Source of the DNA: Lucinisca nassula
Taxonomy: Eukaryota > Mollusca > Bivalvia > Lucinida > Lucinidae
Direction: 5' to 3'
Assembly (NCBI GenBank): GCA_963580285.1
Contig: OY757013.1
Span: 149,677,162-149,741,161 of the forward strand
DNA: 64,000 nucleotides
Part shown: in pieces, positions 1-64,000 of the stretch
Position numbering within the stretch: the stretch's first letter is position 1
Layout: the number at the start of each line of letters is the position of its first letter
Notes under the pieces: generated by a model
What the model was told of the DNA's origin: nothing
The model's input: the letters and a program-made list of their open reading frames with translations, nothing else
Databases searched by the model: none
Made by a program: the position numbers and the translations under genes

Positions 1-480
1 GTAAATCGCAATAATTAATGCAGACAAACCATCTGTGTATTTATTACGGTTCAAGTATGACACTATTGTTAATCCCTGTCTTATAATTGCCACCCTGCGG
101 TGCGTGTCGATAAGGTGTGAAAATATGGTCAAGTTATGTCTCGTATTTGTGTTTATCTGCCAATCATAAAATTTAATCCACAATCAATGTGAAAATGATT
201 TAATCGCTCCTCAGACAATTAGCTACATCTAACGGTAGTTGTTTGCATTACAAAAATGGACTATTCTACGATCTCATGAATGGTTATGTTTTGGCGCCAA
301 ATAGCAGACGCTGGAAGAGTAAAGTCGAACGCTGTTGTTGGTTATTGATACGGAGCTTCTGGGGATAATTCGGGAGCTGTGCAAAGCGCTGGTTTGCTAT
401 TCACCTCTATTCACAACCGTTTAGCTATCGAGAAATTATTTTTTACCGGTTCCTAACGTTTTTTTAATGAACGAGATACA
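1..480. other. unassigned, nothing recognised
   Basis: AT-rich sequence without a convincing exon or repeat boundary. It presumably lies in a GCP2 intron, since upstream exons are missing from the window. Confidence 0.4.
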
Positions 481-654
481 CACAATGACATTAAACACGT
501 GTTGGGGTGCTGGAGTCGGATGACGTCATTTACCGATCGCGTGCTTAAAAATGGTAGCGTCGGTTTTTGGGCGGCGATTTATATCAATTCAAAAATCATT
601 GATCGGCATTTTCCGTATGTCTGGTCTTCGCCGGACATTGCCGGAAAAAAGCAT

Positions 655-745
655 GCAGTCCATGACCTCGGCTATAAGACGGGGTCAATTTTTCGGGCTC
701 ATTTTGGAGGGAAAAATCCTCGTCTTATAGCCGAATTTTTACGGT
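655..745. repeat. inverted repeat with cggctataagacg arms
   Basis: Arms at about 670-684 (cggctataagacgggg) and 717-732 (complement) flank a ~35-base loop. It sits directly before the ~165 bp tandem array and may be the 5' palindrome of a Pearl-type element. The overlapping 82-codon reading frame is fortuitous. Confidence 0.5.
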
Positions 746-1064
746 AGGTCATGATGCCCTTGACCTAAGTTTCAAGGTCGCAGCAACCCAAAAACTGCCA
801 AAAATGGCTTGTCTGCACTCTTTCTCATTAATATATTGAGTAATTTTAGTCAAACTTGATACAATATATCATTACAACAAACCCCAGATTTGATTAGATT
901 TTGGTGACCTTGACCTCATTTTCAAGGTCACAGCGACCCAAAAACTGTCATATTTGGGGCCAAAAATGGCTTGCCTGCACTCTATCTAACGAATTAAGTT
1001 ATTTTAATCAAACTTGGTACAATATATGATTACAACATACCCTAGATTTGTTAGATTTTGGTGA
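746..1064 (+). repeat. tandem core array, left part (~165 bp units)
   Basis: Two units run 'ccttgacctcattttcaagg', then an aaaaatggcttgtctgcactc block, then acttggtacaatatatcatt. The array stops in mid-unit at 1064 and resumes in the same phase at 3729, so 1065-3728 is an insertion. Confidence 0.85.
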
Positions 1065-1600
1065 GGTCTGTTCCAGCAAAACATATCAGGGGGGGGGGGG
1101 GGGGGTGGACACCAGCTTGAAATTTGTTTAGCCACCCATGGAAGCAATTTTAGCTGTTTTACACCCATGCATAGAAGTTATTTTAGCTTCATATCGCCCA
1201 TGCATAGAACTTTTTTTTTTTAAAGAAAAAGGGCTATAAATTTAAGTGTTTGACCTGACAGTGTATGTTGCAAGAAATTGAGCATGTTGACATTATTTCT
1301 TTAAACAAAATATTTGTTATCCCAACTTGTTCTGGCTAGAGATGTATATTCCTTCCATTTTTGCCTTTATGACAAACATATATCGTCAGTGACATGCACT
1401 TCAGTCATTTAATCCCGTTAAAAGGACACAATCAGTAGTTTTATACAGTAGTTGCATTTTGTACTTTACTTTTGCAGGTTTTTATGAACATCTCTCAAAG
1501 TGCTTTCGACTTCCAAAGTAATGCTTATTATTCATTAAGTTAGGGATACCTGTCATCCCCATAAATGACTTTAAATGTGTCATCACAAAATATTTTAGGC

Positions 1601-1885
1601 CGGCCCGGCTAGCACAGTTGGTAGTGTGTCACGATCCTAAGTGTTTTGGGACCTCGCTGGTTCTATCCCAGGGTCTGGCACCATTCTTTCGTGGTGAGTG
1701 ATCATGAGATATTCTCTAGTCATGATCCTCCTTCCGCTGATTCAAGAAGGGCAGTTGTCAGTTTCTGGCTAAGGTATATGCACTGAGTCCTCCACCCAGG
1801 AAAAGTGTGTTTAGGGAAACTGACCATCCTGACATGACCTTAGGTGTTTACTGGGATGTAAAGCAACAATACAACTAACCAACAA
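1601..1885 (+). repeat. tRNA-headed SINE, family S1
   Basis: The head has an A-box-like tagcacagttggtagtg and a B-box-like ggttctatccc. The body holds ttctttcgtgg, 'gattcaagaagggcagttgt' and a 'gggaaactgac' block. An aac/aaca-type tail follows. Other copies lie near 9280, 12490, 15285, 23270, 53985, 55790 and, inverted, 61870-62110. Confidence 0.8.
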
Positions 1886-2010
1886 AGTTTTGCACTTTTG
1901 TCATCTCTGTACCAGCCATTTTCAAATGCCCATTCTCAGCCATATTGTATTGCTAGCTGTCCGATTTTGGACTCTAGTTGAACCTCAAAAGTGATCCGGC
2001 AGTCTGTTTA

Positions 2011-2192
2011 ATGCTACGGTTACATTTGACTACGGGCGCCGTACGATTTTAATATCGAATTTTGTGCCGGGAGCTACGATTTCTGTGTTTACATTAATGC
2101 ATTTTTATTTATGCGGCGACTGTACGATGTCGTACGAGCCCGTACGAAACGGGACTTTCGGGCGCCGTAAGCCAAATGTAACCATGGCATAA
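2011..2192. repeat. MITE with ggttacatttg...gggcgcc termini
   Basis: Inverted ends of about 30 bases (ctacggttacatttg.ctacgggcgcc) enclose a short GC-rich, palindromic interior rich in cgtacg. Confidence 0.7.
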
Positions 2193-2333
2193 ACGATTTC
2201 CTTACAGGTTAGTGAAAGAAGACCAGCAAAAAGAATTATCTTACTTTATTTTGAACAGAAAACGAGAACTTGATTGTAAACATGAGCATAAAGATAAAAA
2301 TTTCATACAAGTTACAACATAAAGCAAAATGTC

Positions 2334-2425
2334 TGCTATAAAACATAGATTGTGGGTATGTGTTAGAACCTACTTGACTCGAGGCGGTTCTAACATGTAC
2401 CCACAATCAATGTTTTGAAATGAAA
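2334..2425. repeat. hairpin fragment, family M5
   Basis: Palindrome built on 'agattgtgggta..gttagaac' and 'gaggcggttctaacatgtac'. The same hairpin occurs near 17500, 20290, 21230, 51770 and 54560. Confidence 0.7.
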
Positions 2426-2566
2426 TAATAAAAAGATTTTTCCCATGAAAATTTTCATTTTTTTCCTTAAGATTTTACAAATGTACATGTATTTGAACGG
2501 GCAAAATTAATGTCCGTTATGGTAGACAAATGTTTTTCCCTTGCAAACTGTACTAAGTCCAAATAA

Positions 2567-2870
2567 ATAGGTCAGTGGTAGAGTGTCCGCCTGCGGATCG
2601 GAAGGTTGTGGGCTCGATACCCCACCGAACCTGTGGGGTCGATACCCCGCCGAACCCACAACCGAGTCAAACCAAAGACTTACAAAATTGGTAGTAATGG
2701 CTGCCCCCCTTGGCGCTCAGAGTTTAGGGGTTAGCATTACGACTGGTTCCTCGGTGCCAGGATAAAGGGACCGGCCGGGTTCAGTCCCGGTGCACCTCAT
2801 AAGTGCCCCTGCGCATAATCCTCAAAACTGAGGGTGTCTCAGTATTGGAAAACAAACAAACAATTTAACA
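2567..2870 (+). repeat. tRNA-headed SINE, family S3
   Basis: The head 'aggtcagtggtagagtgtcc' with 'gtgggctcgataccccaccg' resembles tRNA A and B boxes. The body has 'ctggttcctcggtgccagga' and a tail of aaacaaacaaac. It shares its layout with the copy at 15649. Confidence 0.65.
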
Positions 2871-3139
2871 AACAAATAGAATCAGAATTGTTTACTGGTG
2901 ATACGTCCTAAGACAATCCTAAGACAATAGCTCAAAGAAAACTTTGAAAAAAAAAAATGGACAGGGTTGATTTTTTATTAAGCATCTTTTTTTTTCTCTC
3001 ATCTCGCCTCCAGCCATATTACCCAGGCCACCCCTCCCACCAACCGGCACACAGTTGCATGCAGCACTGTTTGTTGTTGTTGACGCTTTGGTCAAAGTAT
3101 CTCTCAGATATGTTGTCTTCTTAGTACTCTTCCTCTTAG

Positions 3140-3240
3140 TAAATACTCTCAGGTAGGTTAAAGAAAGCTCCCCTGTGAGGAATCGAACCCCGGTCTCCCG
3201 CGTGACAGGCGAGTATAACCACTAAATGGGACCACGAAAA
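3140..3240 (-). repeat. tRNA-like SINE head, inverted
   Basis: Reads on the minus strand as a B-box-like 'ggggttcgattcctcacag' after a 'gtcacgcgggagaccg' stretch. No complete cloverleaf can be drawn, so it is not called as a tRNA. Confidence 0.45.
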
Positions 3241-3728
3241 CTAATTACAAACAGCTCTCACTTCGAATTCTCCGCTAGTTCAGCTTGGTTGTGAACTGAA
3301 TATCAAGCCTGTGGTATCTAAAACACCTGAAATTCATTTTCTTTTTAAAATACTCACCAGACAGCCGTTAAATTCATAAAAAAAAAAACAATCTACATTA
3401 TTTCATGATTTTACAGGAAACAGCCATGTTGGAAATGGAAATAAGATCAATATTTGTGCTGGTGCTCGGCTTTACAGAGTACATGTATTTGTATAGTAGA
3501 ATTTCCAATAAACGGGAAACCAGCTTAAACCAGCCAAGGGAAATAATCCAAACTATTTTACTCAAAATAACCTGCCCCACTATGCTCCCTTGACCAGCCT
3601 AGCATAGAAGCGATTTTTCCCTTCCGATAGCCATGTGTAGAAGAACAATTAAGAGTGATGACAATCTAGTGTAGAAGATCTATTAACTGCCGTCCGGGTC
3701 ACCCTTATTTCTTTTGCTGGAACAGCCC

Positions 3729-4560
3729 TGACCTTGACCTCATTTTCAAGGTCACAGCGACCCAAAAAGTCATTTTGGGGCCAGAAATGGCTTGTCTGCA
3801 CTCTATCTCATTAACAAATTGACCAATTTTCATCAAACTTGGTACACACATTTTTATCATTACAACAAACTGCAGATTTGATTAGATTGTGGTGAGCTTG
3901 ACCTCATTTTCAAGGTCACAGCGACTCCAAAACAGTCAATTTTGGGCCAAAAATGGCTTGTCTGCACTCTATCCCTTTAACAAAATGATTGATTTTCGTC
4001 AAACTTGGTACAATATATCATTACAACAAACCACAGATTTGGTTAGATTTTGGTGACCTTGACCTTTTTACAAAGGCACAGCGCCCCAAAGACAGTCAAT
4101 TTTGGGCGAAAAATGGCTTGTCTGCGCTCTACCTCATTAACAAATTGATTAATTATAGTCAAAATTGGTACAATATATCAATACAACATTCCACAGACTT
4201 GATTAGATTTTGATGACCTTGACCTTTTTCAAGGTCACAGGCCCCCCAAAAACAGTCAATTTTGGGCCCAAAATGGCTTGTCAGCAGCCAAGGTATCCCG
4301 AAACCTGTTCTTTTGGGGCCAAAAAATGGTTTATCTGTAACCTATATCATTTAAGAATTTATGAATGTTGGTCAGAATTGGTACAATATTTAATTACAGT
4401 CTACCAAATTTGTCTGGTGATCTGAGCTAATTAATGACTGTTTGTTTTTTAAGGTCACAGGCTTCGAGAAAACTGTCAGTTTTTGGCCAAATATGGCTTG
4501 TTTGCAGCTTACATTTTGGTGACTTTAACCTAGTTATTAAAGTCAAATGGGTGTTTTAAG
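3729..4560 (+). repeat. tandem core array, right part
   Basis: About five decaying ~165 bp units of the array begun at 746. Each starts with gaccttgacc(t), carries a caaggtca block and ends with ttggtacaatat.ta. The last units are strongly diverged. Confidence 0.85.
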
Positions 4561-4839
4561 ATATATTTATGGTGGGGGGACCGGGACATTGTAGTGTGAT
4601 GAAAACATTTCTAGTATTGCTTCTTGACTGGTGTGGAACAGCGAGAACACACAGCTTCCCCATTACACCATGGTAATAGCTGTGTTATGTCCAGTACAGT
4701 TGGCTCATAGGCCTCTGTGGTTAAGAGCACAGACTCTTAAATATTAGTTTTCGCCCATGGCTGATTAACGAATGGCTCTATATAAGTGAAAAAACCTTGA
4801 AATGGCCGTAAGACCCAAATTTGGGCCACCTGAAGCAAA

Positions 4840-5855
4840 TACAGTTGACTCTCGTTATCTCAACCTCGCCTATCTCGACCCTATCACTTATGTCGAACCG
4901 ATTTCTAAGTCCCGAATATTTCCGCTATATATTTATTGTATTTCAACTTGGCGTGTGTCGAAGTACTTTTAAGTCGACACTTTGGCTATCTCGCCCATCA
5001 TTTTCAGTCCCTAAATATATTTTTTACTGTTTTTACTACTGCGTATCTCGAACGGAAATTCATGAGGTAAAGAAGGAAAAAAAAAACGATGCCGCCAGTC
5101 TTTCAGTTAAAGAAAATAATAATAGACCTTTACAAAACAGTTCATCAATACTCACAATGTTTTTAATTTTCCAAATTGTCCAGGTGCGTTAAAATTATCG
5201 CAAACAATACCTTTACCGCTATTACGAAAATCATGTGCGTGTAATACAGACTGACACGCGGTGTTCAACCTTTAATCTTAACCCTTGGTTTCAATGATTT
5301 CCAAGATTTCCGTGATAAAAGGCGGCCCTGACAATTAGGTATGACCGGTTGTTTTAAGTACTCATCATTAGTGTCAAAATTGAGTATTGCCCTTTGTCTC
5401 GATGCACATACAAACAGTGTAGATCCTAAAAAGATGGCTCATGACCAGCTTTCTCGGCAGGATATAAACTGTTTTAATCAATACGACCTATAGCACGTAC
5501 TGCTCAGCATTGCATTCACAAGCGAGGAACCATCCCATTTAAGTACATATCTATTTTTAGCTTATTTGGATACTCGAATTTGCAGGAATTTAAAAGACAA
5601 CAAAACATGTGAGAAATCTTTTATAATCGCTATACTTCGACAAGCTCCATTACTTTCATAAACACATTTTAAAAACTCAATAGGCTGTGCATGTTAGTGC
5701 TATTACTCTAGAATAACTAAGAATACCAAGATTATCACGGCAAATAATGGGCTCCGACATGCATGTGATGTCACACTTTGGTTATCTCGTACTACGGATA
5801 ACTCAAACTTTTTTATCCGGTCCCGTGAGGTTCGAGATAACGAGCGTCGACTGTA
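4840..5855. mobile_element. non-autonomous Tc1/mariner-like TIR element
   Basis: Ends are tacagttgactctcgttatc and the inverted tacagtcgacgctcgttatc, about 22 bases, beginning and ending at TA as expected of TA-targeting elements. The interior repeats 'tatctcgacc/tatctcgaac' motifs and has no transposase. A reading frame from 4821 to 5192 is not protein-like. A related fragment is at about 13590-13700. Confidence 0.75.
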
Positions 5856-5881
5856 TATGTCTTTGTGCACATTGTGCTCCT

Positions 5882-6103
5882 TTAACCCATTTTGTACAGG
5901 AAGCCCCAAAGCGAGTAATTGGCAAACAATGTAGGCCTAGATCAGATGCAGAATGTGGCATCTGGCCAGGGCCTGCACTGCAAAATGTTCAGCCATTTTC
6001 CAAATAGATTTTAAAAGATAACACAACACGTTACCCTTAAATTTTGTTATGGACTCCTGCTATATATAAAGAGGAAGATTCCATTTGGTACAAAATGGGT
6101 TAA
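5882..6103. repeat. TTAA-flanked MITE, family M2
   Basis: Starts ttaacccattttgtac and ends gtacaaaatgggttaa. The central hairpin is of the 'gcaaacaatgtaggcc..gatcaga' type, and an 'actcctgctatatataaa' block lies near one end. TTAA flanks and CCC.../...GGG termini are typical of piggyBac-like elements. Confidence 0.85.
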
Positions 6104-6645
6104 GAGTCAACGGTCTTAACCAATCTTTCAGTGTGCATGAAGAAGCTTTGGGTTAATGACCTTCATTTAATACACAGTTAAGACTGATTAGACTGCGCAA
6201 GCCATGTTTTTGCTTGCTACTTAAAACTCCACTTAGCGAAAGAATGTGCCTTCTGCTGGTCAGCAGTTTATGCACAAGTCTGCCTTGGAAATGTTTGGTT
6301 TGGTAAAGAGACTGTCTGGACATGATCTCAATAGTGTTGACTGAGCCTTTAAACTCAAAACCAAACCAAAAAAACTGCCATAATGGATTTTCTTGGCACT
6401 GCTTCTCATCTACATTTGAAACAGGTTTCATCTACATGTACATGTTGGCAATTATTGTTTTTAGTGCATGTTGACAGCTACTGCTGGTTGCACACTATAT
6501 TTGTAGGTTAGATGTAAATGGGACAGTGTGAGTTCTGTGTTGTGCTGTGTAAACAAACCTGATGTCGAGAAAACCTGTCTTTCCAGTTTGTAACAGTAAA
6601 TGTACAGATCAGCCTGTGCTACTGCACAGTCTGATTAGCATCTTG

Positions 6646-6887
6646 GGGGCCAGTTGTTCAAAACTAACGACATCGTTAGTTAACAAATCGTTAAAACTTT
6701 GATCATTAAATATGGCAAATATGCTGGTATTTTTGCTGAAAAAATGTGAGCAGCTTTTGCAAATGCAAAAGCTGCTCACATTTTTTCAGCAAAAATACCA
6801 AAATTGCAATATTGTACTTGCTGGAAGAGTTAACAATATGAACACTAACGAGCTCGTTAAGCTAACGATGCTTTGAACAACTGGCCC
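6646..6887. repeat. long-hairpin MITE, family M4
   Basis: Ends gggccagttgttcaaaact and the inverted gctttgaacaactggccc. The centre at about 6731-6797 is a near-perfect hairpin with ~32 bp arms (tttttgctgaaaaaatgtga...). Full copy at 47940-48182, shorter copy at 7704-7886, fragments at 10650-10860 and 58670-58800. Confidence 0.88.
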
Positions 6888-7064
6888 TTGGTATTCACTG
6901 CTTGTCTTGTTTATGTATGTAAAATTTCAAAACTCTTGTTACTTGTTTGTGTCTTATGAGGCTGAAATGTGAACACATTCATGGTTAGATAACACAAAAG
7001 CTCTTATGTATAAAAAGAAGATAGCTGCACGTAGAATGTTCAGTCATATATTTTCATGTTACAG

Positions 7065-7244
7065 ATCAATCAAGCACTACTTCCTGTTAGACAAGGGAGA
7101 CTTCATTGTACAGTTTATGGACATGACAGAGGATGAGATGAAACAAGATGTAGAGAATATAATGCCAACGAGGCTCGAATCTCTGTTAGAGCTGGCTCTA
7201 AGAACTAGTACTGCAAACGTTGATCCCTACAAAGATGATCTCAA
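7065..7244 (+). CDS. TUBGCP2: GCP2 exon a
   Basis: The acceptor is ttttcatgttacag and the donor is gtaagg. The first base completes a split codon, and the exon ends two bases into a Lys codon. It encodes SIKHYFLLDKGDFIVQFMD, followed by a Glu/Asp-rich stretch and the block LESLLELALRTSTAN. These are hallmark GCP2 blocks just before the C-terminal domain. Reading on past the donor hits a stop at once, which supports the splice. Confidence 0.95.
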
Positions 7245-7487
7245 GTAAGGTTTTGGACATGTTTTGATAACCTTTAACTTTGGATTGAAAATAGAATTTC
7301 TTCTGTGGCAGTTATATCACCTGCTCTTAATTAACCCTGAAAATGCCAATCACAACAATTGTCGTCTGCTTTGTCATCTAAGTCATTTTTGCAAACAGCG
7401 TGAACCCAGATCAGACTGCTAACCTTGAGTTCACCCTAATATTTCAGGTTCATTTCTAATGTTTAAGTTCATTTCTAAAGAACAACA

Positions 7488-7640
7488 AGAGCTTCATTAA
7501 TGATACTTGGTACAAGCTGGCATCTATGAAGGGCAACTTTGAAACAAGCATCCATGTTTGACCTTGACCTAGATTTCATGGTTCGATGACTATGGGCCTC
7601 CCACAAGTGCGACAAAGCCTTCTGTGGAATTCTTGTTACA
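7488..7640 (+). repeat. orphan core unit also found at 27490-27640
   Basis: Shares 'atccatgtttgaccttgacc', tagatttcatggtt and gccttctg.ggaattcttgt with the last part of the element at 26296-27727. A solitary core unit in the first GCP2 intron of the window. Confidence 0.6.
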
Positions 7641-7703
7641 GAGAATGGACTTGTTCAGTTCAAAGATGAAGAGTCCACTTCTAAAATTCAGGCTTGGAAG
7701 TCT

Positions 7704-7886
7704 GGGGCCAGTTGTTCAAAGCAATGTTAGCTTAACGAGCTTGTTAGTGGTCAGATTGTTAACTGTTCTAGTAAGTACAATATCTAAAATGTTATTTTTG
7801 CTGAAAAAATGTGAGCAGCTTTTGCATTTGCATCAAAGTTTTAACGATACGTTAACTGATGACGTTAATTTTTAACAACTGGCCCT
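7704..7886. repeat. MITE, family M4, internally deleted
   Basis: Has both termini (ggggccagttgttcaaag, aacaactggccc) but only one arm of the central gtgagcagcttttgca hairpin. Confidence 0.8.
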
Positions 7887-8199
7887 TGGAGTTGATATAA
7901 AAATAGAGTAATGCCTAATGTTTTTCAAATTTCTCATTGATCTCTCAGATGTTGAGACTATTGCTCCTACCAGATGGCTGGATTACCATGGGGAATTAGA
8001 GTTTTGAAACCTGGGTGTCATAAACATTTCTTGCTCTGCTCTGTAGCCTTTTATACACTAATTTATTGTAGATGCATTCTGCAAATCTTCTAGCAACTGT
8101 GTGATATTGTGTATCCTTGTCAAAGCCATAGCTTCTCACATACACAGTTTTAGTGCCCATTTCATGTTTCTCTGCTTATATGTTTGTTGTTGTTTTCAG

Positions 8200-8273
8200 A
8201 GTGAATCTATTACCCTATGATCTTATTACTCAGATGTTTAACATACTGTCAATAGAAACAAGTTGGGAGGGAG
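8200..8273 (+). CDS. TUBGCP2: GCP2 exon b
   Basis: Acceptor tgttttcag, donor gtaagtg. It continues the Lys codon of exon a and encodes KVNLLPYDLITQMFNILSIE then TSWEG. This matches the GCP2 block with 'PHDLITQLL..LAIET'. It ends one base into a codon (Asp, completed by exon c). Confidence 0.93.
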
Positions 8274-8289
8274 GTAAGTGGTCCTGTCT

Positions 8290-8690
8290 ACATCAATTTC
8301 ATATGACGTCGCGTCTGAGAATGTAATAATGTCATGTAATAAATTCATTAATCCACTAATAGATTAAATATGCAAATTAGTTAGATATACCCTGTAACGT
8401 TACATGTATGATGTCATTAACGACATTGCGTTTTCTAATGGAGGAATATTGACAATTTTGTTAAACAATCGTGAATAAAATGCGTTTTAAATGACATATG
8501 ATGAATAGAATCTTGCATTCGTGCTCATGTATTATTGAATTTATTAAACGAGTTGAGGAAAAGGGATAAAATGAGAGGCTTTGTCGAGCATTGGATTCTG
8601 TTTCCTTCTACGAGTTGAATTTATTAAATTAAATAAATTCAATAGTAAATGAACACTCATGTAAGCGCCTCTATTTAGTTACTAGGGGAA
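8290..8690. repeat. interspersed repeat, ~400 bp
   Basis: A second copy lies at about 21620-21960 and a fragment at 24785-24880. Shared blocks are gtaacgttacatgtat, aaatg.catatgataaatag, gaggaaaagggataaaatg and gaacactcatgtaag. Class unknown. Confidence 0.65.
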
Positions 8691-9044
8691 TAGAGTAGGA
8701 GTACTCTTTTGATTTTTTCTCCACATTTTCAACTACTATTACTGTGGGAATGGCTGAGTAATTTTTATTCTTGCACACCAGATAAGGAAATCCATAGTTT
8801 TAGCTTGGGATAGAATTCTGTTCTAACCCTGGTGTTCTTAACCAGGGACGGTAAAGAATTGAATATTTTCATGTGTTTGATATGCACTGGTAAAATACGA
8901 CCTCATGTGCGCCGTCGTTAAGGTTGACATCACAGCACGTTACGTGATGTCACTAAACATTCCTGTAGTGTCATCATAATATGGCGGGCACCGGTAACCT
9001 AAGTGACTGTAGCATTAAAAATCCGCGCTATGAAATGCAAGGCT

Positions 9045-9205
9045 TGCAAGAAAAAGAATCATATGGGTGTCAGGGGTGGATAAAAAAATCTGTCCCTCGT
9101 GATCACTGTCCCGCATCACTCGTCAAGCCTCATGATGACAGACAGTGACCCTTGGGAAAGATTTTTCCATCCACCCCTCACACCCATATAAGATTCTTAT
9201 ATTCT
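9045..9205. repeat. palindromic MITE
   Basis: Arms 'atatgggtgtcaggggtgga' near 9060 and 'tccacccctcacacccatat' near 9170 form a ~35 bp stem that continues into aaaaaatc/gatttttc. Confidence 0.75.
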
Positions 9206-9279
9206 TACACCACATTTGCATTTCTATTAGACAAAGAAGAAAGTCCAGGATGTGAACATTTTCCCATAGTTGAAGCCAG

Positions 9280-9495
9280 TGTGTTAAATCTTGAAATCTT
9301 TTCTACAGTCATTCTCTACCTTCTGCTGATTCAAGAAGGGCAGTTGTCAGTTTCTGGCGAAAGACTGCACTGTACTGGTTAATGGCTTATATGCCTGTCA
9401 TGGAAAAGTGTTAATAGGTTAACTGAATGGCTATATATGACCTAAATAGTGTTTGTTGTCTGGGCCATTAAACTCCAAAACAAACAAAACCATAC
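9280..9495 (+). repeat. SINE S1, head missing
   Basis: Carries the S1 body (gattcaagaagggcagttgt, tttctggcgaaag, tactggttaa) and a caaacaaaac tail. Confidence 0.75.
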
Positions 9496-9973
9496 CATCT
9501 TCTCAGTATGACTGAAAATTGTTGAAAGGGATGTGAAGCAGTGATTTTAATGCACTTAAGAATGAAATATGACATCTGATTGGATGATATAAAAAAATTG
9601 TGAAAACCTGGAAACCTGTTGTCATCATATAACATCGCTTTTCATGAGGCTTAATGCTGCTGACAGCTCTTACTGGTTTTGGAAAAAAGATATCTTTAAA
9701 CTTTATAAATGAACGTGTACATTTAGAATGGGAATAATTACATAAAAATTCATTTATGGAACTAAATTGTTGTTTTGCAGTCTCAATTTTGTTTTAGGTC
9801 TCCCCTGACACTGCCTTGAAACCTTTATGACCATGAAATCACTGTCAGATTTATTTCTGTAAATGACAAATTTGAATGCAGTTATCCCCAAATTAAGACA
9901 TCAATACATTGGTAATCACCATTCAGATGAATTGATCTGTCAGATAATCAATCATACCATTTTATTTTTTCAG

Positions 9974-10083
9974 ATTACAAGAAATACAGAAGAGATCCCA
10001 CAGATATAAACTTGTCCTGTCTCGAGTCTTTCTCATTTGATTATGTTGTCAAATGGCCAGTGTCTCTAGTTGTCAATAGAAAG
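9974..10083 (+). CDS. TUBGCP2: GCP2 exon c
   Basis: Acceptor ttattttttcag, donor gtaaaa. It encodes a short charged linker and then CLESFSFDYVVKWPVSLVVN, the very conserved GCP2 'F.FDY.VKWP.SL..N' block of the grip2 region. It ends on a codon boundary. Confidence 0.95.
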
Positions 10084-10150
10084 GTAAAACCTTCATTTCT
10101 CAGATAAGGGGAACAAATACTCGGCCTTCATTGGTTATGAACATTGTCTC

Positions 10151-10380
10151 ATAACCCACTATATGCAGAAAACTCTTAAAGGGGTACCTTGGCAAACAGA
10201 GCAGGCCCAGATCAGACGCCGCATAATGCGGCGTCTGATCAGGGCCTGCACTGTCTGCTAACAGGATTTTCCATCAAAAATAGAATAACAACGAAGAAAT
10301 AGGCCTGACACCCCTTGTATGATAAATGGACTTGTCCAACATATAGCAATGGAAGAGTCCACTAGCATACAATGGGTTAA
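10151..10380. repeat. MITE, family M3
   Basis: Ends ataacccactatatgc and gcatacaatgggttaa. The centre is the hairpin 'gatcagacgccgcataatgc' and its complement. Related to the interrupted copy at 62311-62455 and a fragment at 42105-42225. Confidence 0.75.
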
Positions 10381-10399
10381 ACAAAAGGCCTTTAACTCC

Positions 10400-10640
10400 T
10401 GTGGGTTTTAACCCCGCAGCCCTTGCTCAATATGCCAAGTTCTGCAATGGAAGGTCTGGTGGTGTTCCTCTGGATACTCCATTTTTGGACAGGTTTTTCC
10501 AAGGAAAATTTCCGCCCTTTAGAATAGCGATGTCCGTGCGGGCGGGCGGCCGGGGGTCCGCGTCCCGGTTTACCTTTTGGTTAACCGTTTTTCAAAAACC
10601 TGTCCATATTGCCATTTGGCATTTTTCTTGTTCTTCCACC
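10400..10640. repeat. degenerate SINE S4 body and GC-rich segment
   Basis: Shares 'gccaagttctgcaatggaag', gtggtgttcctctgg and ctgattaa blocks with the S4 copy near 13215. The GC-rich 10530-10565 stretch looks inserted. Confidence 0.45.
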
Positions 10641-11504
10641 TGATTAATGATGTCAAAACTGATGATGTCATTAGTTAACATATTGATAAAACTTTGATCA
10701 TTTGATAAGGCAAACATGCTAATATTTTTGCTGAAATATGTGAGTAGCTTTTGCAAATGCAAAAGCTTCTCATATTCTCACATTTTTCAACAAAAATACA
10801 GTAGCACCTGCTAGAACAGGTAACAGTTTGACCACAAATGAGCTCCTTTGGCCAATGATACATAAAACATCTGGGCACTCTGATAGCAGAATTTTTGAAA
10901 TATTGTTCAGACTTAATTTTTTGGCTAATTTATTTTTGTTGTTACCATAAAGATGCACATGGACACCTTGAAGACTTTTCCACCATTTTATCAAGGAGAA
11001 GCTGCCAAACCCCCCCCCCCCCCCCCCCCACCTTCCCACACACACATACACATTGGGGCTTGAGAAATTGATTGGGCACTATGGTGCTTCTACGCAGAGC
11101 CAAAACCATCCAATCATTTGAGTACTGGTAAATGGCTCAGAAGGCCTATGCTTGCCCAGACAGAGTGATGTGAGTCGGACCATCCCTTAACCCTTATGAC
11201 ACCAATCGCAACAATTTTTATCTGCTTTATTGCCTGCTGGTTACTTTAAAAGTGACTGTGTTATAAACAATATGGACCGAGATTACACTGCTCCTCTGTG
11301 TAAAAAGTCCTTGACTGCTTCATCCCTGAATTTCTGATGTGCACTGAAACATCTTTGAATTTGGACACATCCATGGGAAATGGAGGTTAAGAGTAAAACA
11401 AAAAAGGTTTCAAACAATGTAGCCCCTGATTAGACTGCACCTTATGAGCCATTTCATCTGGATCTACACTTGTTGTCATAGGCATCTGTTTGTCCCATCC
11501 ATTG

Positions 11505-11795
11505 GAGCTTGAAGAAATAGATGGGCTGGATGATGCTTCCATGCGGAGCTGAAACCGACCCCCACACAAGTACTGGTAAACAGCTTAGAGGATCTAAGCC
11601 TGCGCAGGCAAAGCGGTGCGAGTCTGATGGTCATGCTTATAAACCCTATTAGTTTCATCGGATGGCAGGGCTTGAGATGTCATTTCATCTCGGTGTCGGG
11701 TAAAAGACCCACAAAATTGGAAGCAACGTCTCCAAAATGACCTTTACAGTGTTGACGGAGATGTTATACCTCAAATCAAACAAACAAACAAAAAA
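11505..11795 (+). repeat. SINE, family S2
   Basis: Blocks in order: agatgggctg.atgatgctt, gagtactggtaaac, gatctaagcctgc.caggca, 'tgtcatttcatctcggtgtc', cagtgttgacggag, and the tail tcaaatcaaacaaacaaac. Partial copy at 11052-11190. Target duplications seen at 24404-24668 show the family is retroposed. Confidence 0.75.
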
Positions 11796-11823
11796 GAATA
11801 GGCATCTGTTACGGTCTACTTGG

Positions 11824-12085
11824 TTAACCATTATCACACTAAACACGACAAATCCTGCCTTTGCAAACAGTGTGGATCCAGATCAGATGGCTTCTTCAGA
11901 AGCCATCTGATCAGGATCTACAGTGTGGATCCAGATCAGATGGCTTCATCAGAAGCCATCTGATCAGGATCTACACTGTCATGCAGTTTGTGAATTGGAT
12001 GAATACAGTGTATCAAGTAATTTGATTGGTAGACAGTCAGAAATGGGTTGTGCCAAATTTATTTATTCAGCAGGATAAAGGTTAA
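11824..12085. repeat. TTAA MITE, family M1, with duplicated centre
   Basis: TTAA at both ends, with decayed ccattatcacac.../...cagcaggataaaggttaa termini. The central hairpin 'gatccagatcagatggcttc' occurs twice in tandem (11878-11918 and 11928-11978). Confidence 0.75.
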
Positions 12086-12240
12086 AAGAGTTAAAGCTTC
12101 TGAAGGCAGAGAGGAAAAAAACAACAACAGGTGTTTTATGACAGTTACTGTTAAGCAGGCTGATTTATGCCTCTTACTGCACATAGACTGCATATTTGTA
12201 GGTAAAACATTGTATTGTCACCGTTTTCTAACCTTTCCAG

Positions 12241-12311
12241 GCCTTGACAAGATACCAGCTGTTGTTTAGATACATGTTTTACACCAAGTATGTGGAAAGA
12301 CAACTTTGTAG
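12241..12311 (+). CDS. TUBGCP2: GCP2 exon d
   Basis: Acceptor ttctaacctttccag, donor gtaagtaa. It encodes ALTRYQLLFRYMFYTKYVER then QLC, the GCP2 'ALT.YQ.LFR.MF..K.VERQLC' block. The exon is 71 bases and ends two bases into a Ser/Arg codon, which the T at the start of exon e makes Ser. A 10.2 kb intron follows. Confidence 0.94.
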
Positions 12312-12489
12312 GTAAGTAATATACTTCTTTATGCTCCCAGTTTAAAAGTTTTGAGGTATATTGTTTTTGGCTCTATTTGTTCATCTGTTCCTCTGCCTGT
12401 CAAATTGTCAATTCAGCCATTCATAGATGGATTTACTGTTAATTTTAGAGAAGTATTTGTACATTGTACATGTTGACAGAGCAGGTCTG

Positions 12490-12760
12490 GGTAGGTCAGT
12501 AGGATGCACTTTTTACTGATGATTAGAAGGTCCAGGTTTCGATACCTGGTGGGTCGGCAACATTATTTCATGGAGATTGATCATGAAATCTTTTCTACTG
12601 CCATTCTCTCCCTTCTGCTGATTCAGGCAGAGAAGTTGTCAATTTCTGGGGGAAAGAATATGCCCTTTTTACTGGTTAACCACTGTGGTTAGGTAAATTG
12701 ACCAGCATGATATTGCTTAAATTATGCTTTTCTCAGCCATTGAATTCCAAACAAACAAGC
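12490..12760 (+). repeat. tRNA-headed SINE S1
   Basis: Head 'gtaggtcagtaggatgcact' with ccaggtttcgatacctgg, body 'tgctgattcaggcagagaag', tail ccaaacaaacaag. It starts 180 bases after the exon d donor. Confidence 0.8.
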
Positions 12761-12889
12761 CTGTTGACAGATAGTGTTACCCTTTTTGTTAAGAATGATT
12801 AGCTTAACAAAGAAGTTATTGGAAGCAATAATTGTTGTAACCAGTCAGTACAATTCCATCTCAGTGGTATTATTGCTGAGAAAAAGCTT

Positions 12890-13035
12890 ACAGTGTTTCA
12901 GCAAGAAGCCATCTGATCAGGATCAATACTGTTTGTCATTCAGTTTTTGTACATGAATAACATTATATCAAGTAATTTGATTGTATGATATAAATGGGTG
13001 TGGCAAATTAATTTATTCAGCAGGAAAATGGTTAT
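12890..13035. repeat. partial M1 MITE
   Basis: Holds the right half of the M1 hairpin ('gaagccatctgatcaggatc') and the 'atcaagtaatttgattg' and ttattcagcagga blocks. The left end is lost. Confidence 0.65.
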
Positions 13036-13139
13036 GTTTCAAGGGCATCATAATGGCTGCTTTTTGGATTTACAGAATGTTACATCGTTTGATGTTTTCA
13101 TAAACTAACATCAGTTTGTCAGCTGATTCTCTAAGTTCA

Positions 13140-13360
13140 AAGTAATGTCTCATGTCGACTCTTAGCCATTAGGTCTCTCACCGCCGTAGGTTCGAGCCTC
13201 GCTCGGGCCACGTGTGAGACGCCAAGTTCTGCAACGGAAGGTCAGGTGGTTTTTCTCCGGGTACTCCGGTTTTCGCCCACCTCTGATTAACGATCGGCTC
13301 GATATGAGTGAAATAATCTTGAAAGGGCCGTAAAACCCAAACCAAAAAAAAAAAAAAAAA
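13140..13360 (+). repeat. tRNA-headed SINE, family S4
   Basis: Head fragment 'ctctcaccgccgtaggttcg' with agcctcgctcggg, body 'gccaagttctgcaacggaag', ctgattaacgatcggctc, and gggccgtaaaacccaaaccaaaa before a poly(A) run. Copy of the head at 49898-50000. Confidence 0.7.
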
Positions 13361-13899
13361 ATGTCTCATGTCTGTATATGAGATGGAAAAGTCTTGCACC
13401 AATGTTAAATACAGAGACTATTTGGCAATAAAAATTTTAGTTTAGCCACATTAAGCAAAATGTCTTCTGACTTGGGTGCTCAGCCAAGACTGATCAGGCC
13501 GTAAATACTCAGTGCATGTAGATGCTTTAGATCAGTAACCATGCATTCAGTGCTGTACAGATGTATATCTGCAAATTCACTCGCTGGCCATATCCCAGTA
13601 CAGTTAACGCTCCTTATCTCAAACACTGTCATCTCGAACTTATTTTGGGTGATTTTATTTTTGTCTTAGATTTCAATTCCTTTTGTTATCTCAAACAGAA
13701 ACATTCAGTCTCTTGGAGTTTTGAGACAATGAGTATCAAATATATATATTTTTCACCTGACATGGTCAATTTATCAGTGAACATAAATATGACTTTAATA
13801 TACTGGTAGTATACAAGAACTCTCTCGATGGTAAGTTTTCTCTGAGTGAATGGATACACTTCAGTGGGAGCTTACTCTTGCATAAAATGATTTATCTCC

Positions 13900-14290
13900 C
13901 TCTAAGGCTGACATGATTAATCGTATAATCGATTAATCAATCGATAAATTCCACAAAAGTGATTATCATTTCTGATTTGCTTTTAATCGATTACTTCATG
14001 GGTACAATTTACTACCCAAAGTTATGCCTAAAATAGAGGGATGAGTGGCAAACAGTGCAGACCCTGATGAGACGCCGCATTCTGCAGCATCTCATCTGGG
14101 TCTACACTGTTTGCTCAGGCCTGTCTGTACAAATATATAATGGTAATGGGCACTATATGGTAAGAGTCATGCTCAGACAGAAAGCCAGACAGGTAAAATT
14201 ATGACAAAAACCTTAGCGATTACTAATCGATTATCGATCGCAATGGCATGACTGATAATCGATTATCTTTTCAGCTCCGATTAGCCAGCC
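13900..14290. repeat. palindromic element with atcgattaatc ends
   Basis: Inverted ends rich in 'taatcgattaatcaatcgat' at 13918-13950 and attactaatcgattatcgat at 14220-14270. A shared hairpin module ('gcaaacagtgcagaccctga') is nested at 14045-14115. Confidence 0.6.
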
Positions 14291-14317
14291 CTGTCTCCCT
14301 CTCTCATACATGGCTGC

Positions 14318-14880
14318 TGTAAAGGAGAATGGCTACAAATTCAGGGGAGGCAACTCCTAAATATTTGCCTCCCTTGTCCAGGGTTCCTGCAGATCTGAAA
14401 AAGTCATGGAAAATGGGCTTTGTCTGGAAAAGTAGTGCAATCTTGATCCAATTGAATTTAATCATGGGAAAAGTCATGGAATTTTAAAAATTGTGATGGA
14501 AAGTTGAAAAATATCCTTGAATATGCCTGTAAGTGTGTAAAAACAATCACATCTATTGAAATTTAATAAAAACAAAATCAAAACCATTTTGGTGGACTGA
14601 CATTTATTTGCAGTGTTACAAGCAATTCTATCACACACGAGGCGCAAATTGACCTAGAATACAAAACATGCAAATTTTCTATAACACTGGTTGAGTTTAC
14701 CCGAGTATGTTCAGGTGGTATCATGATAAGCTGAGCTATGTCATGAAAAAATCATGGAATTTTGGTGACAGCAGTTTGTTTGAACCCTGCTTGTCAATAG
14801 GGGTCTACCCTTAAATGAAAGAAGTTGCTCCATTGGAGCAAATTCTTCCTTTAAGAGTTGACCCAATTTTCAAAGGGGTG
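14318..14880. repeat. MITE M9 interrupted by an hAT-like MITE
   Basis: The M9 body (ggggaggcaactcc, ggagcaaattcttcctttaa) is split by an element with cagggttc/gaaccctg ends at about 14381-14790. CTTGTC stands on both sides of it, consistent with a 6-8 base target duplication. Confidence 0.6.
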
Positions 14881-15284
14881 TTATAAACAGGAAGCCCCAA
14901 ACTTGACTCCACTTATAAAAATGGCTGGAAATATGCTAAGAGTATCAGTTCTTCAAAACGAAAAGAATTTGATTACAAAGGTAACACCTTCCACACAATA
15001 AATTTAATTGTACTGACTGGCCTGTTAAACACTTAACAAAACCAAATCCAAAGGATAAATCTAATTTGACAGTTGAATTCAGTAAGAATGGCATGTTTTT
15101 TGTCAGAGTTAATAGACTGAAACATTGTTGAAGTTGCAAGTTCGATAAATGTGGACATCTGTGTTCAATTCATTTGTGTTGAATGTGACTGTTGAATTTT
15201 ACAAAGATTGTTTATACCGTCTGTATGGAGTTGAACTAAGACATCTAGAAAAGAGGTCATACCAGGAAATTCACTGAGGTTCTG

Positions 15285-15545
15285 ACAGTGAGCTTCAGTG
15301 GCTCAGTGATATGTGAATCTGATCAAGAGGACACAGGTTCAGTACTGCTGGTAGTCTGGCAACATTCTGTCACAGTGATAAATCATGGCATATTTTCTAC
15401 GGTCATTCTCTCTTTTCTGCTGATTCAAGAAGGGCAGTTGTCAATTACTGGCAAAAGAATGGTCACTGTACTGGTTAAATGCTTATGTATAAAAAAAAAA
15501 AGAAGTGAAGGAAATGATCAGGAATCAATACAATTAACCCACACC
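15285..15545 (+). repeat. SINE S1
   Basis: Head 'agtggctcagtgatatgtga', body 'tgctgattcaagaagggcag', then an A-rich tail. Confidence 0.7.
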
Positions 15546-15648
15546 TCCCATCAGACACCATAGGGAAAGAAACACCAACATGAAATAACTAGACCCTAGT
15601 GGAAACATCAATAGCAGAAAGCCAATAGGACAGTTACTGTCCCACAAA

Positions 15649-15985
15649 CCGGCCCCGATAGCTCAGTTGATAGAGTGTCCGCTCCAGGGAACGGGAGGTC
15701 ACGGGTTTGATCCCGGGCCGCGACATACCAAAGTGGTTAAGAATGGTACTAGCTGCTCCTCGCTTGGCTCTCAGATTTACGGGGTAGAGCTAAGACTGGT
15801 GGACCAAGTGTCAGGATAATGTGACTGGGTGTGGTATCATGTAATGTGTCTGGGACATGATACTTCAGTGAGGCAGCACTATAAAAGTGAGCATTGAGCT
15901 CCCTGTTGCAACCAGACACCGTCATGATATTGCCGAAAAATTGTTGAAAACGACTTTAAACCCGAATTCACACACACACACACAC
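15649..15985 (+). repeat. tRNA-headed SINE, family S3
   Basis: Head ccccgatagctcagttgatag with a clear B-box gggtttgatcccgggcc. The body carries aagactggtggaccaag, and the 3' part ends 'actttaaacccgaattcaca' with a (CA)n tail. The acceptor-stem pairing of a tRNA is absent, so it is a SINE and not a tRNA gene. Confidence 0.75.
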
Positions 15986-16299
15986 TTTCCCACAAAATGG
16001 CCAATTGGCTATCCAAAATAACAAGATATAAGTGATACACACACTCAAAAACAAACCATAACAAAAATTAACTGCGACAGAAGAACTGCCTTGGAACGGT
16101 CAGTGAAAAGAATTTCACTGGGGGTCCTAGGAAAAGCCTGCCTAGCCTGCCTAAGCCTGCCTATGAAAAGTGTTATTAGGTAAACTGACTGGCTTGGCTT
16201 GACCATAAAACCTTTGAATCAGCTGTTAAGCCTGAAAACAACCAAAAATCTGATAGCAGTATCCTTATGAAAAATGTAAGCTCATATATTCAGACATCA

Positions 16300-16480
16300 A
16301 GCCCTCTAATAGGGAAATGAATGGATATCCTGTCAAAGGATGCACTTAAAAAAAAAAATAATTGTGTTATCCTTGTCACCATCATTTCAAACAGAGCAGC
16401 CAGCAAAAAGTTGTGTCCCTTGTAAAGATGACAGAAAAATCTCTCAGATGTATCCATTCACTTTGAATAGTCCATGGAAA
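16300..16480. repeat. decayed M9 MITE fragment
   Basis: Has gaaatgaatggatatcc near one end and gatgtatccattcactttg at the other, the M9 termini, with a worn centre. Confidence 0.45.
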
Positions 16481-16525
16481 AGAAGCTACTGACATATAAT
16501 ATTTACCCTAATTATTTAGCTCTTA

Positions 16526-16754
16526 TTAACCCTTTTTGTACCGGAAACCCCAAAACGGGTATCCTGGCAAACAGTGCAGGCCCAGATCAGATGCTGTTGA
16601 ATGCCGCATCCTGTCGGGTTCTACACTCTTTGCAAAAAGTTCATCCATTTTCCAAATAAATTTTGAAGATAGCGCAACCTGACACCTCTTAATTTTGAAA
16701 TGAACTCCTGCTATTAATGAGGTGGAAGATTCTATTTGGTACAAAATTGTTTAA
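16526..16754. repeat. TTAA MITE M2
   Basis: ttaaccctttttgtacc ... ggtacaaaattgtttaa, with the hairpin module at about 16568-16632. Confidence 0.8.
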
Positions 16755-16984
16755 TGCAGCTTTGGGCATCATAAATTATTCAATATATATTCAGGCCGCA
16801 AAGTCTTTGCAGATTGCAAACAGTTTATACCCTGATGAGACTGCTCTTCAGTCTGATCTAGGTCTACACTGTGCTCAGGCTTTATGTCAGAGTATTTAGG
16901 GTAAATAAAGTAGCTAGTAACAAAGAAAATCAATGGATAATTGTGTGCATTAGACCTGTATCAAGTTCTTAATGTATTTACATT

Positions 16985-17197
16985 TTAACCCTTATCTTGC
17001 TGTTCACGACAGCCCCTATCTTTGGAAACAGTGTAGATCCAGATCAGATGGCTTCTGAAGAAGCCATCTGATCAGGATCTACACTGTTTGACATTCAGTT
17101 TATGAATTTGTAGGAATTAATTACATCAAGTAATTTGATTGGTTGATAGACAGAAATGGGTGTGGCTTAAATGAATATTCAGCAAGAGAAGGGTTAA
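16985..17197. repeat. TTAA MITE M1, full copy
   Basis: ttaacccttatcttgctg ... cagcaagagaagggttaa. The centre is the hairpin 'gatccagatcagatggcttc' plus complement at 17038-17080. Flanks carry 'atcaagtaatttgattggtt' and aatgggtgtggc. Confidence 0.88.
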
Positions 17198-17403
17198 CAG
17201 ATTTTCTTATTCCATCTAAATAGTGTCAGTAAGTGGGACAGGTTTCCTGTTAAAACTAATATACATGTATTTTCCTGTTAAAACTAATATACATGTGCAT
17301 TTTGGTGGAGAAAACTGCCATTTTGATATGACATGGAGAAACACTGGCCATATATTGCCTAGAAAAGATGCATGTTATCTGTTTCAGTTCTACTTAGTTC
17401 TCA

Positions 17404-17655
17404 TCAGGAAAACACGCCTATATAATTCCCTTTGAACCCCACTTTTATATGGTAAAATTGGGATTTACAGGGGTAAACATTATTTTTCTTATTTCTGCTC
17501 TAAAATATTGTGTCGATTAGGCGGTTCTAATGTGTACCCACAATCTATATTTTGAGCAGAAATAAGAAATATAGCACAATTTTTCATCTCAACTTTTCAT
17601 TTTTTCGGCGATAAAATTTGATGTATTTGTATAAGCTAAGTAATTCATGTAATTA
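17404..17655. repeat. hairpin element M5
   Basis: Begins aacacgcctatataa, holds 'gattaggcggttctaatgtg' and 'ttctgctctaaaatattg' with the inverse gagcagaaataag, and ends near gtataagctaag. Confidence 0.7.
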
Positions 17656-17689
17656 CCTTTCAATCTGTTCTTACTAATTGTTTGTACTA

Positions 17690-17960
17690 TCTGAAGGAAA
17701 CCTTTTAATATTGTTTCTATTCATTCCAACATCTCTGTAGTCACTAAAGTTTTGGTTGGAGGTATTTTTATATGACACTGTGGCTAAAGGTTTGCTCCAT
17801 CTAAAATTTTGGTTGGAGGTATTTTTTTGTATGGCACTTGCTAAGGTTTGCTCCATCTGCATTCTTTGTGCTACAATTTTGGTTGATTTGATTGTAATGT
17901 TTATTGATTTATCATGCATTTGATAGGATTCTTTTCTTTTTACATATGGCACGAGGTCTG
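17690..17960. repeat. short tandem duplication, ~65 bp
   Basis: The block 'ttttggttggaggtattttt' followed by atggcac, gctaaggtttgctccatct occurs twice (about 17750 and 17808) and a third time in part. No function seen. Confidence 0.5.
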
Positions 17961-18110
17961 TCAAAATAAATGATGTCAATTTTATGAATTACTTATTGAA
18001 AGGTCCTGAGATTAGGTTTGATGGAAGATTTTTGAAAAAAAAAACACATTTTTTACAACAACAAAACAACAAAAGAATACAATAGTAAATACATGTACAT
18101 GTATGTGATA

Positions 18111-18326
18111 TTAACCCATTTAGTACCAGAAACCTCAAAATGGGTACCCTGGCAAACAGTGCAGGCCCAGATCAGACACATCTGATCAGGGCCTCCACTG
18201 TTTGCTAAAAGCTCAGTCATTTTCCAAATAAATTATGATGAAAACACATCCTGACACCCCTAAATTTTGAAATGAACTCCTGCTATATATAAGGAGGAAG
18301 ATTCCAATTGGTACAAAAAGGGTTAA
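18111..18326. repeat. TTAA MITE M2
   Basis: ttaacccatttagtacc ... ggtacaaaaagggttaa. The hairpin is shortened to cagatcagacacatctgatca. Confidence 0.8.
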
Positions 18327-18451
18327 TCCTTAATCTGAAAATGTTGTGTGTTCATGTCCTCAGCTGCATCTCCTTGCAAATATTTCAAACATGTTTCTGC
18401 CTACAAGCAAACAGTGTGAACCTTCATCAGACTGCTCCTAGAACAATTACT

Positions 18452-18680
18452 TTAACCCTTTTTGTACCAAATGGAATCTTCCTCCTTATATATAGCAGGA
18501 GTTCATTTCAAAATTTAGGAGTGCCAGGTTGTGGTTTCTTCAAAATTTATTTGGAAAATGGTTAAACGTTTTGCAAATAGTGTAGGCCCTGATCAGACGC
18601 CGCATTCTGTGGCGTCTGATCTGGGCCTGCACTGTTTGCCAGGGTACTCGTTTTGGGGTTTCTGGTACAAAATGGGTTAA
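18452..18680. repeat. TTAA MITE M2, opposite orientation
   Basis: ttaaccctttttgtacca ... ggtacaaaatgggttaa. The centre has 'cctgatcagacgccgcattc' and its complement. Confidence 0.85.
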
Positions 18681-18867
18681 AAGTAACAGCAGACAGCAAA
18701 GCAGATGACAGTTGCTGTGGGTCAAATTCTGATCACTCATGATGGGATACATGAGGTTTTGTGTTTTAGCCAGGACCTATTATAATCTACAAAAAGACGC
18801 ATATATATGGTCAGGGTCTACACTGTTTGCCACCCTGTCTGTACCTTTTGGACTCCTTCAATGCTCA

Positions 18868-20460
18868 TGAAACAAATTTCATCACGAAAACATGCCTATA
18901 TAATTTTGAACCCCACTTTTATAAAGTAAACTTGGGGTTTCCGGGGATATACCTTATTTTTATGCCCCCGCATCATATGATGCCGGGGGCATATAGTTTT
19001 TCAGTTTTCCGTACGTGCGTACATGTGTACGTCCGTCTGTACGTGTGTGTGTACGTACGTACGTACGTGATACTGTAACCTCAGGTTAAAGTTTTTGTAA
19101 CAGGTAGAGCCTGAACTTTTAGAACTAATATTTTCCTAACCATTTGATGGAACTGGTTCATCTTTGGTATGATGATAGATATAGGTCCAAGGTTTTATTA
19201 AGCAATACCCCCACCCATGCCTGTGACCTCAAGGTCAAGGTCACAGACTTAGAAATTTTCAATGTTAAAGACTCAGGTTAAGGTTTTTGTAACAGGTAGA
19301 CTTGAACATTTTAGAACTCATATTTTCCTAACCATTTGATGGAATTGGTTCATATTTGGTATGGTTATAGATATAGGTCCAAAGTTTTATTCAGCGATAC
19401 CCCCACCAATGCCCATGGCCTCAAGGTCAAGGTCATGGACTTAGAAATTTTCCATGTTAAAGACTCCATTTAAGGTATTTGTACCTGGTAGAACCTGAAC
19501 TTTTATGATGGCTTTGGTTCATATGATGATAGATATAGGTACAATGTTTTATTCAGCAATACCCCCACCCATGCCTATGACCTCAAGGTCAAGGTCACAG
19601 AATTAGACAATTTTAATGTGAAAGATTTTAAAGAGCTCAAATTTTCCAAACTATATTATGTATTTGACTTATGTATGCTATGATGATAGATACAGGTCCA
19701 AATGTTTATTTGGCAATACCCCCACTCATGCCTATGGCTTCAAGGTCAAGGTCACAGACTTAGAAGAAATTTTTAATTAGATATTTTAAGAGTTGATATT
19801 TTCCAAATCGTGCAATGGATTGAGTTGATATTTGGTATGATGTAAGATACCTGTCCATTTTATATAATCAAAACCCATGAGCTCAAGGTCAAGGTCATAG
19901 ACTTCAATATTTTTAATTATCCCCTCGCACAACATAGCTCTAGTGTCTATATTTCTTCACTGATTTCAATATAACTTCACACAAATGTTCCTTATGACAA
20001 TATCTCGAGCGAGTTTGACTTTCAAGGTCATGACCCCAAGGTCAAGGTCACTGGCTATTTTTAGAAAAACTTTGTCATTGCTCTAGCACTTACATTTTTT
20101 CACCAATTTCAATATAACTTCTCACAAATGTTCCTGATGACAAGGTCACACACTTAGAAAATTTTATTGCAACATGGATTTTCGGGGTGAGGCGGGGCCC
20201 TTGGCGGGGGCATCTGTGTCATCTGGACACATTTCTAGTTCTTATTTCTGCTCTAAAATATAGATCGATGAGGCGGTTCTAACGAGTGCCCACAATCTGC
20301 TCTAAAATATAGATTGTGGGTACTCGTTAGAACCGCCTCTATGATCTAATGAGTGCCCACAATCTATATTTTGAGCAGAAATAAGAAAAATATCACAATT
20401 TTTCATTTTTTTCGGCGATAAAGGTGGCAATGTATTTGTATAGGCGTGTTTGCGTAATGG
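18868..20460. repeat. M5 hairpin element split by a Pearl-type insertion
   Basis: 18868-18961 (gaaaacatgcctatataa...accttattttt) and 20241-20460 (cttatttctgctctaaaata...) are the two parts of one M5 copy. The intact copy at 21116-21389 shows they belong together across a T-run. Confidence 0.75.
18962..20240 (+). mobile_element. Pearl/Helentron-like element D
   Basis: 5' palindrome atgcccccgcatcatatgatg followed by ccgggggcat; then a gtacgt/cgtc simple repeat; then about five decaying core units of 140-190 bp, each with caaggtcaaggtca. The 3' arm copy is ggcgggggcat, followed by the hairpin gtgtcatctggacac and atttctag at a TT. Inserted in the T-run of an M5 copy. No protein-coding capacity. 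Helentron-type assignment is by structure only. Confidence 0.75.
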
Positions 20461-20559
20461 TTAAATTTTTTGGAGAATTCTCAAGGTGTCTGAATTTTTA
20501 GGATTTTTACAGTACTTAGACCCATATGCATGTGCAGTCTGATCAGTCTTCACAAGTTG

Positions 20560-20690
20560 CCAGATACACCACATCCTCTTTATAACACTATTGTTTGGGT
20601 CCAAAGCTGAAACTGTGTTATCAATATGTTGACAGTTTTGCAGTATTCAAACAAAAATGTGCAGATTATAAAGAAAAAGGACCGGTTATG
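20560..20690. repeat. M6 fragment
   Basis: Contains ataacactattgtttgggtcc, aaagctgaaactgtgtta and aaaatgtgcagattata, as in the full M6 copy at 43209. Confidence 0.5.
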
Positions 20691-20699
20691 GTCAATGTT

Positions 20700-20945
20700 C
20701 TATATGGGCCCCGTCAAGCAATTTCTGTACTTACCGCCTATGCGAGCAACGAAGGTTCAGGCGAGCCTGCGCATCCGTGCGGTCTCACCACAACCTTTCG
20801 ATGCTCGCTCATACAAGCAGTGAATCAAGAGGAACCTTCAGACAGAAAGCCATATCCCTGGCCCCTCTGAATGGCTGGGCATGTGCAGTTAAAAATTGTC
20901 ATGACGGAATGCTCGAAGACACAAATTCGCTTGGCGGGACTCATA
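20700..20945 (+). repeat. interspersed repeat with second copy at 58428-58665
   Basis: Both copies share gcctatgcgagca.cgaagg, 'ttcaggcgagcctgcgcatc', 'gaggaaccttcagacagaaa', 'gaatggctgggcatg' and 'gaatgctcgaagacacaaat'. About 240 bases, over 90% alike by eye. The overlapping reading frames are not conserved as protein. Class unknown. Confidence 0.75.
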
Positions 20946-21115
20946 TTATCTATATGGGTGGTTGGTTGAGGTGAAGGTGTCATGTATCTTGCATCACTGG
21001 CATCCAGCTGATGTTGGCTTACAGTTGGGTAAGTCTGTTCCTGCACTTCCATTCATTTTCCTCTTTCTCACCTGTCCTTCACTTTCTACTGGGAGACGAC
21101 ACAAAATGACCCATT

Positions 21116-21389
21116 ACGAAAACACGCCTATACAAGTACGTAGTAAAGTTTTCCGCCGAAAAAATGAAGATTTAATGATGAAAAAGTGTGATAGTTTTCT
21201 TATTTCTGCTCAAAAACAGATTGTGGGTACTCGATAGAACCGCCTCGACGAGGCGGTTCTATCGAGTACCCACAATCTATGTTTTTGAGCAGAAATAAGA
21301 AAAATAATGTTTACCCCTGAAAACCCCAGTTTTACTATATAAAAGTGGGTTTAAAGGGGGTCAAAATTATATAGGCCCGTTTTCATGAT
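21116..21389. repeat. hairpin element M5, full copy
   Basis: Inverted ends acgaaaacacgcctata and tataggcccgttttcat. The central palindrome 'gggtactcgatagaaccgcc' meets its complement at about 21245. aaataagaaaa blocks flank it. Confidence 0.8.
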
Positions 21390-21619
21390 GCCACAAGGGT
21401 TGGCGTGTCGTTTAACCCAGCACAACCAATCAACCTATATATATAATCTATGCATATTTGACAGAAGCCTTTGTGATGTAGTAGTTATGCTTCTTAGGTT
21501 ATGACTTTTGTATTAGTCTTTAAACCAAGGTCCCATCTCCACATGACGTTTAATTGTTGTTGGTGGGATGAAAGTGCAAACAAACAATACATTTTTGGGA
21601 ACCATCTCCAAACCGTGTT

Positions 21620-21965
21620 ATATCCAGAACAGTGTTTTATCATATGACATTGCATCTGAGAATGTAACAACACCATGTATTAAATTTGGTCATCCACTAC
21701 CAGATAAAATATTCAAATTAGTTAGATATGATGTGTAACGTTACATGTACAACATCTGCTAATGGTGGAATATTGATATATTTTGTAAAATATGTGTTTT
21801 AAATGTCATATGATAAATAGAATCTCACATTCATACTCATGTATTATTAAATGAGGAAAAGGGATAAAATGCTTGGCAAAGGCTCACATTTTATCTGTTT
21901 TCCTCAACTTGTTCAATAAATTCAATATTACATGAACACTCATGTAAGATCCTCTATAATAAAGA
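21620..21965. repeat. second copy of the ~400 bp repeat at 8290
   Basis: Shares gtaacgttacatgta, gaatattga, catatgataaatagaatc and aaaagggataaaatg in the same order. Confidence 0.6.
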
Positions 21966-22069
21966 GGTTTATGTGTACTTCTATAGTTATTGGTCTATCC
22001 AGCTAACAGCATGGCCAGCTGTTAGAAAGTACAGACTCATCTGATTTTTGTTGTACATTCTTTAAAGGG

Positions 22070-22305
22070 AATGGATACATCTTGCAGATTTTTTGCCTTT
22101 TTTCAAAGGGAGACATTTTTCAAGACTTCCTGTTTGCTTTTCTATAAGCCCTGTCCCACGGAAAAAGGGGTCTACTCTAAAAGGAAAGAATTTGCTCCTC
22201 AGGAGCAAATTCTTTCCTTTAAGAGTTGACCCCTATTAACATGGGAGACAAAAGTACTTTTGCAGGAGTTGCATCCACTGAGGGTGATCTATTCCCCTTA
22301 TGGGG
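22070..22305. repeat. MITE M9, full copy
   Basis: Ends aaagggaatggatacatctt and gatctattcccctta. The central palindrome is 'aggaaagaatttgctcctca' and its complement around 22199. Confidence 0.75.
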
Positions 22306-22471
22306 GTCAGATTTTGGTCTGTTCATACATTTGGCAAGCTGTCAATATTTGAGACCACCCAGGCTATTGTTCAAGTCCACACAAGCTGGATGTAGCTTTT
22401 GGGGGGAATTCTTGATTTGTTTGTTTGTATGTATGGCTGTGATCCAGCTCATTTATTTTATTTGTTTACAG

Positions 22472-22646
22472 TATATGGGTTGGGAACAAAGCAGCTAAGA
22501 CCTACTCCCTGCAGTCAGCAAGATGGTACTCCGCTGCATTCGCTCTGCGACAGAGGATGTTAAATTTTGTACAGAACTTTGAGTATTACATGATGTTTGA
22601 AGTAGTGGAACCAAACTGGCACCTATTCCAGACAAACATGGAGTCC
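22472..22646 (+). CDS. TUBGCP2: GCP2 exon e
   Basis: Acceptor tttgtttacag, donor gtaagtg. It encodes SIWVGNKAAKTYSLQSARW, then LRQRMLNFVQNFEYYMMFEV and a Trp-His block before the donor. These match the GCP2 gamma-tubulin-binding region almost residue for residue. The splice restores the frame from exon d and ends on a codon boundary. A palindromic minisatellite starts about 100 bases after the donor. Confidence 0.96.
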
Positions 22647-22717
22647 GTAAGTGATTTATAAGATTTAATCTTTGGGTAAAAATGATAATAGCAGTATACA
22701 GAAGAACATAATAACAA

Positions 22718-22936
22718 GTGAAAGTGGACAATGGGTAGATTTCTGTAATATTGCTGGCCTGGGTTACAGGCCATGTTGCTGGCCTGGGTCACAAGCCATA
22801 TTGCTGGCCTGGGTCACAGGCCATATTGCTGGCCTGGGTCACAGGCCAAATTGCTGGCCTGGGTCACAGGCCATATTGCTGGCCTGGGTCATAGGCCAGC
22901 AAAATTACAGAAAACTATCCTTTATCCACTTTCACT
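22718..22936. repeat. palindromic element with expanded centre
   Basis: Arms 'caagtgaaagtggacaatgg' and 'tttatccactttcacttgag', about 44 bp with mismatches, enclose six 25 bp units (22751-22900) of ttgctggcctgggtcacaggccata type. Each unit is itself a partial palindrome. It begins about 70 bases after the exon e donor. The reading frame through it is fortuitous because 25 is not a multiple of 3. Confidence 0.8.
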
Positions 22937-23029
22937 TGAGGGTTGATCAGTCAGATGTGCATTTGATTGGTGATTAGGAGGTCACGGGCACAATCCCTGT
23001 CAGTTTGTATTAAGATTTATGTCCCTGTC

Positions 23030-23230
23030 AACACCATTTATGTCATTTTGGAGACATTGCTTCTGATTTTGTGGGACCTTCACCCAACATTGAGAGGAAA
23101 TGACATCTCAAGCCCTGCTGTCCAAGACCCGCTAGGGTTTTAGGAGCATTCCGACTCGCAGCACTATTCCTGGGCAGGCTTAGACATTCTAAGTTCGGTT
23201 GGTTTCATCTCTGCATGGAAGCACTATGCA
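23030..23230 (-). repeat. SINE S2, inverted
   Basis: Reverse of the S2 body: tcattttggagacattgctt, ggaaatgacatctcaagccc and gcatggaagcactatgcagcc. Confidence 0.6.
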
Positions 23231-23269
23231 GCCCAATCTCTCTCCAAGCCCAGGGGGTGGGGGAGGGTG

Positions 23270-23515
23270 TCTGGCAGCATTCATTCATCGATATTGGTCA
23301 TGAAATATTTTCTGTGAGCATTCTCTCCCTTCCTCTGAGTCAAGAAGGAAGGGAGAGAAAGAATGCACAGTGTAGTGGTTAACTGCTTATGTACATGCCT
23401 GCCTAGAAAAGGTATGGTTTGTTAAACTGACTGCCTTGATACCTTATAAGTGGTAACTGCTCTTGATATGACCTTAATAGTGTTAAATGTGCCTTTAAAG
23501 CCAAAACCAACCAAA
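23270..23515 (+). repeat. SINE S1
   Basis: Body 'atattggtcatgaaatattt', ccctt.ctgagtcaagaagg, ggtttgttaaactgac, gaccttaatagtgtt, and an aaccaaccaaa tail. Confidence 0.65.
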
Positions 23516-23679
23516 TTGCCCCAATTACCATAACAAAATGTGGTCGGTACTTGGTAGCCACAAGATTCACCTCAAAGAACCACATGTAGCAGCTGCTGAA
23601 ACAATCAATACCATGCCTAAATCACCAAGATGCAAACATCTCACTTTTAGGTTGCAATTATTTATCGCCTCTTGGCTCT

Positions 23680-24200
23680 GAGGTTAGAAAACGTTTTTTT
23701 GTTTTCAACTCTTTTTGGCATGACATTAATCCTGCTCATAAATTTTAAAATGCCAACAAATGTTGGCATTTTAAAATTATGAGCTGGATGAAGGACATTC
23801 TTGCTGATCTGAGCAGAAAAATTGCCTGATTTGTTTGCATTTTAATAGTTATGAGCATTACAAATTTCATGCTCAGCTAAGATGAGCATAAAAAGAAAGT
23901 TCTAAACCTTGGGGCCTGGCCTGCCCGAGAAGTATACCTATACATCTCACTAAGGTTCTTGAATTTCTGGAAGTCCAAGAATCTTATGAAATGAGGCTCA
24001 ACGAGTTCTGTTGCAAATATAGGTTATTTGTGTTTGGCATCTGGTCCTGGGGTTATGAAACTTTTTTTCATGCTTTGAGCATGTAATTTGTTCTGCTCAT
24101 GAATATTAAAATGTCAACAGCTGTTGGCATTTTAATATTTATGAGCAGGACAAATATTTTTATTTATAGAAATGTGCCTCATTTGCTTGCATTTTGTTGT
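23680..24200. repeat. two copies of a short hairpin repeat
   Basis: Palindromes at 23737-23798 (aaaatgccaacaaatgttgg and complement) and 24101-24158 (aaaatgtcaacagctgttgg and complement). Each is preceded by a ggcctc/ggcatctgg..ctggggttatgaaa-like block and followed by a ttgcctcatttg-like block. Confidence 0.6.
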
Positions 24201-24295
24201 TTATAATTATTAAAAATTCCATGCTTAAGTGACCAATTGACTGATTAACTAGTACCCAATTAATGTTGCCATAAAACTTGCATGTGCTTTATGTT

Positions 24296-24790
24296 TGCTA
24301 TATGTGCCACAATCTGTATATAACTACTGTTGGGGTCTAAAGCAGAAACTATGTTGGGTAGATGACCATGTTTATACAAACCAAAATGTATAGATTATAT
24401 AGAGGCTGCATGATGCTTCCACGCAGAGCTGAATCGGACCCGCACACGAGTACTGGTAAACCGCTTAGAGGATCTAAGCCTGCCCAGGCAAAGCGGTGCT
24501 TACGAGTCGGACCGTCCATGCTTATTAACCCTATTGGTTTCTTTGGGCGACAGGGCTTGAGGTGTCATTTCATCTCAATGTTGGGTAAAAGTCCCACGAA
24601 ATTGGAAGGGTCTCCAAAATGACCTTTACAGTGTTGACGGGGATTTTAAACCTCAAATCAAACAAAATAGATTATATATAAAAATGACCATTTTTCTATA
24701 TAATCTATACATTTTTGGGATCCATCTTCAAGCCGTGTTGTATGAAAAGCCGTGTTATAACGAACCATGTTATAATGAGGTTATGGTGTA
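24296..24790. repeat. MITE M6 containing a SINE S2
   Basis: The M6 parts are 24296-24403 and 24669-24790 (aatgtatagattatata, aaaaatgaccatttttctat, gaggttatggtgta). A 5'-truncated S2 (24404-24668) lies between, flanked by tatagattatata on both sides. Confidence 0.75.
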
Positions 24791-24979
24791 TTATTAAATT
24801 TATTAAACTCATTGAGAAAAGGGATAAAATGCTCGGCAAAGCCTAGCATTTTTTCCCTTCTTCTCAACTCGTGTAAGATCCTCTGTATCCAAAACTGTGT
24901 TATAATGAATATTGAGAGATTTATGTGTAGCAATACTTGTAATATGTCACTCTTAGATAAAATTTTATCAATGTTAAAG

Positions 24980-25123
24980 GTATCAAACGTAGATGATGTG
25001 TTAGCATACCACACAGACTTCCTCAACAACTGTTTGAAGGACTGCATGTTGACAGATCTCCAGCTGCTCAAGATTGTTCTCAAACTCATGACAGACTGTG
25101 TTACCTTCTCCAATTTTATGCAT
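24980..25123 (+). CDS. TUBGCP2: GCP2 exon f
   Basis: The acceptor is the AG of ttatcaatgttaaag and the donor is gtaagt. The 48 codons encode VSNVDDVLAYHTDFLNNCLK, then DCMLTDLQLLKIVLKLM and a Cys/Phe-rich end, matching the GCP2 'DDVL..H..FL..CLKDCML' block. The intron before the acceptor also happens to be open in this frame, so the start rests on homology. The last ~35 bases plus donor have degenerate tandem copies at 42.7-43.2 kb. Confidence 0.95.
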
Positions 25124-25136
25124 GTAAGTTTTTGTA

Positions 25137-25352
25137 GAAATAACAGTGAAATTCCGCTATTAAGACCACCTGAAATTAGAACAAATTTTGCTATAAAGGC
25201 TTATTTTGAAGGGTGCACTTAATTTTTCTTTGTGTTGTCTGCTTACAATATCCTCTGGTCAGGGACCACTTTAAGGACCATTCAAAAGTGGTCTTTAAGA
25301 CCACTTTTTAACAGTCCCAAATGTGGTCTTAATATAGGAACTTTACTGTATT
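25137..25352. repeat. MITE of the gaccactttt family
   Basis: Ends acagtgaaattccgctatta and tataggaactttactgta. Central palindrome ttcaaaagtggtctttaaga and complement. Inverted sister copy at 56048-56263, also between TA and TA. It starts 13 bases after the exon f donor. Confidence 0.8.
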
Positions 25353-25446
25353 TAGTTGAAAAAGGGAATAGTCCCCACTCCCCTTTCAAATCTTTAAATT
25401 CTTCTTCAGTGGATGAGACAGGTAAGAGTTTCGGGTAATGTGAAAA

Positions 25447-25640
25447 TATCTTAGAAGAACTAAGCATGCCCAGGGAAAGTGGTGCGACCGACAGTCCCTG
25501 CATATAAGCCCTATTAGTTTCATAGGGTGGCAGATTTTGAGATCTCATTTCATCTCAGTGTCGGGTAAAAGTCCCACAGACTTGGAAGCAACGTCTCAAA
25601 ATTGTCCTAAATACTGCTGAAGTTTTAAACCTCGTTTTTT
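25447..25640 (+). repeat. SINE S2, 5'-truncated
   Basis: Carries aagcatgcccaggg..agtggtgcga, 'ctcatttcatctcagtgtcg', aagtcccacagacttggaag and a gttttaaacctc end before a T-run. Confidence 0.65.
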
Positions 25641-26090
25641 TTTGTTGTTTTTTTAACCTGTTTGCTTTATTATCATTAAACTGTTACAACATGTGATATA
25701 CCTGTTTAATCTCTTTCTTTCTTCTTGCGTCCATCTTTACATTATTTTCTGCCATTATCATATTTCTAAAATGTCTCTTACCGTAAAAATCCAGACACCT
25801 CAAGGACTTGCTCCAAATCTTCTAAAATGTTGACTGATTTGTTTTACTGACCGGTGAGGGGTATAAAAGGTACAGATGGGACAGCAAACAGTGCAGACCC
25901 AGCCAGTCTGACTTCGAGCTGCACTGCTCACATAATCCCATCCGCCCCAATACTAAGGATTATCACGGTAAGCCAACTCATTTCATTTCGTCATAAACTC
26001 GAAAAAACTTAAAATACATCAGTTATTCTTATCTTTACCATAGTATATCCACATAACCTACAATTTATATTCTGCTACATTCCAGGAGTC

Positions 26091-27854
26091 ATAATAGGGA
26101 TTATCAACTAAATGATAATCCCATTTATTTGGTGCGAACAAATTGAATGGACTGTCATTAATGTGTCATGATTGCAGCTTCAGGGTGGCTTGACCTCTCA
26201 TTATTTAGGTTTAAACAATGTCTGATCGCAATTTCAATCTCGTCATCCACCATGACAGTTGGTCCAGGTTACTGGACGCTTACACCGTGTTTGTTATGCC
26301 CCCAACTTTAAAAAAGTTGGGGGGCATATTGCTTCTGGCTTGTCCGTCCGTTCGTACGTCACGCTTTCTTGTGCATAGCATATCTTTAGAACCGTGTATG
26401 CTAGTGTTTTGAAATTTCATATATGGGTTCCTCATGAAAAAATAGTTGACCCGTATTTTTTTTCTTGTCCAAATTATCTCCCCTTCTTGAATTATTTCCC
26501 CTTTAATTAAATAACATAGAATTCTCGTTAGCAAGATATCTCAAAAAGTATTTGAGCTACAGCCTTGATATTTGGTATAGTGATTGGGACTAAGGAGGAG
26601 ATTACCTGATTAAATTTTCAACCAATTCTATAAAATTTTGTTAGAGTTATGGCCCTTTGTAATTTTTTGCCACTCAATTGTGTTGCTTTCTGGTGCATAG
26701 CATATCTTTAGAACCGTGTATGCTAGTGTTTTGAAATTTCATATATGGGTTCCTCATGAAAAAATAGTTGACCCGTATTTTTTTTCTTGTCCAAATTATC
26801 TCCCCTTCTTGAATTATTTCCCCTTTAATTAAATAACATAGAATTCTCGTTAGCAAGATATCTCAAAAAGTATTTGAGCTACAGCCTTGATATTTGGTAT
26901 AGTGATTGGGACTAAGGAGGAGACTACCTGATTAAATTTTCAACCAATTCGATAAAATTTTGTTAGAGTTATGGCCCTTTGTAATTTTTTGCTACTCAAT
27001 TGTGTTGCTTTCTGGTGCATAGCATATCTTCAGAACCGTGTATGCTAGTGTTTTGAAATTTATATATGAGTTCCTCATGAAAAAATAGTTGACCCGTATT
27101 TTTTTTCTTGTCCAAATTATCTCCCCTTCTTGAATTATTTCCCCTTTAATTAAAAAACATAGAATTCTCGTTAGCAAGATATCTCAAAAAGTATTTAAGC
27201 TACAGCCCTGATACATGGTATAGTGATTGGGACTAAGGAGGAGACTACCTGATTAAATTTTCAACCAATTCTATAAAATTTTGTTAAAGTTATGGCCCTT
27301 TATAATTTTTTGCCTCTCAATTGTGTTTCTTTCTGGTGCATAGCATATCTTCAGAACCGTGTATGCTAGTGTTTTGAAATTTCATATATGGGTTCCTCAT
27401 GAAAAAATAGTTGACCAGTATTTTTTTTCTTGTCCAAATTATCTCCCCTTCTTGAATTATTTCCCCTTTAATTAAATAACATAGAATTCTCGTTTAGGAG
27501 TTTCATTGATGATACTTGGTACATGCTTGCAACTAGGAGTGAAATTTTTATGCAGGCATCCATGTTTGACCTTGACCTAGATTTCATGGTTTGGTGACAG
27601 GCGCAACATAGCCTTCTGGGGAATTCTTGTATGTTTTTGAGTCTTTAACAATATTTGTTGAATATTTTGCCATCTAGGGACAAGCAAAGGTTGGGGGCAT
27701 TGTGTTTTACAAACACCATTTCTAGTTATTCAGCAGTCAAGCGTCTTAAGGGCCAAACTATGGTTTGGCGTCTTGCGCATGCTCAGGGAAACCTTCATTT
27801 TCCGTTTTCAAATCCAGCAAAAGAAAGTTGTATTTTTTAAGAGGAATCTAAAAC
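26091..27854 (+). repeat. split direct repeat A1 (with inserted element)
   Basis: Matches A2 from ataatagggattatc to aggaatctaaaac, with only scattered changes (e.g. a/g near 26233). It is broken at 26295/27728 by a Pearl-type element absent from A2. Confidence 0.9.
26296..27727 (+). mobile_element. Pearl/Helentron-like element E, boundaries proven
   Basis: 5' palindrome atgcccccaacttt / aaagttggggggcat; three and a third core units of exactly 322, 322 and 321 bp (ggtgcatagcatatct at 26369, 26691, 27013, 27334); a different last block shared with 7488-7640. The 3' arm copy is ttgggggcat, followed by the hairpin gtgttttacaaacac and catttctag. The empty site in A2 at 32191-32192 reads gtgtttg-tt-attcag, so the insert is 1432 bp at TT, without other target duplication. 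Confidence 0.9.
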
Positions 27855-28750
27855 TAAAAATCCAGCAAGAGAAAGTTGTCGGGACTCGGTTGAGATATAT
27901 TTCATAATAAAAGAAGAAGAGGGTGTCCTTTAGCTATGATATAAGAATTTCCATTGGTTGACCTCGAACAACAATAATATTATCGGTACTTTCGTTTTGC
28001 AACCGGAAATGATAAAATGCGTTAGTGACGAGGTACAACTAAATAGGGAAAAAGGGACAACTAAGACAGTTCACCGTTACGAAAATATTAGGAAAAGTGA
28101 CACTGTGGCGGCATAAAAATCACCATTTTAATTGACCTTTGGCACTCATTGTGTAACGCTAAATTAACTTAAAATACCATATCTAAGTAAATGCGCTTTT
28201 AGAATTTTCTTTATATTTTTGAAGGGATTATGCCTCGACTTTCGGGTATAATAGCGTCAGTTTGGGTTGTCAGAGTTAAACAGCGCAGGCATTGCGGGAT
28301 AGCTTGACGGCTCGGCTGACCAGCTATGTTATTTCTTAATATGCAAATGGCCATGTGTTTGTCGAATGTTAGTTTATTTATGAACACCCGACCTACTTTT
28401 GAGCCGGACATAGCCGCTTGAATCACAGGTGTGATATACCGGTATTATCGATAGTAACCTGTCAATTAAACATATATTGGGAATTCAATGACCACAAACA
28501 ATATATTTTCTAAAGGTAATTTTATTGACTTTCAAAACATATTTGAAGCCACAAACCTCATCTGATTCGATATGAGTCTGCCAATATTAAGCCAGACATT
28601 GTAAAAAAAAAAAAAAAAAAAAAGTTAAAGCAGACAGAGTGGCTGGACCTTTTGACTCTTGTCCGCTATAAACTCTGCACATATCACCATTAGGTCTTGT
28701 ATATTATATTGTGCAAATGGTACAAGCTTAAGGCTGTGGTTGCCTTTTGG
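27855..28750 (+). other. 5' internal region of the Ngaro-like element
   Basis: A gag-like frame would be expected here. I see no open frame or recognisable motif. The start repeats a few bases of A1 (aatccagcaa.agaaagttgt). A poly(A) run lies at about 28603-28623. Confidence 0.4.
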
Positions 28751-28757
28751 TAAATTC

Positions 28758-29098
28758 CGATATAAAAGGAAAATTTGGGCTATTACCCGTCTCTCCTTTA
28801 GACTTTGATCAGCTCAGATTCAAGCTTGACGGGAAGTTTTATTTTGTTTAAGCAATGCCATTTGGTTGCAGCATAGCACGCCAGACTTTCGAGACTGTCG
28901 CTACTTTTTTGGAATTCTGGGTAGCTAGACATGTTTCTGAGGGACGATTCATATGTTATCTTGACAGTTTCCTGCTTGGTACTAGGGAGTCCATTTTGTG
29001 GGCAATTTATAAATGCTACATGTGGTTTATCAAAGATACACTGTCACCTTCGCATCACAGCAGATATGAAGGAATTTGAACTTTGGGTACAATTTTTC
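28758..29098 (+). pseudogene. reverse transcriptase fragment of the Ngaro-like element
   Basis: In one frame it reads DIKGKFGLLPVSPLDFDQL, then a TAA, then AMPFGCSIARQTFETVATFL and CYLDSFLLG. These fit motifs A, B and C of DIRS/Ngaro reverse transcriptases, where YLDDFL is usual. The second catalytic Asp has become Ser. After a frameshift ITADMKEFELWVQFF fits the end of the connection region. It is a pseudogene. Confidence 0.8.
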
Positions 29099-29118
29099 AA
29101 AAAAAAAAAAAAAAAAAA

Positions 29119-29226
29119 TTATGGTATTTCCGTTTCTCATGACCGGTTCTGGATGTCAAATGAGGACTTACAGCACTGCACCATTCGTGCAAGGGGTTTG
29201 AACTCGGTTTTGGTGCCTACTTTGTA
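29119..29226 (+). pseudogene. RNase H fragment of the Ngaro-like element
   Basis: After an A-run, a frame reads FWMSNEDLQHCTIRARGLNS. It resembles the start of the DIRS/Ngaro RNase H region ('W.SNEDL.LFTDA..G...GFGA'). The expected first Asp of the domain is not seen. It breaks off before the rest of the domain. Confidence 0.55.
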
Positions 29227-29334
29227 GGTAATGAGATAAGACCAGTGGTCCAGTGGATAATTTTTCCATCTTTGGAGCATCTTCTGTTATTTATTTTTGA
29301 TTTATAAAAAAAAAAAAAAACAAAAAAAAAAAAA

Positions 29335-29700
29335 AACAGTAGTGTACTGGGAACTGCACCCTGCAGTACACCACATTCTATTCAAAATTACAGACCAACC
29401 TTACCAAGTCACGGAAGGCAATGTTAATCGAGATATTTCCATGACATATTAAAAATGTAGAGTGCCGAGCACTGAACCTTGCAGTACACAACATTCTTTT
29501 CAAATCTACGGATCAACCTTACCACTCACGGAGGGTAATGTTTAATGAGATATTTCCATTTATGTATTTATTTATTTATTTATTTTAATTTATGCATTTA
29601 TTAAAATGTAGAGTACTGAGCACTGCACCTTGCAGTACACCACATTCTAATCACACATACCCACTCACGCAGGGTAATGTTGGATGAGATAGTTCTAATC
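29335..29700 (+). repeat. three ~120-145 bp tandem units between RNase H and recombinase
   Basis: Each unit has agt(a/g)c..gcactgcacctt, 'gcagtacaccacattct', ttaccactcacgga and atgttta.tgagatatttcc. A-rich runs precede them at 29304-29334. Confidence 0.7.
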
Positions 29701-29784
29701 AGATAAATAAACTAGATAAATATATACTTCATCTTTAGAATTAGTTGAGACATAACTGCCCTCCAACAATATCGTGCATCCCAC

Positions 29785-30024
29785 TTGCAATCAATGCATC
29801 TATATGTTGCCTTGGTTGTCAAACAATATATGATGTGGAAGCCTGATGGCAGTCTAGACTTCTTTTGCCTCCGGAATGGCCATTCATTAAAGCACTGTCA
29901 GCTCAGTGGCATTCTTGTGACAGCTGTAGAAAATAAACTAGGACTTCCAAAGCAACTTTATGCTGCACATTCCTTTAGAATTGGAAGGGCTATTAATTTG
30001 GCAGCTAAGGGTATTCTAGTATAG
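29785..30024 (+). pseudogene. tyrosine recombinase C-terminal fragment
   Basis: Reads FFCLRNGHSLKHCQLSGIL, then LPKQLYAAHSFRIGRAINLA and a stop. HSFRIG is the signature H-x-x-R box of the DIRS/Ngaro/Crypton recombinases. The upstream Arg box and downstream Tyr are not visible, so only part of the catalytic domain remains. Confidence 0.8.
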
Positions 30025-30094
30025 CCATAAAAGAACTTTGTTGATGGAAAACTGGGGCGGTAACATGGTACATACGTTTTTAAATTGTCTGTTA

Positions 30095-30660
30095 CAGATA
30101 TATTGCTTATCGGTGATTCCCTGGTTTCACACCTTGCTGGCAGTGTATCAGCTCTCAGACCTCCAGCTAATGCAGTGATTGTTAGCTAAAATTTTTATTA
30201 GGGTAAAGCGGTGCACTGGGATCACTACGACACCGAGCTCCAATGGTTGCTGCAGTTTCATTCAACCCTTGTGATGATAATTATTCACCTCGGGGGCAAC
30301 AACCTTGTTGAGTGGTCCCAAAGCAAACTTCTTAAAGACTTTTAAAAGCTAATTTGCATACATGGCTTCTATCGATCCCGAAGCCCAAAAGGTATGATCA
30401 GACATCCTCCCTAATTGTCAGTCGTGGCTGGGGGCGGACAACACTCATGAAGGGCTTAAAAAGCTGGATCAAAGGAGGCGTATAAACCAATCGGGTAGAC
30501 AGCCTGCTTTAAATGTAGTGACCGAACAATCAAGCATGTGCTCGATTTCAATACAACAGGGCTATTTAAGACGGATAGGGTTCATCTCACTGCTGTGGGC
30601 AATATCATATTTTTGAATACATTTGAGGAAGTAGTCAATCAATTTGTTACAGACCCTTCT
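30095..30660 (+). pseudogene. SGNH hydrolase-like remnant
   Basis: Frames read ILLIGDSLVSHLAG (block I, GDS), then WLLQFHSTLVMIIIHLGGNN (block III, GGN), and finally LFKTDRVHLTAVGNIIFLN (block V, the D-x-V-H-L box). Stops and frameshifts separate the blocks. A hydrolase frame of this kind is known in some Ngaro elements. Its position after the recombinase fits this element. Confidence 0.75.
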
Positions 30661-30786
30661 TCCCAAATGTAAAATCCTAATATGTAGTTAGAATAACAGG
30701 ACAAGGTTAAAAAGGCTATATTCATAAAAATGTTGACTTGCTGAATTGGGGGACAAATTTATGTGGGGCATCATAAATTTGCTGTG

Positions 30787-31991
30787 GCGGAATTCAGCAT
30801 TCGATAGGGGGGACGCTTTGCTTAGACAGCTGTTTGGTTGTAATGAAACTTTACGCCTTGAGCCTAGATTCCAAATACTGGTTGCTGGGAGCAAGGCTGA
30901 AGTTTGTTTCTTTCAGGACTTCTACTTGGACTGGGTGGCATCTCCTTCATGGAAGTGGTTCGCCATAACCTGAAGATTTGTTCTTGAGCCTAGATTCCGG
31001 GTACTGGTTGCTGGGAGCAGAGCTGAGGCTTGTTTCTTTCAGAACTTCTTGAACTGGGTGGCGTCTCCTTCATGGAAATGGTTCGCCATAACCTGAGGAT
31101 GTGTTCCCCCCAGGGTCATACTAAAAATTTCTAAATTGCAAGTCATAAGTAAGGTTCGCACGTGCAGCCGGGGCTATTTGAATATATGTAATATGGGATG
31201 GATTACATGGTATGCATTGCATAATGCAGAAGATGGTATGGAATGCGTGTCATGGAATGCAGTTTGGAGTGCACATTACGGAGTGCTCACTGTCAAGATT
31301 AGTTGGAGTGCATAAATTGGAGTGCACAAGAGTTGGGATAGAGTGGAGCGTACAAATAGGATGTGCGCAATATCTGGATTGTTACATAATTTGGAGCGTA
31401 CAGTCAGGATGTGCGCAATATTTAGAATGCTAAAAAATTGTAAAGCATACAAACAAGATGTATGCAATATTTGGAATACTTGGAGCGTACAAATAGGATG
31501 TGCGCAATATTTGGATTTTTACAAAATTTGGAGCGTACAAACAGGATGTGCGCAATATTTGGAATGTTAAAAAATTGTGGAGCGTACAAACAGGATGTAC
31601 GCAATATTTGGAATACTCTGTTACAAAATTTGGAGCGTACTATAGGAAGTGCGCAATTTTTGGAATGTTACAAAATCTTGGAGCACACATTTGGAGTGTG
31701 CGCATATTTTGGAATACTCAAAATTCAAAATTGGACCACAATATTTTGAGTGCAAACAAATTAATAATTTGGTGCCCGTTTTCGTGCGAGCAAGGTTATA
31801 TGCTGTCACTGCGTCCCCCCTTCGACCTGAATCTACTCGGTCTCCATATACTGCCAGATATTGTAGAGACTGAAAGTTAGACAACAAAACACATTATTGA
31901 AATAATGTTTTATTAACTATGTGAAAAAGGAGATAAATAAAAGTAGTTGTATCTATATATATTTTGTTGTATGAGTGAGCATCCTTAATAA
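30787..31991 (+). repeat. split direct repeat B1
   Basis: Nearly identical to B2. It holds a ~115 bp internal duplication (gagcctagattcc..gtactggttgctgggagca), then an array of about seven ~49 bp units with ggagcgtacaaacaggatgt and gcgcaatatttgga (31344-31680). It ends gagcatccttaataa. Reading frames in it (up to 126 codons) come from the array. Confidence 0.9.
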
Positions 31992-32319
31992 TAGGGATTA
32001 TCAACTAAATGATAATCCCATTTATTTGGTGCGAACAAATTGAATGGACTGTCATTAATGTGTCATGATTGCAGCTTCAGGGTGGCTTGACCTCTCATTA
32101 TTTAGGTTTAAACAATGTCTGATCGCAATTTCGATCTCGTCATCCACCATGACAGTTGGTCCAGGTTACTGGACGCTTGCACCGTGTTTGTTATTCAGCA
32201 GTCAAGCGTCATAAGGGCCAAACTATGGTTTGGCGTCTTGCGCATGCTCAGGGAAACCTTCCTTTTCCGTTTTCAAATCCAGCAAAAGAAAGTTGTATTT
32301 TTTAAGAGGAATCTAAAAC
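31988..32319 (+). repeat. split direct repeat A2 (empty site)
   Basis: 332 bp, overlapping the end of B1 by ATAA. Same sequence as A1 but without element E. Confidence 0.9.
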
Positions 32320-32866
32320 CCACCCACCCGCCGCTGTCTTTGTGATCTTATTGGCAGTCCAGGATGTTTAATACCTGATACTGTCTTAAGTTCTTTTCAT
32401 TTCAGGCTTGTTTGGTGCCTCCTGGTGCTGAGGCTGGCATGTCCTAATTAAAGATGGAAGACTCAAACAACAGATCACCATTATACCTGTGCGATAATAT
32501 AAGTAGTTTATTTTATGTGCTCAAGAAGATACCTGCGAGTTTATTCGGCCTTCAGGCTTAAATACGGAATACGGAAAAAATATGTTCTATAAAAGGGTTA
32601 TACTTTGGAAGCAAGGAATACACTACAGAAGTGAAAAATATGGAGTGTGCATGTTTTCTGGGCCAGACTAGCTAGTTTCGGCCAATTAGGCCTCATCAGT
32701 GACCCTCAGATATTTTCAAATTTCCACAATGGAATCAATGATCCCAAAGGACAAGAAAATATAATCTACACTATGGTGTAGACTCCGGATCTGTTGTTTA
32801 TGGCCACCTAATTTCTTCACCGAGAGATTCTGCTGACTTTTGATCAGCTGAGCTTCGAGGTGCAAT
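32320..32866. other. 547 bp segment between A2 and B2
   Basis: Not present between B1 and the interior. It contains ctagctagtttcggccaatt and aggcctcatcagtgaccctc. Its last 45 bases (gacttttgatcagctgag) resemble the 'DFDQL' stretch of the reverse transcriptase at 28800. It may be a fragment of a second element. Confidence 0.4.
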
Positions 32867-34072
32867 GCGGAATTCAGCATTCTATGGGGGGGACGCTTTG
32901 CTTAGACAGCTGTTTGGTTGTAATGAAACTTTACGCCTTGAGCCTACATTCCAAATACTGGTTGCTGGGAGCAAGGCTGAAGTTTGTTTCTTTCAGGACT
33001 TCTACTTGGACTGGGTGGCATCTCCTTCATGGAAGTGGTTCGCCATAACCTGAAGATTTGTTCTTGAGCCTAGATTCCGGGTACTGGTTGCTGGGAGCAG
33101 AGCTGAGGCTTGTTTCTTTCAGAACTTCTTGAACTGGGTGGCGTCTCCTTCATGGAAATGGTTCACCATAACCTGAGGATGTGTTCCCCCCAGGGTCATA
33201 CTAAAAAATTTCTAAATTGCAAGTCATAAGTAAGGTTCGCACGTGCAGCCGGGGCTATTTGAATATATGTAATATGGGATGGATTACATGGTATGCATTG
33301 CATAATGCAGAAGATGGTATGGAATGCGTGTCATGGAATGCAGTTTGGAGTGCACATTACGGAGTGCTCACTGTCAAGATTAGTTGGAGTGCATAAATTG
33401 GAGTGCACAAGAGTTGGGATAGAGTGGAGCGTACAAATAGGATGTGCGCAATATCTGGATTGTTACATAATTTGGAGCGTACAGTCAGGATGTGCGCAAT
33501 ATTTAGAATGCTAAAAAATTGTAAAGCATACAAACAAGATGTATGCAATATTTGGAATACTTGGAGCGTACAAATAGGATGTGCGCAATATTTGGATTTT
33601 TACAAAATTTGGAGCGTACAAACAGGATGTGCGCAATATTTGGAATGTTAAAAAATTGTGGAGCGTACAAACAGGATGTACGCAATATTTGGAATACTCT
33701 GTTACAAAATTTGGAGCGTACTATAGGAAGTGCGCAATTTTTGGAATGTTACAAAATCTTGGAGCACACATTTGGAGTGTGCGCATATTTTGGAATACTC
33801 AAAATTCAAAATTGGACCACAATATTTTGAGTGCAAACAAATTAATAATTTGGTGCCCGTTTTCGTGCGAGCAAGGTTATATGCTGTCACTGCGTCCCCC
33901 CTTCGACCTGAATCTACTCGGTCTCCATATACTGCCAGATATTGTAGAGACTGAAAGTTAGACAACAAAACACATTATTGAAATAATGTTTTATTAACTA
34001 TGTGAAAAAGGAGATAAATAAAAGTAGTTGTATCTATATATATTTTGTTGTATGAGTGAGCATCCTTAATAA
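32867..34072 (+). repeat. split direct repeat B2
   Basis: Copy of B1 shifted by 2080-2081 bases. I see only a handful of differences in 1.2 kb (one extra A at about 33207, a few substitutions near 32882-32946 and at 33164). Confidence 0.9.
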
Positions 34073-34399
34073 ATGATTTTTAACACATACAGCAACTCTA
34101 TTGTGACATAAGCCATGACAAAACAGGTTTTGTTTTTTAAGTATGTTTTGCCTTGCATGACCCTCTCCTTACTTTAATGCTTATGAATGTTTTCTTCTTT
34201 TTTTTTTTTTTCCCCCACAAAACTGTGTCTGTTTTGTTATTATATTTTTAACTATTTAGTTTTAATTATTTAGTTTTAATTATTTAATATTTATTTATTT
34301 TTATCCACTGCTACTAAATAGTAAAAACACTACCTAAATTCATTTTATGAAATCATATTTTTCATTTTCTACACAAACTTTTTTTTTATTTATTTATTT

Positions 34400-35800
34400 A
34401 CCTTAATCCTCTGTTTCTTGGAATACCTGGTATAATGTTGACCATTTTTGCATAAACTTGTCAAATTTACTATTTATGATGCTTGTGTATCTGTCATTTT
34501 GGAATTTTCGTTTTAGATAAATTTTAAAATTATTAAAGTTCAAATTATTAATAAAAAATTTTGTTTTGTATATGAAATATTTTGCTAACACAAGTATATA
34601 ATTCAGCAAATTGTTTTCTTGTAAAGCTTGTCTAGAAAATATTACATTTTTCAGATTTAGTTGAAGTGTAAGGTTTGTTTGTGTTTGTAACCATGTTTTT
34701 AGGGATGACCAGAAGTTTTTAACCTTATTGCAATGTATGAATAGATGAGCTATTGTTTCAGATTCCTGTTCACAAAAAGAGCACCTGTCATTATTTGTTT
34801 TTGTTTATATTATATAAGAATGATTTCGTGACTAGTATATAGTTATTAATTTTATATTGGAACTCTTGTAATTTCACCTCTTTCAAGTCCTTAAGTAAAC
34901 TATTATAACTGTTCCACTCGTCCTGTTTTATGTTACCTACTATATTTGACCATTTATTTGAAGGCAAAGTTGCTTCTTTATTTCCCGTTATTATATCGTA
35001 GAAAACTCTACTCCCTTTTTTATCTTTGGTAAGATATTTTATGTAATAGTTTCTTGATACATTTGTTTTAATGTTTTGACACAAAAGGCTATTATCATTT
35101 ATCTTATTTTTCCATTCCCTTGGGATTTTTCTCAGAAGAGACAAATAATCTAAGAAAGTACCATTAACATTATATACATTTTTAAAATCATCAAAATTAT
35201 ATAGCTGTCCTGTTCCATCAATTAAATCTATTATTTGTCTTACTCCTTTATCGTACCATTCTTTTATAAAAAATCTGTTACCGTGATTTAGCATAGAATT
35301 GAACCAAATGGGAGAATCTAGTATATCTTCTAAACTTTCAATTTTTACATGTTTGCAGAAGGCAGACCAACTTTTTAAAAGATCTTTCCAGAATGGGTTT
35401 TGTATTTCACCTACTTTGGGGTTTGCAAAGCCATCTCCCATACTGTAGATTAAACTAATATTAAAATTTGACATTTTATTCCAGGTGCTTTGTTCTTGTA
35501 AGATATGTCTTCTCAGCCAAGTTATTTTCTATGCATGAATGAAATTTTCTACACGCAACATTTTCAAGCCACCATCTGCCATGTTTTTAATAATATTTTT
35601 TCTTTTGATCCTGTCTGGTCCAGAGTTCCAAAGGAACTTATAAAATAATTTATTAAGATTTTGTATTAGCTCACTTGGAGGATGCGGCAAAGCTATGAAT
35701 AAATGAACAAACTTTGAAATAGCTAGTGATTTTATTATTGTTATCTTACCTTGCAGAGTGAGTCTTCTTTTTGACCATGCCTCTATGAGTTTACTTAATT
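34400..35800 (-). pseudogene. LINE C-terminal region
   Basis: After a one-base frameshift it reads LIEAWSKRRLTLQGKITIIK, then FIALPHPPSELIQNLN, a TAG in place of Leu in FIHA-KITWLRRH, and 227 open codons from MSNFN. After another frameshift comes DRCSFCEQESETIAHLFIHC, a CCHC-like zinc motif. It ends YQVFQETED and a stop at about 34403. Confidence 0.85.
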
Positions 35801-37148
35801 ATAGCCCCGCTTTGAAAAAGTGGGGGCTATATTGGATTTGGCTTGTCCAGAATTCCGTTTGTAATTTGTCCGGAATTCTGTCTGTCTGTCTGTAATATTT
35901 GATAGTGGGTACCTTGTTACTGCAACTCCTCTTACAGTTCTCGGTCAATCCTTTTGAAACTTTACAGTTGTTTTCATATAGGTCTGAAGATGTGCATATT
36001 CTTTTTTCATTATCCTTAAATAATTTTTTTCACTTATTTCACCTTTTTTAACTTAGACTATTTTTGAGATCTACTAATGTTAAAATGTATAGGGAGTAGC
36101 TACCTTGTTACCGCAACTTCTCTTACAGTTCTAGGTCAATCCTTTTGAAACTTTACAGGTGTTTTCATATAGGTCTGAAGATATGCATATTCTTTTTTCA
36201 TTATCCTTAAATAATTTTTTTCACTTATTTCACCTTTTTTAACTTAGACAATTTTTGAGATCTACTAATGTTAAAATGTATAGGGAGTAGCTACCTTGTT
36301 ACCGCAACTCCTCTTACAGTTCTAGGTCAATCCTTTTGAAACTTTACAGGTGTTTTCATATAGGTCTGAAGATGTGCATATTCTTTTTTCATTATCCTTA
36401 AATAATTTTTTTCACTTATTTCACCTTTTTTAACTTAGACAATTTTTGAGATCTACTAATGTTAAAATGTATAGGGAGTAGCTACCTTGTTACCACAACT
36501 CCTCTTACAGTTCTAGGTCAATCCTTTTGAAACTTTACAGGTGTTTTCATATGGGTCTGAAGATGTGCATATTCTTTTTTCATCATCCTTAAATAATGTT
36601 TTTCACTTATTTCACCTTTTTTAACTTAGACAATTTTTGAGATCTACTAATGTTAAAATGTATAGGGAGTAGCTACCTTGTGACCACAACTCCTTTTACA
36701 GTTCTAGGTCAATCCTTTTGAAACTTTACAGGTGTTTTCATATAGGTCTGAAGATGTGCATATTCTTTTTTCATTATCCTTAAATAAATTTTTTTCACTT
36801 ATTTCACCTTTTTTAACTTAGACAATTTTTGAGATCTACTAATGTTAAAATGTATAGGGAGTTGCTACCTTGTGATCGCAACTCCTCTTACAGTTCTAGT
36901 CAATCCTTTTGAAATTTAACAGGTGTTTTCATATAGGTCTGAAGATGTGCATGTGCTTTTTTCATTATCCAAAACCTATTTTTTAACTTATACTGTTTTT
37001 CAGATCTAATAACGCGAAAAGTCTATAAGGCGCAGGTACCTTGTTAGGGATTTAACCCTCTCACAAGTCTTTACCTTTAATTCATGAGTCTTTCTCCTCT
37101 GACAGGGCTATAGCGGGGCTATAGTCAGATCCTCTGACAGTTCTAGTT
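35801..37148 (+). mobile_element. Pearl/Helentron-like element C
   Basis: 5' palindrome atagccccgctttg / aaagtgggggctat; ctgt repeats; core units of 191 bp (accttgtta.cgcaactcct at 35911, 36102, 36293, 36484, 36675, 36867, 37038); 3' arm gcggggctata; hairpin gtcagatcctctgac; end agttctag at a T-run in the LINE. The units match those of the element at 48541. Confidence 0.82.
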
Positions 37149-37324
37149 TTTCAAGAATATCAGGTGCATTCAATTCCCGTATGTTAAAAACTTCTGGTGT
37201 GAAAGTAACACCTAAAATCTTATTAGCGTTCTGGTCCCAATCCAATTTATATTCTTGACAAAGTTTCTGGTTTGATTTGTTCATACTTCCTATCCATATT
37301 GCCTTTGTTTTGTCCATGTTAATT
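37149..37324 (-). pseudogene. LINE reverse transcriptase, continuation between insertions
   Basis: Reads MDKTKAIWIGSMN, then LDWDQNANKILGVTF and NAPDILEK, the thumb-side 'K.KT...W.G' and 'LGV.F' region expected after HMSGLK. Confidence 0.85.
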
Positions 37325-38775
37325 ATACCCCCGGCATACGAAGTATGTCATTATACCCCAGGCATACGAAGTATGTCAGGGGGTATATAGTTTTCGTCTT
37401 TCCGTCCGTTCGTCCGTTCGTTGGTTCGTTCGTATGTTCGTTTGTTCGTTCGTTCGTTCGTTGGTTGGTTCGTTCGTTCGTTAGTTCGTTCGTACGTTCG
37501 TTCGTCAACCTTTACGTCAAAGTTTTGCGTTAAACCTTTTTGATTGATCATATCTCTGTAACCACAGGTTGGATTCTCTTCATATTTGGTACAGGATATC
37601 TCTATAGCATTACCTTTCATATGGAATATCTAAGCCCCTGGGTGGGTTGTCTGTCTGTCCGTCTGTCTGTTCATCTACTTTTACGTCAAAGTTTTGTGTT
37701 AAACCTTTTTCATTGCTGATATCTCTGTAACCACATGTTAGATTCTCTTCATATTTGGTATAGGATATCTCTATAGCATTACCTTTCATATGGAATATCT
37801 AAGCCCCTGGGTCAAGCCCCTGGGTGGGCTGTCTGTCTGTCTGTTCATCTACTTTTACCTCAAAGTTTTGTGTTAAACCTTTTTCATTGCTGATATCTCT
37901 GTAACCACATGTTAGATTCTCTTCATATTTGGTATAGGATATCTCTATAGCATTACCTTTCATATGGAATATCTAAGCCCCTGGGTCAAGCCCCTGGGTG
38001 GGCTGTCTGTCTGTCTGTTCATCTAATTTTACGTCAAAGTTTTGTGTTAAACCTTTTTCATTGCTGATATCTCTGTAACCACATGTTAGATTCTCTTCAT
38101 ATTTGGTATAGGATATCTCTATAGCATTACCTTTCATATGGAATATCTAAGCCCCTGGGTGGGCTGTCTGTCTGTCTGTCTGTTCATCTAATTTTACGTC
38201 AAAGTTTTGTGTTAAACCTTTTTCATTGCTGATATCTCTGTAACCACATGTTAGATTCTCTTCATGTTTGGTAAAGGATATCTCTATAGCATTACCTTTC
38301 ATATGGAATATCTAAGCCTCTGGGTCAAGCCCCTGGGTGGGCTGTCTGTCTGTCTGTTCATCTACTTTTACGTCAAAGTTTTGTGTTAAACCTTTTTCAT
38401 GGCTGATATCTCTGTAACCACATCTTAGATTCTCTTCATGTTTGATAAATGATTTCATGATGCATGTCCATTCCCCCACCCATGGTGACCTTGACCTCAA
38501 GGTCATGGTGACCTTGACCTCAAGGTCACGGACTTAGAAATTTTACATTTGGTTAAAGTTTTATGTCAAAATTTATAGATGCCTGTGTGTTCTATTTGAT
38601 GCCCTCACTCCCTTGGTCCATTTAGAAATTTTATGTTTGGTTTAGCTTTTACAAGCACATTTATAGATTCTTATAGCTTCTTGACTTCATTCATATTACA
38701 TACAAGCTCGAAAGATATATCAGAGGGTGATGCTGGCCGGGGGTATACGTGACCCACTGGTCACTTTCTCTAGTT
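37325..38775 (+). mobile_element. Pearl/Helentron-like element B
   Basis: 5' palindrome tacccccggcatacgaagta, partly doubled; a (TTCG)n-type microsatellite at 37395-37505; six core units of 165-174 bp (tatctctgtaaccaca at 37551, 37720, 37894, 38068, 38233, 38407); two gaccttgacctcaaggtca palindromes; 3' arm ccgggggtata; hairpin gtgacccactggtcac; end tttctctag at a T-run in the LINE. Confidence 0.82.
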
Positions 38776-39940
38776 TTTAACCCTGACATGTGGTAAAAAG
38801 TGTTAAGTGTCTCCAAAGATTTCCTTAATGAATGTTCTGTTCCATCTAAAAATAACTGTGTATCATCAGCATACTGACTCAGCTTAAATTGATTTCTATT
38901 CATTACAATGCCCCCTATTGTGTTGTTTTGTCTGATCATGTGCCCAAGAACCTCTGCACACAAAATAAAAATATATGGAGAGATAGGGTCCCCCTGTCTG
39001 CAGCCCCTTTGTAGGCAGAAATACTCAGTCATATGCCCATTTTGTAAAATACATGATTCAGCTCCAGACTGAAAAAGTGAAATCCATTTTTTAAAGGATG
39101 GACCGAAGTTGAAAAATTCACAGGTTTTTTTAATGAATTTCCATGACACCGAGTCAAATGCCTGCTGGAAGTATATTGATAAAAGTAATCCGGGTATTTC
39201 TTGTTGTTTAGTTTCAAAGAGAATATCGTATATCAGACGGATATTTTCCCCTATAAATCTTCCGGCTATGAACCCTTTTTGGTCTTAGTGTATGATTTTG
39301 TTCAAAACTGTCTTAAGCCGGGAGGCAATAACCGTGGATGCTAGTTTATATACAACGTTAAGCAATGATATAGATCGCCAATTTGTTAAGTAGAAAGGAG
39401 ATTTATTAGGCTTAGGAAGGCAAGTAATTATACCCTGTTTTTGTGTAATTGATAAAGATCCTGTCTTATATGCAAAATTTAATGATTTTAATATGAAACT
39501 ATTTAAGTCAGTCCAGAAAAATTTAAAAAACTCTGCTGTGAAGCCATCACTACCTGGAGTTTTTGAGTTTTTCATATTTTTTAAGGCTTCAGACAGCTCT
39601 GTATATGTTATTTCTCCCTCAAGCATCCTGGCATCATAATCCGAAAGTTTGCGTGGGTTTTCTCCTACTACATTTTCAATTTTTGTGTCATCTGTTACTA
39701 TCTTTTCAGAATATAAATCTTTATAATATTCCTTTTGGGTGTTTAAAATTTCATTCATTTCTGTACATTCATGACCGTCTTCCTCTATTAATTTAGTTAT
39801 TACTTTATTTGTGAAATTTCGTTTTTCTAAATTAAAAAGGTAGCTCGTTGGCTTTTCCCCTAATTCTTCATATCTACATTTTGATCTTAACATAACTCCC
39901 TCATTGACAGTTTTTCTTATTTCATACAGTCTTTCTTTTT
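38776..39940 (-). pseudogene. LINE reverse transcriptase, main part
   Basis: Reads KERLYEIRKTVNEGV, YEELGEKPTSYLFNLEKRN, SDGFTAEFFKFFW, LPKPNKSPFYLTNWRSISLL, then a stop after IIH at about 39284. It goes on DQKGFIAGRFIGENIRLIYD, LSIYFQQAFDSVSW, LQRGCRQGDPISPYIFILC and QYADDTQLFLDG. The YADD box is intact, but the motif A Asp (usually IDFQ.AFD) is Tyr. The frame is cut at HMSGLK by an insertion. Confidence 0.88.
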
Positions 39941-40401
39941 ATACCCCCGCAAACGAAGTTTGAAGGGGGTATATAGGAGTCAGCTTGTCGTCTGTCGTCG
40001 GTCCGTTACAAAAAACTTTAACATTGCTCATAACTTCCTTATTCTTTGACCGATTTCTTTAATATTCACACACCACACACCTTGCCACTAGTACTTAAGA
40101 TTGATATACACAAACCTGACCTTGACCTTTACGTTGACCTTCCTCAAGGTCAAATACTTGTAAAAATTTGTCTGTCGTCGGTCCGTTACAAAAAACTTTA
40201 ACATTGCTCATAACTTCCTTATTCTTTGACCGATTTCTTTAATATTCACACACCACACTCCTTGCCACTAGTACTTAAGATTATACACAAACCTGACCTT
40301 GACCTTTACGCTGACCTTCCTCAAGGTCAAATACTTGTAAAAATTTGTCTGACAACGCATGCGGGGGTATAATTGGCGCCCGTTAGGCGGCAGCTCTAGT
40401 T
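39941..40401 (+). mobile_element. Pearl/Helentron-like element A
   Basis: 5' palindrome atacccccgcaaacgaag with ttgaagggggtata; two 180 bp core units starting tctgtcgtcggtccgttac (39991 and 40171); 3' arm copy gcgggggtata; a hairpin with cgcc/ggcg arms; end cagctctag at a T-run. It splits the LINE codons between EEK and KER. Confidence 0.82.
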
Positions 40402-40404
40402 TTT

Positions 40405-41554
40405 CCTCTAACAACACAGAAAGTTCGGCAATAAATTGTCCAGAGTCTTCAGATATATCTTTTTCTAATTTTGCTATTTCTTCCTCCAGCTGTTTCTGCA
40501 CTTTTTCTTTTTCTTTCTTTTTCCTAGAACTATATTTAATTGTTTCCCCTCGAATCTGAAGTAGTATCATTTCAAAAAGTAGCTGGTCATTTATAGTATA
40601 CTCCTCAATATTAGTGTTATTGTTATTATTGTTCATGTTAGTGTTGTTATTATTATTATTATTATAATTATTATTATTACTTTGAACATTAATATTGTCA
40701 GGTTGTGTTTCTTGTCTCTTGAAAGTATCCAAAACATTTTTTATGGTATTTTTAACTAATTTAACATATTCCTTATCTTTTAAGAGTGAATTATTGAATT
40801 TCCAGTAGCTTTTGCCTCTATCATTTTCATTCAGTTTTAATTTTAAAATAATGCCAGAATGATCTGTTCTATATCCAGGGACAACCATGCAATCATCAAC
40901 ATACTGAAAATTATTTTCACTGACTAAGAAAAAGTCCAGGCGAGCTTGTTTTTTTTCTGGATTTAGTCGTCGCCATGTAAAACCTTTATCTTCTTTTAAT
41001 ACTCTACAAACGTCAACATAATTCTCTTTATCAATAATTTTCAAAACTTCTGACCTCGCCCCAGGATTGTTAACATGTTTGTGATTTTCCCTATCGGTCT
41101 CTGGATGCAGAACTAAATTCCAGTCTCCGCATAATATTATATTATCATTTTCAAAGTCATTGATATGTTGTAATAAAGTTCTATAAAAACTTGGTTTATC
41201 ATCATTAGGTCCATATAGGCTTACTAATAGTAAATTTTTATCTTGCACTTTCAGTTCTGTAATTATAAAGTTGCCGTTTGGATCTGTCAGTACTCTTCCA
41301 ATATCGCATGCAAAGTTATTGTTTATTAAAATCATTACTCCTCGGTTTACATTTGTGCCCTCTTTTGAACTTAAAATTACATTATATCCCCATTCGGCCT
41401 TTATATATGGTAGTAAGTTTTTGTTGATATGTACATCCTGTAAACATGCGATGTTATAATTTTTAGATCGTATATGTTGGAACAAATCTCGCCTTTTTTG
41501 CATGTTTTTGAGACCTCGACAGTTTTGGGAAAATATACTTATTTTTTCAGCCAT
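40405..41554 (-). pseudogene. LINE endonuclease domain
   Basis: The frame starts MAEKISIFSQNCRGL. Motifs in order: CLQDVH, SLYGPNDD, CGDWNLVLHPETDR, RLDFFLVS and YRTDHSGIIL, which match the exonuclease-endonuclease-phosphatase fold of L1-superfamily elements. An Asn-rich stretch follows (about residues 292-318) and then a coiled-coil-like region. About 383 codons are LINE sequence. The last ~45 codons of the open frame are read-through into the insertion. The endonuclease part itself has no stop. Confidence 0.88.
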
Positions 41555-42017
41555 TTTCGATATTATAACCCCACAGCATTACCACCCCCCATTTTGAGGT
41601 GCTGAATAATAGAAGGCCATGCAAGACAATACCATACCCAGATATACAGTTAAACAGATACAAAATAAGACATGAATATGTTTTGAAAAACATAACACAA
41701 AATAAAAAGTGAAAACATGTACTAGCTCTCTGAAACACACATTTTTGAAGTATCAGTAATTTCATAGTGTGTGAATATTAATATTTTTAGAGGTTAATAT
41801 TTCTCCTTTTTTTAGGGGGGGGGGTGGGATTTAAAAAGTGTTATAGTTCCTTTTATGAATGAATCTTATGGTGAGAAAAATCATCACGATATCACGCCCT
41901 TGTGACAACATCAATATGCCATATTGTACTCCTTCGTTTCTCCAAACTAGCTTGTTCTCTGGCAAAATTCTGTGATATGTTATTCACAGTCCAAACACAG
42001 GCCCAGTGTGCCCGCTA

Positions 42018-42065
42018 AATCGCCTCATTGAGGCAGTTCTAGCGAGCACCCACAGCGCATGCCTT
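42018..42065. repeat. short M5 hairpin remnant
   Basis: Only gctaaatcgcctcattgagg and cagttctagcgagcacccac remain. Confidence 0.5.
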
Positions 42066-42104
42066 GGAATAAAAACAAGAGAAATAATGTATACCCCCTA
42101 AACC

Positions 42105-42225
42105 CCCTATGTTTGCAAATAGTGCAGGCCCTGATCAGATGCTGCATTCTGTGGTGTCGGACCTGGCCCTGCACTGTTTGCCAAGGTTTCCCCATCAGGG
42201 GTTCCCACATGCAATGGTTTAACTG
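42105..42225. repeat. M3 MITE fragment
   Basis: Has the hairpin module 'gcaaatagtgcaggccctga', ccatcaggggttcccac and an end like the M3 terminus (catgcaatggttta). Confidence 0.55.
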
Positions 42226-42299
42226 AACCAAGAAGTAATGAGTCTGAAGCTTAGATATTCTCATTGGAAAGAGGCTTTCAGCAAAAACCATTCATGTTT

Positions 42300-42404
42300 T
42301 ATACCACACCACACGATAGTGGTGTATTATGATATACTTTAGAATGTATGTCTGTCCATCCGTCTGTCAGTCCATCTGTCTGTCCATCCATCTGCATAAC
42401 TTGA

Positions 42405-42446
<42 letters not shown>

Positions 42447-42560
42447 TTCAAATTGTGCATACATGTTTATACTGGGAATGACTGGTATGGGATTGTTAAT
42501 GGGCAAAATCCGTTAACTTTTGACAGGGTTACGACCCCTTTTAGTTCATGGTAAGGATTT
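42300..42560 (+). repeat. possible truncated Pearl-type 5' end
   Basis: Palindrome ataccacaccacacgatagt followed by ggtgtattat, then ctgt/catc repeats and a (TA)n run at 42403-42436, as at the 5' ends of the elements above. No 3' end is found. Confidence 0.45.
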
Positions 42561-42659
42561 TACTTACTACTGGCTGTGTGGGCCACCGGTTTCGAAATTA
42601 TTATTTATTTTTGTCTTTCATCGTGTTGGCAAGACTGTGTAAGGAACACCCCTCTGTTC

Positions 42660-43200
42660 CACACTTTATACAGTTTTAAACCTCGTTCAAACAAACAAAC
42701 ACTTGTGAGACTGTATTACATTCTCCAATTTTATGCTTGTAAGGTTTTTGTGGAAATTTGGGATTAGGGGATGACATCCCCTCTCACTTTTCCAACCTTA
42801 TAACCTCCTCTGCACTAGATGTGGCAAATCAGTGGTTTGGATGATGTGAAAATAATCAATGATGCTTGGCAGACTGTATTAGTTACTCTATTTTTATGCA
42901 TGTAATTTGTGGAAATTATGTGTTTGGAAAGGGGAGTTGGGATGTCATCCCCGCTCCACTCTCCAACCTCATACTCTCTCTTCAATGGCAAGACAGTTAA
43001 GAGTTTTGTATTATGTGAAAAGACCTGATGATGCTTGGCAAACTGTTTTAGTTTCTCTAATTTTATGCATGTAAGGCGAGTGAAGATGGTATCCCCTCTT
43101 CACTTTCCAACCTGATTAATCCTTTTAATTTATATATTATAGCATATAAGAGATTGGAATAATATAAAGATGCCCGTTATCACATGGCAGACTGCATAAA
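42660..43200 (+). repeat. ~166 bp tandem copies of the exon f end and its donor
   Basis: Three copies (about 42706, 42871, 43038) and a stub (43186) of gactgt.tta..ttctccaat followed by tttatgcatgtaag. The same words stand at the end of GCP2 exon f and its donor (25090-25130). The intron part of the unit (tccccactcccctttcaaat..gtaagagtt..gtgaaaa) also occurs at 25365-25450. Confidence 0.75.
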
Positions 43201-43208
43201 TCTATCTA

Positions 43209-43415
43209 CACCACAACCTCATTATAACACAGTTTTGGATATAACACGGTTTCAAGGTGTATCCCAAAAATGTATATATTATATAGAAAAATGACCATAA
43301 ATGGTCATTTTTCTGTATAATCTATACATTTTTGTTTGGATATAACACTGTTGTTTAACTAACACAGTCTCTGCTTTGGACCCAATTAATAGTGTTGTAA
43401 TAAGGTTGTGGTGTA
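43209..43415. repeat. MITE M6, full copy
   Basis: Ends caccacaacctcattataac and ataaggttgtggtgta, with TA on both sides. Central palindrome 'aaaaatgaccataaatggtc' and tatagaaaa/ttttctgtata arms. Other copies at 24296, 51985 and 61470. Confidence 0.8.
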
Positions 43416-43498
43416 ATTCTAAGCATATGAGTTCTAGTAGAAAATCCATTCCTTCTCATTAAAACTTTACATTATTAGTGCCTCTTCTGATTTTACAG

Positions 43499-43618
43499 AG
43501 ATTGAATATGAGTATAGAGGTGTCCACAGACAGCAATCCCACACAGAAGAGTGTACATGGTGGACAGAGTGCTGCAGACAGGAAAATGGCCTCAGAAAAA
43601 CAGAAAACAAAATCAAAA
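43499..43618 (+). CDS. TUBGCP2: GCP2 exon g (hydrophilic linker)
   Basis: Acceptor gattttacag, donor gtaagg, exactly 40 codons, both ends on codon boundaries. It encodes a polar, Ser/Lys/Gln-rich stretch ending EKQKTKSK. Animal GCP2 has a poorly conserved linker at this point, so sequence identity is weak. The assignment rests on splice sites, phase and position. An 18.4 kb intron precedes it. Confidence 0.82.
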
Positions 43619-44354
43619 GTAAGGGCTACAGGGATGAAAATCTTTGGTATGCAATAGTGCAATAAAAACACTGTGGAGGTGTGCATCATATTTGTTCAGG
43701 ACTGCTCAGGTTTTTTTTCTGCACCTAAGGGGTTTGCCAACATTGATGAAGGGGAGCATCGGTAGTTATGCAGATTTTGCACTCACCTACTGATCTAGAT
43801 GTTTTGGGTTGGGATTTTTCCACCAAAATCCACATGCAAACTGTTCCATTGTACAAAGCATTCTATCACTTCAGTATGGCTGAAAAATTGTTGAAATAGA
43901 TGTAGAATGGCAAGACATACACCTATCCACCTTGACAGTTGGCTACAAATATGTGGGGCCATAAAATCCCATGCAATGAAAAAGAAAGAAAACTAATTGT
44001 AAAATTATGAAGCTATAAATAGCTGTAGCTGTAGATACTAGTGGTAACAAAGGCAGTTTTGGGATAAATTTTCTTGCTTTTCCATACAAACATACATGTT
44101 TGTAGTGGCTGCTTGTAAGAATAAATACCAACAACATACGTTTTAAAGGAAAATGTCACTGAACCCAGTTTGTAATATTGGAGTTTTTGTATATGGCAGA
44201 GTTCATGTCAAAACTTATTGGTATCTGTTAAGATATTTATTTAGAGAATAGCTTAACTGCAAACAGTGAAGGCCCTGATCAAATGCCCTGTCAGATCAGA
44301 TGCCATGTTGTGTGGCATCTGATCTGGGCTTCCCTGTATAAAATTTGTCAAACC

Positions 44355-44645
44355 TCCCATCGAGGCTTTTATAATAGATGGGCTGCACTATGTTTCCACG
44401 AAGAGCTGAAACCAACCGCACATGAGTACGGGTAAACCTCTTAGAGGATCTAAGCCTGTCCAGGCAAAGCGGTGTGAGTCTGACCATCCATGGTTATAAA
44501 CCCTGTTGGATTCATTGGGCGACAGGGCTTGAGATGTCATTTCATCTCAATGTCGGGTAAAAGTCCCACAAAATTGGAAGCAACTTCTCCAAAATTACCT
44601 ATACAGTGTTGACGGGGACGTTAAATCTCAAATCAAACAAATTCT
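44355..44645 (+). repeat. SINE S2, near-complete
   Basis: From cccatcgaggcttttataat and agatgggctgcactatg to cagtgttgacggggacgtta and aatctcaaatcaaacaaa. Confidence 0.75.
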
Positions 44646-44810
44646 TCACACATTATACTTACGAAGTTTGCCTGGGTAAGAAAACTAGGGTAAGAACAGA
44701 ATTTCTATTCCAGGCTAAAACAACGGATTTCCTTATCAGGTGTGCAAGAAATATTGGTCGACACTGTTAAAAAGATAAACACAAGTCTGTTGCAGGTCTT
44801 TATTTTCCAG

Positions 44811-44974
44811 GTTGTGTCAGAACACGTAGATGAGTTACTCAGGAATGAGAGTTTTGAGAGGACAATCGGCACATTTGATGCCAACTTTTCCAGACTTCTT
44901 CTAGAACTTCTGGAGAAAATCATGGAGTTTACTGCCAGTAATGTAGAAGTAAAACTTCTGAACATTTTGCACAG
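44811..44974 (+). CDS. TUBGCP2: GCP2 exon h
   Basis: Acceptor tctttattttccag, donor gtaagc. It encodes VVSEHVDELL, then FERTIGTFDANFSRLLLELL and a helix ending NILHR. It corresponds to the GCP2 'FEATI..FD.NFS..L..LL' helices near the C-terminus. It ends two bases into an Arg codon. Confidence 0.93.
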
Positions 44975-44999
44975 GTAAGCTGTCTGGACATTCTATTAC

Positions 45000-45240
45000 T
45001 GGGAATGGGAAAACCTTCAGGGGAGGCAACTCCTCCAGAATTTTTTTTGTCTCCCATATCAATAGGGATCAACTCTAAAAGGGAAGAATTTGCTCCTGAG
45101 GAGCAAATTCTTTTCTTTAAGAGTTAGACCCCTTTTTCAGTGGGACAGGGCTTACAGAAAAGTGTACAGGTGGTCCCCAAAAGTTGTCTCCCTTTGAAAA
45201 ATGGCGGAAAAATCTGCCAGGTGTTCCCATTCCCCTTAAA
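45000..45240. repeat. MITE M9
   Basis: Ends gggaatgggaaaaccttcag and gtgttcccattcccctt. Central 'aagaatttgctcctgaggag' palindrome at about 45085. Confidence 0.75.
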
Positions 45241-45799
45241 AAAGGATACTGATGCTTTTAGGTTGTCTGTTAAAAAAATGCAGGGAGCTATTGTTGTAAT
45301 TGCATGATGATGATGGTGACTACAAAGTTTTGTGTCAGAATTTTTCAAGCTCTCATATCTAAGCCACCCAAACTAGATGCCTTTCCTATTTGGCATGATG
45401 ATAGATATTGGTCAAAAGATATTTTTGACTTTACCCCCACCCCTGCTGTGATGTTGGTGTCAAGGACACAGATTTACAAGTTACGTCTGTTTGAAGGCAA
45501 GGTGTGTGCAGGCAATCTACACTACACTGTGATGCATAGATATTGTTTTCCTAAAAAAAAAAGGAAGTTTTTTTTTTTCCTGCTTTTTTATTTGCTTTCA
45601 GTATCATTAATCAGAGGTGGGTGAAAACTAGAGTACCTGGACAAAAACCACCTGACCTTCCATTGCAGGATTTGGCAGGTCACATTTGAGATGCCAAGTT
45701 CTGCAATGGAATGTCAGGGAATGTGTACAGCAAGGGATGTTGTGTTACATGTAACAAAATCTAGGGCTGTGACATACAATTTTTGCGGCCCCCGCCCAT

Positions 45800-46160
45800 C
45801 AGGTCTTGAAGAAATAGATGGGCTGCATGATGCTTTCACGCAGAGCTGAAATCCGACCGTACATGAGTACTGGTAAACCGCTTAGAGGATCTAAGCCTGC
45901 CCAGGCAAAGCGGTGCGAGTCCGACGGTCCATGCTTATAAACCGTATTGGTTTCATTGGGCGACATGGCTTGAGATGTCATTTCATCTCAATGTCAGGTA
46001 AGAGTCCCACAAAATTGGAAGCAACGCCTCCAAAATGACCTAAACAGTGTTGACGGGGACATTAAACCTCATGACTGAAAAATTGTTGAAAGCAACTTTA
46101 AACCCGAATTCACACACACACACATACACACACACACATTAAACCTCAAATCAAACAAAG
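45800..46160 (+). repeat. SINE S2 with a (CA)n-bearing insert in its tail
   Basis: A complete S2 body from 'ttgaagaaatagatgggctg' to gacattaaacctca, then an S3-type end (gaaaaattgttgaaagcaac, acccgaattcacacaca), then the S2 tail taaacctcaaatcaaacaaa again. Confidence 0.65.
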
Positions 46161-46369
46161 ATATTCAATGTTGCTGGTATACAGATTAACAGGCCTATAA
46201 TTTTGATAAACATTCATGTTAATGGTAGCCTTGGTACCTAAAGCAAAGTGCTTAGTCTGTATCCCTGTCTGGGCTTCAAACTTTGGCATAAACTTTGCAA
46301 ACTAGTAAAAAATATTCCAACCATACATTTAAGGTCACCCTGGTAGTCAACGTTTTATCTCATCGTATG

Positions 46370-46985
46370 GGGAATGGATATTAACTGTCAAAAGAGGCAA
46401 CCCTTTCAAAAAAATTTGTGTCTTCTTTATCAGCCGGGGTCTACTGTTAAAGGAAAGAATTTGCTCCTGTTTCGGGTCTACTGTTGAAGGAAAAATTTTG
46501 CTCCTGATTTGGGTCTAATAGTATAGGAAAGAATTTGCTCCTGTTTGGGTCTAACTGTTAAAGGAAAGCATTTGCTCCTGTTTTGGGTCTACTGTTTAAG
46601 GAAAGAATTTGCTCCTGATTTGGGTCTACTGTTAAAGGAAAGCATTTGCTCCTGTTTTGGGTCTACTGTTAAAGGAAAGAATTTGCTCCTGATTTGGGTC
46701 TATTGTTAAAGGAAAGAATTTGCTCCTGATTTGGGTCTTACTGTTAAAGGAAAGCATTTGCTCCTGTTTTGGGTCTACTGTTAAAGGAAAGAATTTGCTC
46801 CTGATTTGGGTCTACTGTTAAAGGAAAGAATTTGCTCCTCAGGAGCAAATTCTTTTCTTTAACAGTACACCTGGTTTGGGGACGGAAAAGTGTACAGAAA
46901 AGCAAAAAAAAAAAGGCCAAAAAGTTGTATCCCTTGTAAAAATGGGCAAGAATATGCAAGATGTTCGGTGTATCCATTCCTCATC
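46370..46985. repeat. MITE M9 with amplified left arm
   Basis: Ends gggaatggatattaac and gtgtatccattcctc. The left arm ggtctactgttaaaggaaag + aatttgctcctg is repeated about 11 times (37-38 bp period, 46435-46840). A single right arm (aggagcaaattcttttcttt) follows. It lies just before exon i. Confidence 0.8.
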
Positions 46986-47007
46986 ATGTTTTTGTTGTCT
47001 GTGTCAG

Positions 47008-47099
47008 GTTGGACTTCAATGGGTTTTATACAGAGAAACTGGAGGCTCTGTCAGCTGAGAAAGCATTGTTGGAAACTTCCTCTCACAGCACAGAATCAG
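47008..47099 (+). CDS. TUBGCP2: GCP2 exon i
   Basis: Acceptor tttgttgtctgtgtcag, donor gtaggt. The first base finishes the Arg codon of exon h, giving R-LDFNGFYTEKLEAL, the last well-conserved GCP2 block ('LDFNGFYTERLE.L'). A Ser/Glu-rich variable stretch follows. It ends one base into a Gly codon. Confidence 0.94.
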
Positions 47100-47579
47100 G
47101 TAGGTTATATAAGGGAATCATATAGCATCAGTGTCGCAAGAAAATGTGATCATTGATGACTCAGATCAGCCTTTGCATCTTCAGTGTCAGATAGGAGTTC
47201 CATGTATTAGGACAGACAGGCCTGTGCAAGCAGTGTAAACCCAAATGAGATGCATCTCCTAAGGATCTACACTATTTGCCACTCATCCGGCTGTTTTTAG
47301 ACACAACAATGGGTTGTAAATTGTTGAGGTGTCCAAATACAAATACGCAGGTCAAATAAGGTAATAACTATTAAATATGGTAATGCCTGTTGTTTGTTTT
47401 ATGTCGTGCAACCAAAGGGTATGGAGACATATTGTTTTTGGTGCGGATCCCGTCAGCTTAGGCATCTGCGTATGCGCCGGAGTGACACTTTTTTGTGTGC
47501 AAGATATCTCATGAACTACAGAGTGGATTGTAATCAAATTTGCACGGATATAACATTAGGACAGGATTAAGAACTTATC

Positions 47580-47790
47580 AGGTTTTGGTGACCTTGACCT
47601 TGTTTTCAAGATCACAGCCATGCTAAATAGGTCAAATTTAGGTGTGCGCAGTATATCTCATGAGCTACTGGGTGGATTTTAATTAAATTTGCATGGATGT
47701 AACATTTGGTCAGGATGAAGGACTGATTAGGTTTTGGTGAACTTGACCTCATTTTCAAGGTCACAGTATTGCTGCTATTTTTAGCTTGTT
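47580..47790 (+). repeat. two ~160 bp core-like units
   Basis: Two units share tatctcatga.ctac.g.gtg, gatgaacattaggac-like words and ggttttggtgaccttgacct, resembling the array at 746-4560. Confidence 0.55.
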
Positions 47791-47869
47791 TTGAAAGGGG
47801 TATGTGGTGGGGGACATCTGTTCTCTCAGAAAACAAGTCTATTTCACTTTTTGCGCCCCTCTCATTTTG

Positions 47870-48395
47870 GCTTAGAAAAATAGATTGGGCTACATAGTGC
47901 TTCCGCATAGAGCTGAAACTGGCTGAGCATTTGAGTACTGGGGTCAGTTGTTCAAAACTAACGACGTCGTTAGTTAACGTATCGTTAAAACTTTGATCAT
48001 TTATTATGGCAAATATGCTAATATTTTTGCTGAAAAAATGTGAGCAGCTTTTGCTTCCGCAAAAGCTGCTCACATTTTTCAGCAAAAATACCAAAATTTT
48101 AAATATTAAACTTACTAGAACAGTTAACAATATGACCACTAACGAGCTCGTTAAGCTAACGATGCTTTGAACAACTGGCCCCTGGTAAACTGGTTAGAAC
48201 GTCTAACCTGCCCAGTCAAAGTGATTCAAGTTGGACCGTCCCTAGTTAAAAGCCCTAGAGGTTTCTTTGGGCAGCAGGGCCCGAGATGTCATTTCATCTC
48301 AGTGTTGGGTATAAGTCCCACAAAATCGGAAACAGTGTCTCCAAAATGTCCTAAATAGTGTTGAGGGGTATGTAAAATCTCAATACAAACAAACA
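47870..48395 (+). repeat. SINE S2 interrupted by MITE M4
   Basis: S2 sequence up to catttgagtactgg (47939) resumes at tggtaaactggtt (48183). The M4 copy 47940-48182, with intact ends, lies between. It has the long hairpin at 48022-48087. Confidence 0.75.
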
Positions 48396-48540
48396 GGTAC
48401 AGATCAGCTCCTTGTGTAACCTTTGGTTAGATCAAGTATTGCACATTGCATAATATTAAAAAAAAAAAACTTTTGGTTGTGTTGACTTATAAAGTGTTCA
48501 CTAAGTCTGACATTGCAGGTCAAATGTAAAGTTATGTTGT

Positions 48541-49635
48541 TGTCCCCTGCCTTTTTTGAAGAAAAGCGAAGGGACATAGTATTCGGCTTTCCGTGGTGCG
48601 TGGTTCGTGGTGCGGGGTGCGTGGTTCCGAGCTTGTAGTAGGTACCTTGTGAGCGCAACTCCTTCTACAGTTTTATACCGATCCTTCTGAAATTTTGCAG
48701 GTGTCTTTATCATGGTTTGAAGTTGTGCATGTGCTTTTTTCAGAATTCTTGAATTAATTTGTTTCACTTTTTTCACATTTGTAACTTAGACTTTTTTTGC
48801 ATGCTTCCGAATTCATAGTAGGTACCTTGTGAGCGCAACTCCTCCTACAGTTTTATACCAATCCTTCTGAAATTTTACAGGTGTCTTTATCATGGTTTGA
48901 AGTTGTGCATATGCTTTTTTCAGAATTCTTTAATTAATTTTTTTCACTTTTTTACATTTTTAACTTGGACTTTTTTCATGCATCAATTCTATGAAAGAGT
49001 ATAATGTAGTAGGTACCTTGTGAGCGCAACTGCTCCTACAGTTTTATACTGATCCTTCTGAAATTTTACAGGTGTCTTTATCATGGTTTGAAGTTGTGCA
49101 TATGCTTTTTTCAGAATTCTTTAATTAATTTTTTTTCACTTTTTTCACAAATTTACATTAGACTTTTTTCATGCATCAATTCTATGAAACAGTATAATGT
49201 AGTAGGTACCTTGTGAGCGCAACTCCTCCTACAGTTTATTGCCACTCCTTCCAAAACTTAAAAGTTGGTTGAATTATGGTTTGAAGATATGTATTTGCTT
49301 TTTACAGAATCTCAAAATAATTCTTTTCACTTTTTTTCACATTTTTAACTTAGAGTTTTTTTTGCCCATCTATAATATGAAACTGGATATGTAGTAGATA
49401 CATTGTGAGTGCAACAGTTACTCCTCCTACAGTTTAAAACTGATCCTTCAGAATCTTTACAGGTGTTTTGATATGGACTGAAATGTGCATGTGCCTTTTA
49501 CAGAATCCTTTAATTATTGTTTTTCACTTTCCGCATTAAGTGATACCAATGGTTGCCTGGTTAACTTACTTATTTTTTAACCTCACAAATGAAAATAAGG
49601 CGGGGGACATAAATTCTCTTTGGAATTTACTTGTT
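48541..49635 (+). mobile_element. Pearl/Helentron-like element F
   Basis: 5' palindrome tgtcccctgccttttttgaa with aagcgaagggaca; a gtgcgtggttcg repeat; five ~191 bp core units (accttgtgagcgcaactcct at 48644, 48824, 49015, 49209, 49400); 3' arm ggcgggggaca; hairpin aaattctctttggaattt; end acttg at TT. The core matches element C but the ends do not. Confidence 0.78.
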
Positions 49636-49897
49636 GAAATATGAAATCACAATTAAACATTTTTGTTATTCTTATTACTTTTAAATGTATTGTTTTTCAG
49701 AAACTACACAAGAATAAGTAAATGGAAAAATGTTATTTGCACTGATATCGTTTTAAACTAATATGTGAAGTTTTGGAACTGTTTCAGACGTCAGAAATTC
49801 TAGATTTATGATCAGTGTTCTATAATTGTCTTTTATAGTTGTGTCTGATTTAAAAATTGCAAAGAAAACATTTGCACCAGATAAGACTTCTTGAACG

Positions 49898-50010
49898 GAC
49901 CTCCGTGGCCTAGTGGATAGGAGCGCTGACTCTTAATCATTAGGTCTCTCACCGCTGTGGGTTCGAGCCTTGCTCGGGTCATACGTGAGACTTCTTGGTT
50001 TATTTGGCAA
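49898..50010 (+). repeat. tRNA-like SINE head S4
   Basis: ggacctccgtggcctagtgg with ataggagcgctgactct and 'gtgggttcgagccttgctcg'. A and B boxes are good, but the 3' acceptor strand does not pair, so not a tRNA gene. Confidence 0.65.
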
Positions 50011-50084
50011 ACAGTGTAGACCCTGATTATGGCCCGTACTGTTTGTCATTACACCATATATTTGAGTCAGCTCATGAGTTAAGG

Positions 50085-50285
50085 GTACTTAGTGTGTATG
50101 CGACCAAACAAATGAGAAACTGACGCACAAGTACTGGTAAACTGCTTAGAGTATCTAAGGCTTCCCAGGCAAAGTGGTGCGAGTTGGACTGCCCATTCAT
50201 ATAAACCCTATTGTTTTCCTTGGGTGGCAGGAGGTGTCATTTCATCTCAGTGTCAGGTAAAATTCCCACATATTCATATTTCACA
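50085..50285 (+). repeat. SINE S2 fragment
   Basis: gagtatctaaggcttcccagg, aggtgtcatttcatctcagt and gtcaggtaaaattcccaca. Confidence 0.6.
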
Positions 50286-50397
50286 TGTGCATTCCTTGTC
50301 ACAAGACCTTTCTAGTTTTTCTTTGCAAGGGGGACAAGTGTTGAATCTTAATATTCATTCTGTGATCTGACCCCTCCAAAAGGGGGCATATGCTTAA

Positions 50398-50640
50398 GAG
50401 GAATGGATAGACCTTTTTTTTTTGCCATTTTTCAAAGGGAGACAACTTCTGGGAATTCTTAGTCACTTTTCTATAAACGCTGTCCCACGGAAAAAGGTGT
50501 CTTCTCTTAAAGGAAAGAATTTGCTCCTTCTTTCCTTTAAGAGTTTTAATTTAAGAGTTCACCCTACTGACATGCTTTGAAGGAGTTGCCCGACCTAAGT
50601 TGTATCCATTCCTCTGAAAGAAAGCATTTGCTCCCTAGGA
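50398..50640. repeat. MITE M9
   Basis: Ends gaggaatggatagacc and tgtatccattcctctg. The arms around aggaaagaatttgctcct are rearranged. Confidence 0.65.
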
Positions 50641-50654
50641 GCAAATGCTTTCTT

Positions 50655-50867
50655 ATAACCCTTATCTTGCTGTTGACGACAACCCCTATCTTTGCAAACA
50701 GTGTAGATCCAGATCATATGGCTTCTGAAGAAGCCATATGATCAGGATCTACACTGTTTGGCATTCAGTTTATGAATTTGTAGCAATAAATTACATCAAG
50801 TAATTTGATTGGTTGATAGACAGAAATGGGTGTGGCTTAAATGAATATTCAGCAAGATAAGGGTTAA
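50655..50867. repeat. TTAA MITE M1
   Basis: ataacccttatcttgctg ... cagcaagataagggttaa. Hairpin gatccagatcatatggcttc and complement, with compensating changes relative to the copy at 16985. Confidence 0.85.
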
Positions 50868-51539
50868 GACCAAACTCCAAATGGAAAGGTATTCAAATCT
50901 ATTTTTGCAAGTGTGGCTTCCTTAAAGTTGTATCTGGATGGGAAACGGGCTGACATTTTTCAAAGGGAACGAAATTGGGGAAACAGAAAATGGCTATTGT
51001 TGAATCTGAATTATTTTCTTAATAGTGTCTCCACTTCAAGGAAAGAACTTGGAATGGATTATACATACAAACGAGTTAGGAGTCCAGAGCAGATAAGCAA
51101 ATCTTTGTATTAGATTTGTCTGGTCTGAAAAAGTTCACAAAACACATGCATGGTGTTGAGTTCATTCTGTTACTGCCACTATTGAAATAAATATGCATGA
51201 CATTTTATCACACTTAACAGCTAATGGACTTGTTAGTAAAGGTGGATTATGGGGTAATAATTCTGGGATAATTATGGAAAAAGGCATGTTTAAGATATTC
51301 TTTAGATTTGTCTTTCTTTACAAGCAGTATATTAGCAACGTCAAGGGAAAACTGTCTATGGACAAGTATACCCAGCTTAGACTCAGATCAGTCTGCACTT
51401 TAACACAGTCTGATCAGTCTTCCTTGGGCATTGTTGGTAAACCTGCAAACAACAAAGGTGCACAAATCAAGACAAGATATCATTTCAATAACAGATCTGT
51501 GTGACATGTTGCATTTATTCACATCTCCAAAATGGCTAC

Positions 51540-51935
51540 TTTTCTGGTGAAAATATGTGATACTTTTCTTATTTGTACTGCAAACATAGGTTGTGAGTGA
51601 GTGTTTTGAGTTTTACGTCCCACCAACAGCTAAGGTCATACGGAGACGGGACCGCCGTTTAAAGGCCCATCCGAAAGTCTGGAGAAGCCCGGGATCGATC
51701 CTGCGACCCCTGGTTTACAAGGTGAGTAGTGAAACCACTACACCACAGAGGCTTCTACAATCATAGGTTGTGGGTGCTCATTAGAACCGCCTCATTAAGG
51801 TGGCTCTAACTAGTACACATAACATGTCTTTCAGCAGAAATACGAAAAATAATGTATACACCCATAAATCCCAGTTTTCTCTACATAAAGTGAGGTTTAG
51901 GGGGTGTTCATTTCACAGACTTGTTCATGTGATAA
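51540..51935. repeat. M5 element interrupted by a SINE
   Basis: M5 words (atttgtactgcaaacatagg, gggtgctcattagaaccgcc, aagtgaggtttagggggt) surround an inverted tRNA-headed repeat at 51595-51765. The minus strand of that repeat reads gcctctgtggtgtagtggtt with gggatcgatcctgcg nearby. Confidence 0.65.
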
Positions 51936-51984
51936 TTGCACATGCCCAGAAGGACAATTTCTAAGGACCTAGTCATATTATTTA

Positions 51985-52180
51985 GACCACAATCTCTTTA
52001 TAACGCTGTTCATTATAACATGGTTTTGGATATACCATTTAAAGAAGCATCCAAAAATGTATAGATCATTTTTCTACATAATCTATACAATTGTTTGGGT
52101 AAATAACACGACTGTTTAACTAACACAGTTTCTGAATTGGACCCAAACAGTGGTGTTACATGGAAGTTGACGTGTATGTT
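51985..52180. repeat. MITE M6
   Basis: gaccacaatctctttataac ... caaaaatgtatagatcattt ... ggtgttacatggaagttgac. Decayed ends. Confidence 0.65.
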
Positions 52181-52299
52181 TGTGTATATTCTTATATAAG
52201 CAATGGCATTACAAAACCTACAAAAAGATTTGTGGAACTGGTGAAGACAGGGATCAATCTGCATCAGCACAGTCCACTCCACTTTCGAATTACCTTATA

Positions 52300-52520
52300 C
52301 TGTATTTACCCTAAGTGTTCAGACACCTAAACTTCCTACCATTCTTGCTGTAAAATTGGAACAAGTACAATTTAATACCTGATGTTCAGCCTAGAAATAT
52401 CTGGATGAGTGGCAAACAGTGTAGGCCATGATGAGACACCACATTCTGTGGGTCTCATCTGGATCTACACTGTCTGCTCAGGCCAGCTGTCTGAATACAT
52501 AAGGTAAATATGGTAAACCT
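52300..52520. repeat. MITE with shared hairpin module
   Basis: gtatttaccctaagtgttcag and ctgaatacataaggtaaata ends. Module 'gcaaacagtgtaggccatga' and complement at 52413-52480. Related sequences at 14040, 16795 and 25785-25930. Confidence 0.6.
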
Positions 52521-52671
52521 TTGTACTGCTGCACAAAGAGAAATAAGTGAAGACTGGCCAGAGCAGATGAAAGCAGAGGCTGGCCTGAGTCTGTGTTCCA
52601 TCTCCACAGATATTGTATGCTTTGTTCTGCCCAAGCTCATATGTCATCTATTTTACATAGGTATACCCAGT

Positions 52672-52884
52672 TTAACCCTTGTCCTGCTGAATATTTATAT
52701 ATGCCACACCCACTCCCCATTATCAACCAATCAGATTACTTGATGCAAATTATTGCAACAAATTCTCAATCTGAATGGCAAACAATGTAGATCCTGATCA
52801 GATGGCTTCGTCAGAAGCCATCTGATCTGGATCTACATTGTTTCAAAGATAAGGCATATACGGGATTAGCAGGACAAGGGTTAA
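52672..52884. repeat. TTAA MITE M1b
   Basis: ttaacccttgtcctgctg ... agcaggacaagggttaa. Hairpin gatcagatggcttcgtcaga and complement. Confidence 0.85.
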
Positions 52885-53052
52885 TTATCAGGTCGCTGAG
52901 GAAAGAGTTGTAATTTACAGGTGCATGCGAGTTCTGAAATTAATGGGAGTTTTGTCTTTAACATGGTTTGAATGATAAATTCATTTAGTTTAGATAATTG
53001 AGGCAGCACACATGTAAAGGCACACAACGTGACGTGTATGGCGACTAAACAC

Positions 53053-53284
53053 TTAACCCATTTTAGACTCGAAACCTCAAAACAGATCATTGGCAAACAG
53101 TGGAGGCACTGATCAGATGCTGCAGAAATGTGGCATCTGCTCAGGGCCTTCACTTTTTTGCAGAAAAATTCAACCATTTTCTAAAAAAAATGTTTCTAAA
53201 CATAACTGAACCTGGCGCCTCTAAATTTTGAAAGGGACTCCTGTTTATAAGGGGGAAGATTCCATTGAGCACAAAATGGGTGAG
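53053..53284. repeat. MITE M2, decayed right end
   Basis: ttaacccattttagactcga ... gagcacaaaatgggtgag. Module at 53094-53160. Confidence 0.7.
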
Positions 53285-53554
53285 TTCATCCTGGACACAA
53301 GTGCCACCACATCAGTCATTTTTCTTCTTACATTGCTTCATGATCCACATACCACCAATTTGACCAGCCAAGACTCAGACCAGACTAAACATCTGTGCAG
53401 CCTGATCCGAGTCTTTCCTTCTCCTGCATGCCAGCTTGCAATTCTTCTAGTGCCAGGGCTCATGATATGTAGCTTATTACTGAGCCATGCTTGTTCAACA
53501 GTAAGAAATACCATTATGGTTTAGCATGCCTTTAGGAAGTATCCATCTCTGGGC

Positions 53555-53645
53555 ACCAGTTGTCACGCGTTGTAGTGGTTAAGCTATTCTTCTCATAAAC
53601 CAGGGGTCATGGATTTGATTCTGGGCTTCTCCAGATTGTCAGGTG
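53555..53645 (+). repeat. tRNA-like SINE head
   Basis: cgcgttgtagtggttaagct with catggatttgattctgggct. Same family as the inverted repeat at 51595-51765. Confidence 0.5.
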
Positions 53646-53655
53646 AATCTTTGAA

Positions 53656-53884
53656 TTAACCCATTTTGTACTGGAAACCCCAAAACGGGTACCCTGGCAA
53701 ACAGTGCAGGCCCAGATCAGATGACGCAGAACACGGCATCTGATCAGGGCCTACACATTCTGCAAAAAGTTCAGCTATTTTCCAAATGAATTTTAAAGAT
53801 AACCCAACCTGTTCCTCCTAAAGTTTGAAATGGACTCCTGCTATATATAAGGAGGAAAATTCCATTTGGTTCCAAAAGGGTTAA
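53656..53884. repeat. TTAA MITE M2
   Basis: ttaacccattttgtactgg ... ttggttccaaaagggttaa. Module at 53697-53765. Confidence 0.8.
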
Positions 53885-53984
53885 GGTCCCATCTCCATAT
53901 GACCTTAGTTGTTGGTTGGACGAAAAACTCCAACACTACCCTCTGAGATAAATTATTATATGCGTTAACCTGAAATATTTGCTA

Positions 53985-54140
53985 CCTTCATTTTCTTTCT
54001 TCTGCTGTTGTCTGTCAGCTACTGGCAACAGAATATGTACTGTACTGGTTAACCTGGAAAAATGGGGTTAGTTTATCTGACTGGCTGGACATGATTGTAA
54101 TAGTGTTGGCTGGTCTGTAAAGCAACACAAATAAACAAAT
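53985..54140 (+). repeat. SINE S1 fragment
   Basis: ctttcttctgctgttgtctg, gtactgtactggttaacctg and a caaataaacaaataaa tail. Confidence 0.55.
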
Positions 54141-54417
54141 AAATTTAATGCCACAGACATGACTTCGACCAATACTTCTTACATCAGTGAACTTGGAAGA
54201 GTACCATAAATAAATGAATGTAGAAAAGTTAGGTTCTGAACTGTCTGTAAACAATTTGTGGGAATGTGATGTTTGAGACACACTCTACTCGTGGAAAGAC
54301 CACTCTTCAATTTTCATTTCTCTAAACCAAGACAACCTTGATTACATATGACTGGCACATTGCTGAAGATGCTTCTCTGTTTGAGCCAGGCTTAGTAAAG
54401 CCTCAAGATAATCTTGT

Positions 54418-54768
54418 ACAGTCAAACTTCAATGGCTCGAACACCTTTGGGATCACCAAAATCTGTCCGAGACAGTGTAGTTCGAGCCACTGATGGTTAC
54501 TGCCAGGAGGCATAACGAGATACTTTTAGGCATCTTTTCGGCGTTCTATAATGAAAATGTATGCTGTGTACTCATTAGAATCGCCTCATCGAGGCGATTC
54601 TAACGAGTACACACAGCATACATTTGCAAGATAAAAGCCTAAAATCTCCTTAATTATCCCCCACTATTTCTTATGTAGAGGATTTCGCTAGGGGCTCAAG
54701 AATGGGTTCAACACATCCATGGTAAACAAGCCATTGGTGTTCGAGCCATCAAAGTTCTACTGTATATT
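54418..54768. repeat. MITE with ggctcgaacacc termini
   Basis: Ends acagtcaaacttcaatggct and ccatcaaagttctactgta, TA-flanked. The inner 'gtgtactcattagaatcgcc' palindrome at 54568-54617 is related to M5. Confidence 0.7.
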
Positions 54769-54876
54769 CATAATTTTTTCAGACCCTTCTCTTCCTGTTC
54801 TTAGCCCAGCTGCTATAACAGACTCACTAACAGTAAAGACTGATCAAACTGGGCATATGTCCAGGCTGATCTGAGT

Positions 54877-55088
54877 CTCAACCCATTTTGTACTGGAAAA
54901 GCCCAAATGTGTACCCTGGCAAACAGTGCAGGTCCAGATCAGATGCCGCAGAATGTGGCATCTGATCGGGGCTTATACTGTTTGCAAAATTTTCAGTCAA
55001 TTTCCAACTAGTTCTTGAAGATAACACAACCTGACACCCCTAAATTTTGAAATGGACTCCTGCAGTATCTAAGGTGGAAGATTGGTTA
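54877..55088. repeat. MITE M2, worn ends
   Basis: caacccattttgtactgg, module 'gcaaacagtgcaggtccaga', gaaatggactcctgc, ttaa at 55085. Confidence 0.65.
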
Positions 55089-55375
55089 ATTGGTCTCACA
55101 CCTCAGATTTTGTTGTGCCCTAGCCCATTCTGTTTCATAATTTGAGCATACCCAGTATATAGGAAAAAAGTTATACATGTAAGTTGGTATGTGTGACCAG
55201 TGGAGCTGCAGATCAGTCTTCATCAGTCAGCACATGTTGCTTTTGTTATCCGTGTCTATGGCTTCTTGATCATCCATAGAATAGAAAACTGACATACTGA
55301 TGTGACTGAATAGGTGCACAGGCTAATTTCAGTCTTGTCCCAAGTTATACCATTTTGTATAAGCTTATTTAGAGT

Positions 55376-55571
55376 TTAATCCTTGTCCTGCTGAATAAAT
55401 TAATTTTGCAACACACATTTCTGACTGCCAGCCAATCAAATTACTTGATGTAATGTGTTTGTTAAAATTCTGAAACTGAATGTATGACAAACAGTGCAGA
55501 TCTTGATCAGGAAGCCATCTGATCTGGATCTACACTGTTGGGTTATCGCAGTTCAGCAGGACAACAGTTAT
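55376..55571. repeat. MITE M1b, internally deleted
   Basis: ttaatccttgtcctgctg ... gttcagcaggacaacagtta. The left hairpin arm is largely missing. Confidence 0.6.
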
Positions 55572-55789
55572 TCCTCTTTTGTGCTGCATGGCTCAACAGT
55601 GAGTTGTGTTATTGCTTATAGAAGTAACAATAGTGGGTTATCAGTGAATTTGGTTTTTACTCTGGTGTAATTTTCAAACTTATACGTGCCTTATTATTAG
55701 GTAATGTAATATGGCAGTTATAAGAGATACTGTAGAGAAGTTAATTTTCATTTGTTTTGTAAAGTTTTGCTTTGGTTGAATACTAAAAG

Positions 55790-56030
55790 CGAAATGCAGT
55801 ATCTCAGTCGGATGTGGTGTCTGACTAGTGAGCAGGAGGTTGCAGGGTTTTTTTTTATGGTCACTGATTCAAGAAGGGCAGTTGTAAGTTTCTGCTAAGA
55901 ATGTGCACTGTACTGGTTAACCATTTACTTGTATGAACAAGCCTACTAGGGAAATTGTGGTAGGTTAACTGACTGGCTCAGTATGGTCTGTATAGTGTTG
56001 ACTGGGCTGTTAAACTGTAAACAAACAAAC
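55790..56030 (+). repeat. SINE S1 with internal loss
   Basis: cagtatctcagtcggatgtg head, tgattcaagaagggcagttg body, aaacaaacaaacaaacca tail. Confidence 0.65.
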
Positions 56031-56047
56031 AAACCACATTAATAGGA

Positions 56048-56263
56048 TATACAGTAATATTCCTATATAATGACCATCTTTGGGACTGTTCAAAAGTGGT
56101 CTTTAAGACCACTTTTGAACAGTTCCAAAGGTGGTCTCTGACCCGGTGACACTGTGTGCAGAAACGACAAAGAAAGAAGGACTGAAACTTTCTAAATAAG
56201 CTTTTTAAAGCAGAATTAGTCTAAATTTTTGGTGGTCTTAATAGTGGAATTTTACTGTACACA
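56048..56263. repeat. MITE, gaccactttt family, inverted copy
   Basis: Ends tatacagtaatattcc and ggaattttactgtaca. Central tcaaaagtggtctttaagac and complement, as at 25137. Confidence 0.8.
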
Positions 56264-56432
56264 ATCCTAAAGATTAATTTACATAAAATGTTTGTTCATT
56301 TGAATCCCTTTAACTTCCCCCTGTTCTAGTGACCAGAGTTTGGAACAAACTCCTATATTGTTTGTCCAATTCTGAGAGATACTTAGCTTTTATGTGTTTT
56401 ATTCAGATATAACACATATAGCTGCATATAGT

Positions 56433-56735
56433 GGAGCGTGATAGCTCAGTGGTTAGTGCACTTGCCTCTGATGCTAGAGGTCCTGGGTTCGATCCCCGGC
56501 AGCGGTGTGAAAATTTTGTGTCCTAACACGCTCCACTGGCATCATTTGCAGGGATGAATGTCATAAAGTGCACCGTCCTTCGGATCAGGATGTTAACTGG
56601 AGGCCCCCTGTGCAGGGAGAACCATCCCATGTGCAGGTTAAAGAACCCTACCATAATGACATGATTGCTGTGTAGGCTTTCATCCTGCAACACTGGAGTG
56701 TATGAAATATACACTGTCTGTGTCCCCAACCGAGG
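56433..56735 (+). repeat. tRNA-headed SINE with mollusc-type body
   Basis: Head gtgatagctcagtggttagt with a perfect B-box-like gggttcgatcccc. Body cccatgtgcaggttaaagaa resembles the conserved central domain of mollusc SINEs as I remember it. The inverted tcctaacacgctccactgg after the head complements its start. Confidence 0.7.
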
Positions 56736-56916
56736 TTAACCCTTATCTTGCTGAATATTCATGTAAGCCACACCCATTTCTGTCTATCAACCAATCAAAT
56801 TACGTGATGTAATTTATTGCTACAAATTCATAAACTGAATGCCAAACAGTGTAGATCCTGATCAGTACACTGTTTGCAAAGATAGGGGTTGTCGTGAACA
56901 GCAAGATAAGGGTTAA
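56736..56916. repeat. TTAA MITE M1, hairpin deleted
   Basis: ttaacccttatcttgctg ... cagcaagataagggttaa. Only one hairpin arm remains. Confidence 0.8.
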
Positions 56917-57206
56917 GGCGAAACCGGAAGAAAGAAAGAAAGAAAGAAAGATAAGGAGGAATAATAATGACATTCAAGGGATAATTTTCCATATTTCTCA
57001 ATAAAAACATTTGCAGCAGGTCAGGGGAAAAAGGGACCTTATGGGCGTTTGACGGTGCTAACTTTTGGACCAAACAAGATACATGTATCACTCAGATATC
57101 ATTATCATTTTGCAGGGAAAGTAAGATGCTAGACTATTTTTTTTACAGTGATTGGTAGTCAAACCATCTATTTTGCCTGAAAAGGCATGCAAAAAAAATC
57201 GAAATC

Positions 57207-57412
57207 TTAACCTGCTGTTCACAACAACCCCTATCTTTGGAAACAGTGTAGATCCAGATCAGATGGCTTCTGAAGAAGCCATCTGATCAGGATCTACACT
57301 GTTTGACATTCAATTAATGAATTTGTAGGAATAAATTGCATCAAGTGATCTGATTGGTTCAAAGTCAGAAATGGGTGTGGCTAAACTGAATATTCAGCAA
57401 GAGAAGAATTAA
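57207..57412. repeat. TTAA MITE M1, worn ends
   Basis: ttaacctgctgttcacaaca ... cagcaagagaagaattaa with an intact gatccagatcagatggcttc hairpin. Confidence 0.75.
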
Positions 57413-57649
57413 AGAGTGTAACTATAGTGACAAACTATTTCGGACTTTAGCATGTGCTATTTTATGCAAATTAGCTGGTTCAGTTATTATATGCAATAAA
57501 AATTTAGTATCTAACATTCCCTACAAAGTGATACCTGAATGATGAGTGTATCTTGTTTGGTTTAAAAGTTAGTAGCACTTTTGGACACCCATAAGGTCCC
57601 TTTTTCCCTGACAGGTCACATATTAGAAAGCACCTCAATAAGTTGATTT

Positions 57650-57872
57650 TTAACCCTTGTCCTGCTGAGCCCGGATATGCCTTATTTTCCAAACAATGAA
57701 GATCCAGATCAGATGGCTTCAGACGAAGCCATCTGAAGCCATCTGATCAGGATCTACATTGTTTGCCATTCAGATTGAGAATTTGTTGCAGTAATTTGCA
57801 TCAAGTAATCTGATTGGTTGATAATCGGTAGTGGGTGTGGCAGATTAAAATATTCAGCAGGACAAGGGTTAA
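57650..57872. repeat. TTAA MITE M1b
   Basis: ttaacccttgtcctgctg ... cagcaggacaagggttaa. The hairpin has a repeated gaagccatctg. Confidence 0.85.
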
Positions 57873-58129
57873 AAGTACCCACAACATGTTTAGAAGAAAA
57901 ATAAGGAATATTATCCATTAATTCTAAAAAGTACCCACAGCATGTATATGAAGAGTAATAAAGAATATTGTCCATTGACAATCATAATGATGATGATTTC
58001 GTGTTCGAGGCACAAAACATTTATTATCAGCGTTACTCAATCTTTCTTGCACATTACCGTATTTACAGCACAAAAATTCTACAGTTACTCTTGGTGCAAT
58101 GCAGGCTTCTCTCATTTTCACTGTCATAC

Positions 58130-58230
58130 TATTTTTAGCTCAGCAGGAGCTCCAGGTAAACTTATTGTATTGCCTGTTGTCTGTCGTCCGTCTGTCAGCA
58201 TCTCTTCCTGAATCCTAAATCAGACAAAGC
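58130..58230 (+). repeat. truncated Pearl-type 5' end
   Basis: ttttagctcagcaggagctc, then gtctgtcgtccgtctgtcag, like the start of the elements at 59190 and 62456. No core or 3' end. Confidence 0.4.
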
Positions 58231-58427
58231 TGTTCAGAAACTTAATCAGAAGCATCAAGATAACATGCAGATTCAGAATTGCCAAGACAATGTGATCTGA
58301 TAGACAAAATGACTACCAAGGTACAATTTTAATATATGATAAGCCTTATCCAGGTGAGTGATTCTGGTCTTATTCTTGTTTTAATAGTTTTCCTAGCTGA
58401 GAGAACAATCATAGCTCCAACATCACT

Positions 58428-58665
58428 TAGGCCCTGTCAAGCGATTTTGGTACTTATCGCCTATGCGAGCAGCGAAGGTTCAGGCGAGCCTGCGCATCCG
58501 CGCAGTCTCGCCAGAACCTTTGCTGCTCGCCCATACAAGCAGTGAATCAAGAGGAACCTTCAGACAGAAAGCCATATCCCTGGCCCCTCGGAATGGCTGG
58601 GCATGCGCAGTTAAAATTTGTCATGACGGAATGCTCGAAGACACAAATTCGCTTGGCGGGGCTCA
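58428..58665 (+). repeat. second copy of the repeat at 20700
   Basis: Same block order (gaggaaccttcagacagaaa, gaatgctcgaagacacaaat). About 240 bases; the sequences diverge outside. Confidence 0.75.
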
Positions 58666-59024
58666 CTTGACATATTACAAAAACTTGGATCATTAAATAC
58701 GGCACATACTGGAATGCTTATATTTTTTCTGAAAATTGTGAGTATCCCTCACATTTTTTTCAGCAAAAATTTTCACCATATTAAGTTTTGTACTTGCTAG
58801 AATATACTTTGTTTGTCGCAATAAAAGCTCTACAGAGCTTATGTTACTTGTTTCGGATATGCAACGTTAAATAAAGCTTCTTAATCTTTATCTTTATCTA
58901 AGGCTATTCCAGCAAGAATACACAATACAGATTTATAAAGATGAATAAGAAAACAGGACTCATTTTCTTTACAGAATTGATGTTCTTTTAATAGACAATA
59001 GTTATCTTCTCTTTTTTTCTTCAG

Positions 59025-59149
59025 GTTCAACAACCTCATGGCCTACCTCATTTACCAGTCTGCGACCAGACAATGTCCGCTACGTCCCAGGAGTCCACTA
59101 CCGCCGACCAGGCCCTCCTTCTACTTCATCAGCTTCTGGGTCAACATGA
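59025..59149 (+). CDS. TUBGCP2: GCP2 terminal exon j and stop
   Basis: The acceptor is ctctttttttcttcag. Two bases complete the Gly codon from exon i, then 40 codons and TGA at 59147-59149. The product is Ser/Thr/Pro-rich with a central RPDNVRYVPGVHYRRPG stretch, in keeping with the unconserved tail of GCP2. The splice phase is right and the frame closes at once, but homology is weak. A mobile element begins 40 bases after the stop. Confidence 0.8.
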
Positions 59150-59189
59150 CACACCAGCAGTTATCTTCCTTGAGGAGGATTTAATTTTT
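59150..59189 (+). other. start of GCP2 3' UTR, before a mobile element
   Basis: Only 40 bases separate the TGA from a Helentron-like element. No AATAAA lies in them, so the poly(A) site must lie inside or beyond the element. An AATAAA is present near 61375 but nothing ties it to this gene. Confidence 0.4.
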
Positions 59190-61083
59190 AGCTCACCTGT
59201 CACGTTGTGACAAGGTGAGCTTTTGTGATCACTTTTCGTCCGTCGTCCGTCGTCAGTGCGTGCGTGCGTGTGTGCGTAAACAATTTCTTCAAACGACATC
59301 TCCTCCTAAACCACTGATCGGATTTTGACCAAACTTCACAGGGATGATCCTTAGGTGGTCCCCTTTCAAAGTTGTTCAAATGGTTCCGGTCTGTTGCACA
59401 TCTGGGTCACAGGAGCCAAAAATAGATTTTTTCACCGAAAACTTAGAAAATCTTCTTCTCTGAAACCACAAGGCCCAGGTCTTTGATATTTGGTGTGAAG
59501 CTTCACCTAGTGGACCTCTACCAAGATTGTTCAAATTATAGCTCTAGGGCCAAAAATGCCCCCGCCCCGGGGGCCTTTGGTTTTACATAGGCTTCTACAG
59601 GGAAAATCTTTAAAAATCTTCGTCTCTGAAACCAAAAGGCCCAGGTCTTTGATATTTGGTATGAAGCTTCATCTAGTGGACCTCTACCAAGATTGTTCAA
59701 ATTATGGCCCTTGGGCCAGAAATGCCCCCGCCCCGGGGGCCTTTGGGTTTACATAGGCTTATATAGGGAAAATCTTTAAAAATCTTCTTCTCTGAAACCA
59801 CACGGCCCAGGTCTTTGATATTTGGTGTGAAGCTTCACCTAGTGGACCTCTACCAAGATTGTTCAAATTATAGCTCTAGGGCTAAAAATGCCCCCACCCC
59901 GGGGGCCTTTGGTTTTACATAGGCTTATACAGGGAAAATCTTTAAAAATCTTCTTCTCTGAAACCAAAAGGCCCAGGTCTTTGATATTTGGTATGAAGCT
60001 TCATCTAGTGGACCTCTACCAAGATTGTTCAAATTATGGCCCTTGGGCCAGAAATGCCCCCGCCCCGGGGGCCTTTGGGTTTACATAGGCTTATATAGGG
60101 AAAATCTTTAAAAATCTTCTTCTCTGAAACCACAAGGCCCAGGTCTTTGATATTTGGTGTGAAGCTTCACCTAGTGGACCTCTACCAAGATTGTTCAAAT
60201 TATAGCCCTAGGGCCAAAAATGCCCCGGCCCCGGGGGCCTTTGGTTTTACATAGGCTTTTACAGGGAAAATCTTTAAAAATCTTCTTCTCTGAAACCACA
60301 AGGCCCAGGTCTTTGATATTTGGTGTGAAGCTTCATCTAGCCGACCTCTACCAAGATTGTTCAAATTATGGCCCCTGGACCTGAAATGCCCCCGCCCCGG
60401 GGGCCTTTGGGTTTACATAGGCTTATATAGGGAAAATCTTTAAAATTCTTCTTCTCTTAAACCACATGGCCCAGGTCTTTGATATTTGGTGTGAAGCTTC
60501 ACCTAGTGGATCTCTACCAAGATTGTTCAAATTATAGCCCTAGGGCCAAAAATGCCCCCGCCCCGGGGGCCTTTGGTTTTACATAGGCTTATACAGGGAA
60601 AATCTTTAAAAATCTTCTTCTCTGAAACCACAAGGCCCAGGTCTTTGATATTTGGTGTGAAGCTTCATCTAGTGGACCTCTACCAATATTGTTCAAATTA
60701 TAGCCCTTGGGCTAAAAATGTCCCCGCCCTGGGCGCCTTTGGTTTTAAATAGGCTTATACAGGGAAAATCTTTAAAAATCTTCTTCTCTGAAACTGCAAG
60801 GCTCTGAATTTAATATTTGGTGTGAAGCTTCATCTAGTGGACCTCTACCAAGATTGTTCAAATTATAGCCCTGGAGCCAAAAATGCCCCCATCCCCGGGG
60901 CCCTTTGGTTTTTTATAGGCTTATATAGGGAAAATATTTAAAAAACTTCTTCTCTGAAACCACAAGGCTCAGGTCTTTGATATTTGGTATGAAGCTTCAA
61001 CTAGTTATAGCCCTTAGGCTAAGAATGTTCTAGAGACACTTATTCTCAGGTGAGCGATTCAGGGCCCTCTGGGCCCTCTTGTT
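59190..61083 (+). mobile_element. Pearl/Helentron-like element G in the GCP2 3' flank
   Basis: 5' palindrome agctcacctgtcac / gtgacaaggtgagct, cgtc repeats, then about ten core units of exactly 166 bp (gggaaaatcttt... at 59600, 59766, 59932, 60098, 60264, 60430, 60596, 60762, 60928). Neighbouring units alternate in type over much of the array, giving a 332 bp higher-order repeat. 3' arm caggtgagc, hairpin agggccctctgggccct, end cttg at TT. Reading frames of 66 codons repeat at 332 bp and are not genes. Confidence 0.82.
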
Positions 61084-61125
61084 TAAGACTGCGGGAGTTT
61101 TCTGCTCCTTCATGAGGGAATTAAG

Positions 61126-61338
61126 TTAACCCTTATCTTGCTGAATATTCTGTTTAGCCACACCCATTTCTGTCTATCAACCAATCAAATTACTTGATAT
61201 CATTTATTGATACAAATTCATAAACTGAATGCCAAACAGTGTAGATCCTGATCAGATGGCTTCTTCACAAGCCATCTGATCTGGATCTACACTGTTTGCA
61301 AAGATAGGGGTTGTCGTGAACAGCAAGATAAGGGTTAA
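61126..61338. repeat. TTAA MITE M1, opposite orientation
   Basis: ttaacccttatcttgctg ... cagcaagataagggttaa, with a full gatcagatggcttcttcaca hairpin. Confidence 0.88.
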
Positions 61339-61469
61339 GAAGCAGAAAGTTGCAATTAATGAATATTTGTGCCAAATAAAAATGAAAATTTTACATACTT
61401 TCTGTAGCATGATTGTTTTGAAATGTTGTTTTTTAAAAACAGCAAAAATACAGAACCTCCACATAGCAC

Positions 61470-61610
61470 TCTTCATTATAACATGGTTTTGGATATTACG
61501 CAGTTTGTAGAGGGATCTCAAAAATGTAAAGAATATTTAGAAAAATGACCACAAAATGGTCATTTTCTATATAATCTTTACATTTTTGTTTGGATATTTA
61601 TTTGTTTGTA
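61470..61610. repeat. M6 fragment
   Basis: cattataacatggttttgga, aaaaatgaccacaaaatggt and tatataatctttacattttt. Confidence 0.6.
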
Positions 61611-61617
61611 TTGGAGT

Positions 61618-61845
61618 TTAACCCTTTTTGTACCAAATGGAATCTTCCTCCTTATATATAGCAGGAGTCCATTTCAAAATTTAGGGGTGTCAGGTTGTGT
61701 TTTATTCAAAATTTATTAGGAAAATGGCTGAAGTTTTTGCAAACAGTGTAGGCCCTGATCAGACGCTGCGTTCTGCAGCGTCTGATCTGGGCCTGCACTG
61801 TTTGCCAAATACCCATTTTGGGGTTTCTGGTACTAAATGGGTTAA
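61618..61845. repeat. TTAA MITE M2
   Basis: ttaaccctttttgtacca ... ggtactaaatgggttaa. Hairpin cctgatcagacgctgcgttc and complement. Confidence 0.85.
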
Positions 61846-61869
61846 CGACCCAGTTAACCCTATTTTAGA

Positions 61870-62110
61870 TCATTTTTGAGCCGGTCAGTTTACTCATCCA
61901 CACTCTTCCTGGCTAGGCTTATACCTAAGCAGTTAACCAGTACAGTGCACATTCTTTCGCCAGAAACTGACAGCTGCCCTTCTTAAACAGCAGAAGGGAG
62001 AGGTTTCATTTTCAATCTCCACGAAAGAATGTTGCCGATCCCGGCAGGTATCAGACCTGCGTCCTGATCACCAGTCAGATGTGCATCCGAATGAGCTACA
62101 GAGGCCGCCT
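61870..62110 (-). repeat. tRNA-headed SINE S1, best head
   Basis: On the minus strand the head reads gcggcctctgtagctcattc, then gatgcacatctgactggtga and a 'gtctgatacctgccgggatc' B-box. The body has ctttcgtggagattgaaaat and a gattcaagaag-like block. Confidence 0.75.
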
Positions 62111-62310
62111 TCAAAGGAGACAACTCTTTTAAACTGGCTTTTGCCTTCCTTTCAAATAGGGGTCTACTCTTAAAGGAAAGAATTTGCTCCCAAGGATAGT
62201 AGACCCTTAAAGTAGATCCTTGTTTTCATAGGGGCTCACATACAGGAAACTACAAAAATTGTCTCCCTTGGACAATTGACAGAAAATGTATCAGATGTTT
62301 ACATTCCCCC

Positions 62311-62455
62311 TTAACCCATTGCACGCGGGAAGTCCCTAAAGGGATACCTTTGCAAACATAACGCAGTGTCTGATCAGGACCTGCACTATTTGCTAACAAG
62401 AGTTTTTCGTCAAAAATAGAATAATTACAAAAAAATAGGCCTGACATCCATTATT
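62311..62455. repeat. M3 MITE truncated by the next insertion
   Basis: ttaacccattgcacgcggga start, gcaaacataacgcagtgtct module, caaaaatagaataattac block. It breaks at ccattatt where element H begins. Confidence 0.75.
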
Positions 62456-64000
62456 AGCTCACCTGAGCCGAAGGCTCATGTGAGGTATTAGTATACCACG
62501 AGCCGGCGTCCGTCGTCCGTCGTCGTCCGTCGTCCACACTTTCAAAGAAGTATATCTCCGGAACCAGTGGGCCAATCTTGATCAAATTTCATGTGAAGCA
62601 TTATCAGGTAGGGGGAAAGGCTGCATACTGTTTTCGGGCAGATCGGATTGGAACTCTGGTTGCCATGGCAACAAATAGCTCCCATAGACTTAACATAGGA
62701 AAAAGTTTGTCATCACTCTAGCTCCGTCAATTTTTTTCTGATCGACTTCATTCTTGCAGGTAACGAGGACAGGCATGAAATCTCGATCAAGTTCGATTTT
62801 GGGCTGAATCGGATTATTCACTCAGGAGTTACGTGCCCTTGAGCGTTAGGAAAAAGCTTGTCATCACTCTAGCTCCGTCAATTTTTTTCTGATCGACTTC
62901 ATTCTTGCAGATAACGAGGACAGGCATGAAATCTCGATCAAGTTCGATTTTGGGCTGAATCGGATTATTCACTCAGGAGTTACATGCCCTTGAGCGTTGA
63001 AAAAATTGCCTATTGACTTAACATGGGGAGAATGTTGTCATCACCGTAGCTGCTTCAATTATTTTCAGATTGGCTTTATTCTTGCAGATAACCAGCACAG
63101 CCATGAAATCTCGGTCAGGTTCGATAACTGGCAGAATCGGATCATTCACTTAGGAGTTACCTGCCCTTGTGTGTTTTTGCATTAGGATTAATGGGAATTT
63201 CAAAAATGTATATCTTAAAGACTACTTGGCCAACTTTGATCAAATTTCATGTGTCACATTATTGGGCAAGTGGAAAGGCTTCATTAGGTTTTCAGGCAGA
63301 TCTGAGTGGAACTCTGGTTGCCATGGCAACATCTAGCTCCCATAGACTTCACATAGGAAAAAGCTTGTCATCACTCTAGCTCCGTCAATTTTTTTCTGAT
63401 CGACTTCATTCTTGCAGATAACCAGTACAGGCATTAAATCTCGGTCAAGTTCGATTTTGGGCCGAATCAGATAATTCACTCAAGAGTTACGTCCCCTTGA
63501 GCGCCCGAAAAATTGCCTATCGACTTAACATGGGGAAAATGTTGTCATCACTGTAGCTAGTAACGAGGACAGGCATAAAATCTCGGTTAAGTTCGATTTT
63601 GGGCAGAATCGGAATATTGACCTCGGAGTTACGTGACCTTGAGCGACAAAAAATTTGCCCATAGACTTAACATAGGGAAAATGTTGTGACTATGATAGCG
63701 ACTTGAATTTTTTTCAGATCAGCTTCAAACTTGCAGGTAACGAGGACAGACATAAAATCACGGTTAAGTTCGATTTTTGGCCGAATCGGATTATTTGCCT
63801 TGGAGTTACCTGCCCTTGAGCATGAAAAAATACGTTGTGACCACGATAGCAACTTTATTTTTATTCAGATCAGCTTCAAACTTGCAGGTAACGAGGACAG
63901 GCATAAAATCCCGGTTAAGTTCGATTTTGGGCCGAATCGGAATATTGACCTCGGAGTTACGTGACCTTGAGCGACAAAAAATTTGCCCATAGACTTAACA
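62456..64000 (+). mobile_element. Pearl/Helentron-like element H, runs off the window
   Basis: 5' palindrome agctcacctgagccgaaggc with tcatgtgagg, ccgtcgt repeats, then core units of about 150-177 bp with gctccgtcaatttttttctg, 'cttcattcttgcag.taac' and 'atctcg.tcaagttcgatttt'. The 3' end is outside the window. It lies within an M3 MITE. Confidence 0.75.

Follow-up and report, generated by a model that had tools for sequence, protein, structure and literature searches.

Co-varying arms at the ends of non-autonomous Helentrons in the bivalve Lucinisca nassula

Eight elements of one plan

The window (the whole stretch analysed, 64,000 nucleotides of Lucinisca nassula contig OY757013.1) contains eight elements, A to H, all on the plus strand, and these are HINEs, non-autonomous Helentrons of the Helitron2 group. 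Element D (18962..20238) has an outer arm at 18962-18973, an inner arm at 18983-18992, a third arm at 20204-20213, a small 3' hairpin at 20215-20231 and CTAG at 20235-20238. The same parts follow in the same order in E (26296..27725; outer 26296-26307, inner 26316-26327, third 27690-27700, hairpin about 27702-27716, CTAG 27722-27725), inside which lies a J-type 3' end of third arm, hairpin and CTTG (27596..27629, plus strand); in C (35800..37146; outer 35800-35811, inner 35822-35831, third 37112-37123, hairpin 37124-37138, CTAG 37143-37146); in B (37325..38773; outer 37325-37336, inner 37379-37387, third 38736-38747, hairpin 38749-38764, CTAG 38770-38773), the 5' end of which is partly duplicated with a second start at 37351/37352; in A (39940..40399; outer 39940-39951, inner 39965-39973, third 40360-40371, hairpin 40375-40391, CTAG 40396-40399); in F (48541..49633; outer 48541-48552, inner 48568-48576, third 49597-49609, hairpin 49610-49629, CTTG 49630-49633); and in G (59190..61081; outer 59190-59201, inner 59212-59221, third 61045-61055, hairpin 61061-61077, CTTG 61078-61081). 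This plan, followed by TT, had been proposed in the first-pass annotation and is present in 7/7 of A-G, at the positions it gave once the starts of A and C are moved one base earlier, to T; the interval from the 3' hairpin to CTAG or CTTG, put there at 4-9 bases, measures 0-5 in A-G (from folds, and for C by eye). The 5' part of H (62456..64000; outer arm 62456-62467, inner about 62478-62486) is on the same plan and runs past the window. Its 3' end was sought by complementarity in 2.2 kb of sequence beyond the window (locus L032) and recovered there: the third arm, CTCAGGTGAGC, ends 3145 bases from the start, with a hairpin and CTTG|T after it. The third arms of H, L and N were all found by complementarity, and a hairpin and CTTG|T come next in 3/3. 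Central repeats with periods of 151-193 and 322 are also present.

That the true ends might lie elsewhere was checked for A in 8 copies and one empty site, and they do not: each of the 8 copies retrieved is preceded by T and followed by TT, and the sequences surrounding them are unrelated. When the two flanks of copy L006 are joined, they match, without gaps over 72-75 bases and at 90.7-94.5% identity, G-type repeats at 8 places in the window, and are therefore taken as an empty site, with a single T ambiguous. T-T insertion without further target duplication is thus recorded for A alone. A plan detector was run on the window and 17 random 10-kb loci, with three order-2 Markov shuffles as control; A-G score 24.0-28.5 (with B taken from the second of its 5' copies, at 37352) and shuffles at most 23.0, but the score alone is not proof, given that probable non-elements in real sequence score likewise (29.0 at L020 9122-8933, minus strand; 26.0 at 52796-55011 of the window). 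A cruder detector with exact 9-mers, which returned 180 rows, mostly spurious, had been replaced, and a simple palindrome reading was dropped after the plan-detector and permutation tests. In the random loci the strict detector found further C copies only, and a relaxed search found J, K, L, N and M; K and M have no third arm and are excluded from every family count. L050 and L054 were dropped, as 2.3 kb of sequence showed no convincing 3' end in either, and L055 stops just short of its terminal TTG.

The Helentron-type, non-autonomous identity of the elements, together with their fixed plan, is upheld. In A-G a 5'-ATIR lies 0-2 bp from the 5' end and forms a 5' hairpin, and the third arm, as 3'-ATIR, stops 23-28 bases short of the end of the element, with a hairpin next. 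A canonical Helitron (Helitron1) was considered and rejected: the elements have starts such as TATACC, ATGCCC and AGCTC in place of 5'-TC, have T on both sides and carry a 5' hairpin. The CTAG end by itself is compatible with the CTRR of canonical Helitrons. The genome holds 2091 candidates for Helitron_like_N, of which 150 were scored, all 150 above the cut-off. One frame of 2499 aa contains Helitron_like_N, REP_ORF2-G2P and PIF1, with a C-terminal endonuclease match below the Pfam cut-off; the ends of this autonomous element are outside the 19 kb retrieved, within which no autonomous element sharing ends of the A-H type was found. Autonomous copies are located at C1:162.6 Mb and C1:173.1 Mb.

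Pairing of the arms between and within families

Fifteen families, A-H and seven more from the same genome, were compared. The arms differ between families yet stay complementary inside each, as was shown by permutation tests in which partners were swapped between families and the best partner was chosen anew in every shuffle. Between outer and third arms 160 of 180 positions are matched, and at arm positions 2-10 there are 133 Watson-Crick pairs and 2 T.G among 135 with no mismatch, absolute figures that lean high because the third arms were chosen as the best match. None of 20,000 shuffles among all families reaches 160 (mean 113.3, maximum 140), and when shuffling is restricted to look-alike groups 1/20,000 does so (mean 143.0, maximum 161). 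At least two types of Watson-Crick pair occur at 8 of the 9 positions 2-10. With one bulge allowed, outer and inner arms match at 188/210 positions, reached by 0/20,000 within-group shuffles; gapless over 12 bases, the same comparison is non-significant within look-alike groups (3023/20,000). As a control, 15 of 3000 random 50-base pieces of element body reach 10/12, and the 15 own ends score 9-12. Bodies can be homologous while the arms have changed (C/F, G/N, H/L and G/L), C and F sharing 73% over 914 bases. The co-variation across families claimed from the window is thus far beyond chance. The claim that all three arms match one another also stands, but not on equal terms: between outer and third arms the match runs on uninterrupted, whereas the inner arm usually needs an extra base.

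Inside family J co-variation is weak. Arms that change freely, predicted beforehand as the refuting case, are literally seen in its single copies: of the 87 changed pairs in the 100 J hairpins listed, 83 are altered on one side only. Such one-sided changes are expected of dead copies, and free arm change therefore decides nothing. Where both ends were read, the third arm is legible in 12 of 15 J copies, with 2 concordant changes, 2 consensus-like and 8 discordant; the copies are not all independent, since several have flanks in common.

The left hairpin and the exchange of arms

In the 5' hairpin the extra base lies on the inner strand. Among the matches listed for one superfamily, 68 of 71 intact hairpins have an inner strand longer by one base; the other 29 of 100, with an apical stem below 3 bp, were set aside, and 19 of them also have it. 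Among those listed for the ACCCCC superfamily the inner strand is longer by one in 40/69 and by two in 16 more, once 25 of 100 that are one TGACCTTGA palindrome and 6 with weak apical stems are set aside. The extra base betters the outer-inner match in 13 of 15 families, is missing in H (N being uninformative) and is missing in two of four C copies, L009 and L020, which have four G for five. The longer inner strand is possibly a new feature. The loop is cGAAg in A, B, H and L and tGAAa in C, counts that rest on 11 families, given that P, Q, R and T were drawn from a pattern fixing a GAA loop. Such hairpins are abundant: one genome-wide pattern has 36,626 matches against 77 for its reversed control, and a second has 14,885 against 95.

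The outer-third duplex is unbroken over about 9-12 base pairs. Hairpins were folded for 11 families (that of N is decayed, and that of B comes from the second 5' copy only), and in 11/11 the duplex is more stable, its energy being -13.2 to -17.9 kcal/mol and that of the hairpin -4.9 to -13.6. These values do not include the penalty for closing a 0.4-3 kb loop, and the margin is small in G (-13.2 against -12.9). As separate strands, outer and inner arms beat outer and third in D and G, and the own third arm is energetically the best of 15 in 13 families.

Given these observations, it is suggested, with rather more confidence than doubt, that these are Helentron ends in which the outer arm switches from a bulged hairpin to the third arm, which makes the published Helitron2 switch concrete. 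The outer arm can pair either with the nearby inner arm, as a hairpin, or with the third arm, as an unbroken duplex. A Helentron Rep (HUH) may nick at T|hairpin and peel the strand from the 5' end, so that the hairpin would fold in the peeled single strand and mark the left end. Unwinding at the right end would then free the third arm to capture the outer arm, drawing it out of the bulged hairpin, an exchange that the bulge would make downhill, and both ends would meet next to the 3' hairpin and CTAG/CTTG|T, giving a second cleavage point and closure of a circle. More tentatively, the left hairpin itself may be the exchange device: an inner strand longer by one base, sometimes two, often under a cGAAg mini-hairpin loop, would be a sequence-independent mark for recognition and destabilisation. 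Unrelated families would have retained it because it lets the perfectly matching third arm displace the inner arm once rolling-circle unwinding comes to its end. In IS200/IS605 elements TnpA recognizes an extrahelical hairpin base, and this is proposed as the counterpart of the extra base for the Helentron Rep.

The first-pass annotation suggested that selection acts on the pairing of the arms and not on their sequence, but matched arms would equally be expected from a transposase that reads one site at either end of the element, or from repair that copies one arm to another. According to the former, outer and third arms form an inverted site read as sequence by each family's own Rep, like the TIRs of cut-and-paste elements, and families differ since their transposases differ. 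The many Helentron proteins in the genome suit this, as does the look-alike group in which the proximal GCTC is nearly constant and distal bases vary, a pattern fitting partial reading by a protein. However, recognition alone predicts neither the longer inner strand across unrelated sequences nor the co-variation of an apical stem, which is independent of the third arm, and as the explanation it is rather unlikely. Homogenisation without selection is less probable again: arms would base-pair while the element replicates by rolling circle, and one would then be copied onto the other through template switching or the repair of mismatches. The arms are matched in every family studied, and L041 and L048 bear matching non-consensus outer and third arms. 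Against this, local template switching should correct the near hairpin before anything else, but it is the distant third arm that matches better, and the hairpin keeps its extra base; furthermore, the discordant copies form the majority of readable J copies. Finally, the ends could be GC-rich and alike by descent from one ancestral family and their complementarity incidental, since CCCCC or GCTC cores are common to several arms. This reading is refuted, and scarcely any weight is given to it: the shuffles within look-alike groups, for the third arm and for the bulged inner arm, and the excess of both hairpin patterns over their reversed controls contradict it.

This genome is rich in Helentron-type ends, a single 5' hairpin pattern matching more than 36,000 times, and its numerous naturally varied arms, in which pairing is preserved, make the switch proposed in 2013 open to arm-swap tests, paired and unpaired; the extra inner base is a single simple thing to alter. 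As a detection rule, a third arm exactly complementary to the outer arm can be looked for.

Comparison with known elements

Pearl elements of bivalves have central repeats of ~160 bases between structured ends, and the central repeats here (151-193 and 322) resemble them in general architecture. Pearl elements are named in PMC7492417, which describes 11 Cg_HINE elements of Crassostrea gigas with a 5' subTIR, a complementary IR 1-12 bp away, a microsatellite, tandem repeats, a 3' subTIR and a palindrome; that account gives the parts and their element-specific changes, to which a test of co-variation is added here. The DINE-1/HINE elements and Helentrons (PMC4067079) likewise have subTIRs, a nested 5' IR, a 3' palindrome and T-rich insertion; an autonomous Rep/helicase/endonuclease partner with shared ends was demonstrated there and not here. 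FoHeli of Fusarium (PMC5148889) has ATIRs, 5' hairpins and, like A, B, H and L, a GAA loop (TCAGCC GAA GGCTG AC), and differs in a short hairpin that, as written, has no extra base and in its end, ATTTT and not CTAG/CTTG.

Helitron2 (Bao and Jurka 2013, PMC3627910) is described with a 5'-ATIR 0-2 bp from the end, a 5' hairpin, a 3'-ATIR that lies at about 20-30 bp from the 3' end and directly ahead of a hairpin, a T-rich target and compensatory mutations in two related elements. The same paper proposes that the 5' hairpin is undone when the 5'-ATIR pairs with the 3'-ATIR, and that the end point of replication is set in this way. Given that the three-arm plan, the compensation and the switch were all printed in 2013, the novelty that the first-pass annotation had claimed for three-way co-variation falls, and its suggestion of a pairing switch agrees with a published idea but is not new. 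Compensation was seen there in one pair of elements; here it extends to 15 families with permutation controls, and the excess of the inner strand is counted. What this genome adds to the Helitron2 plan is strong numbers and the recurring extra base in the left hairpin.

End plan and further families

The eight Helentron-type non-autonomous elements (HINEs) of the window, A-H, were read in sequence, their ends folded and their coordinates verified. The whole plan is present in A-G, including the three arms and the tail that the first-pass annotation had proposed. It opens with T, the outer arm, an apical stem-loop and the inner arm, continues with a microsatellite-like stretch and tandem repeats, and closes with the third arm, a small hairpin, CTAG or CTTG, and TT. 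The tandem repeats have periods of 191-193 in C, D and F, about 174 in B, 166 in G and 322 in E. H indeed has only its 5' half in the window, and its 3' end was located outside, in the genome piece L032, at the spot indicated by complementarity to its outer arm. The ends of A do not lie elsewhere: eight copies whose flanks are unrelated confirm them, as does an empty site within a G-type repeat. At the 5' end of B (37325-37390) a partial duplication places two hairpin starts in tandem.

Further families were sought in 17 random 10-kb pieces of the 2.93-Gb genome, where the strict detector, a scan for the whole end plan, gave two additional full C copies and a relaxed search gave families J, L and N, each with three arms (the 3' end of L being read from additional adjoining sequence), together with K and M, seen as 5' halves only. 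Of six elements chosen via a hairpin pattern, four (L051, L052, L053, L055) provided complete arm sets, the families P, Q, R and T. The copy numbers of these end types are large: the genome holds 36,626 matches to TAGCTC-GAA-GAGCT (77 for the reversed pattern), 17,044 to the CTTG-type 3' end (control, 239), 14,885 to ACCCCC-GAA-GGGGGT (control, 95) and 5,020 to the J apical hairpin (control, 0). Among 100 listed ACCCCC..GAA..GGGGGT matches on one contig, 25 are one almost perfect palindrome built around TGACCTTGAAAGGTCA, which probably belongs to another repeat.

Several other features of the window were recorded. Element E contains a 3' end of J type at 27596-27629, made up of third arm, hairpin and CTTG, and E 1203-1334 has about 75% identity to the J end. 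At 42300-42327, TATACCACACCACACGATAGTGGTGTAT resembles a further 5' hairpin and is followed by a microsatellite-like stretch; a third arm was sought for it and none was convincing. Positions 30921-31991 and 33001-34072 form a direct duplication that may extend further; its two copies lie about 2.08 kb apart and show 99.8% identity across 1072 bases. A tRNA-Leu-like sequence (1603-1683, ARAGORN) and a weak tRNA match (56442-56499, Rfam 32.4 bits) are perhaps parts of SINEs or pseudogenes.

Co-variation across families and within copies

Across 15 families, the outer arm and the reverse-complemented third arm agree at 160/180 positions, and positions 2-10 comprise 133 Watson-Crick pairs and 2 T.G pairs of 135. 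Since each third arm had been chosen as the best-matching stretch close to the 3' end, the best match was chosen anew for each swapped partner in the control; 160 was reached in 0/20,000 swaps over all families and in 1/20,000 confined to look-alike groups. The gapless inner-arm agreement (129/180) was not significant within these groups (3023/20,000 swaps), and with one bulged base allowed it rose to 188/210, reached by 0/20,000 within-group swaps. The three-way co-variation claimed at first pass is therefore real across families, although the inner arm is offset by one base. Related bodies that carry different arms point the same way: families C and F share 73% identity over 914 bases, but the inner arm ends in GGGCTATA in C and GGGACATA in F, the third arm in GGGGCTATA and GGGGGACATA, and the outer arm of F is altered correspondingly.

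Joining TAGCTC-GAA-GAGCT 5' matches to CTTG-type 3' matches by position gave 21 same-copy pairs, most of type L and with two 3' matches counted twice, in which the seven bases after GCTC agree between the ends 7/7 in 13 pairs, 6/7 in seven and 4/7 in one. Type L has a third arm that follows outer ACCAGAG, whereas its inner arm is CCGGGG. Single copies decay freely: 83/87 changed pairs in J are one-sided. A both-end search of 15 J copies, several with common flanks, left the third arm readable in 12, of which two carry matched changes, two are consensus-like and eight are discordant. Free change of one arm, which the first-pass annotation had named as contrary evidence, is thus seen in single J copies, but the co-variation across families stands.

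Hairpin energies and an extra inner base

In 11/11 families the duplex of outer and third arm is computed to be the more stable structure, at -13.2 to -17.9 kcal/mol against -4.9 to -13.6 for the 5' hairpin as a whole, with the cost of a kilobase loop left out. The loops, cGAAg in A, B, H and L and tGAAa in C, belong to the GNA type, known from very stable DNA mini-hairpins (PMC4686876), and together with the energies they fit a structure acting as single-stranded DNA. The hairpins of Fusarium Helitron2 are likewise written with GAA loops (PMC5148889).

An extra inner base gives a better fit in 13/15 families and is absent in H and in 2/4 C copies. Of the first 100 hairpins listed for the AGCTC superfamily, whose pattern permitted inner-segment differences of -4 to +5, 71 show apical stems of 3 bp or more, and 68 of these have exactly one additional base in the inner segment. 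Among the matches listed for the ACCCCC superfamily, 69/100 qualify, with an excess of +1 in 40, +2 in 16 and +3 or +4 in three, equal length in eight and a shorter segment in two. Part of this recurrence is due to shared ancestry within each superfamily; between the two superfamilies, arm sequence is not shared. A limited search of open-access article text found no description of the extra base, a structural detail deserving a test.

Helentron-type proteins and known elements

No autonomous element bearing these ends was found, the search for ends covering 19 kb at one candidate. Helentron-type proteins are plentiful in the genome (150 scored out of 2091 Helitron_like_N candidates), and one 2499-aa frame carries HUH and helicase domains together with an endonuclease match that is weak. 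Copies of such proteins (L031, L028, L026, L027), for example at 162622200-162641500 of the contig that also holds the palindrome matches, have open frames of about 2500 aa and carry Herpes_teg_N-like and DUF6570 domains. Two are 99.85% identical over 4101 bases and 99.86% over 2167, so these copies have been active recently.

The three-way co-variation had been thought undescribed, a view that does not survive comparison with Bao and Jurka 2013 (PMC3627910), where three-arm ends, compensatory changes and the proposal of a switch are already present. Eleven oyster HINEs with the same parts were reported by Vojvoda Zeljko et al. in 2020 (PMC7492417). Given this precedent, the elements are new members of an already known kind.
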